DNA of 64,000 nucleotides from Trebouxia sp. TZW2008. Its lineage: Eukaryota > Chlorophyta > Trebouxiophyceae > Trebouxiales > Trebouxiaceae. This document shows positions 1 through 64,000 of the stretch, piece after piece (position 1 is the stretch's first letter; every line of letters begins with the position of its first letter). The stretch covers positions 62,001-126,000 of the forward strand of contig BDIU01000049.1 of the NCBI GenBank assembly GCA_002118135.1, written 5' to 3'. The translations under genes and the position numbers were made by a program. The notes beneath the pieces were generated by a model. That model was not told the origin of the DNA. It was given only the letters and a program-made list of their open reading frames with translations, and did no database searches.

Positions 1-39
1 ATACTCTGACTAGCCATGAGATGCTGTGCTGTGCTGCAG

Positions 40-1366
40 GTGTGATGCATTTCCTGGTGTTTCTGTGGATTCCATCCTACTACAACCAGAACTACGGCAT
101 TGACATCAAGGAGTCGGCTTTGCTGTCCATCTTCCCATGGGCTTGCGCTATAGTGGCCACACTGTGCACAGGGGTGACAGCTGATGCCCTGGCCAACCAT
201 GAGGTGCTGTGCCTGACGCATGTGCGCAAGCTCATGCAGGGCATTGGCTCGTTTGGCCCTGCAGGCTGCCTCTTCTACCTGGCCTGGCTCAATAAGGTGG
301 AATTTCAAACACCTGTTTCAATATAGTCTTCAACACTTTGACACTGAAATGCTCCATGGCCAGACCACGCCTCGCGAGGTTTCTGAAATCATGTCTTTGT
401 TGTCAGTGTCAAGTGTGAAGTCAAAGCTTTTGCGTGCAGTGGATAATCCCTAACCTAGCAGCTTTATTCACAGACTATAACTATTCACTGGCATGCTCAG
501 CCATGCAAGCATATCACGTGTACAGGTCTGTCTGCTTAGCATATGCGTTGCATGCATTCCCTGCTGATTGCCATCTGCTCAAATGCCCAAGCTAGGCTGC
601 AGCACTACGGGTTGAAGCTGCTGCCCAGGACAAACATGAATGGATTTGGGTTCTTTGGCTGTTCTCAAATGATATTTGCGTGCTCAAACAATGCTTGTCA
701 TGGTGCAGGGCGGCACTGCAGCTCATGCCTGTGTGGTGCTCAGCATCATGCTGTCACTTGAAGGCTGCTATGTGTCTGGCGCAGCATCAAACCATCTGGT
801 ATGTTCTCCTACCTCTCCACCAGTCAGACTCCATTGCTGATAAGCTTTGCACATCACATTGCATTCACAGCATAGTGGCAGCTTGCTACACATCTGGAAG
901 AGGCAAAACATGTACAGAGCTTGTCTATGTCTAGGAGAGTAGTCCGTCAATCACTTCTTGGATTTTTTTGTAAGCTCAGCTGCTGCCGGAGCGTCCCTTC
1001 TCCCTGCAAGACTCCTGAGCCATGCGCTGCAACATTGACGAGTCAACGCTGCAGCCTGTCCCATTCTCCCCCAATGCATGCGTTGCACTGCATGGTTTCA
1101 CTGACGGCTCATCTGTCAGCAAGCTTGCTTCAAGATTGCAGCGTTTTGTGTTGATGTAGGATCTGTCAGCAAAGTTTGCCGGCATCATTTTTGGGCTGAC
1201 AAATGGATTGTCAAGCATTGTGGAGGCCTTCAGCATATATGGCACTGGGCTGATCCTTGACAGCCGTCATTCATGGCCTCTGGTTTTTGAGATCGTCGCT
1301 GGCGTTAATGTTCTTGGAGGACTGTTTTACATATTTTTTGCTTCAAGCAAACCTCAGTCATGGTGA
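40..1366 (+). CDS. SLC17/PHT4-type anion transporter, 3' part
   Basis: C-terminal part of a major-facilitator anion transporter of the SLC17/PHT4 (ANTR) group, which in plants and algae moves phosphate or organic anions, often across plastid or Golgi membranes. Exons seen: 40-296, 709-798 and 1160-1366, all joining in phase 0, with stop TGA at 1364-1366. The first exon has the family pattern WIPSYYNQNYG followed by a hydrophobic segment and GVTADAL (loop Asp). The second exon encodes a helix with GGTAAHACVV. The third starts DLSAKFAGIIFGLTNG, matching the conserved 'N-x-D-x-(A)-x-x-x-AG' stretch and final helices, and ends in a short hydrophilic tail. The 5' exons lie before the window, and a small exon between 296 and 709 may be missed. 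Substrate cannot be inferred. Confidence 0.8.
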
Positions 1367-2330
1367 CAGAAGAAGGTCCAACAGGTTGCCCTGTTGACAA
1401 ATTTGCACTGCACAACATATACCAATAAGGAAGCATGAAGAGATCAGCTTTGCAGGGCTCTTGGCAATTAACATCAGGCTGCTGTATCATGCGTCTCAGC
1501 TTAAATACCAAGAGTGATTTGTGACAAACTGGTCTTGTGCAGTGCTGAATGTTTACACTGTATCCATAATGCGCTGCGTCATATGATGGCTGACAATTGG
1601 AGCACAAACGCTTGGAACAAGCCACATTGCAGATGAAGAGTCTTTGCACTGGCATGCACCAAGGCTGTCTCCTTCATGTAACATGGTCAAGACTGCAGTA
1701 CGTATAGTTAGCTAGCGGCAATCACAGGTGGCTTTTTCATGCTTTCTCTCTTGGCAGCAAGTGGCTGTTGAAGCTTGAAAATGATCATGATGTAGGCTTT
1801 ATCTCCAGCTGTCTTTTGTTGTGCCATCTCAGGGTCAGGTCTCGTCTGCTGTCCCTTCTTGACCAAACGAATCTGGAAATTCTGCACAGGCACATCAGGT
1901 TGGGCTGTTCTGCCTGCAACAAATGCTGCAAAATGTGTCTGCTAGAGAAGCACCCCACTCGACCCACCCCACCCACCGGCCGGGGGGTTGATGGCAGGGG
2001 GCAGCTGAGAGATGGCACATGGTGCCTGTGCTTGTGTTTCGAGGCCTTTGCGTCGCTCGTGCGCGCCACAAGGCCAGCTGCTGTTTGCAACTTCAGGAAG
2101 GGTTGATCGCTCGTCCTGCATGCTGCTCAGATTCGTCATGCCTAAGCACAGTTTGCAACAGCAAGCCATATGCATTTTGCACTGATCACAGTCAATACGG
2201 CTGGTCAGTGGACGCTCGCAGGCGGCCACCCCAGGCTTCTGCTAGCAATATGGCTGCGCAGCTTTTGTCGTGTTTTTAACGCTATAGCAGGGACGCCTCG
2301 CACTGTGCCTGGCGCACAGATCGAAGAGTC
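1367..2330. other. Intergenic, 3' UTR of transporter and TAF5 promoter
   Basis: Stretch between the transporter stop and the TAF5 start. I see no exon with family similarity on either strand. There is a C-rich then G-rich run near 1960-2000 (CCCACCCCACCC followed by GGCCGGGGGG). It must contain the transporter 3' UTR and the TAF5 5' UTR, with no clear TATA box. Confidence 0.5.
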
Positions 2331-5300
2331 ATGCAGGATTCGGACCTAGACAAGCTCTTTGTGGAGTACTGCAAAAAGAGAGGGTATCGTTCAGCAGCTC
2401 ACACGGGGTACTCTAGCAGATGCACCGACAGACTTGCCTTGATTGCATTCTTACGGTATATTGCAGATTTGCAAAGACTGAGGCTCTGCTAAGGCAGGAA
2501 GCAGGCGTGGACAGCATGGCCTTGTCACAGAGGTTGCAGGTCAACAGCAACGGCATCGTTGAAAATGTGCTGTATTCTTTGGTCGATCAAGATCCCAGAC
2601 AGTATGCAACAAGCTTTCACAGGCTTGCTGCTTGGGTGGACAATTCCCTTGACTTGTATCGGGTGCGCAAGACAGTAACAACAGCTCACAATCTTGCCTG
2701 TCAATCAATGTTGGTCTGGTCATGGGTGGCAATGCTGAAACCCTCATGCAACATGCACAGGAGGAGCTAGCTAGAGTTCTGTACCCTTTGTTCATACACT
2801 GCTATCTAGAGCTGATCAGCAAAAGAGCAACCAGTGAAGCACACCAGCTCTTGACAAAGCAGAAGCACCGCTTCACTACCTCTGGAGCCCAGACTGCCAA
2901 GATCAGGGAACAGGTCTGCAACTACAGCCATGCCCTTGCACTACATGTACGCATCCAAGGGCATGCTGATCAGGCTCTGTGTCCCTTTGTTGTCTCAGAA
3001 CAACAAGCTCTACCCCTCAGCTGGCTACAGACAGAAGCAATCAGTTTCCTGTGGACAGCCCTGTCCCTAGCCAATCTATGCCAAGTGAAAGACACATTCA
3101 ACATGCAGCATATGCACCTGCTTGGCTTTCAATGCGTGTGCCTGATGCCAAAGGCTGTTGGGCCATCTTCTGCTAAGCAGCTCTTGGGAGCATGCCCAGC
3201 TTGGCATGCATATCAGACCAACAGACAGTGCCTGTACAAGTCAGATGTGCAAGACAGCTAGGCACCTTGCAAGAGCTGTTGTACAGTGCTGGCAACCTGC
3301 GCAATCAGTCTTGAAATGGGCAAGCTTCGCATGGCATTATGTGTACCCAGCCAGCCTGCATACCCAGGCTGTGCTGTGCAAACGTGAATGTCTGCTGATG
3401 CAGCACAGCCTCTAAATTGACGCTGGCAGTTGCAGTTGTGTCATGCCAGGAGATACAGGATCTGAATCCAGTAGCAGCCCCAGAGCATATAGCCGCCCTT
3501 TGTACCTGAGTTGTTCTGTTTTGGCATTGCTATTTGCTGATATGTCGTATCAGGAGATGCAAGAGTTGGTTTCAGTGGTAGTTCCAGAGCGTATAGGCAC
3601 CCTTCACACCTGAGCTGTTTTGTTTTGACATTGACATTCGCTGATGTGTCGTATCAGGAGATACAGGATCTGAATTCGGTGGCAGTCCCACAGCACATAC
3701 AGACCAACCGCACAGCTCAGGCAGCCAGATCAGCTCGCTACCCTGTCACACTTTCCACCTACTCGTTTCAGCTGCTCATGGCCTTCCTACAAGGATCCAA
3801 GCTCTGGCTGCTGCTGTCAATCATCAATGAGCATGTCAAAGTTCAGGTGCGTCGTTGCAAGGATATTGCTCTGATGCAGTCGATGCCCTTGCTGTTATCA
3901 TAGCAATGTGCACTGCAGTTTCTGAGCACACACCACAGCTCACTCACGCACACTAAGCACACAGATTATTCAACACCTTAAAAACAATGGTCAAATTCCG
4001 ATCAAGCTTTTTGTTGGTTTGTGCATGAATGACATCTTGCTGGGCAGGAGATAGAAATTTGTAGCTGACAAATTCTGTCAGAATTGTGAGCAGATGCCAC
4101 CAGTGTATAGGCAAACTTTAGTTGTTGCCGGCGCACCATGAGATATTACCCGACATGATAGCCGATCACTTGCATTGCCAAGCTGTTTACAGATGGTTTG
4201 TCATTTTAATCAGCACCACTCGCTGTGCAAGTCCGCACAATCAGAGCACAACCATCACATGCTGGCTGCCACGCTAAGTATCTGCCAATACAGGAGACGT
4301 CTGCCTCAGCGTGTTGGCTGCTGTGCTGCTTAGCTAAGCCTGTGCGCAAAATGTCTGCATCAGTGTATCGGCTGCTGTGCTGATTACATAGGTCCGTGCA
4401 GGAAACGTCTGCGCCAGTGGATGACATAGCCTCAGAACAGACCACCCTGCTGACAGGGCCCATCCAAGGGGATGTGGTCACCATCAACCAGAAGCCCCTT
4501 GACCTCATGCTTCTCCAGGTGACACTCAAACAGTGATACTGCAATGCGCCTGCCCAGAGCCGCCTGTCTGCTGCCATTTGATTGATAGCATGTATCATAT
4601 GCATGACACTGACTTGTACTGAACAAGCCAAGTTTGGCAAATTGGGTTCATTCCTGCTTCATGTTGTCATGAACAAGATGTGCGTGGCAGGACAATGTGG
4701 AAGACAAGTGGCGGGAGCAGAAGGCGGCAGCTGAGGAGGCAGCTGAGCTGGAAGTGGATGAGCAGGGCAAGCCCCTCACCAAGAAGCAGAAGCAGCAGCT
4801 GAAGAAAGCGGCAGAGAAGGAACGCGCCCGCCAGAAACAAGCTACCCAGGACAGGATGGAGCCCAAGGTGCCTGCAGCTTTGACAGCGTTTTGACAGGTC
4901 TTCTGTCTGTGCGGCAGTCCATCATGGCATGCATGTTTCTTGGATGGCAGGCTTCGTACAGTCAGCTGTCGCTTTGCAGTTTGCACTATGCATGCATGGC
5001 GGCCTTCTGTATGTCAAGTGTGCCTGTCCGATGCACGGCGTTAATTGCTCCACAAACGCAACTGCTTCACAGTGCTCACTGCTGCATTGCTTCACAGTAT
5101 TTGAAATGCTGCACATGTGTCAAAGTGGAGCACTTGGCCACTGACCAGACGCACTTCCGCTGCTGCTATGCATCAATGCACAGCATGATAAAACATGTGC
5201 ATGCCAAAATTCTCTCAGCATTACTTGATGACACTATGCGTCGCAGCCTCTAGCATGTTGCTTGACATAATAGCGCATGGTGTTGTTGCAGATGCCTCTC

Positions 5301-8300
5301 ATGCCCATATCAGATGAGCTAGAGGCAGAAATGCTTCAGAGCATTGAGAACAGGGCAGCTTTGAGTTCCAGTGCCCTGCCATCAGCTGCCTTCTACACTT
5401 TCATCAACAGCCATCACACCCTGAACTGCATTACCAGCTCCAGCGACGGTTCCTGTGTAGCAGGTACGTCCTGTCATGCACATCATTGCACAGACGGAAT
5501 ACTTGGCCGGCCCGGATGAGCACTGGACACATCGCATACTTAAGTCAGCGTCAAGACTGACTACCCAAGCAAATTTTGTTGTATACATGCAGCATTGACA
5601 TCAGACACTAATTTTACCACCATCAGACAGCATGCATAATCAAACAGCCTCAAGCACGATGAGCTGGGTATCATTTGCAGAAACCAGCATTGGCACTCGT
5701 CATCAGCGCCTTGAGTGCGCTGGTGAGTGTGATCAAGGGTCTGTGCAAGAAGCGATGCCTGCTGCAATCTTTCTACGCAAAGTTTGAACCTGCTCAGTAT
5801 ATGCCTCAATGTGTCGCGCAAGGCACTGGACACATTGTAGTTTGTTGACAAACTATAACGTGTTTGGAGCCTTGCATGCGACAATGGCAGCGCAAGCCAA
5901 TACAAGCTCCTTTCTGCTCACAGACAAACTAGTCCTGGCTTCTAGACTTGCATCTCACAGCTCAGGTGTTGCACAACAAAACATCAACCCCATCAATTGT
6001 CAATGTCAACGGTCAGACACAGAAAGTCTGACTGTCGACTGTCTGTGTCTGACTGTTTTGCATCATATTGCGCAGATTACCACGTTGCTGCAAGCCTGCC
6101 AGTGCTGCTGTATCAGGCCTCAGATTATATACATATATAACGCTGTGATGGGCATAAGCATGCCAGATAATGCATGATGGGCTGCAGATGGTTCTGCTGA
6201 GTCACCTGTGCGCATCCCTGGTGTGCGTGACTTACAATTGTGTAATGATGCACATCTCACATGGTGCGTGGCGGGCTGCAGCTGGCTTTGCTGACTCATC
6301 TTTGAGCATATATAATATGATGAATCTTTCCTACCGAGAGTTTTGGACTGATTTACTTTGAGCAAACTTGCCTTGTGTGCCTTGCATGTGACATCAAGGG
6401 CAGAAGCCCGCACAAGCTCCTGATAGCAGTTCTTGACTAGATAAGCTAGCTTTAGTTGTAAAATTCACGCCTCACACGCCACGCAGGTGGTTTTGCTGAC
6501 TCATCTGTACGCATCTATGACCTTGAGAAGCTGGCAGCCACCCGTAAAGCGTCACAGCAGGAAGCAGCAGCCAATCAAAGTGCAGTCAGCCTGCTGTGGG
6601 GCCATTCTGGGGCAGTGTATGGTCTTGACTATAGTCCTGATCAGCAGCTGCTGTACACCAGCTCAGCTGATGGCACAGTGCGGCTGTGGAGCACAGAGCT
6701 GGGTGTGAATCTGGTCGCATACAGGTGTGCTCCGCTGTGCTGCACTGTGCTGTGCTATGACATGCTGTGCTATGTGGTGTAGATTGCAGCCCTGGCAGTT
6801 GCTGTACACCAACTCAGCTGATGGCCCAATGCGGCTGTGGAGCACAGAGCTGGATGGGAACCCAGTAACCTACGGGTGTGCCGTGCTGTGCTGTGCTATG
6901 CTGTGCTGTGCTGTGTTGTGCTGTGCTGTGCTGTGCTGTGTTGGCTTTCCAAAGAATTTGTTGTGCTTGTAGACATCATATTTGTGAGCTGTGTTGAGAT
7001 CCCAACTCTTTGACCTTGGTGCTTTGGAATCTGTAGTAGCTGCTCATAGTGCTAGTCATTTATTCATAAGAGGCATGGTAGATCTCATTGGAGACCCATT
7101 GCTTTTGGCAGCAATGCAGCTGTGAAAAGGTAATGCTCTTCTAATTTTAGATCAGCATGACTAAGAGCAGAATAGGTGCAAGGCTCATGGGAGCCCTTGA
7201 ACATGGACCTGAATTGCTGCAGCATGCAGGGGCCACAACTTCCCAGTCTGGGATGTGGCTTCTTCGCCACATGGCTACTACTTTGCCAGCGCCTCAGCAG
7301 ATAAGACAGGCAGGGTGTGGTGCACAGACCGAGCCACCCCTCTGCGCATCTTGACAGGCAAGGCGCCTGGCCTCATTGCAACAGTCAACTGTAACTACTC
7401 CTGTTTGTAAGTATGTACTGTCATGGGCATTGTACTTGCATATGTGTGACAATCAAGTCACCAGTCACCGCCCTTCTCAGGTGATCCAGTCATTGACTCA
7501 ATGCGTACAGAAAGAAGATGGCAAAAAGACAGGAGCCTCGTGCCTGCCAGCACTCCATTCAATTCATGCCATGGCTGTATGGCACACATATAAGCACTGC
7601 ATACTGACAATTGTTCTTGTCTGTCTCATCAAGATTGTCTGCTGCTTTCCAATCAGAACTGTTTGTCAAGCTGGCAGGTCTGAATGACAGCAAATGCAAC
7701 TGATGTAGCAGCTTTGATGACACTCAACAAAGCTGTGTATTTTGATTTTCAGTCAGAATGGAGCAATTTGTGTGTTTCAGAATGCACAGTGCAAAGCAGT
7801 AACGGACTTTGGACTTGCTCCACTTACATAGCATCATGCCCATGTTTGTGGACAAGAAGCAGCGGCAGATGTGCATCAATACAAGCACACGGCGTTTTGG
7901 CTAAGCACAAAAGAATGCACGACATGAGCATCAGGCTTCCGCCTGCAAGGCATCAGTCAGACGTGGATGTGGTGCAGTGGCACCCCAATAGCCACTACCT
8001 GGCCACAGGCTCCAGTGAGCGCTCCACTTGCACTAGATCAATCTTTCGCAAACAGGAAAATGCATGCATTAGTGTAGGCACTGCTCACAGGGGTGCAGGA
8101 CATGAGGCCTGTCATTACTGCAGGGCATCAGTCAGATGTGGATGTGGCGCAGTAGCACCCCAATAGCCACTACCTTGCCGGACTTGGACTGTGGACAGCA
8201 AATAGCAATAATTACGTAGCAACAGCCAGTGTTCACATCAGTTCAGGTCATGAGGCCTTTCATCAGTGCAGGGCATCAGTCAGATGTGGATGTGGTGCAG

Positions 8301-10282
8301 TGGCACCCCAATAGCCACTACCTGGCCACGGGCTCCAGTGACCGCTCCATCAGGCTGTGGGACGTCAGAGATGCCTCCACTGCTCGCGTCTTTGTTGGCC
8401 ATCGCTCACCTGTAAGTCCATACTGCGCCCCTGTTGCTCTGTTTCTTGACAGTCCAGCATTTAGCTTGATTCTAGTCTGTCAGCATAGTCATAGGCTTGG
8501 GTGACCGCTGCATCAGGCTGTGGGATGTCAGAGATGCCTTCACTGCCCGCGTCTTTGTTAGCTACTGCCCCCCCTAAGCTCACCTTGTGCTGTTTTGTGC
8601 ATGTTCTGATCCATCAGAGTTGACAATGTCTAGCTTGCATACTGAAGATCCAGCACATGTACAGTACTAATTGCCTACGGCCATGTGATATGTGAGCAAC
8701 TGATCCTGCTGTTCCCAAGATGCAACAGCAAGGGCAAAGTACAATATCAAGCAGGCAACATAGAACTTAAAAGACTCAAGCCAAGACATGATTTCAGCAT
8801 CCACATGCTCTGCACATGCCAGATGTTCATCACTCACCAGTGAACCTGCCCATGTCTGCCAATCTGCTATCATCTGCTATGTTTTCTCTTTGTTGGCCCA
8901 CATGCTCTTACTTGCTCGCAATATCAAGAAAGTTTGTGCCAACTGTGTCATGTGTTGTGTTACCTTTTGACCCATCTGTTTCCAAGTGCCTACTCTCCCT
9001 CACAACATCAAAAACTTTCCGGGTGCAGGTGACAGCGCTAGCTTTTTCTCCTGATGGGCAGATGATGGCATCTGGCAGTGAGGACGGCTCCCTCATGCTG
9101 TGGAACCTGAAAGATGCTCGCCGCTTCACATTGGCCCCACAGCATAAAGGCCCAGTCTGGAGTTTGGCATACAGTCAAGGGGATGGCAGCCTCCTTGCCT
9201 CAGGTGATTGCAAGTTACTCAAACTGTATGCTGCGACAGAGTACAATGAAGGTCTTGCTCCTTTGGATTTCACCTCCATTTTATCACCTGATGTTCATAT
9301 TGGCAGATGATTTTCATTATCTTGTGTGCCATCATGGGCAATGCTCAGAACGTCTCTGTACTGGGTATAAGATTGTATGCACAATAAAGGGCTAGCTGCA
9401 GAATACATGTGATTGCTGCATTGTGGGCGCCACACACATCTGGACTGCTTCTGAATGTAATGCTTATGACTGAAGTCAGGGCGCATAAAAAATTCAGCCA
9501 ACACAAAAGCTTTCAGATCTTGGAGCGGTGCAAACTCAAGTTGCGTTGAGCGTCTATCAAATGCTTGTTTGCTGCATCAACAGCATTAGCTGCAGTCAAA
9601 AGCAGAAGCAAGCTGCTTGGGCAGTAAACTCATGCAGCTGCCAATCTCATGCTGTGTGTTGCTGCCGCATAGACTGCCTGCTGCTGCTGCTGCTGCTCTG
9701 CCATGCTCTGCACACCCCACGCTGATGCTCACACTGCTTATTGACAGAGGTGACCGTTGGCTTGCAGCTTCACATGCAGCATACATCACATGGGTCTTGC
9801 ATCCCAGTGCATCTACACAAGCCCAGTGTGGGCTGGGGTTGCAACACAACTCCCGCATTTGGCTGACTCAATCCACTGCATCATGCAAAGCTACTAATTG
9901 TTGCTTCAAGCAGCAGTTCCAGACTGCCTCTGTGAAAAGAGGCTCTCAAAAAAGACCTCAAATGGCATAGAGTTTTCCTTTTTGTGCTCATGCAGCTTGT
10001 TGTGATTGGCGCTGCAGGTTTGCTTGGCAAACATTCCAACTGTCTTGCATTCCAGTGCATCATTGCATATTTGTTGTGGTTGATGCTGCAGGCAGCGCAG
10101 ACCACACAGTACAGCTGTGGGGAGCAGCATCAGCAGAGGGGCAGCAATCAAACGCAGCAGACAGTACAGCCCCACTCAAGCCGCTGCGCACTTTCCAGAC
10201 AAAGGCTACCCCAGTCTTTCATGTGCATTTCACTCCCATGAACCTGCTTATAGGGTCTGGGGCCTTGACTTTGAGACGTTAG
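2331..10282 (+). CDS. TAF5: TAF5, TFIID/SAGA WD40 subunit
   Basis: Scaffold subunit of general transcription factor TFIID (TAF5 is also found in SAGA), acting in the nucleus. Twelve exons: 2331-2407, 2467-2662, 2761-2913, 3658-3846, 4402-4518, 4691-4867, 5292-5463, 6487-6724, 7230-7357, 8272-8411, 9029-9203, 10092-10282. All phases agree and the total is 1953 nt (650 residues), normal for plant TAF5. Exon 1 carries a LisH-like motif ([17 protein letters not shown]). Exons 2-4 form the TAF5 N-terminal domain 2 ([19 protein letters not shown], then LLSIINEHV). Exon 6 is a charged lysine-rich linker. Exons 7-12 encode WD40 blades ([46 protein letters not shown]), ending TPVFHVHFT before a short tail. 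Intron 9 has a GC donor. Several introns hold decayed copies of exons 4, 5, 8 and 10. Confidence 0.93.
3450..3657 (+). repeat. Two tandem relics of TAF5 exon 4 start
   Basis: Two 104-bp units directly before exon 4 repeat the end of intron 3 plus the first ~45 coding bases of the exon. The exon-like GAGATACAGG/GAGATGCAAG starts fall at 3450 and 3554, and the real exon starts at 3658, so both periods are exactly 104 bp. Each copy keeps a CAG or CCAG acceptor and diverges from the exon beyond ~50 nt. They are tandem exon-edge duplications that could act as decoy acceptors. Confidence 0.85.
4294..4401 (+). repeat. Two tandem relics of TAF5 exon 5 start
   Basis: Two 54-bp units before exon 5: exon-like starts at 4294 (GAGACGTCTGC) and 4348 (AAAATGTCTGC), with the true exon at 4402 (GAAACGTCTGC). 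Both periods are exactly 54 bp (18 codons). The first unit keeps a CAG acceptor; the second has CGC in its place and looks dead. Confidence 0.8.
6188..6330 (+). repeat. Two relics of TAF5 exon 8 start
   Basis: The exon 8 beginning (acceptor, GGTTTTGCTGACTCATCTGT, starting at 6487) has two weaker copies in intron 7 at about 6188 and 6282. Both follow a GCTGCAG acceptor. The copies decay after ~35 coding bases, and the second contains a TGA. Confidence 0.75.
6790..6877 (+). repeat. Relic of TAF5 exon 8 end with donor
   Basis: Copy of the last ~80 bases of exon 8 (WD40 blade core reading [18 protein letters not shown] in place of [18 protein letters not shown]) about 150 bp downstream of the real one, including a GTGTGC donor-like end. 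It stays open in frame, so inclusion as a duplicate blade is formally possible, but no acceptor in the right phase is evident. Confidence 0.8.
6878..6945 (+). repeat. (TGTGC)n microsatellite
   Basis: Imperfect pentanucleotide tract of GTGCT/GCTGT units in TAF5 intron 8. A shorter related tract lies at 6727-6775, directly after the real exon 8 donor. Both begin at the donor of the exon copy or exon, so the microsatellite was probably part of the duplicated unit. Confidence 0.85.
7949..8176 (+). repeat. Two relics of TAF5 exon 10 start
   Basis: The WD40 exon starting [20 protein letters not shown] (real copy 8272-8411) has two upstream copies. The one at 7949 is intact in frame for ~26 residues but loses its second half. 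The one at 8124 carries a stop in place of the Trp codon (TAG). Both retain an acceptor-like AG before GGCATCAG. Confidence 0.85.
8500..8580 (+). repeat. Relic of TAF5 exon 10 end
   Basis: Second half of exon 10 duplicated about 163 bp downstream (reads [19 protein letters not shown]). The donor is lost: the real exon ends CACCT|GTAAGT, while the copy has a C-run then TAAGC. Together with the upstream copies, exon 10 has been partly copied on both sides. Confidence 0.8.
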
Positions 10283-12073
10283 CCGAGTGTCTACAAGCCT
10301 GGCCAGTCAAGTCGTATAGCAGCCTACTGCTCTGTCAATTGCCCCAGTTTTGCTTAATCTGCTGGTGTCATAGCAATTATGATGTTGCACTGTGCAGCCC
10401 GTTAATAGCTAGTTACTTTGCCTGCCATTCTGTACAAGACATAAAGCATATGCTGTTTTGAGTGTCTGGCACCATGTTTCTTGCATTGCATGTGCCCTCT
10501 GCACATTGAGTCTCAAAGTGAGTCCAAATTAGAAGCAAGCTGTGTCACTGTGCTGCGAGTGCCGACGTGGCATCGCATTGCAAGGGTCTGGTTTCAGCTG
10601 CAGTGCTCAAAAGGCTGGACCAACGCGGTCCCAAGCTGCTTTATCTCAATCTTAAGTCAGTCAATGCATTGTCTCCACAGCTGCCACACACATGCAAGCT
10701 CCGGCTAATCAGACGTGCAAGCTGCTAGCTGTCGTGACAACGCATAAACACTGGCAAACCACAATGCAGTCTGCGGATGGCTGAGTCGATGATACACACA
10801 TGCAATCATTGAATGTCGACAAGCTTGTTTGGTTTGAGACCTATTCATCAATTGTGACTTAACCAGGAGGAACAGGCCAGACTTTGATGCTAAGGCAGGA
10901 TGGCAATCACAAAACCAGTACAGTTGTTGCTTAACTGCTGAGCCCCGGCAAGGGCTCTCCATGGAGAGCCAACAGAATGCGCCGTGCTGGACTTGCCATC
11001 CTACAAACAAAAACCACGACAAGCTTTCGCATCAGTTAACATGCCGATTGTCAGCACCCTTCTGGCAGCCAGCAAACTGTCAAGCAGGATGGACAACAGG
11101 GGGTTCTATGCCTCAAACTGCAAGGTGTTTGCAGGCTGCAGCTACAAAGTGCTGTGTGGCGCAGAAACAGCCGAGTATTACTTTGAGACCGGCACAATCG
11201 CGATCTGTTGCCTACAATATTTGACAATCGCTTCAAGCCCACGCCAGGCACATGAAACAAAACTTTTATGTGTATGGCTGCCCGCGCCACTATTCCCCTG
11301 ATTGCCCCTTGGAGTGTTTGCTACTGTCCCTAACACTCAACATCGTTACAAGCCAGCAGCAGGTTACGAGCATGCTTGCAGGCCTTCCTGGGAGCAATAT
11401 GTCGACAAGGCAGCAGCAAGTTAGGCACGCGACAATACATCTGCGAAGTGTAGCGACTGGTGTATATTCCTTGCGCAAAGTTCAGAGGGACATAGTGCTA
11501 GCTCTGAGAGCACATGCTCTCAGAATGCGAAACAACCAGTCCTACTGGCATTGGCCCTATAGCCCGGTCGGCTCGGTCAAGACCCTCCAGCACATAGGGA
11601 AGCCATAAGCAGACAGCTAGCCAACTGGAGTGTCAGAGTGTGCAGCGAGCAGGTTCTGCCGGTGTTGGTGTTTTCAACACATAGACTCCGGGGCCTGGGC
11701 TCGTCTGCACTGGTTGGGGGGGGGTGGGCACAGGGCCCGGGGGTTCCAAAGACCAGCAAGCAGTGTATAAACACCAGGTAAGCAGACGGGATCAGGTACG
11801 TCAGAGGTAAGTATATGCTGCTTGCTGCTTTTGTATGGCAGCTGCGTGCCAGTGCATGATCATGATGTAACATGTATGCTATCAAGGTCGAGCCCATGAT
11901 AGCAAGTTTGCGTGTGCGTGCTAGCTCAAATCTGCAAATTTCATGAATTATCAGTGGATCCACAAATGTGATGCACATTCCAGGTCCTCTTTGAACAAAA
12001 TTTCTTGCAACACACATGTATTGTGCAACTGAGACTTCTGGCGCATCAGCAAAGGAAGCAGCTAGAGCTTTGG
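10283..12073. other. Convergent intergenic region, no gene recognised
   Basis: Between the TAF5 stop and the TTC33-like stop. Short open frames occur (for example + strand 11041-11220), but none shows a recognisable domain or consistent splice phasing. A G-run lies near 11714-11725. It should contain the two 3' UTRs. Confidence 0.45.
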
Positions 12074-13367
12074 CTAAATCAGCTTGATTCGTTTGGTGGC
12101 TGTGTCTGGCTGTTGCTTGCGCTGGAGGACAAGCACGCGCACTTCAGCTATCTCTGTCTGAGCTTCTTCAAGATTCGGCTGCAGACAGCATGTCAAAGCA
12201 GTATTGTGTCCATGCAAATCTATAGATGAGACTTTCGATAAACGCTGCAGGCACCATGTCAGAATGGTCATGCATCAATTCAGAATTGCCAATCAATCTC
12301 TACGAGACTTTTTGTAAGTGCTCAAGTCACTTCAGCTATCTTTGCCTGAGCTTCCTCAACATCAGGCTGCAAGCAACATGTCAGAACGGCCACGCAGATT
12401 GTGCAAGATGCTCAACAGGACTTGAACTCACTGCCATCCCAGGCTGCTTCTACTCACAGAGGCTCTCATTTTGATGCCCAATGGCATGCACTTTGGTTGC
12501 CTTTTAGTATAGCTGGTTGCTGCTGGAAGAGCAGCAATCCGGGGCTGCCTCTAGAAATTGAGGTTCCTATTGTGATGGCTAATGGCAAAGACTTGTCCAT
12601 GCTTTTGTTTTCTTCCTTGCATAGCTTGAGCTCACCTGAAGCTGCAGTGCTGTCTCCATGCTCTGTAAGGCTAGCTCAGGCTGCAAAAGGCATACTCAGT
12701 CACAGCTGCCCAGCTGCTGCGTCACAGCTTCCCCTCAGGTGACAAGGGGGGAGCACTTGAACTAGGTGCCGTTGCAGTTTAAATACCTCGCCAAGACCAA
12801 GCTGTGCTCTGCCCAAGGTCAGGAATGCATCTGCCCAGTCTGGTTCTAGCTCTGTGGCGCGAGTTGCGCATTGTACAGCATTCCAGTAGCGATCCAGCTG
12901 TAAATATATCTGAACGCGGGTGAGCAGGCTTTCAGCATGTGACAGAAGTTTGGATCAACATATCTGTTGCAAGGGTTTCTGGTAAAGCAGCTAAGGCTTG
13001 CCTGAGCTTTCTGTTCATAGAGTGCAGCTCTGAGCGGCGTTAGCTTGATTGCCTGGTCCCACAGCTGTAGTGCAGCAGAGTGCTTTTCTGCTTCTGCTGC
13101 AGCGTTGCCTTCAGCCTACCAGCACAGTAACGTCATGGACTGCGAGCTGCCGAACGCGTCACAACTGGACGCCAACCGTGCGCAAGACATACCAGTGCGT
13201 TGTTACATAAACAGCCACGGCCACACCTGCAAGCGCTCTGACTCTGCCTGCTTCTGCGATTCTGATAGGTCGGCCTCGGGCTGCTCGTCGTCTTCGCCAA
13301 AAGCTGCCAGTTGCGCTCCTGCTTTTCGTTTCGAGCCAGACTTCTTCAGCCCGAAAGAAACCGACAT
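12074..13367 (-). CDS. TTC33-like tetratricopeptide repeat protein
   Basis: Small TPR protein resembling TTC33 (osmosis-responsive factor type), function poorly known. Five exons on the minus strand: 13367-13227, 13115-13002, 12909-12787, 12680-12636, 12178-12074, giving 175 residues with consistent phases. The N-terminus MSVSFGLKKSGSKRKAG is basic and disordered. Exons 2-4 encode TPR helices, including LQLWDQAIKLTP and the TTC33 signature LTLGRAQLGLGE, then PELALQSMETALQLQ. The last exon is a charged helix ending IKLI. Intron 2 has a GC donor (AG|GCAAGC). The start is divergent from the carotenoid oxygenase start, 294 bp away. A relic of exon 5 lies in intron 4. Confidence 0.85.
12325..12378 (-). 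repeat. Relic of TTC33-like exon 5 start
   Basis: Copy of the acceptor and first ~45 bases of the last exon, reading PDVEEAQAKIAEVT then stop, against PNLEEAQTEIAEVR in the real exon. It lies ~200 bp upstream in transcript order and keeps its CAG acceptor. If spliced it would truncate the protein by about 20 residues. Confidence 0.85.
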
Positions 13368-13661
13368 ATGTGAAAACCGCATGCCTGACGAGAATCCTTG
13401 TCACTCACAAATTCATGGCGCCGGCAAAAGCAAAGACTGCGACCATACTGGGTGACACTTAAGTCGCATCTGCACACAGCCGCGGCAAAAGCCTATCGAA
13501 GTGTAAGACGACAAACTGGCCGCTGCATGCACACGGTCAACGTTTCGTTCAACCGACATTTGACCTGAAGTTGTTTCGGTAGCTGACAGCCAACGGCAAT
13601 ATGCCTGCTTGTCTATCGCCTGTACGACGACCGTACGGGACTCTTTCACCGCTGCTGAAGC
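13368..13661. promoter_or_regulatory. Bidirectional promoter, TTC33-like / carotenoid oxygenase
   Basis: The 294-bp gap between the divergent start codons of the TTC33-like gene (-) and the carotenoid oxygenase (+) must hold both promoters and 5' UTRs. No TATA box or other element stands out. Confidence 0.6.
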
Positions 13662-16600
13662 ATGGCAGTCGGGTGCGTATTGCCCAGCAGCGGCAGGCTT
13701 GCTCGCTCTGCAGCGTCCACTGGTACACGCTCATGCACTTGGCGTTCTTGTGCCACGCTTACGTTAGGGCGCAACCTTAGCGGCAGATGTCGGCGAAAAC
13801 ACATGCATTTGCGAGTCCAAGCCACTGCTGCACCTGAGATGGGGACCTCGGTCGCTGTCAAAGCAACGGTGCGCTCATCCCCTTTGCACACTCAAGTGCC
13901 CGTCATCACGAGGTCTACGTTTCACCTCGACGTATGTTTGCCTGACAAGCGTGTGACCTTGGGGATTGCACTGTAGGAGACCTCATCTTCAGACAGATAT
14001 CAACCGTCTGATTTCGCTGCTGCGATGCGAAGCCAACTTCAGGAGTATGACTATTGGATCACAGATATAGAGGGGCAAGTGCCTGAGGCACTTAGAGGCA
14101 CGCTGTTTCGCAATGGACCAGGCAGGTTGACAACATTCTTGTCTGCTGTGATGCTGTGCTTGCTTGCGCTCTGCATTATGCCAGATCATAGCTCAGGTCA
14201 CGTACATGAAGTAGGTCAACTTAAAGGCATAGCCACTGTTGTGTTTCAATTCTTCAGTGAAGCCAACAAAACGTGAGCTGCATGTTGCAGGTTTGAGCGT
14301 GGAGGTCAAGAGTACCATCACAAGCTAGACGGAGATGGGTATGTTTGCTCTTTCAGCTTCAATGAAGAAGGGAAGGCACACTTCAGAAGTGCATACGTGC
14401 AAACAAGGTAGTGTCAGCATCCTTGTCATCATTTACTTGCGAGTGAAATGCCTGCAAACAGTGCTGTTCAAAGCCACTTCGTGCAGCAAAGTCAGCGTGC
14501 AGTCAAGCCTCTGCTGCTTCACCTCAACCCATATATGCCATGACTTACAGTTGCAATATTCGTGGCAGCATTCTCTTCTACGACGCAGTGCATACTGGTG
14601 ATGCAGTATACACTATGCATTGGTTGTCCTGCAACAGTGTGTCCGCACCTGCACGCAGCTGCAGATAATCACTTTCAGCTGTCAATTCTGAGTGCAAGTC
14701 AATGGTTGCTGGACGCAGCAGCGTCTCATGGAAGTTTCTGCTGAATCTCAGCATTAAATCTTGACTTGCTGATGCAGTGACTTGCAAAGGGAAGCTGAGG
14801 CTAATAAGATCCTGTATCGGACCATCTTTGGTACTCAACCCAAGAGGCGCTTTGGTGCAATTCGAAATATCATTGACTTCTATGTCAAGAACCCAGCAAA
14901 CACCAATGTTGTTCTGTGGGGTGAGAGGCTGATTGCCCTATGGGAGGTGAGAAGTCCTTGTACTTAGTCATCTTGTCGGTGCATTGTATCCTGCAGCAGC
15001 AATAGAGAGGGAGAGAGAGTGTTTATTCCACATGCTTTAGCCAGCCAACAAGGCTGATCGCATGTGCCACACACTGGCAATGACTATATGTCCATGAGGT
15101 CTATAACATAGTGAAACGCCCCCCCAATGATCACGCTGCGCAAAGAGAGCATACATGTTATGTTCGCAGCCCTGAAACGAGTGAGAAAATCCCAACAAGC
15201 AACAAGCGCATTGAATTGTCCTTGACATGTAGTCATCTGCTCTGGCGAGACAGCCTCAGGCCACACAAAATTAGTACCTGTGTCAGGAACGATAGCTACC
15301 TCAGGGTTGTGGCTGTATTCGTCATCATTGTTGTTATTGTCATTTCGAGCGCCTTGAGCACTGCACCCCCACACCCTGAAGACCCACCCCGGCCTGAGCC
15401 CCCTAGGTGGCTTCCCAAGCATCCACCCCAACCCTGCCCATATTACGTGTATAATCAGTACCGTCATGACCATTGTCATGTCTGTTGTGCTCATTGTTGT
15501 CATTATGTTGTTCCCAGGGAGGAGCGCCTTACGCACTGGACCCCCACACCCTGAAGACTCACCCCGGCCTTGACTCCCTGGGTGGCTTCCTACCCACCCA
15601 CCCCACCCCCCAGGACAAGCTAGCCACAGCCCTGCACCATGCTGTCGGAGAGGCTCAAGATGCGGCCACAGGGACTGGCACCAGTGTGAAACAGGGCGAC
15701 GGGGAGGCAGTCGGCAAACTGAGAGCTTGCACGGCTCACCCCCATGTTGTGCATGGACCCGATGGCTTGTCAACCAGACTGGCCCTTTATGCATCCTCAA
15801 TGTGAGTCCCTTGATGCTGTGCCACCTTATACAAGCCCTGTTGTGCCAACAACCCGTTGTGGGTTGGCTGATCAAGCTATGTGGCGTATGGGAATGGCTT
15901 GTCAGACAGACCAGCTATCTGTCTATGCATCTTCAATGTAACCCCACTGATGTCGTGCACACTTGTTCAAGTGTCAGGTCTGAAAGACTCACATCCAAAC
16001 TATGCGTGGGGCTGACATCTCGGTCAGACCGGCCATCTCTGCATCCCAGATTCAAGTCCAAGGTGCATATAAGCAGCTTGTCAGACAGATTGACCATGGA
16101 CGTATTCAAGATAGGGACTCAATGATGAGGACGCACCCTCGTGCAAGTATCTGTTGTGGGCAATCTTGCCTGACAGACTGGCAAAGCATGCATCTCAGAT
16201 GCAAGCGGATTGATGCTATGCATGTTGTTCCAACTTTGTTGTGCCAGATTTTGAGAAATTGTTTATGCAGCAGGTTTGCCAGACAATCACGCAGAAAGTG
16301 TTGCTGGGCCAAATACACGAGTCTATACAGTACAACATTCTGAGCCAAAACAAAGGGACAAAGCACACCAGCCTTTCAGGGAAGTCGCAACGTTGATAAC
16401 TTGTACCCTCAAACATTGCGCAGTACACATGTAATGGACATTGCATATGAAGTATGGTGATTTACTGAATAACAGTGCTGATGACACCATATCTGCATGC
16501 AGTCAGGTAGATCTCAGAGGGTTTGGGATGGAGGTTGAAGTTGCTGAGTTTGACCAGCAGTGGCAGCGAGTTGCTGGGCAGACCTTCAGGATGGACAACA

Positions 16601-17672
16601 CAGTCTTTGTGCCCCATGACTTTGCTGTCAGCGAGAACTACTACGTCTTTTGGCAGAGTGCTGCAGGGCTTGACCTGGTAGGTCTGTATCACTTATGCTT
16701 CTCTGTCTGTGTGTCATCTGTGTTGAGGATGGACAACAGGGTCCTTTGTGCCCCATGACTTTGCAGTCAGCCAGAACTACTAAGTCTTCTGTCAGACTGC
16801 TGCAGGCCTTGACTTGGTATGGGCCTGGAACACTTATGGCTTTGGCTGTGTATGCATGCGCTTGTGCCTGTGCCAATGCCTGTACAGTGAACTCTTTTTG
16901 TAAGGACCCTAGATGTAAGGAAAATCTCGATGTAACAGCCACGCCATTGTTAAGCAATCACTGCGTTCTGGCTGCGGTCATCCTCTGAGTAAGGACCATT
17001 CCATGTAAGGACAAGTTTGTTGGTAACCAAAGCAGTCATTACAAGGAGAGATTACTGTACTTGTGTCTGTGTGTCATTAATGTACAGGATGGACAACATA
17101 GTCTTTGTGCCTCGTGACTTTGCCGTCAGCGACACTATGACATCTTACATTACTGTCACATCTTCTGTCAGAGTGAAGAAAGCCTTGACTTGGTAGGCCT
17201 GCATGATGATTTCAATCTGACAGACATGATTGCGGGAAACTTGTGCTAGGCCGGTATGGTCTGTGTCTGTGCCTGTTTGACCTGTATTGGTGAAGATGTT
17301 GGTGCCTGTGCCGGTGCGTGGGCCAGTATCAGTATGCGCGCTCTCCATTTGGCAGCAAGCATGCCTTGCACATTTCTCTGGATCAGGCTGACTCTGCTCG
17401 AACACTTCATTGCTGCCTCTATCACTGCTTTGTGCCTACCTGCATTGTATGAGAGCATGAATTTGTCCTAGTCACTGTATTTCTTGTGGAATGCATTGCC
17501 ACTGAAATCAATGAACTTGACCTAGCCATTGCTGCTTTGCAGATGAGCTTCTTGCTTGGTAAAAAAGCGGCAGCAGAGTCCCTCAATCTGGTTGACAAGC
17601 CAACAAAGATCCATCTGGTGCCCCGCAATGGAGACCCGCCCATTGTAAGCCCCCATTCCTCAACCACCCCCT

Positions 17673-17708
<36 letters not shown>

Positions 17709-20700
17709 AGTCCCCCTTGCCCCCTTCCCTCCAGGCTTGCGTTGCTGCAGTGTTGCACCTGTCATAGCTTGGCCAATTGTTGTGGGAAGACATTTTGATT
17801 TGACTGTTGTGGTCAATACTTGTTGGAAAGGGTTTGTGTCGGATGTTGACAAATTGCATTTGGTGAATCACTGCATGCACAGCAACTGCCATTGTGATCA
17901 TGCTTGCTTGTGCAAGGCAAGCGGCATTGTGCGTCACTCTCTACTGCCTTACGCCATCAGCTATGTCATTCACTGATCCATTCAAGTCAAAGACTAACTC
18001 TCAATCACAGGTCGGCAGCTCACACATGCAGTTTTCTGATGTGGCAAGCCTGGTCTTCATGGACTTCTATTTCCACATTTCACCTATTTGTGATCATGCA
18101 GGTGATTGACGATGTAAAGCCGTGCTTCTTGATACACAATGCCAATGCGTATGACGAAGAAGGAGACAAAGTGCTGCTGCCTTGTCAAGCTTTGATCATT
18201 TCTGCTCAGACACACATTCCATTGCGCTCCACATTACTGCAATGTTCCTGTTCATCAATCTGTATCCTTTCAATGCAGGTTATTGACAATGTAGAGCCGT
18301 GCTTTCTGATACACAACGCCAATGCGCATGGGGAAGGGGACAAGGTGGTGCTGCTAGCCATTGGATGGAGCCTTCTTGACTGACTACGCCATTGCACATG
18401 CAGCGTTACGGTTTGCATCCTTTCAATGCCGGTGATAGACTTGCATACATTCAATACAGGTGATTGACAATGTGGAGCCTTGCTTCTTGATACACAATGC
18501 CAATGCATATGAAGAAGGAGACGAGGTAGTATTGCTAGCCATTGGATGGGGTCCAGATATTGTGCGTGAGTCAGCATCACAAGAGGGCTCAGGAGTGTTT
18601 GGCACATTTGCCGGCGGCGACTACAACAAAGTGCCTGTCACCAGTCTGTTCTCTCACAGGTATGCAGCTTTAATGCCTACCCATTTGCTGGCTCGGTGAC
18701 TACAACAAGATGCCTGTCATTAGTTTGTTTTCCCACGTGTACGCCACAAGCAGCTTTGATGCATTTCCAGTGCAACTCCCCACAGGTCTGGCATGTGCAG
18801 AGACTGCCACAAAGTACCTGTGACCAGTTTGTTGTTGCACAGGTATGCTACATGGAGCTTTGTTTCATGCCCATTTGCTGGCAGTGACTACAACAAAGTG
18901 CCTACAAAGCCTAGATTTGAAAGTCTTTGAATGCTTTGCAGCATTATTTGCCGATTCGACATGTCTCTTGCTGACTTTTCGACTGAAATGATGCTGCTGT
19001 GAAGGGCTCTGTGTTTGCAGCCGCATTTTGTGAAGTCTTGGCTGTTTGCTGCAGAATCAACCTGAAAACAAGGAAGGTGACAAGGGACAACATAAATTCT
19101 CAGAGAAATGACCATCCCAAAGTGAACCCAAACTTCTACAGCAAACCCACCAGATATGTGTATGTCAACTCCTGTGTGCCTGATGGCGACAACATGACAA
19201 ACCCTCCACAGGTCATCCTTTAAGCCCTCATGTGCAGTGTCATACATCTGTACCAGTTCTTGCTCTTGCTGCATTCTTGGGCACCTGAAGATCACAGCCA
19301 CATTGATGCTGCTGCAATTCAAGCTCTGTACTGTCCAGCGCAAGACTTGCGTTTGCATGGGCACAGGTGACAAATCAATCAATCATTCATTTGTCCAGCT
19401 CAAGACAGTTGGTGCAATCCTTGCATTGACTTGATTGCATTCTGCACAGACTCAGCACATCGTCAGTGTTAGTCAGAATCTTGATGAGTGCTGCTACTGA
19501 AAAGAGCTGGAAACAGGTGCACATCAGCATACTTGTTTACCCCCATCACTCCCTGTCATGGTCTTACTAGTGTCCACGCCATTGCATGAGCAACATTTAT
19601 ACCAGTTGATATGTGCACATGCCCTCTATAATCATGCTATCCATGCAGCAGTGCATTACTGCTGTCTGGAAACAGACATACAACGTTGATGTAAAGATTG
19701 GATGTATAGCAGCTTCCACATGAGCCTCTTGACCTGTAGCTTATGCACAAGGGTCACATGGGGCAGAGCTGCTTGTGCAAAGTCATATGCACATGTACAG
19801 TGACTTCTCGTTGCAATGGCTGCATTGATTCCCAACCGAAGTGTCCTTATATTGGGTGGTCCTCACTCACAGGTGCCACTGCAGTCAGAATGCAGTGTTT
19901 GTTCAACAATTGCATTGTCCTTACATTGAGGATGTCCTTGCAGTGAGTGTCCTTACAAAGAGAAGTTACTGTACCCTGGAACCCAGTGTGAACCCCCGTC
20001 TGCACAGCGCTCATATAATGTTGGCATGAAGACCGGCACGGCAATGTCCTCATGTGCCTCACACCTGTGCTCAAGGGTTACATGGTATTGAGATGTGTGT
20101 GCAGGCTTTCAGCCGAATTGACACACACACTGGAGAAACGCAAACCTGGGCTCCAGGTGTGCGCTGCTTCTGTGAAGAGCTGGTGTTCATGCCAGGACCC
20201 AATGCTACTATCCAAGAGACCGACGGCTACCTGTTGGGTTTGGTCTATGATGCTGCTCAGAACAAGTCGTGCCTGGTGGTGAGTCCTGCTCAGCCTGCTC
20301 AAACGCCAGTTGTTGTTAATTGATGCTTCTTTTTCACATGATAGGTAGATAGGAAAACTGCCTTCGTTGCAGTGATGTTGTCTGTTTGGCTGCCTGTTTG
20401 ACTGCCTGACAAGGGACTGATGGGTATCTGTCGGGACCTATGACGCTGCACAGAACAAGTCATGCCTGGTGGTAAAAGTTGCTCAGCCTGGCTGGCTGGC
20501 TGCCTATTTGACGCCCAGTTTGACTGCATGCTTGACTGCATGCTTGACTGCCCATTGCTGCTACCCACAAGACTTATGGCTGTTTGTTGGGTCTGTTGAT
20601 GCTGCTGCTCTGAACAAGTCATGGCCAGCGGTGAGTCTTGCTCTGCCTTCTTGATCGCCTGCTTAGTTGCCTGGCTGACGGCCTGTTGGACTGCCCAATG

Positions 20701-21615
20701 CTACCACCCAACAGACTGATGGCTACCTGTTAGGTCTCGTGTATCATCCTGACACAGAACAAGCCATACCTGGCAGTCAGTCCTGCTCAGCCTGCTCGAC
20801 TGCATGTTGACCTTGATGCCGTGAACACTGACTGCTTCTCTGCTGGTAGGACCTGGGCGCCGTCACTGCTGAGTGGGTGGTGATCTTTGCTGTGCGCTTT
20901 GTTCAGTCTTCTGCTCAGGTGCATGATATGAAGCAGCTTCTGTATATCATTATGTATCAACCCTAAATACAGTAATAAACCCTTAACCTGACCACAGTGA
21001 TATATAGCAGCTTCTTGGCCGTAACTGCATTCAGCAGGGATGCCTTGAACACTTGGAACAAGCAAAAGCAGCCTCGCGCTGATGGCAACAGGACAGCAGT
21101 CAACAGATGTATGAATGTGGGGACAGACCTGATGTCAGCGGCAATGGGGACAGACCTGATGTCAGCGGCAATGCCTCTCATTGTGCCAAACTACGGCAGC
21201 TGCTATAACAAAGACCAACCCATCAACTGTGCTTAGGCAATGACGCACTGATGCACAAGCAGACCTGGTGCCAGCATCAATGCTTTCCCAGTGTCCATGC
21301 CAGATGTATGCGTCATGCTGATGGCAACAGCACATCAGTCAACAGGATCATGTATGAGCAGTACTGATGCTGCCCTTTGTTGCTGTACAGATCATACACG
21401 TTGCAAGATGCATGGCTAGAGCAAAGTCTGCAGTTGCATCTGTCTTGATCAGCACACTTGTACTTGTGTAATGCTGTCAACTGGTATCGGCAATGCAGGT
21501 TCTGGATGCTGCTGATTTCAGCAAAGGCCCAGTGGCTAAGCTGTGGCTGAAGCATCATGTGCCTCATGGACTTCACGGCTTTTGGTCACCCACATACTAT
21601 GGACCCCAAGCCTAG
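13662..21615 (+). CDS. Carotenoid cleavage dioxygenase, plastid-type
   Basis: Non-haem iron enzyme that cleaves a carotenoid or apocarotenoid double bond. Exons: 13662-13912, 13997-14125, 14291-14407, 14778-14946, 15518-15745, 16507-16677, 17543-17644, 18460-18659, 19055-19211, 20105-20278, 21499-21615; total 1815 nt (604 residues). The first ~50 residues are Ser/Thr/Arg-rich with RVQA, like a transit peptide. Family motifs follow in order: LRGTLFRNGPGR, KLDGDGYVCSFSF, ALDPHTLKT, TAHPHVD, VPHDFAVSENYYVFW, FLIHNANAYEEGDEVVLLA and VPHGLHGFWSPTYYG. The four iron-binding His are therefore present (HPH, HDF, IHN, LHG). The segment between HPHVD and EVAEFDQQW is short for the family, so a small exon in 15746-16506 may be missing. 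Exact substrate is unknown. Start chosen for phase and transit-like N-terminus. Confidence 0.88.
15229..15345 (-). repeat. Dispersed repeat family B copy (SINE/LINE-tail-like)
   Basis: Read on the minus strand, it shares TGTCTCGCCAG and GTGTGGC blocks and an AAYAATAAY-type tail with copies at 45165-45250 and 58425-58510. The simple-repeat tail suggests the 3' end of a non-LTR retroelement or SINE. This copy is the most diverged and lies in carotenoid-oxygenase intron 4. Confidence 0.45.
15342..15430 (+). repeat. Relic of carotenoid oxygenase exon 5 start
   Basis: About 85 bases matching the beginning of exon 5 (GAGCGCCTT...CACACCCTGAAGAC), 176 bp upstream of the real exon. The ALDPHTLKT segment is frame-broken. 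The flanking GTTGTTATTGTCATT-type sequence is repeated too, showing intron plus exon edge were copied together. Confidence 0.85.
15755..16230 (+). repeat. Four tandem units after exon 5 of carotenoid oxygenase
   Basis: Four diverged units, near 15763, 15894, 16008 and 16162, share GGCTTGTCAGACAGAC, then a TATGCATC and CAATGTGAGTCC-like end, with periods of ~115-155 bp. They start just after the CAT|GTTGTG donor of exon 5 and fill most of intron 5. Confidence 0.7.
16727..17165 (+). repeat. Two relics of carotenoid oxygenase exon 6
   Basis: Copies of the exon 6 second half (GGATGGACAAC, then CCCCATGACTTTGC) at 16727 and 17088; the real block is at 16589. The first has a frame-breaking TGA (CCATGACTTTGCAG read out of frame) and TAA within the Tyr-Tyr region. 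The second is shorter. Both repeat the upstream CTGTGTGTCAT intron sequence. A MITE lies between them. Confidence 0.8.
16883..17059. mobile_element. MITE-1 copy a, ~175 bp
   Basis: Member of a six-copy family with terminal inverted repeats of the form TACAGTRAnnTCTCTTTGTAAGGAC and internal GTAAGGACA/TGTCCTTAC direct and inverted motifs. Left end TACAGTGAACTCTTTTTGTA; the reverse complement of the right end begins TACAGTAATCTCTCCTTGTA. TA ends with CAGT termini fit the Tc1/mariner-pogo superfamily (non-autonomous). Inserted in carotenoid oxygenase intron 6, between two exon relics. Confidence 0.85.
17674..17706 (+). repeat. Poly(C) run of 33
   Basis: Uninterrupted run of 33 C, ending TCAG, starting 30 bases after the donor of carotenoid oxygenase exon 7. 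It resembles an extreme polypyrimidine tract. On the minus strand it is G33, able to form G-quadruplexes. Its length is likely uncertain in the assembly. Confidence 0.9.
18102..18380 (+). repeat. Two relics of carotenoid oxygenase exon 8 start
   Basis: Copies of the exon 8 beginning (GTGATTGACAATGTGGAGCC, encoding FLIHNANAYEEGD with the third iron His) at 18102 and 18279, before the true exon at 18460 (periods 177 and 181 bp). Both keep GCAG acceptors and stay open through the His motif. The second reaches VLLAIGW before ending. Confidence 0.88.
18690..18900 (+). repeat. Three relics of carotenoid oxygenase exon 8 end
   Basis: The exon 8 end (GACTACAACAAAGTGCCTGTCA, donor, then a CCCATTTGCTGGC-type intron start) is repeated at ~18697, ~18802 and ~18885. 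With the upstream copies, exon 8 has been amplified at both edges. Confidence 0.8.
19796..19973. mobile_element. MITE-1 copy b
   Basis: Left end TACAGTGACTTCTCGTTGCA; right end reverse complement TACAGTAACTTCTCTTTGTA, so the inverted repeats match at about 17 of 20 positions. Internal TGTCCTTACATTGAGGATGT is shared with copy f. Located in carotenoid oxygenase intron 9. Confidence 0.88.
20400..20790 (+). repeat. Three relics of carotenoid oxygenase exon 10 end
   Basis: Diverged copies of the exon 10 segment ACCGACGGCTACCTGTTGGG...AACAAGTCGTGCCTGGTGGT at ~20412, ~20565 and ~20711 (real at ~20216). Each carries the following CTGCTCAGCCTG-type intron start. All have indels or stops in the DGYLLGLVYD segment. 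Confidence 0.85.
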
Positions 21616-22700
21616 CTGTGCCATCTGTGCCATCATCAATTACAACGTGTCCATCTACATTGACCTCAGCTGTTGCGTCAAGGAAGGAGCGATGTCACAT
21701 GCTGTGGTTTATGACCTCTGGGCTGTAATATTGGCATATGGAGGGATTTAAGGCATTATATGGTTGCACTGCAGTTTGAGTGTAGCCTTTATTTCTGTCC
21801 TTTGAAACAATTTCATCTAATAATGAAGACAATTTGGGGCAGACCATGGGCAAGACACATGGGATTAGAGCCTTTTGACGAGCCTGCATGTGTATACATC
21901 ATTGCTGTTGTAATTTTGCATTCTTTTGGCATGTGCTTTGAAAAGCGTTTGCAGTGACTTCAATTGCGACTGAACTCAAGCAATAGTTTGCTGCCCAGAA
22001 TAATATGGTTGAGGTAGCTTGCATTTCATTTGAGATGGCATTAGGCTCTGTTTGAGCGCCTGACATAGTCTGAAGTAGCCATGTATGTCCTGTCTGTTCG
22101 CGTTCTGATCCCGGGATTATTATACCTTGTTGCAGATAGGTAGAGGGGTTAAGCTTGCAAGTTGGAGCCTATTTTTGACGTATACACCGTCCTGAACTTT
22201 CCAAGTCTACTGAAATGTATTTTCTGACTTGAAACATATCTTACACGACTGCGAACAATCCTTTGCATGACACGCCGAGCTACATATCGGTGTGCAAGCA
22301 TGAGGAACATTAGCTCTCTCATGATGGTCATGATGCAAGCATTATGCCTCCAATGCATGCATGCAGTCGGCCAAGTACAGTGACCCCAACTGTGCGCTTG
22401 AAATAGCAGGGTCATCAACCATGCTCCATGTACTGAACTTCACCAAGTTGCAATGCATGTCAGACTGTGCAGTTGTGCCAAAGCATGGCACATCACTGCT
22501 CTGTAGCTATCGTGCAGTTTTGAATAGCATCTAACGGTCAACGTGCGGCAATCGTTACTTCATTCAACGAGCAATTCATCGCGTTGAGAATTCCACGGTT
22601 CTGAATAACTGAAGCTGGGCATCAACGTAGCTCACGCTATCCGAGGGCCCCGACAATCGCTCGGGGTTGACCATCAGATCAGCATCCTTGCAGTCCGGCT
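21616..22700. other. Intergenic, oxygenase 3' UTR and CEPT promoter
   Basis: No recognisable exon on either strand. AT-richer near 21760-21960, with candidate polyadenylation-like stretches. The last ~120 bp before 22701 is more GC-rich and presumably the CEPT promoter. Confidence 0.5.
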
Positions 22701-25700
22701 ATGCCATACCTATCTCCCCGGGCACTGAAAGGGCTGAAACAGTACCAGTACAAGTCTGGCGGTTACACGCTGCTGGACCAGATCCACACGCCTATCTGGA
22801 ATGGTACTGTTTGTACTCGGTTGCTCAGCGAATATGCTTCACAGCTTGCAGACCATGATGTGCATTCTGAAGCCCTAAATGTTCTGCAGGCATCGTCAAC
22901 TACCTCCCGACCTGGTTGGCACCGAACTTGATCACCCTCATTGGCGTTTTCGCTCTTGTTGTGGCATATGTGGTCACCTTGAGCTATCTGCCAAGTTTGG
23001 AAGGTACATTTCAGCATAAATCCTGAAGTTTATAGTCACGCTGAGTCAACACAAGATGCTGTAGGATGCTGCTGATGCCATTGTTGCACATGCATTGCTG
23101 GCTGAGGTCGTTGTGCTTGCAGGTGATGCGCCTCGCTGGCTGTACTACTTCAATGGCTTCAGCGTCTTTTGGTATTTGCATCTTGACTGCTTGGACGGCA
23201 AGCAAGCCAGGCGCACCAAAAGTTCATCGCCGCTGGGGCAGCTGTTTGACCATGGTGTGTGTAGCGCACAGAATTGCCTATGCACAGCTTGTTTCTGAGG
23301 CAATCAAGTCCAAGCCGATCTTGGCCTTGTAGACCTCTAAGATGTGCACCTGTTCATGATCTGCAGCCTGTCACACCGCAAATGCTGCTTGCACTTGCTT
23401 GACTCAACAACATACTCACCAACGTATCATTCGCCTGATATGATGCACTCAGAACATTGTAGTACAAGTCTGGGTCATGCATCTGCATCAAGGGCTTACA
23501 GCTATCTGTCGCATTTGATCCAAAGAACACACTCTACACCACTCCACACTCGGATTTTGCTTCCAGGTGTCGATGCATTGTCAGTCCACTTGATCCTGAC
23601 CGTGATAGCAGCCACACTGAGCATTGGCATCAGCTGGAAGGCGGTGGTTGGGTCACTGGGCGTCATGATTCCTTGGCAGTTGGCCCACTGGGAAGAGTAC
23701 CACACAGGTCTGTTTTGCCTGCCCAAAATAACAGTTGCAGTGACATACTGCACAGATGCCAGGTGTGTGGCCTGAATCCTGTCTCACCTATGAAGGCTAT
23801 ATAGGCTTGCATGCTATCCTCCAGAGTTGTGTAGCAAGCTACAAGCCCAATTTGCATGCCTGTTGGAAGGCAGCTGGCCCATTGGGAAGAGTACCACACA
23901 GGTCTGCTCTGCCGGCACTATCAAGCTTGCATCTTCATCATAAGCTTGTGTGGCAAGTTGCAAAGCCAATTTGCATGCACCTGTCTCCAGGTTGTCTGGT
24001 AGCTTACAAGGTCGGTTTGCATGCACTTGTGTCGATTGCGACTTGCCACAATGGCACAAGTTCAACACAGACGTCTGCTCTGCCTGCCCTCATTTCAAGC
24101 TCATGAAGCAGCTCATCAGGACATTTTGCATGCACCTTTTTTGTCATAGTAGCAGGTTACAAGCTCCTTTGCATGCATTTGAATTAATGGCAGCTAGCCC
24201 ATCAGGAGCACTTCTACACAGGTTAGGTCATTCAATCAATCTTTGCATCACTTGCTCATGCATGCTGTCTTGTGTCATGGCTGACAAGCAGCTCCATTGC
24301 TGGCTAACTGTGCCTCTCAGCCTGGCTCAATCTTATGCATGTCCCGCTGGTTCTGTACCCTCATATACAGCTCTGCCAGCACAACCCCTTGAGCCACCCA
24401 AGAGACAAATGATCTTGTACTCATGGTCTGCTGATGTCAGGACAATCTTGCATTGCACTATACAAAGCACCAGCACTTCCATCTCACATGACTGTAGAGA
24501 AAAGGCGGGGACTTCATCTCATGGCAGCTCCTGTTGTGATGCCTGTTGCAGCGTTTTTGAGTTTTCTTTTTCTGCGGTAAATCATATGTTGCATGCAGGC
24601 ATGCTGTTGTGTACCAACAAGTGTTGAGGAATCACTGAGTTGTGGACTGGACTGTTCTGTTTCATGTCTTTTGCAACCAGCAAACTCCATGCTGCTTGCA
24701 GGCATGCTGTTCTAGGGTAAGCAAGCACTGGAGCATCACAGAAACAAACTAAGTGCTAGTGCTACTGCACTGCATCCCAGGCTAGCTGGGGCCCGCCGTA
24801 TGGCGTCCTGATGTGGCAGTCACATTGTTGTAGAGCCAGTACCGTCCTCACTTCCCTGTGTTGCCTTCAGGCATGCTGTTCTATGGCAATAAGTACTGGG
24901 GCATCACAGAAGCAAACTATCTGCTGGTGCTGCTGCACTGCATCACAGGCTACCTGGGGCCCGCCATGTGGCGCGCTGACGTGGCAGCCATGCTGGATGT
25001 GAAGCTGCCCTTCCCGCTGCGCGTCAACGACTGCCTGCTCATCCTCATTGCCTTCTTCGCTGTCAGCTACTCCCTGGCTGCCTTCTACAGGGTACTAAAC
25101 GCGGATGAGGTGCGCCTTGTCATTTCATCAATGTCTCTTAGGAATAACAACAGAGCAGGATGACAGCAGTATAACAATATAAGTGACAACAGCAGCCACA
25201 ACAACTTTCCTAATTGCTAGACATGTGTGGTCTGCGTTGTGTCTGACTGACTGACACCATATTACCATCTGGGCGTGAGAGCATGTGTGAGACAGATCCT
25301 GCTGATGCTCTTTCGATTGTTACACGGCGAAGGCTGTCTAGCAAACCTGTGCGTCATACCGACGCTCACTTGACACCTGTGCATTCCAAGTTCCTGTCTT
25401 GGCAAGTCACAGAAGCTGTGCGTCACCTGATCTGATCTATCACGACATGTGACATATGCATGCAACAACCTAATTGGATAGTTCTTGCCGTCAACTGTCT
25501 CAAACATGTGGGCAAAATCATTGCACAATACAGGCTTGGATGCCCAAAAGCACCCACAGAACATCATGTAGATACCAAGCAGTTGGCTGCTCAAAAAAGC
25601 TGCTTGCAGTCAGTTAGCTTTTGCTGAAGCTCACAAATTCATAGGACATCCTCAAGGCTGGCGTCGTCTGACATCTAGTGACTTGTTGAAGAAGAGTCAC

Positions 25701-27120
25701 AGCACATCATGTTTACTGTACCCTTTTGCAATCAGTCACTGGCTGTCAAATGAAGCCAGCCCTTGAGATTTACCTCTGGGACCTTGAATTTTAGTAAACA
25801 TTTGACTGACTGCAGCTAGCTTGTTTGAGCAGCCAGTTATTTATCACTCACTGAATGTAGCACATCATCAAGTTTCCATCTTCTTGCAGCTGAAATTGCC
25901 GTTGCTGTTTGGCTGCCCAAGGTTCTCTCAATATAGGCGCTGCAGTCATCTCATCTGAATAGATCTTGATCAGATCTAGCGTCTGCAACTTTCAGTCTGG
26001 TCATGTTTGACTTGAGCACTGGGTGATCCCGCACTGCGCAGCTGCTATGTTGTCCTCAAGACATCATTGCTTGTACAATGTGCCTTTTGGCTTGATGGCG
26101 TACAGCAATTCTGCAGTTTTGTACTATTCTCATCATCTTCTCTCATCGCACCCTATCTTGATGTATCGCAAGCTGCCTGCAAAGTCACCATCTCAATCAG
26201 TTTGCTGCAATGCAATGGCACTGTCAGATTCAGATGTGGTGTGTTGACAGTCAAGCAACTAGTGCATTCTTTGCCTGTATCTGTGGCTTGCAATCAGTGG
26301 TGGTGAGTAGACAGATTACAAGAGATCAACGCGTCAGCAATACATGGACAAAAGATGATGTGCAGGTATTTTGCGCAATGCCTTAAGAACTTGAGACTCA
26401 GATGTAGTGTGTCAAAGACTAGAAGGGCTATCCACGAATCATGAAGCAGCAAGAACAAATGCAGATGTATTCAATACACTGCCAATAGTCAGATCTAAAT
26501 GCAGTGTGTCGGGGGTCAGGTAGGTCATCATGAATGTAACAAGTAAAACAATGACACTCAGGTGTATTTGGTGCAATGTATTTTGTGTTGTGTCGTTCAA
26601 AAGCAGTGTGTCAACGAGGGGCCCACCACAAAAGCTGATCTGGCAGGCAAGGTTGAAAGCAAGGAACAAGTGTCAGGATGATGTGCAGGTAGCACTGCCG
26701 CCTCAAGAGAGGGGTCACAAGGCACTGGGCAGAGGCAATGCAATTGGTCACCTCATAAGCTTGCAGACCGTCAACGGTCTTGGAGGGCTCATGCTATTCT
26801 CCTGCCTGAAGACCCCCACAGCAGCCCCAGCTGTCAATGCCATATTTGGAATCATCTACGCACAGCAGTCAACCAAGCTGATTGTTGACCACATGTCCAA
26901 GGAGCCGTTTCATGTCTTGCCATACCCATTGCTGGCAATGGCATTTGTGTGCGTCAACTCGTACCTGAATCTGGTTCATTTTGAGCTTTTCTGCTGGATC
27001 ATGGCCACAATTGTGGTGGCTACATATCTGGCATACATCATTCAGAACATCAATGAAATTTGCCAATTCCTGGGCATCAACTGCTTGACATTGAGGCATC
27101 TCCAGAACGCTGCCAAATGA
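22701..27120 (+). CDS. Choline/ethanolamine phosphotransferase (CDP-alcohol phosphotransferase)
   Basis: ER membrane enzyme joining CDP-choline and/or CDP-ethanolamine to diacylglycerol, the last step of the Kennedy pathway to phosphatidylcholine and phosphatidylethanolamine (plant AAPT type). Exons: 22701-22803, 22890-23003, 23123-23254, 23567-23707, 24871-25109, 26689-27120; 1161 nt, 386 residues, all phases consistent, normal length. The catalytic signature DG(x2)AR(x8)G(x3)D(x3)D is complete across exons 3-4 (CLDGKQARR, then GQLFDHG joined to VDALS). Several hydrophobic segments follow (for example [18 protein letters not shown] in exon 5, and most of exon 6). Head-group preference cannot be told. 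Introns 4-5 contain relics of exons 4 and 5. Confidence 0.92.
23866..24230 (+). repeat. Relics of CEPT exon 4 end
   Basis: Copies of the exon 4 end (TTGGCCCACTGGGAAGAGTACCACACAG, donor) appear at ~23870-23907, nearly perfect with GTCTGCTCTGCC following, and more weakly at ~24188-24230. The near-perfect copy keeps its donor. Confidence 0.8.
24599..24830 (+). repeat. Two relics of CEPT exon 5 start
   Basis: Starts at 24599 and 24702, before the real exon at 24871. Both follow GCAG and read GCATGCTGTT. The second covers ~120 bases through the CATCCCAGGCTAGCTGGGGCCCGCC block but contains TAG and TAA in frame. Confidence 0.85.
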
Positions 27121-27901
27121 ACCTTGCGTTCCACTCAACACGAACTGACTTAGATGTATGTCTTACCATCTGTGATGATGTAGTCTCACCAGCGGTCCTG
27201 CAAAAGCTGGGGTCGCTTGAACGTGTGCGTTCAAATCATGTTGGGGTTGTTCTCACGCAATGTCTGTGTCGATTGTCCATTTCATGTAGCGATTGTTCAT
27301 TTCATGTACCTAACCACATCATCTGAGGTACTTTGCTAGGTGTTGAGCACCCAGACGTGACTGCCATGTGTAAGGAGAATGACAGCTGAATGAAAGCACT
27401 CCATCTTGCACGTTCAAATCATATGTTGATGGCTTGCAGCATCAATCAGTCAGCTCAATGATGGGCATAACATATCAAGTGTTGACGTGATTTGTTTACA
27501 AACATGGCAAGAACGCTGTACAAGCCAAAGTCAGTCTTGCTGTCAACACAGCATGACAGCAAGCTGTTGCCCCGCTTGGGCAATCGACAGGCTGGAAGAA
27601 CTCATGGCAGAAAACAAGTAATGGCAAAATTGGCAGCTGAAGACATGAAAGGATGAATCAAATGAGTCCAGGCTTGAATGTGCATTGGCCATGCTTAGAC
27701 AGACAAGCCAAGTCCAGACAGACATTGCTGTTGTGCACAATGCAGGCAAAATGGGCCATCTGAACTGCAAGACCAAATGTAACAGTCTGCAATGGTGTCA
27801 GTCCTGGGCTGCCCCTATAAATAGAGGCTCCCTTTATGACACCCAACGGCGTAGACCTTGTTTTGTTGTCCGTTTTTGTTCAATTTTGTCTTATGGCCAG
27901 C
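27121..27901. other. Convergent 3' region, CEPT / SUN
   Basis: Space between the CEPT stop and the SUN-gene stop on the opposite strand. No coding similarity recognised. It should hold both 3' UTRs. Confidence 0.5.
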
Positions 27902-30900
27902 CTACAGAGGCTCCCCATGCACACGGATCCGGTACAGGCAGGTGAAGTGACTGTGTCCATGATTTGAATGCACCTGCATGTAGTCAAGCCCCATTATGTA
28001 ATCAGCTGGAAGTGAAAAGTAGTAGCCCCATCGTGGCAGGGTGAGCACAGTGAAATTTTAGGCCCATAGATTGTACTGAACGCCAATTTACGGCCGCCAC
28101 ATCACACATGACTTCTGATGTTTGGCATGTATGCCATTGCAGGCTACATGCCAATACAAAATGACAGATGGGGTATCAAGAACTATACAAGAACTGCAAG
28201 CTGTAATGTGCACGAATGGTTGCCAAGGCTGCCGCTTGTTGCTTCCAATGAGGCAAGCAAGCTGTCCAGTATGACAACTTTGGCAGCAACTTCGACAGCC
28301 TTGCAAAATTAGAGCAAAGCATTGCGTGTAAGATATGCTCAGTCAAGAAGATGCTCTATTCATTTTGACACATTTGCCAACAGCATTTACAGCCTTGCTT
28401 GTCACAATCTGTAACGATAGCGGTTAGTCATGCTTATGTCAGGGGTTGGGACGTATTGTCTTACAATCAAAGCTCACCTGAAGGCGCACAAAGTTGACAG
28501 GCTCAGGCGTCTCAGAAAAGATGCTGAAGGTCTGCACAGCCGAGTTGGCGTTCACATCATATCTGAAGGGCCCATACGTCTTCACCGGCTCAAACAATCC
28601 CCCCTTGACCAGGTGGGTCTGGGGAGGGGTCAGGGCAGACAGAGACACAGCTTTGGGTGCACTGGTGACGTTGAACGCAATGGCTGCTGGGATGTGCTCC
28701 AAAGAGAATCCAGTGAGGTAGATGGGGTGGTGTAGTCTGATGTCAACATAGCCAGAGGTGCCATCTAGAGGTAAGCACTGGCCTGGGGCCATCTCAGGGG
28801 TCAGCAAAGCCTGCAGCATTGACGAAGTTGATGCAGTATGCCCTTGCCTAGCAGCAAGGCTTAATCAGCAATGCAGGGGGTGAGAGGGCTGTGGCAGTGG
28901 ATGATGCCACTGCCAAAAAGCAAGGCTGGAACAGCATCGCCTGCACTACAACTGTAGGAGGACTGTTGGAGTCAAGAATGCCACTGCTCGGGACTATCTC
29001 AGGGGTCAGCAGCGCCTGTAGTACAGGGCGCTCATGACAATATTGATAATGATGTCAAAGATGATCAGGAGAGACTGGCGAGGCAGATGGGGCAACGTAG
29101 TCTGATGTCCACATAGCCAGAGGTGTCGTCTAGAGGTAAGCACTGCCCTGGGGCCATCTCAGGGATCAGCAGCGCCTGTAGTGCATTGTAGTAAGAGTAG
29201 TGTAAACGAACTCAACGCTGCTTGCATTGGCACAAAATGGTTTTGAGCAACATTGATTGGAGAGGATTCATCGTTGAGAGCAATGTATGCACCTAGCTAG
29301 GTGATGATCAAACCTGACGCCAAAGCATGTAAGTGATGTAGCTGGAAAGGGGCTACAATAATCTGTTGATATAAGGCCACTTGATATAAAGAGATTCTTG
29401 ATGTAAGGACAATGCAACCTGGAACCAAGCACTGCATTCTGACTACAGTGCTACCTCTGAAAAAGGACGTTCCAATGTGAGGACATGGTAACCAATGCAG
29501 TCGTCATATCAAGAGATTGCTGTATACCTGAGCAGCAGAGGGCAAGACGGCCTGGCAGCCGGGCCAGTAGTGGCAGCCCCAGTAGGTCCAGTCCCAGAAG
29601 GGGGGCAGGGCTGTTCTGTACACCTTGCTGTGCCCCAGCACCCGGCCCCCAGCATACTTGATGGCCCAGTCGGGCTGACCCTGTACATCCACACACAACG
29701 TTAGAAGCTGGGCAGTCAAAAAACAATAAAAGGGGCAATGGCTTAGTAGGGCTGACCCTGCACACCCGCACACAACAAATAGAAGCTGGACAGTCAAATC
29801 TAAACAAGACAGTACTACTTGTTGTCTCTGAGCCTTGCTACAGCACATTCACACCACACTTAGTTCCTGGCCTCACAACTGATCATTATGCTTCAGTCCT
29901 CAGCAATGCGTCAAGGTGAGATCAAGCAGTAGTTCCTCTGTGAGTGCTGCAAAAAAAAGCAGCAGATACATGTGGTGTACCGTAGGCCAGCCAAGCTGTT
30001 TATTACAGCAAGGTGGTCAGGCGCCCATTGAAGCAAAGCCCAAGGGTTGCATTGATTCACTTGACAATTAGGCAACACTGCAGGAGAAGCAAAAACAGCA
30101 GCGCTGCCAAGCTCAGAGATGCAGATAGAACCCCAACAGTGAAATAGCCTTGTCATTAATGATAGCATGCACAATGACAAAAGTGTCAAGACCAAGAACA
30201 TGACAGCTGAAAGCGCCTGATTTTGATGCACCCACCCAAGCCCAGAGAAAGAGTGGACTGTAAGCCCTGACAACCCTGTGCTCAAGATTGCAGCTGACAT
30301 GAGCTGGCAACATGGCGTGTCAAGATTGTGGAGCCCCCTCATCGTCTTGTCAGAAGCAAAGATCTCCAGCTGCTGCTGAATCTACCGTCTGACAGGCTCT
30401 CAACAAAATGCAGCAGCCCACTGCTCTCATACCAAAGGGCAACAGAAAACATCAAGGATGAAGGACATGCTCACCGTCTTGTCAGCAGCGAAGATCTCAA
30501 GCTGCTGCTGAATCAGCTGTCTGATAGCCTCTATGATAAAGTGCGGCCCTCATAACAAAAGGCAACAGAGAACATCAAGGGTGAAGAGCATACTCACCGT
30601 CTTGTCAGCAGCAAAGATCTCAAGCTGCTGCTGAATGAGGCGTCTGATGGGCTCCTCAATGAAGTGTGGCAGCCCACTGCTCTCATACCCATCATCACTT
30701 TCTTCTGAGTCACTGTCACTGCCGCTGCTGGACAACCAACCCTTCTTGCTGCAGCACACAATCAGACTTAGACATTTCTACGTGGCCCCTTGCAGTAGCA
30801 AAATGCACGTCCATAATGGAGAAGACACTCTCGGGGAAGACCTAGCAGCATGCACGATATGACTGCAATCACAGTGCTGGGTTGCTAGTGGACCACATGA

Positions 30901-32047
30901 TTAGATGATATAGTTGCCGCCACAACGCAGGATTGCTATTTGACCATGTATGAGCATGTCATCTGAGTGCAGCCAAAATGCGGAATATGCTGCAGCATGC
31001 ACAACCAGAAACAACATCAGAGCGACCATTCAGCAAGCACGAAGCTACCTTTTGCTGCCTAGCAGATGGGTTGCCTGGCCCACTCTGTCACTGAGCTTGT
31101 GCATCTGGTCTTGCAGCCGCGTGCTGTGAGTGGATGACTCATCATGGCTGGTCTGCAGATGAAGCACCTGCTTGACAGCATCCTTGAGCCTGCAATGTCA
31201 AGACAACATTTTTTGTTGACACAGCTTGTGTGCATGGTCCATGTCTGGCACAAGTCTGCAGATGGGCATTGCAGATGCTAGTCGTTGGCAATTGCCGCAA
31301 ATCACAATACCAATGTCTGGCAGCAGTGCCTAGGTTACACTACAGCAGCTTTGTTGCTGAAGTACAATGTTGCTGGTCAGACAGACTGTGCAGCCTTGAC
31401 TGCACCTGTGCTCAGTGTCGATCAGCCTGTTCTCTGTTCTGGTGACATAGTCTCCAATCTGCTTGTACTTGTGATTAGCCTGATCCACACTTCTGCTGAA
31501 GTAGGACAGGTCGTCACTCTTGTAGTGTGGCCTCAACAAAGTACTGAGAGCGTATCCTGCTAGCAAAGTCAACAGGAGGAGCCCGAGCAATGCTGGCCAG
31601 TTGAAAGGGAGCCTGTCATGGACTTCCTCTGCAGCACTTGTGAGTGTGTCCTGAACTGCATCTTTGGCTGTCTGTGCTGCATGTACCACCCGCTGAGACA
31701 TGGAAGGTGTTGCTCGCTGTGTGCCTTGTGCTTCATTGTCTGAGTCAGGCTCCACTATCTGCGTGGACAAATGTAAACATGCTAAGATTTGATTGAATCT
31801 GAAGATTTGACTGTGTGAGCAGATGCGTGACAGTCGTAAAGAGCCAGGGGAGACATACCTCAGGCTCAACGATCTGGTTTGGGTCAACTTTGTAAACTAG
31901 GATGTCTTCCTGGACTGACACTGAGGGACCACCACTGCGAGAGTCCAAAAGCTCAGACCCAGACGCAAGCTCGTCTATCAGTTCGTTCTTGCGTGTCTTC
32001 CTTGGACGTCCTCTCTTTGGCTTTGTGGCAGAACTGGGCTCAGACAT
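27902..32047 (-). CDS. SUN: SUN-domain inner nuclear membrane protein
   Basis: LINC-complex protein of the inner nuclear envelope that binds KASH tails in the perinuclear space. Seven exons: 32047-31859, 31758-31406, 31189-31049, 30748-30598, 29680-29528, 28810-28478, 27973-27902; 1392 nt, 463 residues, close to plant SUN1/SUN2. The basic N-terminus holds an AT-hook-like KRGRPRK. One membrane helix (about residues 117-137, LLGLLLLTLLAGYAL) follows, then a coiled-coil stretch and an acidic serine linker. The SUN domain reads QPDWAIKYAGGRVLGHS, APGQCLPLDGTSGYVDIRL, LEHIPAAIAF and FTCLYRIRVHG at the end. Exon 1 ends, and exon 2 begins, with the same IVEP motif. Relics of exons 4, 5 and 6 lie in the introns, and a MITE abuts the exon 5 donor. 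Confidence 0.92.
28985..29190 (-). repeat. Relics of SUN exon 6 start
   Basis: Upstream of exon 6 (in transcript order) are copies of its first bases. Plus-strand 29080-29185 repeats the TAGTCTGATGTC...CCAGAGGTG...GCCATCTCAGGG block, and 28990-29030 repeats ATCTCAGGGGTCAGCAGCGCC. The copies stay recognisable for up to ~100 bp. Confidence 0.8.
29354..29526. mobile_element. MITE-1 copy c, at SUN exon 5 donor
   Basis: Left end TACAATAATCTGTTGATATA; reverse complement of the right end TATACAGCAATCTCTTGATA. Internal GATGTAAGGACAATGCAACC is shared with copy d. The right end meets the exon 5/intron 5 boundary (exon ends at 29528), so the donor GTATAC is formed by one exon-side G plus the MITE/target TATA. 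Confidence 0.85.
29745..29800 (-). repeat. Relic of SUN exon 5 acceptor region
   Basis: Plus-strand GGGCTGACCCTGCACACCCGCACACAAC...AGAAGCTGGACAGTCAAA duplicates the exon 5 acceptor region at ~29672-29720, ~80 bp away. Little coding sequence is included. Confidence 0.7.
30343..30597 (-). repeat. Two relics of SUN exon 4 end
   Basis: Copies of the exon 4 end (FIEEPIRRLIQQQLEIFAAD region plus donor). Exon-like donors sit at plus 30475 and 30343, against 30598 for the real exon (periods 123 and 132 bp). The copy nearest the exon keeps the CAC|CGTCTT donor; the farther one has lost it (CTCATCGTC). Confidence 0.85.
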
Positions 32048-32519
32048 CGATCTCAGCAGATCTAGCTGTTGCAACGGTCGGTAAACGGTGACAGCTAGAA
32101 CGGCCAGGCAACACCAAGGCAACGGTCACGGTCAGCTACAGGAACAGTGGCTTAGTGCTTACTGTGTGTCGCAGGCTTAGACTGCGCGCATCTTTGAAAG
32201 CGTCGGGTGCGGCAGTCAACGTCTGCGTGACAATTCGGTCAAGCCCTGTGAAGGCTGACAAGGCATGTCAGAACCCGCAAGTTGTGCCAAGCTGGTTCTG
32301 CCAAACTGATTGGTTGATTGAAAATCTGTGGCCACATCATCAAAAAGCTCACGTGCGCCTTTATTTGGCACCTGTCGATCACGTGCACCGCTGAACGATC
32401 GTTAGAGGTAGCAAGCAAAGCCGAGCACCGAAGGAACAGCATCAACAATCCGGCGCTGACCTCATTGAAACTGTGAAACAATAAGCTTGAACTGAGAGAG
32501 GAAGGGTCGCACTTGCGCT
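32048..32519. promoter_or_regulatory. Bidirectional SUN / FAD2 promoter with paired G-boxes
   Basis: The 472-bp gap between divergent start codons contains two perfect CACGTG G-boxes at 32350-32355 and 32380-32385, exactly 30 bp apart, about 165 and 135 bp before the desaturase start codon and about 305 and 335 bp before the SUN start codon. A CCAAT-type CTGATTGGTTGATTG lies at ~32308. Such palindromes are binding sites for GBF-type bZIP proteins, one of which is encoded at 45924. Confidence 0.65.
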
Positions 32520-34027
32520 ATGGGCAAAGGCGGCGATGCTGGTGCGCTGCACCGCGCCAGCTTGAAGTCGTCTAGCCGTGTGCCTGCAGAAAAGCCGGAC
32601 TTCACGGTCGGCACCCTGCGCCGTGCCATCCCTCCGCAATGTTTTGACAGATCTTTACTGCGCTCTTCGGGGTACCTTGCCGCCGATTTGCTGGCCATGA
32701 CAATGCTGTACTTCGCCAGCACGTTCTTCGATCAGCCTTCGGTACCTCGGTGGTTTGCGTACGGTCTGCTGTGGCCTGCATACTGGTTCTTCCAAGGCGC
32801 AGTTGGAACTGGAGTCTGGGTCATTGCACATGAATGCGGACATCAAGCCTTCAGCAAATGGCAGGCTGTCAACGATGCAGTCGGTCTTACCCTGCATACT
32901 TGCCTCTTGGTGCCCTACTATTCCTGGTACGCTATAACTCCGCGTTCAGTCTGCAGCAACCAAGAATTTTGCCATGCGAAGCAGCTTATGTGTGTGGCCT
33001 CTGAGTTTGGTGTGATCCTGCAGGAAGCACTCCCACAGGAGGCATCACTCAAACACCGCTAGCTTAGAGCGGGACGAGGTGCGATCCTGTGTTGATACTT
33101 GCGTGCAGCAGAAGCTCTACTTTGCACAATTGCTGCCAAGTGCAATGCAGTCAAGAAAGCTTTTGCATTGTGTCTCAGCTTTCAAGCTGATGCTGCAGGT
33201 CTTTGTACCTGAAATGAAGGAGGCTGATGAGTTCAGTCTTGACCAGACAGCGCTGGGCAGAATGTTTTACATTGCTGTAACACTGCTTCTGGGATGGCCT
33301 ATGTACCTTGTAGCCAATGTGTCAGGCAGGCCGTATGACAGCAAATGGGTCTCACACTTCGACCCATATGCGCCAGTGTTCAGCAAACGCGAAAGAGCTG
33401 AGGTGATTTCCTGTTGTCGATGTTCTGAACTTGAGTTTGATTATGCTCTTGACTGTTGTATTGTTGATATGCATGAAATGGCTGTGCTTTTGCAGCTGTA
33501 CCTGAGCTCAAGCAATTGACGGTCTCTCCTCAGGTGGTTCAAGCATGGCATGTTTGGTGTAGGTGGCCATCAGTGACCTTGCCCTTGTAGCAGTGATGGG
33601 AGGACTGTACAGCCTAGCGCAGAGCTTCGGCTGGCTGTGGCTGGTCAAGGTGTACATTATCCCATATCTCATTGTCAACCACTGGCTGGTGCTGATCACA
33701 TTGCTTCAGCACACACACCCTGACCTGCCTCACTACAACGGCAAGGAGTGGGATTGGCTCAGGGGAGCATTAGCTACTGTGGACAGAAGCTATGGCTTCC
33801 TGGATGTTCTGTTTCACCACATTGCAGACACTCATGTGGCACACCACCTCTTCTCTACAATGCCACACTACCATGCAGAAGAGGCAAGTGCAGCAATCAA
33901 GCCAATCCTGGGCAAATACTACAAGTCAGACAACAGGAATGTGTTCCAGGCCATGTGGAATGACTGGAACGTCTGTAGGTATGTCAAGCCTGATGAGGCT
34001 GGCAAGAACGTTTTCTGGTATCAGTAA
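32520..34027 (+). CDS. FAD2: Delta-12 (omega-6) fatty acid desaturase, FAD2 type
   Basis: ER membrane di-iron enzyme converting oleate to linoleate on phospholipids. Exons: 32520-32926, 33024-33078, 33199-33402, 33563-34027; 1131 nt, 376 residues, normal for FAD2. The three histidine boxes are complete: HECGHQAF in exon 1, HSHRRHH in the 55-nt exon 2, HVAHHLF in exon 4. Typical flanks include WVIAHECGH and LLQHTHPDLPHYN. Two pairs of membrane segments follow the family layout. The N-terminus lacks a clear transit peptide, favouring the ER rather than the plastid FAD6 enzyme. It shares its promoter with the SUN gene. The product acts on phosphatidylcholine, which the CEPT gene of this window can supply. 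Confidence 0.94.
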
Positions 34028-34908
34028 GCAATCATGTCCTGCATGCTTAGGCTATGTAAGGGACAGTCCAACATTCAGATGCCAGCGCGGTGTTTACTTT
34101 CAGTTGAGCCAGCAGGGCGCTTGTGTGCAATGCCAGCTTACCGTCATGACCCCATTTTATTTCGATTCAGACTCTATGCATGCATGCGCTTGCAGTACTC
34201 ATTGTTTCTGATAGGGTAGAGAGTCAGGAGTTTCAGGCTTGGCCACACAGACACCCGTCATTCACTTAGGCCGCTGGTAGATGCCTTAGATCGCATGAGC
34301 AGCGCTTTCTTGCCAGATGATGCTGCACAGCCTGGCAGCCATGATCATGTTTGGACTTGTCAAAGCACATTTGCCACGTGTAGCAACAACACAGGTTGAT
34401 TCCTGCGGCCTGCTAGAAAGTACACATCACTTGGAATACAATCTGTAAATCATGCTGCTTCTTGCTGCGTGACGCTTCATGATTCTCAGAACCTTGCCGA
34501 GAGAATCAGTGCTATTATAAATATGTTGCGATTGTCTTGCATGCTGTCTGAAAGGAACCATGTCACGACAAAGACAGCACAAGGTGAATTTGAAACGTCG
34601 GCAATGTAAGGCAAGGCAGCCAGCGGCAGACGTAGCCGTGACGCAATTGCAGTATGTTTGGCAGCTTGTGGCATCATGTGCCAGCAATCGTCTGTCATGT
34701 GAGGCCGCCTCACATTTGGCCGGGCCAAATGGGCATTGCACACGACTGCCTGCGTGTGCCAGGCGAATGTGGCTGCTGTTCATTTTCAGGCACAGCTGAT
34801 ATTTTGACGTCTGAACATCAAGCTCACTTGCAAAAAAGGCACTCATACACAGCACAAAGCCAGCTGCTGCTCAAATCTGCATTCTGATCAGCTGTGCTGC
34901 ATCTGACA
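34028..34908. other. Convergent 3' region, no gene recognised
   Basis: Between the FAD2 stop and the stop of the Ala-rich gene. No coding similarity was recognised on either strand. It should hold the two 3' UTRs. Confidence 0.5.
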
Positions 34909-37900
34909 TCAGTCAAAGCGAATGTGAGAGTTGCGGGGAGCTGGGACACCACGCAGCTTGATCTGTGTAGCACTAGGGCTGGGCACAGCTTGACCTTCAT
35001 CACCAAATCTAATATGGACCCCCTGCAGTTTGCAGTAGTCTCAACAGCGCAGCGAAAGGAGAGCTATAAATTCAAAAGCAAGGTACAACTGCTCGACACA
35101 GGCTGCTTGGGTCACTTGAACACAGCTCACCTGAGGCACAGGCAGACCACGCAAAGGCTGCCTGCTCTTAGATGCTGACTGGATGTCAAGAGATCCCAGT
35201 GCATTGCACAGCTTCTCGTCTTCCTGCACAAGTTTGCTGTAGAGTAAGATCTGCTAAACATCAGTAGCCCAACATTGCTGTCAGGAGCACAAGTGCATCA
35301 GCTTGCCACAAGTTGCAGAAAAGTCACCTCTGTGTGTTTCTTGGGTGGCTGCTGGTAAGGACTTGGACTCATGTCAGCATCAGATTGGCTGTCATACAAT
35401 CCTGCAGGCGTGCGTGGCAGGGGAACTGCTTCAGCTTTAGCTTGAGCCTTTGCAGCAGCTGCCTGTGCAAGCTTGTTGGCCACTTCTTTCCTCAATTGGC
35501 GCAAGGACCTGCAACAACATCACTGCAGCTGACTTCACACCTCACAGGACAATATTCTGTACACCCTGCATCGAGGTCTTCTTCATTCAGAGGCATGACA
35601 GAGGTTGGCAGCAGACGCATTGCAAAGCTGTCAAAGTCTCAAGCACTTTGGCACGTAAGACAACTGTCTTCAGGGTTGTAAGATGGCTGTACTTGCCTGG
35701 GGTCATATGATGGGCTTGCATGCACTTGAGAGCCAAGTCTACTGCTAGACACTTGGCCAAGATACATGTTGTCTTCTGAGGCGTCCATGCCCGTGTCCAT
35801 CTCCCAACGGTCAAAGCCGTCCTCTGGGTGGATGAGCTGATCAGCGGTATGCACTCTCCCAGCACTTTCAGTCTCTGATGCCCATGTGCCAGCTGGGCTG
35901 TCACCAGCCTCTGCGTGCAGCATTTCATTAGTCACGCTTGCTGGGTCTAAGACCTTGGGAAGGACTGAGTGTTGGGGAAGGTGGGAGTTTTGCTGGACCA
36001 TAGCTGTCTTGACATCAGGCAATCCTGCCTTGCTGGTTCTTCTTGGCTGACTGAGCATGGCATCAATGTCGCCATCTGACTCATCATCATATACAGAGTC
36101 CACCACACCTCCCAAATGTGGGCTAGCCTGTTGAGCTGCAGCCAAAGTCTCGCCAGGAGTGGTGTTGAGCTTTGCAAAGACATCTGTCTGCAGCATGTCA
36201 TTGTCTCCTGACTCTGAGTCAGTATCATTGAAGTACACAGCAGCCAAAACACCTGGTGCTGCTGGTGTGACAGCCTTGGAGTCATCAGACCCCACAGCAG
36301 GTGCTGCATTTGCAGGTGACGGAGCCCAAGCCATTGCAGGTGATGCAGCTGTTGGCAGAGTTGATGAACCCTTGGGTGCTGAACGCTGTGCACTCGTTGC
36401 CATTGCAGGCGAGTATGCCATTGATGCAGGTGTGACTGCTGGAGATGGTGTAGAAGAGGTAATGGGAGCCTTTGCACATACAGCAAAGGGCATTGCTGCC
36501 ACTGCAGGTGAGGCAGTCACCGCCATAGCGGGCTGGTTTGCCACTGCTGCTACAGGTGTGACTGCTCGAGACAATGCAGAAGAGGTACTGGGAGCCTCTG
36601 CAGGTGAACCAAAGGGGACTGCTGCCACTGCAGGCGAGGCAGTCACTGTATCTGGAGGCAAGTCTGCCATTGCTGCTGCTGGTTCGACCACTGTAGACAT
36701 AGCAGAAGAGGTATTGGGAGCCTCTGCAGGTGAAACAAAGGGAACTGCTGCTACAGTAGGTGAGGCAGTCACTGTCAGTGCTGGCGAGTGTGCCATTGCC
36801 GCTGCAGGTGATGCAGGTACATTCACTGCAGGCGAGAAAGCCATTGCGGCTGCAGGTGAAGCAGTCACTGTCACTGCAGGCGAGTATGGCATTGCTGGCA
36901 GAGGCGAGGCTGCTGTAGACACTCCAGACGAGGTGAAGGGAGCCTCTGCAGGGGAAGCAGCTGCTGCTTCTGTGTGTAAGAAAACGCTTGCTGTGGGTGG
37001 TGACGCAGCTGGAGCTGAAGGAGTTGCTTTTGCAGCCCTGGGACTCAAGCTGTCAGCAGTAATGTGGCCGGCATCTGGCTGTTTGGCCACAACAGTAGCT
37101 GGTACCTTGGGTGCTGATGTGCTGCCAGGGTTGCCAGGAGTGATTGCCAGCTTTGGTGCTGCTGAGGATGTGTGAGGTGACAGGGGAGTGCTCCATTGAC
37201 CATGATCTGCAGTGGCCGATGCACCGAGTGAAGGCTCATCAATGACCTGTAAAAAACAACATTCGCTGTTGCAAGCTTTCCTGCCTTGTAATAAAGCTCT
37301 CTGCCTGTGATGCCAGAAAAGCTGACAATTGCCAGTCTACAAAGCATGGAGCGCCACTGGTATATATGCGCAATGACTTGGATGCCACGCAAGCTGCTGT
37401 GTGTGTATAGCAGTTTTTTGCGTTCTACTTACCAAGCTGTCTGTGTCCTCATACGCAGCTGCAGCATCAGATGCCACATTGACCATGCCTGTCTTGCTCT
37501 CTTCTGCTGGTGAGTGCTGCAACTCTGTATCTGGGAGCAAGACTTGCGCAGGTCCACCTGTATTGCACAGCCTAGATTAGACAGACCAATCAGTTTGCAC
37601 TGTGCATAATCTGTTACAGATGACAGGGAGTGTGCTGCAGACTGGCTGCCAATGTTGTACCTTGAGATGACACATCGATATCTGCTTCGGCCAAGCTACT
37701 TGCCCTGTGGTCTGTTTCTGGTATTTCAGGGAGCACCTGCGCATCGTAGGTCACCTTGTTCTCGCAAAAACATTCAATGAGGTATAGCCAGATAGCATCA
37801 AATCAAATGCTTTTCCGCAGGTGGCAAGCTACCTGAGTAGGCGCAAATTCTTCGGACAAATTTTTGACCAAGGAGGTGGATTCCTCACTGATCAGAGCGT

Positions 37901-38125
37901 TCTCTGTTTCCGCAGTCACATCCAAGAAAGCTGGCCGTCCAGGCGCTTTTCGACTAGTTGATCGGACTTTGGATGCCGTCAGAGGAAGCTCTTCAAAGTT
38001 GCCGACACCTGCAAGTCACTGATATCTTCTCGTCGTGCCCAGCGGCTTGACCTAACGCGAACACATCGAAGCGACTTGCCTTGCGACCGCGCCCGACTTC
38101 GAGTGAGCCTGCCTTCGCTGTACAT
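34909..38125 (-). CDS. Ala/Ser/Pro-rich repetitive protein, function unknown
   Basis: I do not recognise this gene. Exons: 38008-37833, 37754-37661, 37557-37433, 37246-35697, 35508-35328, 35223-35131, 35022-34909 (about 780 residues) plus a first exon. The start is uncertain: 38125 (MYSEGRLTRSRAR) is possible, 38304 an alternative. The 1550-nt exon encodes imperfect ~44-residue repeats rich in TASPAVAAVPF, SPAEAP and TSSA, then an acidic region (DTDSESGDND, YDDESDGDID). Exon 5 has an alanine/lysine helix (ANKLAQAAAAKAQAKAEA). The last two exons each carry a copy of an LRG-x-P-x-P-x-x-x-HIRF motif, the second ending the protein (SHIRFD). The intron after the big exon has a GC donor. Probably disordered; the basic start and acidic patches would suit a nuclear or cytoskeletal scaffold (guess). 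Confidence 0.72.
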
Positions 38126-38304
38126 GCTGGCCGAGCAAACAATAGCCCCGCACCGCTGATTGTCCTACAAATAAATGCAATAGGCCTGTCCTGCCGTGAC
38201 TTTGCCTTTAAATGTTCAAAAGTGTCCAAGGTTGGACAACCCTTAAGGGTTGAAAGGGCGTGGGGCGCTTTCGCACAAACCGCCCGAGGAATAGCCATCA
38301 TCAT

Positions 38305-38763
38305 GAGCTATACGACGTTGGCATACAAAGCATTATCTTTAGCTGTGTGCATTTTCTCTGTTGGACTGCCAAGCAATCACTGCGCTGCTGCCCAGATCAC
38401 ACACCTTAGGTCAGGTGCTTCGGCAAACGCTTGAATACAGCAGCCTCCTGGGTCACCAAAAAAGCCAATGCATTGTGACCCACACCCTATGATTGTTGCA
38501 GTGTGCGTAACTGATGCACTGCACAGCGGTGTGAAGGAACATCAACTTTAAACCAGAGGGGCTCAAACTTGTTTGGGAACCTGGATGGGCTGCAGCGATT
38601 TAGGGGACAACACGAGTCAGGCTGGTGTAAATGTGTGATCAAGCATAACATTGTCCACGGATATGCATAACAGCATGACTGACTGTGATGTGCCAGCAAA
38701 CAACAATGGTTGACAAATACTGGTTCAAGGTAGATCTTGGCATCAGGTTCTGCTTGATTTTGC
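38305..38763. other. Intergenic between Ala-rich gene and PhyH-like gene
   Basis: Same-strand gap containing the presumed promoter of the Ala-rich gene (if it starts at 38125 or 38304) and the 3' UTR of the PhyH-like gene. No coding signal recognised. Confidence 0.45.
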
Positions 38764-41700
38764 TCAGGAGCATGATGCTGCAATAATTGCCTCCAGCTCG
38801 TCAGAGCTCATGCCAATGAGGCGCTTGCTTGTTTGCATTTCATGATCTTCGTATGGTTCCACTCCAGCTAGCTTTGGCACAATAGCAGGTACATTTACCT
38901 GTGCCTTCCCAACCTGTGTCACAGCAGCAGAGCTCTAGAACAAAACAGCAAGAGCCTGAAAAACAGTCTTGTGCAAGCCCTTCTGGATCCTGAGCAAATT
39001 AATGTGTACTTTCTTGGTGATCTGGAAGCAGGTCCCCAAAACTGCTCTGACAAGCAAGCTTTGAAAAATCGCCATGATCTTGTATCACAGCAACATTCAA
39101 GCGTTTGCTACCAATATGATGATTGCTCAGCACAAACATATGTGCATGTAGATACACAAGGCAGCTGCAAGCTTCATGGTCTTTTTTGATGCATGCTCAT
39201 TCAGCAGAACTAGAGCAGAGGCTTCTATCAAAAGCTCAAGATGATCAATGTAAGATACACAACACACGCATACCTTGAACTTGTCCAAGCGCTTCCGATA
39301 AGCCTCTTGTGTTGCACTGTCATTTTTGTCAATAGTGAAGTACCCAGGACCAATCTTGGGAAAGATGTGGACATTGTTTGCCGGCCAGTGAGTGGTCATC
39401 TGTACAACAGACCCAGATGTCACACATACACTGCCCGGGCCTGTCATTTACGCACCAAATCACTCAGATTCTAGTTGAATCAGCATTGCATCAGACACAG
39501 AGCTCTAAAGCAGCATGTGCCTGCAACGTGGGGTGCAAGTGCAGACAAGTATGCAAAATGCTATGAGTATGCTATGCCATGTACATAGAAGGCAGCAAAC
39601 TTGAACTGAGCTGTAGACATGTCAACACATCAGGGTGTGTATGTACGGACTGTGCAGGCATTGCACAGAGAATGCAGGCATTGAAGCAAGACTGAAGCCA
39701 TGCAGGGAAGGCATAACAGATTGCTCGTGACCAACAGCAGCAGCACAGCAGACAGCACAGAACACTTCAGCACAACTCAGCTGCAGACAGCCTCAGATCT
39801 ATTTGCCTCATTAGCTGAGGCGTACCTTCGCTTGCGCTTTACGCCACAGGACACAAATAAGCCACATATGAAAGGCATGGCCAGAACTGACCTACTATCA
39901 AGAAATGCTGCAATTGTACAGGGAGTTCGTTGTCTGCATGCGGGTGATTAAAGGAGGCTGCTGTATGGCCTAGAGGAACAGGGTGAGGCATGCCAGTTAC
40001 CTGCCTTGCGCTCGCGCGGGCACAGCTGTCAAATCAATCAATCAACAGAGAATTGCTCACCCTGTGTTCATCCCAAGCCTGCTTCTTGAGCTGCAAGTCT
40101 GCTGTTGTGGCCAAGCTCCTGGGCTGATAGCAGCAGTAGACTACATGACGCCACTTATTGGTATTGGCTGCATGTGAAAATTAGAATTTGACATCAAGTT
40201 GCCAATACAGGACTCACACAATGCCTTATCAAGACATTGATTTGCAGCTGACTGTTCAATTCAAATAAATTTGCTATCTGCAATGCGTCGCACATCATGC
40301 AGCGTGCTATGGGAAGGTGAAGACATCATAAGACTGTGGAGGCTTCCAACAGAACTGGCCAACCTTGCCAAAAGAGAGACGAGCAGCTTGAAATAGCTGG
40401 GTACAATTGTGCTTGCTTTACTGCAACTGCAGGGCAAAACTGCTCAGGTTCATCAGAAGCCAAAGCACAAGCAGCACAAGCTCAATGCTTGCAGCAAAAG
40501 CTTGGTCAAATCGATGCCGGCTCAGCTGTGAGATTTGGAATAAAATGCTGGCAAACACAAACTTTGTGAGAGGTTTTTTTGGAACCACTCTGGCTCACAA
40601 CTTTCAAAAAAATGAATTTGGCGTGACATCTGATGAAGTAGATGAGTATCACTTTGTTCTGAGCAAAGAGCAGAAAGAGTGTTGTCACACTGCTGTACAC
40701 ACCTGGCATTACATTTTGGTGAGCAGTTCTTGAGTCCCACAGGAAACGAGAACCTGCTTTTGCTGTAAGGGGCAGTGCAGCATACTGCTCATAGAACTTG
40801 CGCTCCTGCAAGAATACTGCAAATGTCTTAGACCATGCTCTATTCTGGTGACTGTGCGTCTCAGCTCAAGTCACATCCTCCAGGGAGATTGTGCGTCGCC
40901 AATCAGTCCGTCACACAACATGCAACACACAATGTGTCTATGTATGGTCCTTGCAGAAATGCTGAAGGTCTGCTATGCAAGCAGCTGAGCACATTACAGC
41001 AAAGTAGATGGACATTAAGCCTCAGCCAACAGCAGGCATGCCCTTTAACTTCAAGCACACTGTCAAACAAGCGCTTCTGTACCTAGTTGGCCCTGCCGAG
41101 CCTGCCTAGCACACGATTCTAATGAAATGAATAATGGACAAAACAAGCACGTTGCCAAACACAGCAAGCCCATAGCTGCAAGGAAGTGCGTTCGCATGCA
41201 GAAGAGAAGTAAGTCGTGCTTTCTTTCACTGCTCAAACTGCAATCAAGGCAGGCACATGAACTTTCTGACACAGTGCAAAATATAAGTGTAATCACAACG
41301 CAGCACGAAGAAGCAACCAACCATGACCTGCTGGTATCCAAGACGCATACTTCACAAGAATCTGCGGCTTGACAGGAGATTTGATCAGAGTAGCGCTGCA
41401 GGTGGAGATTTATTCAATTGGTAAGGAGCATGGAATTCACACCATTGTCTTGTAGCTGAGCATGGTCAGTACAGCAGGCAAGCCCGTACCCCACAGACAC
41501 TATGCATGCCATGGCGGGTTCTCTTGAGCACCGTTATCCGCCGCTGCTGTTATCCAACAATCACAAACATTGATCTACCCATAGGACAGTTCTGAGAGCG
41601 TTCAACCAATATAGGCAACATGTGCTGGCAGTGATGGGTGGCTGTACCTCAGGGTGAAGTTTGTAAAAGTCACCAGTCCTTGACTTCTCCTCTGGACTCA

Positions 41701-43358
41701 ACTTGCTGGCCGTTGCAAAGAAAGGCTCATGAGCAACATGGCTGCCATCCTTCACCAGCAGAGTGCCTGCAGCATTTGCTTCATGACTATCACAAAACAC
41801 AATTTCTCTTCTGGACTAAATACGCTAATGGTTACAAAGAAATGCTCGTGTTTAACATGGCTACCAAAATTCACCAGCAGAGTGCCTGCAGCACTTTGCT
41901 GCATGGCTATGATGAAGCACAGTTTTATGCAGCTGCTCAGGCATTTGACAAGCATCTGTTGATTGTGCACAAAGTTGCCATTGCACAGAATCAGAATCTG
42001 GTTATGAAACCACACAAGCACAGCACATAGGCATCATTAATTGCTCCAATTGAATGGTATGGAATGATTGTGATGTCAGCGCTGAGCTAACTGGAATGTG
42101 GAGGCAAGCCCACCAGTAACAACCTGTTCAAAGAGCCAATGCTGTATCAGCACTAGAAACCCTGAGCACATGACTGCTGCCGACACAAGAGAGCAACTGG
42201 GATGTGAAAGCTGAGGGGCACACTCACTGACTCACTAAGGACTTTGTGGATCTGAAAGGATCACAACTGACAGCACCTAATGGTGTCGCAGACAAACGAT
42301 CCTGCTGGAATGGTTTGCAAGCCCTGGCAGCTCTGTGCACATCACTGATGCAGTCAGTATGTCATGCTTGTGAGATGTACCAGTGTCAGGACCAACATCA
42401 ACCATGTTGATAATGCCTTGGATGCAGGCTACTCCTTTTCTTAGCGGCGCTTGGTCACAGTGCAGCCAGTCATCAGTAGACACAGTGTGCTTGCCTGGCC
42501 TCAGCACATTGATGCTGTCAAAAGAGGCCAGAAGCTCATTGGTTCCCCACAAATGTTGGAAAACCTGCGTGGCTAACATTTATGTCAAACCCTGCTGTTG
42601 AAATAATGCTATGATGCACAGGCTAGGCCAACAATACTGCAGGGGCTCCTGAGACACAGCATTGCAATTGCACTCATGTTGCAGCATACATGCGTCACTG
42701 GACAAAATTGTGCAAATATCAATGTGCTGGGAGAAAAGACGCAGACTTCAAGAAGCAAACGCATGCGCAGCATTTTGCACTGACATTTGCTTCTACCTGC
42801 AGGACCTTTGGATGACTGCGTGCCTTCCACACAAAATCCTGATGTGCAACTTCTAAAACATTGATGATGCCCTTGAAAGTGGGTGGCCACTGCTGGTCTG
42901 TTCAACTCTCAGGATCATCTCTGTTCAACAAGCAGTGATCCCAGACACGCAGCATTGCAGCCAAAGTATTGACAATCAGGCCAAGACCGCAAAAAGCTGG
43001 CTGACCTTGAGATGCCTGTGCCAAGCGACTCAAGCCACTGCCACACGCTCTCGACGTATTTGGCGCATTCTTCTCGCGAAACGAGGTCTGCAATTATGGT
43101 CCAGCCGCACTGCTCTAGTTGCAGAGCTGCTTTGGCGGCCACCAGGCGGGCGATTCTGGGGCCGAACGCATCAGCTTGGGAAAGCTCGCTACTGGCAGGC
43201 GTTGTAGCACTGGCAGCACAGGTTCGTATTGTCTGACGCATGCGCACATGCCGTGCGAAACGCTGCCTGACAACAATAGACCTTGCAGAGCGCGCTGCAT
43301 GCAGGCGTAGACCAGGCAGTGGTGAGGTTGATACAGACAAAGCAACATCGCCTGCCAT
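38764..43358 (-). CDS. PhyH-like 2-oxoglutarate dioxygenase with in-frame TGA
   Basis: Phytanoyl-CoA-dioxygenase-family Fe(II)/2-oxoglutarate enzyme; substrate unknown. Exons: 43358-43006, 42920-42797, 42564-42381, 41766-41648, 40805-40703, 40167-40061, 39399-39274, 38898-38764; 1251 nt, 416 residues, all phases consistent. The first ~50 residues are Arg/Ser/Ala-rich, like an organelle transit peptide. The Fe site is visible as WLHCDQAP (His-x-Asp, exon 3) and TAHQNV (distal His, exon 5). GTLLVKDGSH follows the first pair, and Arg in KWRHVVY may bind 2-oxoglutarate. Codon 124 is TGA (42904-42902) between DDPES and TDQQWPP, where a Trp would be expected. No phase-compatible acceptor keeps exon 2 and avoids it. 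Either a nonsense mutation, so a decaying gene, or an assembly error. Confidence 0.82.
41812..41893 (-). repeat. Relic of PhyH-like exon 4
   Basis: Copy of the exon 4 acceptor and ~75 coding bases (reads TLLVNFGSHVKHEHFFVTIS against TLLVKDGSHVAHEPFFATAS), displaced 119 bp upstream in transcript order. Open in frame with an intact CTGCAG acceptor, so it could compete with the real exon. Confidence 0.85.
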
Positions 43359-43385
43359 TGCAAAGCCGTCTGATTCTTGTCAAGC

Positions 43386-43441
43386 AGGAATTCGTGAGAA
43401 GGCATGTCACCATGTTGTGACATGCCTTCTCACGCATTCCT
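43386..43441. other. Near-perfect 25-bp inverted repeat (hairpin)
   Basis: Arms at 43386-43410 and 43417-43441: 25 bp with one mismatch, innermost 17 bp perfect (GTGAGAAGGCATGTCAC), around a 6-nt loop CATGTT. It lies 28 bp upstream of the PhyH-like start codon, so it is promoter or 5' UTR. It could be a transcribed hairpin, a protein-binding palindrome or the scar of a fold-back event. Confidence 0.85.
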
Positions 43442-43889
43442 GTCCTCTGCTTCGCTTCGCTTCCCTTCCTAGGCGGATTTCCTAGTCCAAGGTCTGACAA
43501 TAGATTCAAGCTCATGGAATTCTAGCCACAAGAGCTACCCTTCTTCCTTTGTCAGGTCCAGAATTCGATTCTGCGCAGCTCGCATGCAACTTGATGCAAG
43601 TGCATTGCCTCTGCACTAGCCTCTGCACTTGCCTCGAGCGCGGCTTTTGAACGGTCAGGTGGGTGACAGTAAGTTCCCAAGATTGCTAGCTGGCTGCTTG
43701 CGCCGCCGACCATACCACAGAAGCCAAAAGTACAGGCTCAGTCAGCAGACAATCAACGCACTGAGTGAGCCCTTGAGTACAGCAGGCGCTTGATGCCCCA
43801 CTGTCTGCTTCCCAGAATCAACGAGAGTGTCAAACTTTCAAGCTGCTTGTGTGTCAATTGTAAGGAGTTGACACCTGGCGCAAGGCTGA

Positions 43890-44960
43890 CGGCGCTGCTG
43901 TCTTGTTGCCAACTCTGCAGCTTTACTTTGTCTCCATTTTGCAGCAAGTCCTAACCCGCAAATCTGAAGACCTCTCACAGAAATCATGCAGCATGCAGCG
44001 CTGAAGGGACTTTCATCACAGCTCAAATCGCTTGATGCTCACTGCATGCAAGACCTGCAGAGCCTTGCAGAGTCCTACTGCCAGTTATATCCACAATCAC
44101 AAAGTTTTGTACAGATGGGACAGCACGTTTCAGGCAGGACGGTGTGAATCATGTCAAAGGCATCAACGAATTTAAAGCAAAGCTGGTTGTGTCCTTGTTT
44201 TGTTGCAAAGTTCCAAGTCTGCAGCCTCTTTTTGTCACCTTCCTACCATAAGGCCTGTCTCTGCAAAGTTGAATCCCCTTGACAGAGATTATCAGGCTCT
44301 TTGAGCTTCCTGACAAGCAGTGTCTTGAGCAAGATTCTTCAGAAACACATGAGATATGCTGCTGAGAGCATTTGGGGGCATGGCGCCTTTGCAACATGCA
44401 GTGCTGAAGGGGGGTTCTTGTCTAAGCCCAAACCGCTTGCTGCTTGCTGCATGCAAGATTTGCAGAGCCCTACATTCAGTGACAGGTACGTTTGCCGGCC
44501 AACCTTTCTTGCAAAAGTGACAGCATATGTCAGCTTCTCTGGTTTGGGGCATCTGAAACACATCAAAATATCTGAAGCAAGAGCGCCTGTGTCATTGTGT
44601 TGTTGCAAAGTGCCAACTTGGCAGCCTCTTTTCGCTACCTTCCTTCAACAAGGCCTGTCCTGGCGAAGCTGACGCCCCTTGACAGAGGACATGCAGCATG
44701 CAGTGCTGAAGGGGGTTTTGCGTCAAAGCCCAACACGCTTGCTGGGTGCAAGACTTGCAGAGGGCCAGACCCATTGATAGGTATGTTCATGGTCCAAGCA
44801 TCTCTTGAACAAGTGACTGTACCTGTTAGACTGCAGGGCAAGTCTGCTTGCAGCACTGCCTCTTCTGGCAATGCTGGACCCAAAATGCAAAATGCAAAAG
44901 TACTTTGTCACTGCTGCAAGTTGTCTCTATGTCAGCTTTTTACTTTTGTTCACAGAACTC
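43890..44960. repeat. Three tandem ~300-400 bp units
   Basis: Shared blocks recur in order: GTTGC(A)A...CTGCAGCCTCTTTTT (43905, 44210, 44610), CCCCTTGACAGAG (44275, 44677), CATGCAGTGCTGAAGGGG (43990, 44396, 44700), and TGCATGCAAGANTTGCAGAG (44046, 44448, 44748). The middle unit has a ~100-bp extra segment. The first unit has a 53-codon + strand frame (starting ATG at 43986) that is broken in the others. No domain recognised on either strand. Confidence 0.75.
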
Positions 44961-45164
44961 ATGCATGCAGCTGATTACCTGATCATGCTCCAAAAGTATG
45001 TATCATTTAGCCCAGCTCACGCTACTGATGATGCAAGATGAACACCACAATCCATGCGCTGACCGCTGACTGATTGCCAGCATTTCACCAGGAGCCTTCT
45101 GTCACAGGCAGTGCGCAACATCAGCGCATTGATGAGGCATGAAGCTGGTCAAATCTGTGGATTG

Positions 45165-45250
45165 AGGCAAGCCTGCCTGGCGAGACAGGACTTGTGCCAC
45201 ACACACCTAGCAATGTATGCCAGAAAGTGTAATGATTATCATTATTGTTG
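45165..45250 (-). repeat. Dispersed repeat family B copy
   Basis: On the minus strand reads AACAATAATGATAATCATTA...GTGTGTGTGGCACAAGTC, then CTGTCTCGCCAGGCAGGCTT. It is about 80 bp alike the copy at 58425-58510. The simple AAT-rich end suggests a non-LTR element 3' tail. Confidence 0.65.
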
Positions 45251-45923
45251 CATCCGTGCCAAGCCTCCATACTGATGCATGGGTCCTGTAACCTCATAGC
45301 GCCTGCTATTGACTTGCGATGCAGTAGAAAGTGCTGGCTCGTAGCAGCAAGCAGCCACTTGTGCAGCATTGCAGAAACACCAACAATGGGTTTGTGGCCT
45401 TAGAGCCTTTCTAAAAAGGTTGACAGCGCCTCTGACCCACACACGCACACACCCCTGCTTAGCAGCTCATGCATGTCCAGGTATTGGACAACATCAATAT
45501 TCAATGATTGAAACTGGATAAACTATATTTTTGCATGTCCCAGGCAGCCAGCTTCCTATGCCCTCACTCAAATAGTTGCTGGCTTGCATCTCCGTGCACG
45601 CCAGCATCGACAGGTGCTGATCCAAGCTGCAGGCACAGCAACAAAGTCACAGGCACCACTCAACCGGTCAAAATTGCCTATCAAAGTCCGACGTGGCGCA
45701 CGTGCAGAATCGGAGCGGTGGAATGCCTGCCACCTATTGGGAGCCCTTTCGTTTTGCTGAAGTATCTGCCTTCAATGAAAGGGAAGTGCCAGCTCGATGC
45801 GAATGGTGCCACCTCGGCAAGGGCAGGATGACCTGGACACCGCCGCAGATCGATGTAACATTTGACGCGATTATCTGAAGTGCTGCGTCGCGACACTCCA
45901 GGCTGATCGCGCGCGGAGTCGTC
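45251..45923. promoter_or_regulatory. GBF upstream region with ACGT elements
   Basis: Region before the GBF start. At 45690-45704 two ACGT-core elements lie together: GACGTGGC (G-box/ABRE-like) and a perfect CACGTG (45699-45704), about 220 bp before the start codon. They suggest bZIP control, possibly by the GBF itself. Confidence 0.45.
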
Positions 45924-47412
45924 ATGAGCGATAACGTCAGCGTCGAGGCTGTTGCACAGGCTGTCACTCACGGCAACGGTGGCACGCATGGGATGCCCTC
46001 ACCTTTAGGCTCCGAGGCTCCTGCTGCCACTTCGCAAGACCTGGCGCAATGGCAGCAGGTGATGCAGGCGTATTACAAACAGCAACAGCAGCCTCAAGGG
46101 CAGCATACGGCTTTCTACCCAGCAGCTGCACACCCATATGCTGGATTCTTTGCTGGACAGGTGGAGTGATGTTGCTTAAGGCTTCAGGCGCACCGTCGTG
46201 CGCTTATAGCATTGCATTGAACAGATCTGTTTGCAAATGTAGCCTCTCATGTACGGTCCTCCTTTCTACGGAGGCATCGTGCCTTACGCCTACCCAGCTC
46301 CTTCTGCTGCGAGCGTGCCAGGATCTGACACCATAACAAAAGTAGACAAACCAGTCGCGACACAGTCAACACCTGCTGTAGCTGGTACAGTGCCACCAGC
46401 ACAGGCGTCCTTGCCGCCACGGGTAAGCCGTGCGTCCCGCAAGCCTTTCGTCACGAAGTAGCCTGGCATGTTCAAGCCATTGATCTGTTCACCCAACTAA
46501 TGCTACTTTGTTCAGGCTGGTCAGTTCTCTCAAACACAGAAGGCCAACATGCACAGCAAGGCCAGCTCCAGCAGCTTGAATGGGCTGGGAGACTCAGCAC
46601 AGTATGGCAAGCAGTCAACACCAAAGTGCACGCCACCAGCTAGTCCCATCCAGTCTGCACTTCCTGAGCATCCCAAGGAAAAGATCTTGCACGCAAGTGA
46701 TGCAGAGGGCATCAAGGCAGAAGGTCAAGCGGCAGCAATGGCTGCAATAGCAGCTGCACAGGCACATGTGAATGGTTCAGCCAGAGATGATTCTAGGAAT
46801 AACAGCGGGGAGTACTGGGTCAGGTCAAATTCTGAAGAGGACATGGAGCGTGCTGATTCAGGTGGTTTGCAGGTGAGCTTGACTGCCTCTCAAGCCAGCT
46901 CAACAACTTTGAACTCCCCGTCCATCAATCAACTGTTTTCTCACAATGACTGCCTTCTGGCATGCTAAAGTTGTCTTCCGACATGCAACAATTGTCTTCT
47001 GACATGCAACAGTGCGCTATAGCAGGACTGCCTTCTGACATGCAACAATTGTCTTGTGACAAGACTGTGTTCCGACATGCAGCCACTGTGTTATGACAAG
47101 ACTGTCTTCTGATATGCAACCATCGTCTTTTGGCAATCACCATCTTTTGACATGCTACAAGTGTCATCTGGCAACCACTGTCTTCTGATTTGTCTACTGA
47201 TTCTGCAGGATGAGAGAGAGGTGAAGAGACAGAGAAGGAAGCAATCCAACAGAGAGTCTGCTAGACGGTCACGTCTCAGAAAGCAAGCAGAGTGTGAGGC
47301 GTTGGCTGTACGAGTGAATGAGCTGATGAATGAGAATGTGAAACTCAGAGCTGCCAATGAACAGCTGCTCAAGCTGCAGCACATGACTACCCAGCAGGTC
47401 AGCTTTGCTTAG
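45924..47412 (+). CDS. GBF: G-box-binding bZIP transcription factor (GBF)
   Basis: Plant-type bZIP of group G, binding CACGTG G-boxes in promoters. Exons: 45924-46160, 46243-46422, 46516-46872, 47209-47412; 978 nt, 325 residues, normal for GBFs. The N-terminus matches the proline-rich MFMR region ([42 protein letters not shown]). The basic region is [20 protein letters not shown] with the invariant N-x7-R. The zipper has Leu every seven residues ([20 protein letters not shown], then EQL). The last exon may instead be spliced at CAG|GTCAGC (47398); read straight through, it stops 5 codons later. Intron 3 has a ~22-bp minisatellite. Candidate targets in this window are the SUN/FAD2 promoter and its own promoter. 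Confidence 0.92.
46965..47165 (+). repeat. ~22-24 bp minisatellite in GBF intron 3
   Basis: Eight or more imperfect units of TGTCTTCTGACATGCAACAA type, with variants such as TGTGTTCCGACATGCAGCCA. It fills most of the intron preceding the bZIP exon. Confidence 0.85.
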
Positions 47413-47966
47413 AAGTGTTCCATCCTGCATTCATTCCATGAAACAGCTTTGTATTGAGCTGTTGTCACAGCCGTTTGCTCAGTGGTGTTGCAGCCTGCAG
47501 AAAGCAGCTTTGCAGTGAGCTGGTGTTGCAGCTGTTTGTTGATGCTGGTTTTGTCAGTCGTTTTTGCTGCTGCAAGCTGTGACAAGGGCGTCAAGCTTGC
47601 TTCTGCAATGAGCTTTTTTGTCTTTGGCAAGAACATAAGTGCAGACATAAATTCATGCCAAAGTCATTGCATATGGACAGGACTGTTGCAACCTGTTACA
47701 CGGATTGATAGCATCTGTAGCTGCTACTGTCGCTGAAGCTGCAGCGGCTGTGCTGCTGAAAGTCTCAAAGTTACTTCTTCCATGAGCCCTATTGTTGAAA
47801 CTGTAGGCAAGTGAGGCGGGCAAGGCGTAATATTTGAGATCACAGAGTGAGCAGCTGAAGTTGTCCCCATTTTGAACATTACAGTCAGTTCTTTGCAACA
47901 AGCCAAATTTTGCAGCCCACAGGCGCAGCTTGTACAGCCTATGCCACAAATTTGGGCTGGCCAGTC
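47413..47966. other. Convergent 3' region, GBF / VPS13-like
   Basis: Between the GBF stop and the likely VPS13-like stop. A minus-strand open stretch 47653-47905 (reading LRLWAAKFGLLQ at its start) could be a further VPS13 exon, but its acceptor is weak. Plus-strand GCAGTGAGCTG-type repeats occur at 47440-47560. Confidence 0.45.
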
Positions 47967-49000
47967 TCACAAAGTTGGCACCCAAGGGCAAATGTGTTTG
48001 CTTACCTGAATGTGCTCAGAGAGAGAGTGTTGTGCGCTCCTGCCATATGAGTTCTGAGAGTTGTGACATGAGGATGCCAGCTTCAGTGTTTCTGTCTGCT
48101 GTACTATAGAATCACTTTGTAGCTGTACTTGCCTTTTGGATAACCCCAGAGTTTCTCGCCTGGATGAGTTGTCTGTTGTAGCCATTTTTGGTTGAACAAA
48201 ACTAAGTGCACCAGAACTGCAAATTATGTTTACACTTTGTCACAGCAACATATTTATCATGTTGTCTTTACTGACGGCTTTGACTTTGTAATATATGACC
48301 TGCTGCTGCAATGGCACCATAACAAATTCCAGAATACAAGAGGTCATTGCTGTTTCTGCCTTACACTCTTTTATCCACTCAACAGATCTCAAGCCGCGCA
48401 CATCAACTGTCATGTTGCAAAAACGGTCGAACTCACAAGAAACTGAGCAACACGCTGGCGTTTTGAGAACGAGCGTGTAAAAACATGTTGAAGCTGATGC
48501 TGCTATATAAGCACAATTGTTCAAAGACTGAATGGAGAGAATGCACCGAGCACATAGTCAATGTAATTGGTCATATCAGTCTGCTCCAGGCAGTCCAGTC
48601 AGCTGGCTGCATGTGGATGCCTATCTGACATGCAAATTCCAAAGTTGAGCTGTGCATGCTGCAGGACTTCATGTGCAAGCTGTAGTCTCTGAAACAAGAG
48701 CTCTGACTCAGCCCTGCATTGCAACCAATTTGAGTCCTGAGCACATGCCACAACCTTTGCAAGTGACATGAGCGCTGCACAGTTTGCACACAGCATATGC
48801 TGGCAGATAACCAGCAAGGCATGCAGCATATTGGAAACGCAGGTGAACTCCTGCTGATGCCGTCAAGGAATGGCAGTCACAGCATGATGCATTCTCATGA
48901 GCAGCCCTACCTTGTAATGGCAACACAAGAGGTGGCTGTTGATCTGACTGCAGTATCACTAGATGTGAGGTGGTCAGAACCAGCACTGGCTCCTGCACAG

Positions 49001-49032
<32 letters not shown>

Positions 49033-51044
49033 AGCATTTGACTGTCAGGGCGGTCTGGATTGATCACGCTCAGCTCTATATGGTTTGGGTGACAGTGTGC
49101 GATGTACATGCCGCAGTAGTGTAGCTGTGCTGTCAGCCTCTGAATGCCGAATTGAGACAAGACTGGCTGGCCACCTGCAATGCAGCATTGAGGTTTGCTG
49201 TACAGACGCAAGGCGCATTAGCAGTAATGCAGCAATTTGATGCCTTCTTGCAGCTGCCATGACACAGCTCATGCAGTCTCTCAGCAGCTTGCCTATGCGC
49301 CGCTGCAGCTTGAAGGTGGTATCGAAATTTGTAAAACATTTGACTTGGTTCAATCAACTTACTCATGTTCTGATGTTGTGACTAGTATTGCTGACTAGTA
49401 ATGCTGACGATGCAAGGAAGCAACAGCGTCATGCTAGACCCTCGGCTAGGCAGCTAGTCCAAGCACAGCTGATCCAGATGCTACCCTTGGTGATGACAGC
49501 CACAATGGTTGCATCCAAGCTGGCGTGACAAGACTGAAGTCACGCACACCTAGCAGTTCAACAGCACATGTAGTAATGTTGTCAATCACAACAGTTATTC
49601 TGGAGTTTTCTTGTGTTGTAGCGGTTTCATGCTGAACAGTACCTGCAACTCTGCCAGGCCGCCGTACAGAATGGGCAGGGGTGAGACCAGCAGTGCTTGC
49701 CAAGCCGCTTGAGACAGCCCCCACCAAGCCCAGGGCCCCACTGAGGGGTAGCCCCACCACCCCCAACAGGCCTCGACCCATACCTGACAACACAGGTCAT
49801 TACTTCACTACAGCTTCACTGTTGGTATTGCCACTGCTCTTTTCAACAGCAGTCACAGAGGAAATTCCAACCAGCTGACAGAAGTCAACTTGACACACGG
49901 CAAACGGTAGGCAGAATATGCCAATGCTGGCGATGATCAAGACTTCTTGGAACTGAAGACAGACCCAGATTCAAGATTGATGACAAGTACAACAACAGTT
50001 TCAGCCTCAGCAATTGAGTGTCCTGATTTACAAGGCACAATTGCTTGGCGACTGCATGGCGACTGAATTGATTGTCCAGCTCATCATGCAGCAGAGCATA
50101 CATCGGAAAATCATTTCAGCATAGCAGATGCAACAGCCTCATGCAACTTGCAAATCTTTACAGGCCTCCTAAGGGATGTTGTTACACGTCAACTTCCTGA
50201 CATATAGTGCACAAAATGCAGCTATCATCCAGCAGACAAGAAAGCTCATGGCAACAATATGTTTGGTTACTACCTGCAATGACGCCAGTGCCGTCATTAT
50301 AGCCCTGAATGGGGGCTCGCACTACTCCTGTCACCCCTGCAGACACCCCTCCTACCAGGCCCCTGAGGCCCTGTCCCATCACCTCCCTCTTCCCAGCGTC
50401 TCCCCTGCACAGTAGTTGTCATATAAGGACTTTTGACATCAGGAAACTCTTGATGCAAGGACAATGCAACTGAGGAGCAGTCACTGCATTCCGCCTGTGG
50501 CAATGCCTCTGATATCCACAACTCAAAGTAAGGACAATTCCTTGGTAATCAAAGCGGTTGTTACAAAGTACAACTACTGTATAGCATGTCATCAATCAAT
50601 CGTTTGCTACAGGCATGTCAGCGCTGACTGGGCATACTTCCTCAAACACCTGCTCATACCATATCATCAGCCTTTTGGACCTTCAATCAGAATTGCCGGT
50701 GGGAGGGATCTGTTCACTCAGTGATGGCAGCAAGTATCAGCTTGCAGTACCAATTGCTGTGGTGCAGATAAGTACTCTCAGTATAGCAGCAAACCTGGCT
50801 GCAGGCTGGGACTGGAGGGCTCTTGCAAGCAGCTTAGAGGAAGCATTGGAGAAGCCCCCAATGCTGCCCAGGGTCCAGGCTGACAGCTGCCGCACAAAGG
50901 TGGCCCCTCCGGCTCCCAGGCCCACCAAAAACTGCATGCGCAACACAAAGCTTGCTCAAATATCAAGAATATGTGTTTCTTAAACTGCCAGGCAAGCTGG
51001 CTGTACTACAGCTACCTGCCCTGTACAGCTTGACTGATCTTGGC

Positions 51045-51078
<34 letters not shown>

Positions 51079-54000
51079 GGCCCGTATACATTTTGTTGCA
51101 ACAAACTTGATATTTGTGTGCTTGCTACAGCTGTTACAGGTCATCAATGCCCCACCTGCGTATCAAACATACTTGTCGTGACAATCAGAGCAAGCCAGCC
51201 TGGCAAGACACGGGCACACAGCAAAGACCTGCGCCTGTGCATGCAACCTGTTATTGTTGAGTACTGAGACGGGTGGGGCAGGTGCAAACCTGGGATGGAG
51301 ATCGAGCCTCAAGGGCTGCCAAGGGCCCCAGCAGGAGGGAGCCCCAAGCCTGAGTAAGGCTATGCAGCAAGCCAGTGGGATTGAACAGCAAATCCAGCGA
51401 GCCCAGCATGCCCGGGGCGCTCAGCAGGGCCTCTGCTAGGGCGTGTGCCAGCAACCCGTGCAGCATGACTGAAGGCCGGAACAGCACCCGCCCCGCCCCG
51501 ACCCCTGCTATCCCCAAGGGGGCTCTGCATGGCATGGGTCATTGTCAGTGATTGTCAACTGGCAATGCCAGTCACAGATGCAGCAAGCACCAAGCTAGGA
51601 CTGACAGCCAGAATAGGTGCCGCTGGCCCAAGCCTGATATCTCCAACATCCTCCTACATGGCATCAGCAACTGTCACTTGCCTCGAGTCCAGACTGCCCA
51701 GCACGCCTGGGCCTCCACTAGGGTATGCAGCAGCAGTCCTTGCAGCATGACAGTTGACCAGAACAGCACACACACACTGCTCACCCTGCTACCCAAAAGG
51801 GGCTTTGCATGGCATGGGCTATTGTCAATTGCACTGATCACCAAAACTTGCAGAAGTTTTCAGTCATACTCGACGTTTGGAGCAGCAGCTGCCCCATCTC
51901 CACCCCTGTTACCCCCGAGGGGGGCCTGCATGTCATGCATGAATGGCATTTGGCATTGACACTAGACACGGTCAATAGTCACTGATGGAAGCAGCGCTGA
52001 GGGTGACAGCATGCCTGCAAGGGGCCAGCATGACATGGGTATCACACAAAGCGCCCCTTGAATGCTGCACGCACGGTCACTGCATCACAATGCTTGTGGT
52101 TATGCCGTATCATAGACAAGTCTAACTATCATGATACATCCATCAGCACTTTGATGACATGAGCCAGAATCTGCAAGCCATACCTTTGCGTATCTAGCGC
52201 AAATGGGATGTTGGGTCCGCCATCCGCCACATGTACGTCAAAAAGCAACTTGATTTGAGCAATGCTGAAATTGCGCAGCAGTAGGCGTGGCGCAGCAGCT
52301 GCTACAGATCTGACCAGCAGCTCTGCACTGAGCTGAGCATCTGCACAGGACAAGGCAGGCTGCCTGGGGGGTCCAGGGGGCTCCAAGGGGGATGGATGGG
52401 GGTCAGGGGAGGGTGTGAGGGACCTGATGCCCATGGGAGCTGATGGCGAGAGCTGTGGCGGTGTGGTGGTGGCTGTTGCAGCTGCTGTGGCTGCTGTGGC
52501 AGCTGCCATATTGAGTAAGGAGGTGCCTCCCGGCTGTGAGGGGGAAAGAGGATTGTGCCAGGGGCTTGATGGTGGAGCACCTGTAAGCAAATTGTTGGCG
52601 CTTGCGCATTGAATCACACATGGTGAGGTGTGCTAGGTTTGCCAGCATCTCCTATGATGACAGACAATGTAGGCACTGAAATGATGAATGATGTTGCATG
52701 TGCAAAATCAGCAAAGCTGCAACACAGCTGCTAAGAACAAGCTTCTAGACAATTATATCAGCACATCTATAGGGTCCTGAGAAACCTTTCAAGATGTTTG
52801 GACAGCTGCACTGCTGTCTGTGATGGGCGACCGCCGCAGTACAATTGCCAGACAGCATGGGGATGACTTTACTGACCTGTATTTGCACCATTGCCAAAGT
52901 TGTCCAGCGCAGCATTCAGCTGTATTGCTTGCCGTGCCCGCTGCACCAGATTTAATGGACTGCCTCCTGGCGTCCACGAAGGCAGACCAGGGCTGTTTCC
53001 ACCACGCCTGCTGTGAGTCATGCCTGGGGCGTTTTGGTGCAGCCCTGGGGCTGTTGAGCTCATTTGGGCATTTAGTTGTTGCTGAGTTGGGTTCACTAAA
53101 TGCTGCATGCAGCGCTCCACTAAGGCCACGAATGAGTCGTCAATGGCGACTGCAATGCACGGCAGCTGCAGGACCAGGTGCTGTACCCAGGTGTTGATAA
53201 AGTTGCGAGGGGTCGACACAGCTTGACAAGCTTCCTGCACCTGTGCAAGCAACACAACCTCAGCGCCTCAAAGCATCTGACGGGTGCAGGCCAGCATGGC
53301 AGGTAACAAGCAGCAAATGTCTGTCTATGCGATTAATTGTGTCCAGCATAAAGCATTGGGTGATAGCTGAGCTGTAAGAGTCTGACAAAAAGTGCTTTGA
53401 CACCCTGTCAGACACGCCTGTATGAGAAATGCGCATGATAAGCCATGCCAGTCATTGCCTATCTTGCGTCTGCCTGACTCTGAGCATGGCCCTATTGCAA
53501 GCACTACGACTTCCGGAACATCACAACAAAGCAACTGTTTTCCTTGCAAGCTGGGGGCAAAGCTGGAAGAAGAGGAGTACTGCTCTGCCGCAGAGGAAAT
53601 TGGGGAGTGCAGAATGACAGGATGGGTGCTATCAGTGCAAAAGTTGGTCTATTGCAGCAGAACAGAAAGCAGTCACTGTACCTGCAAGCTGAGGGCGAAG
53701 CTGGAAGAAGAGGAGTGCTGCTCAGTAGGATAGGAGCCCTAGAGCCACATATTGACAGCATGGGTGCTATCAGTGCAGAAGATGGTCCATTGCAGCGGAA
53801 CACAAAGCACTTACTGTACCTGCAAGCTGAGGGCGAAGCTGGAAGAAGAGGGTTGCTGCTCAGTAGGAGAGGGGCCCTGGGACTGCAAAATGACAGGATG
53901 GGTGCTGTCAGTGCAGAAGGAGTCCCACCGCAGTCCTTTGGCAGTCACCTCCAGGTCATACTGTATGCATAGCGTTGCAGCCCGTCCGCCTGCAGCAATA

Positions 54001-57000
54001 CACCTTCCACATCATGGCTTCTTTTTGCAGACAAGTCATCCAGGCTGTGAGCTGATGTCAGGCTTTGGCACAGATTTTGTGCCAGCCGCTGCTGGATCTT
54101 GTTTGTGTGCAATGATGCATTCAATCTCACAGGTGCAAATCTGCAGCACTGGCTGCCATGATATGGGCATTGAGGATACAGTAAGTTCTATTCACCAGGA
54201 CACTTGACATGAGGACAGTCTTGCCGCAAGAGCAATGCAGCTGGAGCCGCTCACTGCATTCCAGCTGCGACTTCACTTCTGTGTAACGATAATGCAATGT
54301 AGGGACATTGTCCTTGGTACAAACACAGTCATCATAGAGGGAAGGTGTGCAGACCTGTCGTGAGGGCTCTGTCTGCACTGACGTGCAGCTGGTCCCAGTA
54401 GATACAGCACAGCTCAGCAGGCTGGTCGCTGCTACTGGCATGGCCAAGCAGCCTGCCTTGCTCATCATCCCAGACAGACACCACCAGGCACTCGACCAAC
54501 AACTGACAATGCAGTCCTTCCTCTGCTTGCTGCTGCTGCTGCTCATGCTGTTGCTGCTGCTCATGCTGCTGATGTTGATGCTGCTGCTCATGCTGTTGAC
54601 GTCGCTGCTGCTGCTGCTGCTGCTGATGTTGATGGTGCTCATGCTGCTGCTGGCTATTCTCGAGCAGTATGCCACTGTCAACAGTTGCATCAGCATCTGG
54701 TGCATTTGACAGGGGCGCTGCAGTGTCTGGCAAGGCAATGACGAGGTGATGGCTGGCACACCTATCCTCCATCTTCATTAGCAGTCCCCCTGCAACAGCA
54801 GGGACAGGCCCCTTGGAGTGAAGCATTGCTGTAAACTGTTGAAATGGCCCATGCTCATGGCATGCATTCCATGGGTCAATGTTTCAAAGCGTGTTTCAAC
54901 AGTCCATTCTCTGGATCCTCTAGCCTTGCTAAGCCTTGCTGGCAGGATTGAAATCCAGTATGCAGCCTTTGCATGTCAACATTGCTGCAGAAAGATGAGG
55001 TACTGACCTGTCTCGATTTTTCCTGGCTTGATGAGGACTGCCTGGGACCAAGTGCTCAAGCTTGCCAACTTGACTTTGAAAGCCAAGCCAGGCAGCTGTG
55101 GTGCTGCAGGGTTGGTGATGCTCTCCAGAAAGGCCTCTTCATCTTCTTGCTCGCTGCCCTGACCTACAGCTTCCACCATCTTAGCTTTTTGCATGCGTCA
55201 AAGGCTGCTCTGGGTTTTGCATAGGGTCCAACATTGCTGATCATGGGCATCCTTGCCTGGCGACTGTATGTATTCCAATATGCCACATGCCATTCATAGC
55301 TGACATGTCGATAGAGACACAGCATGGAATGAGCAGGCATGCTGGCTAGGATGATCAACAAGCACAAGAGCAGTCAATACACCCAAGATTTTACAACACA
55401 CCTTGTGAAGCATTGGCATAGAACATACATGAGATACCATGGCAAGTCTTTCACAGGTTTGATGAATCTCTTATTCTACAAGGTGTCCTTTGGTTTTGTA
55501 GAGATCTGCTGACCTGGCTGTTTGTTTGCCAGGAAGGAAATAGGGCTGCATTCCAGGCTGCAGCCAGCAGCCACATCCACCAACTCTGTAGACTCTGTTT
55601 CCTGCAGCACGCCCTGCCTGTCCCGCTGCAGGGAACACCACCGCACAGCCACCGCGTGGGGGGTCTGGTTCTGGACCACACAGGGGGGTTGGGGGTCAAT
55701 AAAGAAGACCAGGTGCAAGCGGCCCTGACTCAACATGCTGCGATAGGCCACCAGAACCTGCTGTGGCTTGTTGGCTTGCACAGACTCATGGACATGCTGT
55801 CTCTCAAGCTGTTGTCCCTCAAATTGTTGTCCCTTGAGCCGTCTTTCATCAAGCTGTTGCCCAGATGGGTCACTCAACCCATGTACGGTCTGCTGTGCAT
55901 GCTGCTGAGGCTGCTCATCAGACTGAGCCTCTGCCTGTTGTCTGTGCTGGTTTTCAAGTTGCTGTTTCCTACGCTGTTGACACACGTACTCAGAATGCTG
56001 CTGAAGATTCCCTTCAGACTGTGACCTATATTGTTGGACTGGAGGAGCCACAGCTTCAGACTCAGGCTGTCTCAGCAGCACATGTTGGCGTCCACAGGAC
56101 TGCATCAGATCAATGACTGCACCAGCACTGGCAACTTGTGCGCTGCTGTAACCAGCAGGAGCAGTTGGCACATCTACAGAATGCAACACCCCTGTTGCTG
56201 TGGGTGACCCAGTGTAGGCACCAGCAGGAGACGCTGACAGAGGCTGAGCCTGGTCTGGTGAGAAGGTGCTCTGACTGGCGACAAGCTGTACTGTGACCTT
56301 GAGGGCTGAGGGGCTGGGGTTGGGGTGCGCCTGGGGCCGGTTGGGTGGTCTGTGCAGAGGGTGCCGCCAAGCATTTAGCACAGGCATGGTCTGACTGGGT
56401 TGGCAGATCATGCGCCAGGGCACCTCTGAAAGCCGCCCCTGAGCTGAGTTGCCTGATGGCTGTGGCTGTGGCACTGAAGCAGGTGCTTGCTGTGGACGCA
56501 GTGAGGGGTGACGGAGCAATTGCAGCTGCAGGTGATGTGTTGTGAGATTGGTCACAAAGCAAGCAGGTGTGACCGTGATGTGAGTCACCTCCATTATGTG
56601 GCCTGATTCATCATTGCTGTCCTTCCCTGGCCTGATCTCAAAGGGCTCGTTGTGCACCCTGACCGCCGCATAGAACACCACAGACTGCCCAGCAGCAGAC
56701 TCGCCACCATTGCTTGTGCCACAGAAGCTCAGCTGAGTGTCGTGGTCGCTATTCAGAGGCACAGGCTGACACTGCAGCCAGTTGTTTTGTTCGTCAGTGA
56801 CTGCAAGGGTCAGTCGCCTTGGCCTGTGATCTAGGGAGCTCCAGTCCAAAGCTTGGCTGTTGCTTTCGGCGACTGGCAGCTGCAGCGCCGTTGAAGGCAC
56901 AGCCACCGTGAGTGGGTGCGGCAGGCTGTTGTGCAAGACGGCGTGGGGTACGAGGCATAAGCTGACGGGGGGACACTGATCGACGCCTGGCTGCGCGACC

Positions 57001-60000
57001 AGCATGCATGACAGCCTGGGACCGTCGGCGGTAGGAATGCTAACGGCCTGCCATTGTCCAGGCTCTGGCAGCGTCATCGGCTCAGCGGTGGCAGCTGCAA
57101 GCCAACTGCTGCCGCTGCCGCTGCCCTGGCGATCATAAGGGCTTGTGCAAAGAGGGTCCGACCAGAGATTGCTTGCTGTGTCCGCTGGATGTTGCCTGCC
57201 TTGCTCAGGCATGTTGCCTGAGGCTTGTGCAGCTGCAAGCTGGAAGGACAGCTGCTGTTGAGCATCTAGGGTGACAGCGAGAGGGACTTGGCCACCAGGC
57301 AAGACTTCACCCCAACCTCTGGCAACATGTACAGCGGCCACCTCTGAAGTGCTGCCTGAACTCTGGTCTGAGAGCTGCCAGCACAGTGTGTTTGGCAGGG
57401 CATTGTACAGGTTGTACATCGGCCAGATGATGATGCTGGCTTGGCTTGAGGCTGGATCTGGAGGGGTCACCTGGCACCACATGCTGGCTGCAGCTGCATG
57501 GGCGGCTTGAGGTCTGGCTGGAGAGCCCTCTCCTAGTCCCTCAGGCCTCAGCAGGACAATCTGCATATGACTCACACATGAATGGTTTGTCATATGCATC
57601 TTGGGCGGGACCAAGTGAAAAGCCAGCTGCTGAAGCATGTCAGGCTGAAACACATCATTTAGCTGCACAATTCCCGAGACATTGCTCAGCCTCAAAGGTC
57701 TGCAAACAATGAGCCCAAATTTTCAAGAAGAACAAAGGGGCAAGGCTCACTTCTTGCACCACTGTTACTTATGGCCTTTTCTGCTATGGACACTTTGCAA
57801 GATGCTGTGGCCATGAGCCGCATTTGCTCAGTGACAGCAACTTCTGCAATGTCAAGGGATCAACAGCCGATGTTATTACAACTGCCAGTTTGCGAGTCAG
57901 CTTCTGGATAACAAGAAGCGCAGCTGCAGCGCGTGCTCTCAGGGTAAATGGAATGTGCCTTTTGCACAGCTAGGGCATTCTTTCTTGATCAGTAACAAAA
58001 GTGATCATATCAGCGCAAATCAATGTATGTTCAGTAGCACAAGTTAGCATATCAGCGCCAGAATTCATGATCAGTAACAAAAATTACTGAATTGACAAAT
58101 CAGTGCTAATCAAAGTTCCCTCACCTGTGGACTTGAGCCTGCCAGGGAGACAGGCAGGGACCACCCCTGCTTGCTGCCTAGCCACACTCTCAATGCGCTT
58201 TTGCCTCCTCTTGACGCCAGCACCGGCATGATGTGAACATACATTGCTTCCTTCTGCAGTGACAGGCCACAGCAGGTGCCACATGCTAGTGAAAGCTGCA
58301 CATTCCGCTTGCAAATTGAGCTCTTAAGGTTCAAACCCTCCAGGTTGGCTAGGAAAATCTGGAATGACATTGCTTAGTCTGGCTTTTGAAGTTGGATATC
58401 AGATGCCCCTTCAAAGACGCTCAGAACAAGCCTGCCTGGCGAGACAGTACTTGGGCCACACACAAATAGCACATGTGCTGGAATGTGTACTTATTATTAC
58501 TGTTAGCAACTTGAGTTGCAGGTGTTTTCGCAGATGCAGACACAAGGCACATGTGGCTGCTTGTGATCAAGCTACCAGCTTGCCTGCCCATCCCAAACTG
58601 ACGTAGCAAGAGATAGATGGCCTGCCACAGAGCGGACATTCAGAGGCAGTGTATTCTTTTGTTAGGAATTTGCACACTCAGCAACATACATCAGGAAGCA
58701 GTAGGATCACTGCACACACACACACAATGATGATCTGTCTCATAAGACTTTGCTGCATCAATCTCTCATTCCAGGCAGGTTGCAAAACACACCTGACATT
58801 CCGCAGAGAGCAGGAATGGGCAGTCAATTTGGACAGCAGCAGCACCAGCGCCAGCACCAGCAGCAGCACCAGCGTTTGCGCCGGCAACAGCAGCTCCAGG
58901 GTTTGAAGGCTGTGCCAGTTGGCCAGTGTAGTGCACATACACTGGCCCTGCAGTCCGGTTCATCAGCGTGTGACTAGGCTGCAGCACCACCTGCCATTGC
59001 AGGCCCACCTTGTGACTAGACATTGCCACTGAGCATTGCTTCTGTCCAGGCAGTTGTAGTCGCAGCACCTGAGACGTGTCAGCAGTGGAGTCAAAGGCTT
59101 TACTCCATGCTGTGTTGTCATTGTCAGTACCGCTGGCTGCTGTGCCGCTGTCATGCTGCGGTGCTTTCAGGCTGCCTTCAGGGTTGAGTAAGCCCTGCTT
59201 AGGGTTGCGGCTGCCCATAGCTGCTGATGCTGAAAACTGGGCGAGCCCCTTGGGGTCATCAGGCAGGGGGGACTGGGGTGAGGAAGGCATGGCACTGGAA
59301 GGGGGACTGCTGTGCAATATGAAATCAGGCCAGGATTGCTGCCCAAATTCAGAGCTTGGATGCAAAGGTGCTTGCCGTTGAGGACTACATGCAAGGTGCA
59401 TGAGCCGCTGTGCTGTTGGGGTTCCAGGAGGCGTGTGCCAGCAGTAAGCCACCTCACACCCTGCTGGTAGCGCCAAGCTCTCTGTTGTGCCGACTTGACC
59501 GCACACAAAGTCTATAGGACACAAGTTCCTGAGCAGCATGCGACTCTGCTGCTGCTGCTGCTGCTGCTGCTGCGAGGGTGTGGGACTCAAAGGTGAAGGG
59601 TGTGAGGTGTCTGCTGCGGAATCCCTGCCTGCTGTAGGGATTGCTGATGTGGGTTCAGGGGCAAGAAGGCGTTTCTTGATGCATGCGATGGCCACAGCTG
59701 CAGAGCGGCGCAGGGCATCCACAGCAAGCTGGCTGATGCGCATGACCAGCGGGCCCTCCCCACACCTGCAAAAATCGGCAGTTCTGTAACATAGCCAAAA
59801 TGATAGGCTACATGTTCTAGCAAAGGTGCTAGGTGTGTGTGGCACAAGTCCAGTCATGCCAGACAAATCTGCTTTGCGCGTCGCTGTCAGGGCGTGCAGG
59901 TGTGTCAAGGCAGGCAGCCGCATACTGTAGGCCTACAATAGACATAAATGCGCAAACACAGAATGGGTTAGTGAATGAACTGAAACAAGTAAGTGAATGG

Positions 60001-63000
60001 GCAAGCACCAGGCAAGCACTATCAATGTGCAGACAATTGTCAATGGACCGAGATGCAGCCCACCTGATGAGCACAGCACGCCCCTGGACATTCGGCAGGG
60101 GCCTTGGCAAGCTCAGCAGATCTTTTTTGACACTTAAGGGCAGTGACCAAGCATCAGCCTTCTTGACTGTGTGAGTGCCAATTAATGATGGGTGTGACAA
60201 GCCTTGACTCTGGCTGAAGGACAGAGCCAGGCTGGCTGGTTCCAATAGCACCTCTTCTGTCAGGCTCATGTCATCCACATGATTGACGCCCAGGTGGGCA
60301 CACGCGTCAATAGTGTAGGCTGTTGGCCATTTAAAACATGTCACCTGCAACAGCGGATAGTGTAGTTGGTTCCAACAGCACATCTTCTGTCATCCACATG
60401 ATTGACGCTCAGGGAGGCTCGTATTCCAACACTGTTAGGCTTTTGGCCATCTGAAACATGCTACCCGCAATATCAGGTAGAAGTGTGATTCAATCAGCAG
60501 CTTGTCTGTTAGATCCAGGTCAGTGACATAAATGGTACCCAGGCGGGCAAATATGTCAGCTTTGTTAGGCTTTTGGCCATCTGAAACATGCTACCTTCAG
60601 CAGCAAATAGTCTGGTTGATTAAAGCAGCACGTGTCCTGTCAGGTTCAGATCTTCCCAATGGTTGACACTCAGGGACACATGTGTCTTAACACTGTAGGC
60701 CATTTAAAGCATGCTACTTGAAACATCAGTATCTCAAATGCTTTTACTGAAACAGTTGAAAAGACTGGCACATGCCTCAACTGTGTAGGCTTTTGGCCAT
60801 ACCAAATATGCTGCCTGCAACACCAGATGGCATGATTGCTGCTTTGCTCAGGGGAAGCCATTGTACTGCCTGGCACATAGCTCAACCATGTCCCCTCTCA
60901 AAGCATAGGCTGTGTCGACACTAGCAGATGTACCAGCAAGGCAGTGATGTGCACTGCACCTCCAAGTCATGACCACCAGGCATGAGCAGTCCAGGGGAGG
61001 TGACCAAGGACAGTCAAACAGGTATGCACAGGCCGCACTTTGCCCAATCACCCTAGAGCCATAGTTTTCACGCATGCACCTGTACATTCACCGTCAGACA
61101 CAGGCAGTCATCTTGTAACGCTTCACCGTCAAGCAACAGGCTGTGCAACCCCATCAGATGTACCTGTAAAGCAGTGATGTGCACTGCATCCAAGTCATGA
61201 CCCTTGCAGTAGACACGCCCAAGGAGAGTCAAGAAGGTGTGCACAGGCTGCATGATGCGGAACAACGCTATTTTCACAAGCGTCATCAGCACAGTATTGC
61301 ACACCTGCACCTGAACTTACGCACAGGCTGTACAGCTGCTGAACCTCTCCGCAAACATACCTGCATGGCAGTGATGTGCACTGCAGCCAAGTCTTGCTGA
61401 CTCCCCACTCCACAGCTTGCATCAGGTGCCTCCACCAGCAGACGCAGTCTGACGTCCTCCATCTGCAGGGTGACGGTCAGGGGTACAGGCTGCAGGGGGG
61501 GCAGGTGGGTTGTGAGGGAGGCTGGGTTGATCAGCAGGTGCTTCAGAAGGGCCCTGCCTGTGGGCTGGGGCGTTTTTAATGAGCCCTTGCAGCGCAGCTG
61601 CCAGTCCACAGCAGCAACAGGCTCTGTCTGCATTCGTCATCACATATGTACATACCCTAAAGACCCTGACTAGGTAACCCAAATATATGTACATGTTGGC
61701 CAATGAGGTACTGTGACCCTGCTAGGTGCATGGAGCTGTCTGCAATGTGCAACCAATTTTGTTGCTCCATGCTGGAATTGCTGAAGTCACAGTCTTCTAT
61801 ATATTGTAGCTGGTGGTGTCCTCTGCTGTCTTGTTTTGCAGTCTTGCGAAAGTGTCTGTGAATGCTGAGGATCACGCTTTGAGAGCTCTGCTCTTGATTG
61901 ATGACACAAGGTTCTGACTGCAAATGTCAACAGGCACATGCTGTGAAGCCCGCCTTCTGTGTCAAGACTACTGCTGTTTGCACAACCCGTATTGTTGCAT
62001 CACTCAAGGCCTTCAGTCATCTTGAAGCGTTGATGTTGCGGACGAGCCTATGGTTCTGGTGTACAAAGTATGACGTAGATCAGGCATTTGGCAGCATATG
62101 CGCAACTCAAGCAATTGTCTGTGATGTACATGCTTGTGAGGGCCCAGGCCATTGAAAACATCGACGACGCCATTTGCAGGATCAGGTGTTGTGATAAGTG
62201 CATGACATACCATAAACACTAGGAGACCCCCTGTGATTGCATCAGCGTGCACGGAGCAAGGCAGAGGAGTGTAGTCATCTTCATCTGATGTTGCATGGCA
62301 GATCTCTAGCTCTGCTTCTGCCAATAGCTGCACCCCTCCCTCAATGCACAAGGCCTGCAACACAGAAACTGTATCGACACAAATGTCCACTGTCACAGAA
62401 GTTGTGTGTGGGTGGGGGGGGGAGGTCAATGGGGTTGTGGGGAGGGGGAGGGGTCGGCGGGGTTGTCATACAAACAACATGAAGTCCAATCAACCTGTTG
62501 CATCCAACAACCAAGGCTGCTTTGCTGAGGCCCCAAAGCAGTATAAGATGATGACTATAGTACTACAATAGGCTCTCTTTGTGATGACTGCTTGTGTTAC
62601 CCAAAAACTTGTCCTTACAACAAATTGTCCTTACTTGACTACTGCAGTCAGAATGCAGTGATTGGGTAGCAATGGTGTCGTCCTTACATTGAGATTGTCC
62701 TTACATTGAATGTCCTTACAAAGAGAGTTTACCGTTATATCATCATGCGTACAGCTGAAGACAGAGTGCATCATTACTAGTCAAGGTATACAATGTGACA
62801 AGGGAATGTGCAGCAGCTGACCTGGACAGGTCTGGGGTAGGGGTAGTGCCACTTGACCCAGGTCTCGTCCCGACCAGAGCCCCACGGGAGGTAGCCCAGG
62901 CCCTCCTCACCACAGCTTGCTTGCATAGGACCTGGCATGACAACAAGCCCTTGAAGCGCATTCACAGCTATGAATGCAGAATGCAAAAGATTGTGGGCTC

Positions 63001-64000
63001 CAGATGCTATGTAAATCAGCTGTCTGAGCTGGCACAAGCAAAACACAGATATTGCAAGCAGAATGCAAGGCAGCAGAAGCCTCTGAAAACACAAAGACCA
63101 TGTCAGGTTTGACAAATTGTGGTGCAGAAGGCAGCAGCAGCATGGCCTTGAAGTATTGATTCAATCTAAATGTGTGCTAGACGGGCTCAGCAGGCCCAGC
63201 TAGGTATGTACTGGAGCAATCAATTGTCTCCAATCAGTTCGGTCCTGTGGTGTCCTAAAGTACTTGTATTGAGCACTAAGGATATGTCAGGTACCAAACA
63301 AAGCAGTGTTGCACTGGGCATGCATCTGGCTTCTATTTGTTGGCACAATGCACAAAGAATGGATTTGCTTCAGCACTTCACACTTTGCTGAAGCCTACAG
63401 CAGGCAGCAGATAGAGCACCTGGGTGAGATGTCAGCACAGGAGCCATGCTGAACAAACCACAGCGCAGATCATCTGTCGCCTGCTCAGCTCTGTTGCTCA
63501 TGTTTGAGTCCGCGCCATCAAACTGTACACCATTACTCTGCTTGCCTTGACTTGCACCACCAGGATGTGAAACAGCAGCCCCTTCCTCAGATGTCAAGTC
63601 AGACTGAACAACAGCAGCCTGAGCAGATGCTGGTGTATGCGTGGTAGCAGCAGCTCTGACGGCTTGAGCAATGGCGAGAAGGCAGGCAATGGCGGCAGGT
63701 GACAGGTTGAGCTGTAGGGCTGGGGTGGATGCGGCTACTACGGTAGATCCTGCTGGGCGCATGTGATGGACTGAGAGGTGCATGTCTGAGGGCAGCAGAA
63801 CCAGCAATCCTTGTGGTGGCAGCCCTGCATGGCAAAGAGAAATGGTCTAGGCGCTTTTGTGACCAAGCATCTGTGTGCATGATAACAGACAGACATCAAG
63901 GACCAAGGTAGAAAGACGTTTGATGGTAGCAACATCATCAACCCTTGTGATTGTAGCCCTGCATAGCGCAGACTTCACATTTGCTGTTTGCATGCGTTGG
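47967..64000 (-). CDS. VPS13: VPS13-like bridge lipid-transfer protein, C-terminal part
   Basis: Very large contact-site protein of the VPS13/chorein family; the N-terminal chorein domain lies beyond 64000. Exons traced: 63824-63420, 62931-62822, 62354-62211, 61627-61361, 60344-60064, ~59918-58793, 58358-58125, 57699-55514 (2.2 kb), 55184-55008, 54828-54355, 54148-54072, 53960-53820, 53240-52877, 52580-52184, 51524-51290, 50931-50795, 50404-50274, 49783-49643, ~49170-48912, 48406-48272 and 48172-48006. The large exons carry VAB/SHR-BD-like repeats (MLLRNLCPIDFVCG, PACFVTNLTTHHLQLQLLR, DPQPPCVVQNQTPHAVAVRW). The C-terminus has the family's SPAPs LLFNPTGLLHSLTQAWGSLL, GLRGLVGGVSAGVTGVVRAP and GRGLLGVVGLPLSGALGLVG, then a PH-like end (EPVLVLTTSHLVIL). 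Some exons (between 58125 and 57699, and near 49200) are unresolved. The stop at 47967 assumes read-through after 48006; 47653 is an alternative. Confidence 0.85.
49005..49034 (-). repeat. Poly-Gln (CAG)n in VPS13-like C-terminus
   Basis: Ten consecutive Gln codons on the minus strand, directly before the PH-like segment VQEPVLVLTTSHL. Confidence 0.9.
50408..50582. mobile_element. MITE-1 copy d, at a VPS13 acceptor
   Basis: Left end CACAGTAGTTGTCATATAAG; reverse complement of right end TACAGTAGTTGTACTTTGTA. Internal GATGCAAGGACAATGCAACT is shared with copy c. The left end stops 3-5 bases before the acceptor CAG of VPS13 exon 50404-50274, so this MITE supplies the 3' end of that intron. Confidence 0.88.
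51720..51960 (-). repeat. Relics of VPS13 exon 51524-51290 start
   Basis: Upstream in transcript order are two or more copies of the exon beginning (CATGCCATGCAAAGCCCC, GGGGGTAACAGGGGTGG, and the TCATGCTGCAAGGACTGCTG block). They read TVMLQGLLLHTLVEAQ then frame-broken, against SVMLHGLLAHALAEALL in the exon. Confidence 0.8.
53544..53819 (-). repeat. Two tandem relics of VPS13 exon 53960-53820
   Basis: Two 138-bp units downstream (in transcript order) of the exon encoding YDLEVTAKGLRWDSF...SSSSFALSLQ. Exon-end landmarks lie at 53544, 53682 and 53820, so both periods are exactly 138 bp. The middle copy has a TAG and the outer one has lost its donor (GCAAGGAAAA). Confidence 0.88.
54177..54350. 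mobile_element. MITE-1 copy e, forming most of a VPS13 intron
   Basis: Left end TACAGTAAGTTCTATTCACC. The right end is degraded (reverse complement GCACACCTTCCCTCTATGATG), but internal AATGCAGCTGGAG...CACTGCATTCCAGC and CCTTGGTAC...ACAGTCATCAT blocks match the family. It occupies ~174 of the ~206 nt between VPS13 exons 54828-54355 and 54148-54072, with its right end 4 bases from the donor. Confidence 0.78.
54525..54655 (-). repeat. Poly-Gln/His tract in VPS13-like protein
   Basis: CAG/CAT/CAC-rich stretch encoding ~43 residues of Gln and His with a few Glu and Arg, inside exon 54828-54355. Probably a disordered linker, as such tracts are common in algal proteins. Confidence 0.9.
58425..58510 (-). 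repeat. Dispersed repeat family B copy
   Basis: On the minus strand reads AACAGTAATAATAAGTACAC...TTTGTGTGTGGCCCAAGTAC, then TGTCTCGCCAGGCAGGCTTG. It aligns along ~80 bp with the 45165-45250 copy. In a VPS13 intron. Confidence 0.65.
59548..59574 (-). repeat. Poly-Gln (CAG)9
   Basis: Nine Gln codons before MLLRNLCPIDF in the VPS13-like protein. Confidence 0.9.
60345..60830 (-). repeat. Four tandem relics of VPS13 exon 60344-60064 start
   Basis: GGCCAT...ACATGCTACC landmarks at 60445, 60575, 60698 and 60795 repeat the real exon start at 60325 (periods ~120, 130, 123, 97 bp). The coding match covers the TGTTTTAAATGGCC acceptor side and the ATGATTGACG...TGTCAGG segment. Each unit ends with an acceptor-like TGCAAC complement, so the real exon is preceded by a ladder of four decoy acceptors. 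Confidence 0.85.
60935..61205 (-). repeat. Two relics of VPS13 exon 61627-61361 end
   Basis: The end of the exon (QDLAAVHITAMQ plus GTATGT) recurs at plus ~61170-61200, reading DLDAVHITALQ with a GTACATCTG donor, and more weakly at ~60940-60965. Confidence 0.8.
62402..62465 (+). repeat. G-rich tract, potential G-quadruplex
   Basis: GTGGGTGGGGGGGGGAGG...GGGGAGGGGGAGGGG tract in a VPS13 intron. On the transcribed minus strand it is a C-rich tract ~50 bases before the acceptor of exon 62354-62211. Confidence 0.8.
62564..62737. mobile_element. MITE-1 copy f
   Basis: Left end TACAATAGGCTCTCTTTGTG; reverse complement of right end TAACGGTAAACTCTCTTTGT. Internal CTGCAGTCAGAATGCAGTG and TGTCCTTACATTGA are shared with copy b. 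In a VPS13 intron, not next to a splice site. Confidence 0.88.

Follow-up and report, generated by a model that had tools for sequence, protein, structure and literature searches.

Exon-edge copies in the window

The window, a 64-kb stretch of the genome of Trebouxia (a lichen-forming green alga, 68.5 Mb), contains genes for TAF5, a carotenoid oxygenase (RPE65 family in Pfam), CEPT (CDP-OH_P_transf in Pfam) and SUN, as well as TTC33-like, PhyH-like and VPS13-like genes. The names of the last two are those of the initial annotation; a Pfam search with the PhyH-like fragment gave no match. The following copies of acceptor or donor edges of exons were found:

3658..3846, + strand: TAF5 exon 4, acceptor edge copied twice upstream; hand-made model confirmed by P0001
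3450..3491, + strand: decaying copy of the acceptor edge of TAF5 exon 4 with AG retained; the next one begins at 3554 (period 104)
4291..4419, + strand: 54-bp array of 2.4 copies containing decoys of the acceptor edge of TAF5 exon 5 (the real exon is 4402-4518)
6282..6313, + strand: copy of the acceptor edge of TAF5 exon 8 (6487-6724), AG retained (edge scan)
6795..6925, + strand: copy of the donor edge of TAF5 exon 8, 81% identical, at an offset of 151 (self-BLAST)
7944..8026, + strand: copy of the acceptor edge of TAF5 exon 10 (8272-8411), 95% identical and located at -323; AG lost, intron flank without clear homology
8124..8179, + strand: second copy of the acceptor edge of TAF5 exon 10, located at -148; AG retained, intron flank homologous
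8501..8574, + strand: copy of the donor edge of TAF5 exon 10, GT not retained
15343..15395, + strand: copy of the acceptor edge of the carotenoid-oxygenase exon starting at 15518 (edge scan)
16757..16816, + strand: copy of the donor edge of carotenoid-oxygenase exon 16503-16677, GT retained (edge scan)
18102..18159, + strand: copy of the acceptor edge of carotenoid-oxygenase exon 18460-18659, AG retained, with a further copy at 18279
18684..18738, + strand: copy of the donor edge of carotenoid-oxygenase exon 18460-18659, GT kept (edge scan)
23869..23901, + strand: copy of the donor edge of CEPT exon 23567-23707, GT kept (edge scan)
24702..24761, + strand: copy of the acceptor edge of CEPT exon 24871-25163, AG kept (edge scan)
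30475..30546, - strand: copy of the donor edge of SUN exon 30598-30748, exon part 89%, GT kept
30343-30399, - strand: further copy of the same SUN donor edge, contains a stop
29086..29184, - strand: copy of the acceptor edge of SUN exon 28478-28810, AG kept
29738..29807, - strand: copy of the acceptor edge of SUN exon 29528-29680 at an offset of -77 (self-BLAST and an earlier probe test; outside the 74 events of the scan)
41831..41885, - strand: copy of the acceptor edge of PhyH-like exon 41648-41766, AG kept (edge scan)
51879..51925, - strand: copy of the acceptor edge of VPS13-like exon 51290-51524, AG kept
53682..53740, - strand: copy of the donor edge of predicted exon 53820-53989, within a 138-bp x 2.7 array; it is uncertain which of the copies, if any, represents a real exon
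60767..60814, - strand: copy of the acceptor edge of VPS13-like exon 60064-60344; match begins 14 bp inside the edge
61164..61199, - strand: copy of the donor edge of VPS13-like exon 61361-61627, GT kept; match begins 7 bp inside the edge

The initial annotation had reported such copies for TAF5 exons 4, 5, 8 and 10, and all four are borne out (4, 8 and 10 by the scan, 5 by the tandem array), as are two exons of CEPT (at 23567 and 24871), three of SUN (30598 and 28478 by scan, 29528 by the probe test) and the PhyH-like exon at 41648. Of four carotenoid-oxygenase exons claimed, three were recovered (at 15518, 16503 and 18460) but not the fourth; of five claimed for the VPS13-like gene, four edges were found (61361, 60064, 53820 and 51290) but not the fifth. 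The exon at 53820 may be a decoy called as exon: it differs from its copy by 9/7/3 mismatches at the three codon positions, which argues against a true exon. Near the TTC33-like gene, self-BLAST of the window identified a duplicate pair (12140-12195/12328-12383).

The copies are absent from the TAF5 mRNA: the copy-free hand-made model is 100% identical to P0001 over 642 aa, and the longest contig of the P0001 source (3565 bp) is transcript-sized and far below the 8 kb of the TAF5 gene. In SUN orthologues (longest contigs 1749 and 3524 bp) every exon is present once; absence from mature mRNA refers to these two genes only. The carotenoid-oxygenase decoy at 16757..16816 has an in-frame stop (tblastn with P0121).

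Abundance, locality and decay of the copies

Exon-edge copying is real and extends beyond the window. The edge scan covered the window and 23 further loci of ten kb each from this genome (24 loci in total) and found a copy in the adjoining intron at 74 of 455 predicted exon edges, about one in six; the share of the window is 17 of 110 edges. Exons were predicted with a home-made gene finder, seeded with the TAF5 model, that gave 8 of the 12 TAF5 exons exactly. Two doubtful exons (window 53820 and L007 540-742) are counted in the totals of 65 and 74 events and excluded from group comparisons.

The process is local and direct, as initially proposed: the same scan of the window and the 23 loci found inverted copies in the adjoining intron at 0/455 edges. 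The claimed absence of distant copies also holds, with two direct and four inverted matches in 1396 comparisons at distances of at least 1.5 kb. Self-BLAST of the window gave 50 direct pairs less than 500 bp apart, 16 direct pairs farther apart, and four inverted pairs at <500 bp. Across 29 ten-kb units (window 1-60000 and the 23 other loci), 251 direct and five inverted pairs are <600 bp apart and cover 12.3% of the DNA; one Markov shuffle each of 21 of these units yielded no pair. Within the range searched, duplication offsets span 50-800 bp, with about half at 75-224 bp. Pairs grouped by position comprise 102 intron or intergenic, 105 exon-intron and 34 exon-exon cases, and the edges thus belong to a wider process of local duplication. 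The initial view of exon edges as the target therefore stands insofar as they are copied more often than under simulated uniform duplication (see below), but they are not the only target.

At least one edge copy is present in 17 of the 24 loci, but the load is uneven between loci beyond chance (simulation p=0.0002) and the statement that most genes carry copies is too wide for the genome. Dynein heavy-chain genes are largely spared, with copies at 1/62 edges (L015 0/42, L028 0/10, L029 1/10) versus 74/413 (p=0.0003), and 4/85 of their estimated introns exceed 500 bp, versus 26/79 in chaperonin, SNF2 and DEAD genes; DEAD and chaperonin introns, each compared with dynein, do not differ significantly (p 0.62 and 0.17). 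A general sparing of flagellar genes was rejected on these grounds, on the long gaps that separate exon matches in an IFT140/172-like gene, and on the copy-free loci L013 and L016, which do not resemble dyneins by eye; L017 is copy-free too. A FAT-domain control gave only four matches, too few for use. Two organisms or genome compartments were also rejected as an explanation: a tetranucleotide PCA with 25 units of ten kb shows, by eye, no separation of the copy-poor loci.

Introns with an edge copy have a median length of 571 bp (n=39) and others of 306 bp (n=107), in line with the proposed intron lengthening, although this is partly a size effect. Whether the process is continuing, as had been suggested, is uncertain: 13/241 pairs are at least 92% identical, and collapse in the short-read assembly could hide young copies.

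Homology reaches to within 8 bp of the splice junction in 63/74 copies, as expected if one contiguous junction-crossing stretch was copied. GT or AG is retained in 47/59, in support of the proposed decoy splice sites; this retention of ~80% is about what is expected for two bases at 87% per-base identity. Pooled over the first 65 events, mismatches by codon position are 223/197/357, a third-position share of 46% (46-50% expected by our own estimate), and stops amount to 2.8% (2.9% expected). Pooled, the copies look like products of neutral decay. Third-position heterogeneity between events (p=0.054; 56 events with at least five mismatches each) drops to p=0.42 (54 events) without the two doubtful exons, and coding constraint on the copies was therefore rejected. 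Exon-intron offsets have no bias to multiples of three (28/105).

Exon edges against simulated duplication

The observed ratio of edge to intron detection is 2.12 (CI 1.21-6.14). Where no edge bias was imposed, simulations (uniform duplication, alone or combined with deletions or generic gene conversion) gave 0.34-0.95, staying below 1 even with strong deletion turnover. Among close copies, defined by at least 88% identity of the exon part, 9/19 have flank homology, versus 71-93% in the simulations measuring it, and in 10/19 homology ends at the splice signal. Given the ratio of 2.1 versus 0.34-0.95 and these 10 copies, exon edges seem over-represented among the copies. Probe matches (edge 55/412, intron 118/1319, exon interior 41/502, between genes 11/239) had first led us to a verdict of ordinary tandem duplication, which was later withdrawn because simulations with the same pipeline predict fewer, not more, edge matches. 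Random tandem duplication with a selection filter accounts for much, but not all, of the data. Generic gene conversion that refreshes any pair at 85% identity does not fit either: it gave ratios of 0.35-0.80 (one run per setting) and retained flank homology in 71-88% of close copies.

Past the junction, the 31 tested copies that have a homologous flank show strong homology (combined p 2e-23). Homology length is at least 0.85 of the offset in 17/52 edge events (14 of these >1.15, like multi-copy arrays) and below 0.85 in 35/52. A transposon or introner origin was rejected, as three spacers (3 of 26 no-flank copies) are single-copy in the genome.

Origin of the copies and related systems

The best reading, with a probability of roughly 0.55, is local duplication hidden by splicing, combined with a second, exon-anchored ingredient. 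The Trebouxia genome is under a heavy load of direct local duplications. These are probably tandem duplications arising via slippage, via template switching or via the filling-in of staggered breaks, and the filter would be selection plus splicing. Selection would usually remove a duplication that lies wholly inside an exon, while one crossing a junction would be nearly harmless: the copy still joined to the exon would be spliced and the other would sit in the intron and decay neutrally. Each event would leave a longer intron and a decoy made of exon sequence with a splice signal. The second ingredient is needed because of the edge excess and because the homology of half of the close copies ends at the splice signal; candidates are exon-biased breakpoints, exon-specific refreshing of copies and templating from a diverged homologue. 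Splice-site-rich sequence, the cause named in the initial annotation, is not supported as stated.

It is conceivable, though doubtful, that the copying itself is exon-aware, with repair inserting, again and again, into the neighbouring intron a stretch templated from a diverged homologous allele, or from the exon up to its splice signal. Introns would then grow by gathering exon ends, foreign or refreshed, that already carry splice sites. Such a way for introns to grow has so far not been described, and it would preserve traces of earlier exchange between lineages.

Templating from a diverged homologue, taken as a full explanation, is rather unlikely. Repair near an exon would copy a stretch of the allele of another lineage, with the exon still similar and the introns unalignable, and insert it beside the resident exon. 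The splice signal and the intron flank of the copy would then both come from the donor, and homology could be recognised in the exon part only. This single idea would cover both the edge excess and the lack of clear flank homology in 10/19 close copies, and extensive divergence is reported among Trebouxia lineages (PMC11523091, in the part available). Mismatches in close copies are mostly at third positions when the flank is lacking (61/97 in 10 copies, versus 39/82 in eight flank-positive copies; p=0.05, post hoc), but over all copies the two groups do not differ in third-position bias (p=0.43). Furthermore, no-flank copies have weak residual flank homology (combined p 0.0026), as if these flanks, too, derived from the same intron by copying long ago, and the donor allele is hypothetical.

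Exon-biased breakage or polymerase stalling, similarly unlikely, would place one breakpoint preferentially in exons, and surviving duplications would cross edges more often. The excess over uniform placement agrees with this, as does removal of in-exon duplications by selection, which is an assumption of the simulation; offsets of exon-exon pairs lean to multiples of three (17/34). However, it leaves unexplained why half of the close copies have intron flanks without homology, and a simulated threefold edge bias was insufficient, with ratios of 0.96-1.09.

Less probable still is random tandem duplication and decay with no edge preference, the excess stemming from errors in the gene models and from intron turnover not captured in the simulations. 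Intron and intergenic duplicates are equally numerous and the TAF5-seeded gene finder is imperfect, but no simulation without bias reached a ratio of 1, and none of 5000 locus bootstraps of the observed ratio fell below 0.6. Finally, selection for a function of the copies as splicing decoys or alternative exons is very improbable: although GT or AG is mostly kept and a few copies have synonymous differences only (e.g. L022 at +222, 3/3), the rate of retention, the pooled mismatches and stops and the absence from TAF5 mRNA and SUN orthologues fit neutral decay.

The process is not as nameless as initially stated: the general kind is known as tandem genomic duplication, with one junction-crossing case published in potato, where a duplication in an RdRp gene crosses an intron-exon boundary and the first intron has a further 83-bp tandem duplication (PMC4974935, in the part available). 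Potato and Trebouxia share tandem duplication within a gene with the coding effect hidden by splicing (PMC4974935; reviewed in PMC3443670, both as far as available). The potato duplication, however, creates a new intron and adds an exon segment, whereas in Trebouxia existing introns grow: donor and acceptor surroundings are homologous in register in 0/146 introns (99.9% null), and AGGT-type new introns were rejected.

Small tandem duplications also arise from fill-in of staggered breaks by CST and Pol alpha-primase. These are likewise direct, local and made by repair, but the available text describes Cas9 breaks in mouse and human cells with 43-50 bp overhangs, shorter than most Trebouxia offsets, and draws no link to exon edges (PMC8355091). 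In scrambled ciliate genes, partial local duplicates beside a coding segment decay too and gradually raise gene complexity; there, according to the available part of the report, DNA segments are reassembled in development (PMC9797194), while Trebouxia has ordinary introns.

Intron lengthening and tolerance of decoy sites are usually argued from single cases. With copies at many degrees of divergence and several sequenced lineages of the genus, birth, decay and splicing of junction-crossing duplications become measurable, and edge copies may show how gene structure grows. If the edge bias holds on an RNA-based annotation, it would indicate a duplication mechanism tied to exons.

Whole-exon tandem duplication and pseudo-exons also place exon-like sequence within introns. 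Here, it is mostly edges that are copied: two of 65 copies span an exon from acceptor to donor, and the copies are thus distinct from whole-exon duplications.

Gene models and local duplications

The genome around the window comprises 68.5 Mb in 527 contigs, and the main sample was 294 kb from this one genome. Exons were predicted with a small, home-made gene finder; its training set comprised the window plus 15 of the sampled loci, and its seeds were long open frames and the TAF5 model. The TAF5 model (window 2331-10283) has 12 exons and is 100% identical over 642 residues to the database protein P0001 (82% and 79% to Trebouxia sp. C0005 and C0009, respectively); on these matches the organism is assigned to Trebouxia. 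The longest contig of P0001 is 3565 bp, shorter than the 8 kb gene, and P0001 was therefore taken as a spliced transcript; it supports the exon model and lacks the edge copies. The gene finder called 8 of the 12 TAF5 exons exactly, had one end wrong in exons 1, 3, 4 and 12 and mistook two copies for exons; as TAF5 was a seed, it is no independent test. The donor of TAF5 exon 9 is GC (acag|gcaagg, window 7358-7363).

The copies are local and direct, as the initial annotation had claimed: in 29 ten-kb units, 251 direct versus 5 inverted pairs were found at distances below 600 bp, covering 12.3% of bases, and shuffled sequence (one shuffle each for 21 of the 29 units) had zero pairs. Among the 241 pairs spaced 20-800 bp apart, roughly half are offset by 75-224 bp. 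When up to 60 exon bases per edge were compared with up to 700 bp of adjoining intron, at a cut-off exceeded in 0.2% of comparisons between unrelated sequences, 74 of 455 exon edges had a copy and 0 of 455 an inverted one. Copies are present in 17 of 24 loci and unevenly spread (p=0.0002). At distances of at least 1.5 kb, 1396 comparisons returned 2 direct and 4 inverted matches, in agreement with the earlier statement that no copy of a distant exon was seen. The proposed lengthening of introns holds in part: the 39 of 146 confident introns that bear copies have a median length of 571 bp versus 306 bp, and part of this difference is to be expected, since a longer intron is a larger target. If the assembly was built from short reads, it may hold too few of the young copies.

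In most copies (63/74) the homology comes within 8 bp of the splice junction; GT or AG is retained in 47 of 59, bearing out the idea of decoy splice sites. In the first 65 events, mismatches at the three codon positions number 223/197/357; the third-position share (46%) is near the value we estimate for a copy evolving neutrally next to an exon under constraint, and stop codons are at 2.8% (2.9% expected). Exon-intron offsets show no bias to multiples of three (28/105), and tblastn with SUN orthologues (transcript-sized contigs) matched both real exons and their decoys; one of the decoys contains a stop. We therefore interpret the copies as decaying pseudo-exon ends, which splicing removes in TAF5 and SUN, the two genes that allow this to be seen. 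The copies have decayed for too long for breakpoints to be placed exactly; for three of them, the spacer that separates the copy from the real edge is single-copy in the genome. One ten-kb locus (L022, 4857-5141) has a three-copy array with two decoys of one exon end, which, leaving aside a damaged end in the middle one, differ from the exon at third codon positions only (far copy computed, middle copy judged by eye); the middle decoy alone has a homologous intron flank.

Origin of the copies and excess at exon edges

Most likely, the copies would arise by local duplication, mostly of 75-224 bp, through slippage, template switching or fill-in repair; duplications across a junction would be concealed by splicing and then decay, and an additional factor would favour exon edges. 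A junction-crossing tandem duplication has been described in a potato gene (PMC4974935), and tandem genomic duplication is an accepted route of intron gain (PMC3443670); no genome comparable to this one, with decaying local copies at one edge in six, appears in the available portions of these papers. The main texts of two Trebouxia genome papers (PMC12712428, PMC11523091) do not contain the term 'tandem'; 'intron' occurs once in the former, in a reference title, and never in the latter. No earlier description of decaying edge copies on this scale was found in an open-licence library, which does not establish absence from print.

In introns of 200-2500 bp, copies were found at 45 of 252 edges versus 89 of 1056 pseudo-edges inside introns, a ratio of 2.12 (locus bootstrap 1.21-6.14); an earlier, cruder probe test gave only a 1.5-fold excess (55/412 edges, 118/1319 introns). 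Simulations of uniform duplication, with in-exon and whole-exon events removed, substitution, small indels and, optionally, larger deletions or generic gene conversion, were run through the same pipeline. Without edge bias the ratio was 0.34 to 0.95, so that in these simulations selection and one-sided decay, the expected cause, do not account for the excess; with edges favoured threefold it was 0.96-1.09. How large the excess is remains uncertain, as the simulations assume error-free gene models and draw mostly on shuffled introns, and the real data differ in both. Candidates for the edge factor would be breakpoints that fall preferentially in exons, a refreshing of copies that is specific to exons, or the use of a diverged homologue as template.

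A copy made across the junction should be recognisable on its intron side as well. Among close copies, defined by an exon part with 88% identity or more over at least 40 bp and a distance of at most 3 bp from the edge, only 9 of 19 have flank homology; under simulated uniform duplication the figure, rebuilt from rounded bins, is about 89 of 100 (Fisher p=0.0001); all simulations measuring this quantity gave 71-93%. In the no-flank group, identity is at background directly past GT (donor) and past TGCAG (acceptor); such a step at the splice signal would by itself be no surprise, given the constraint on the real splice core. Slight leftover homology deeper in the intron (combined p 0.0026; p 0.01 with outliers removed) favours old flanks. 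Pointing the other way, third positions hold 61 of 97 mismatches in close no-flank copies versus 39 of 82 where the flank is homologous (p=0.05 in a post hoc comparison), which would fit an origin in another coding allele; over all copies the groups do not differ in this (p=0.43).

Differences between genes and other repeats

Dynein heavy-chain genes have copies at 1 of 62 edges, and 4 of 85 of their introns exceed 500 bp versus 26 of 79 in chaperonin, SNF2 and DEAD genes (lengths estimated from domain matches). One sampled ten-kb locus is given here:

L015, 1-10000: dynein heavy chain by Pfam, 23 predicted exons, 0 of 42 edges copied

L028 and L029 are also dynein heavy-chain loci; dynein matches are spread over 12 contigs, with mostly short introns. 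A transcription-linked duplication process would be an attractive explanation for these differences between genes, but long gaps are seen in an IFT140/172-like gene and two further copy-free loci do not look like dynein. In a kinase-like gene (L010), the adjoining predicted exons 6300-6365 and 6619-6871 resemble tandem duplicates with an offset of 319.

The window has two further repeats, the first of which looks like a small mobile element:

16882-17065, 19790-19974, 29354-29524, 50424-50566 and 62564-62735, both orientations: dispersed repeat of about 180 bp
36402-36960, minus strand: coding-looking repeat with a 126-bp period by TRF, within a long predicted exon
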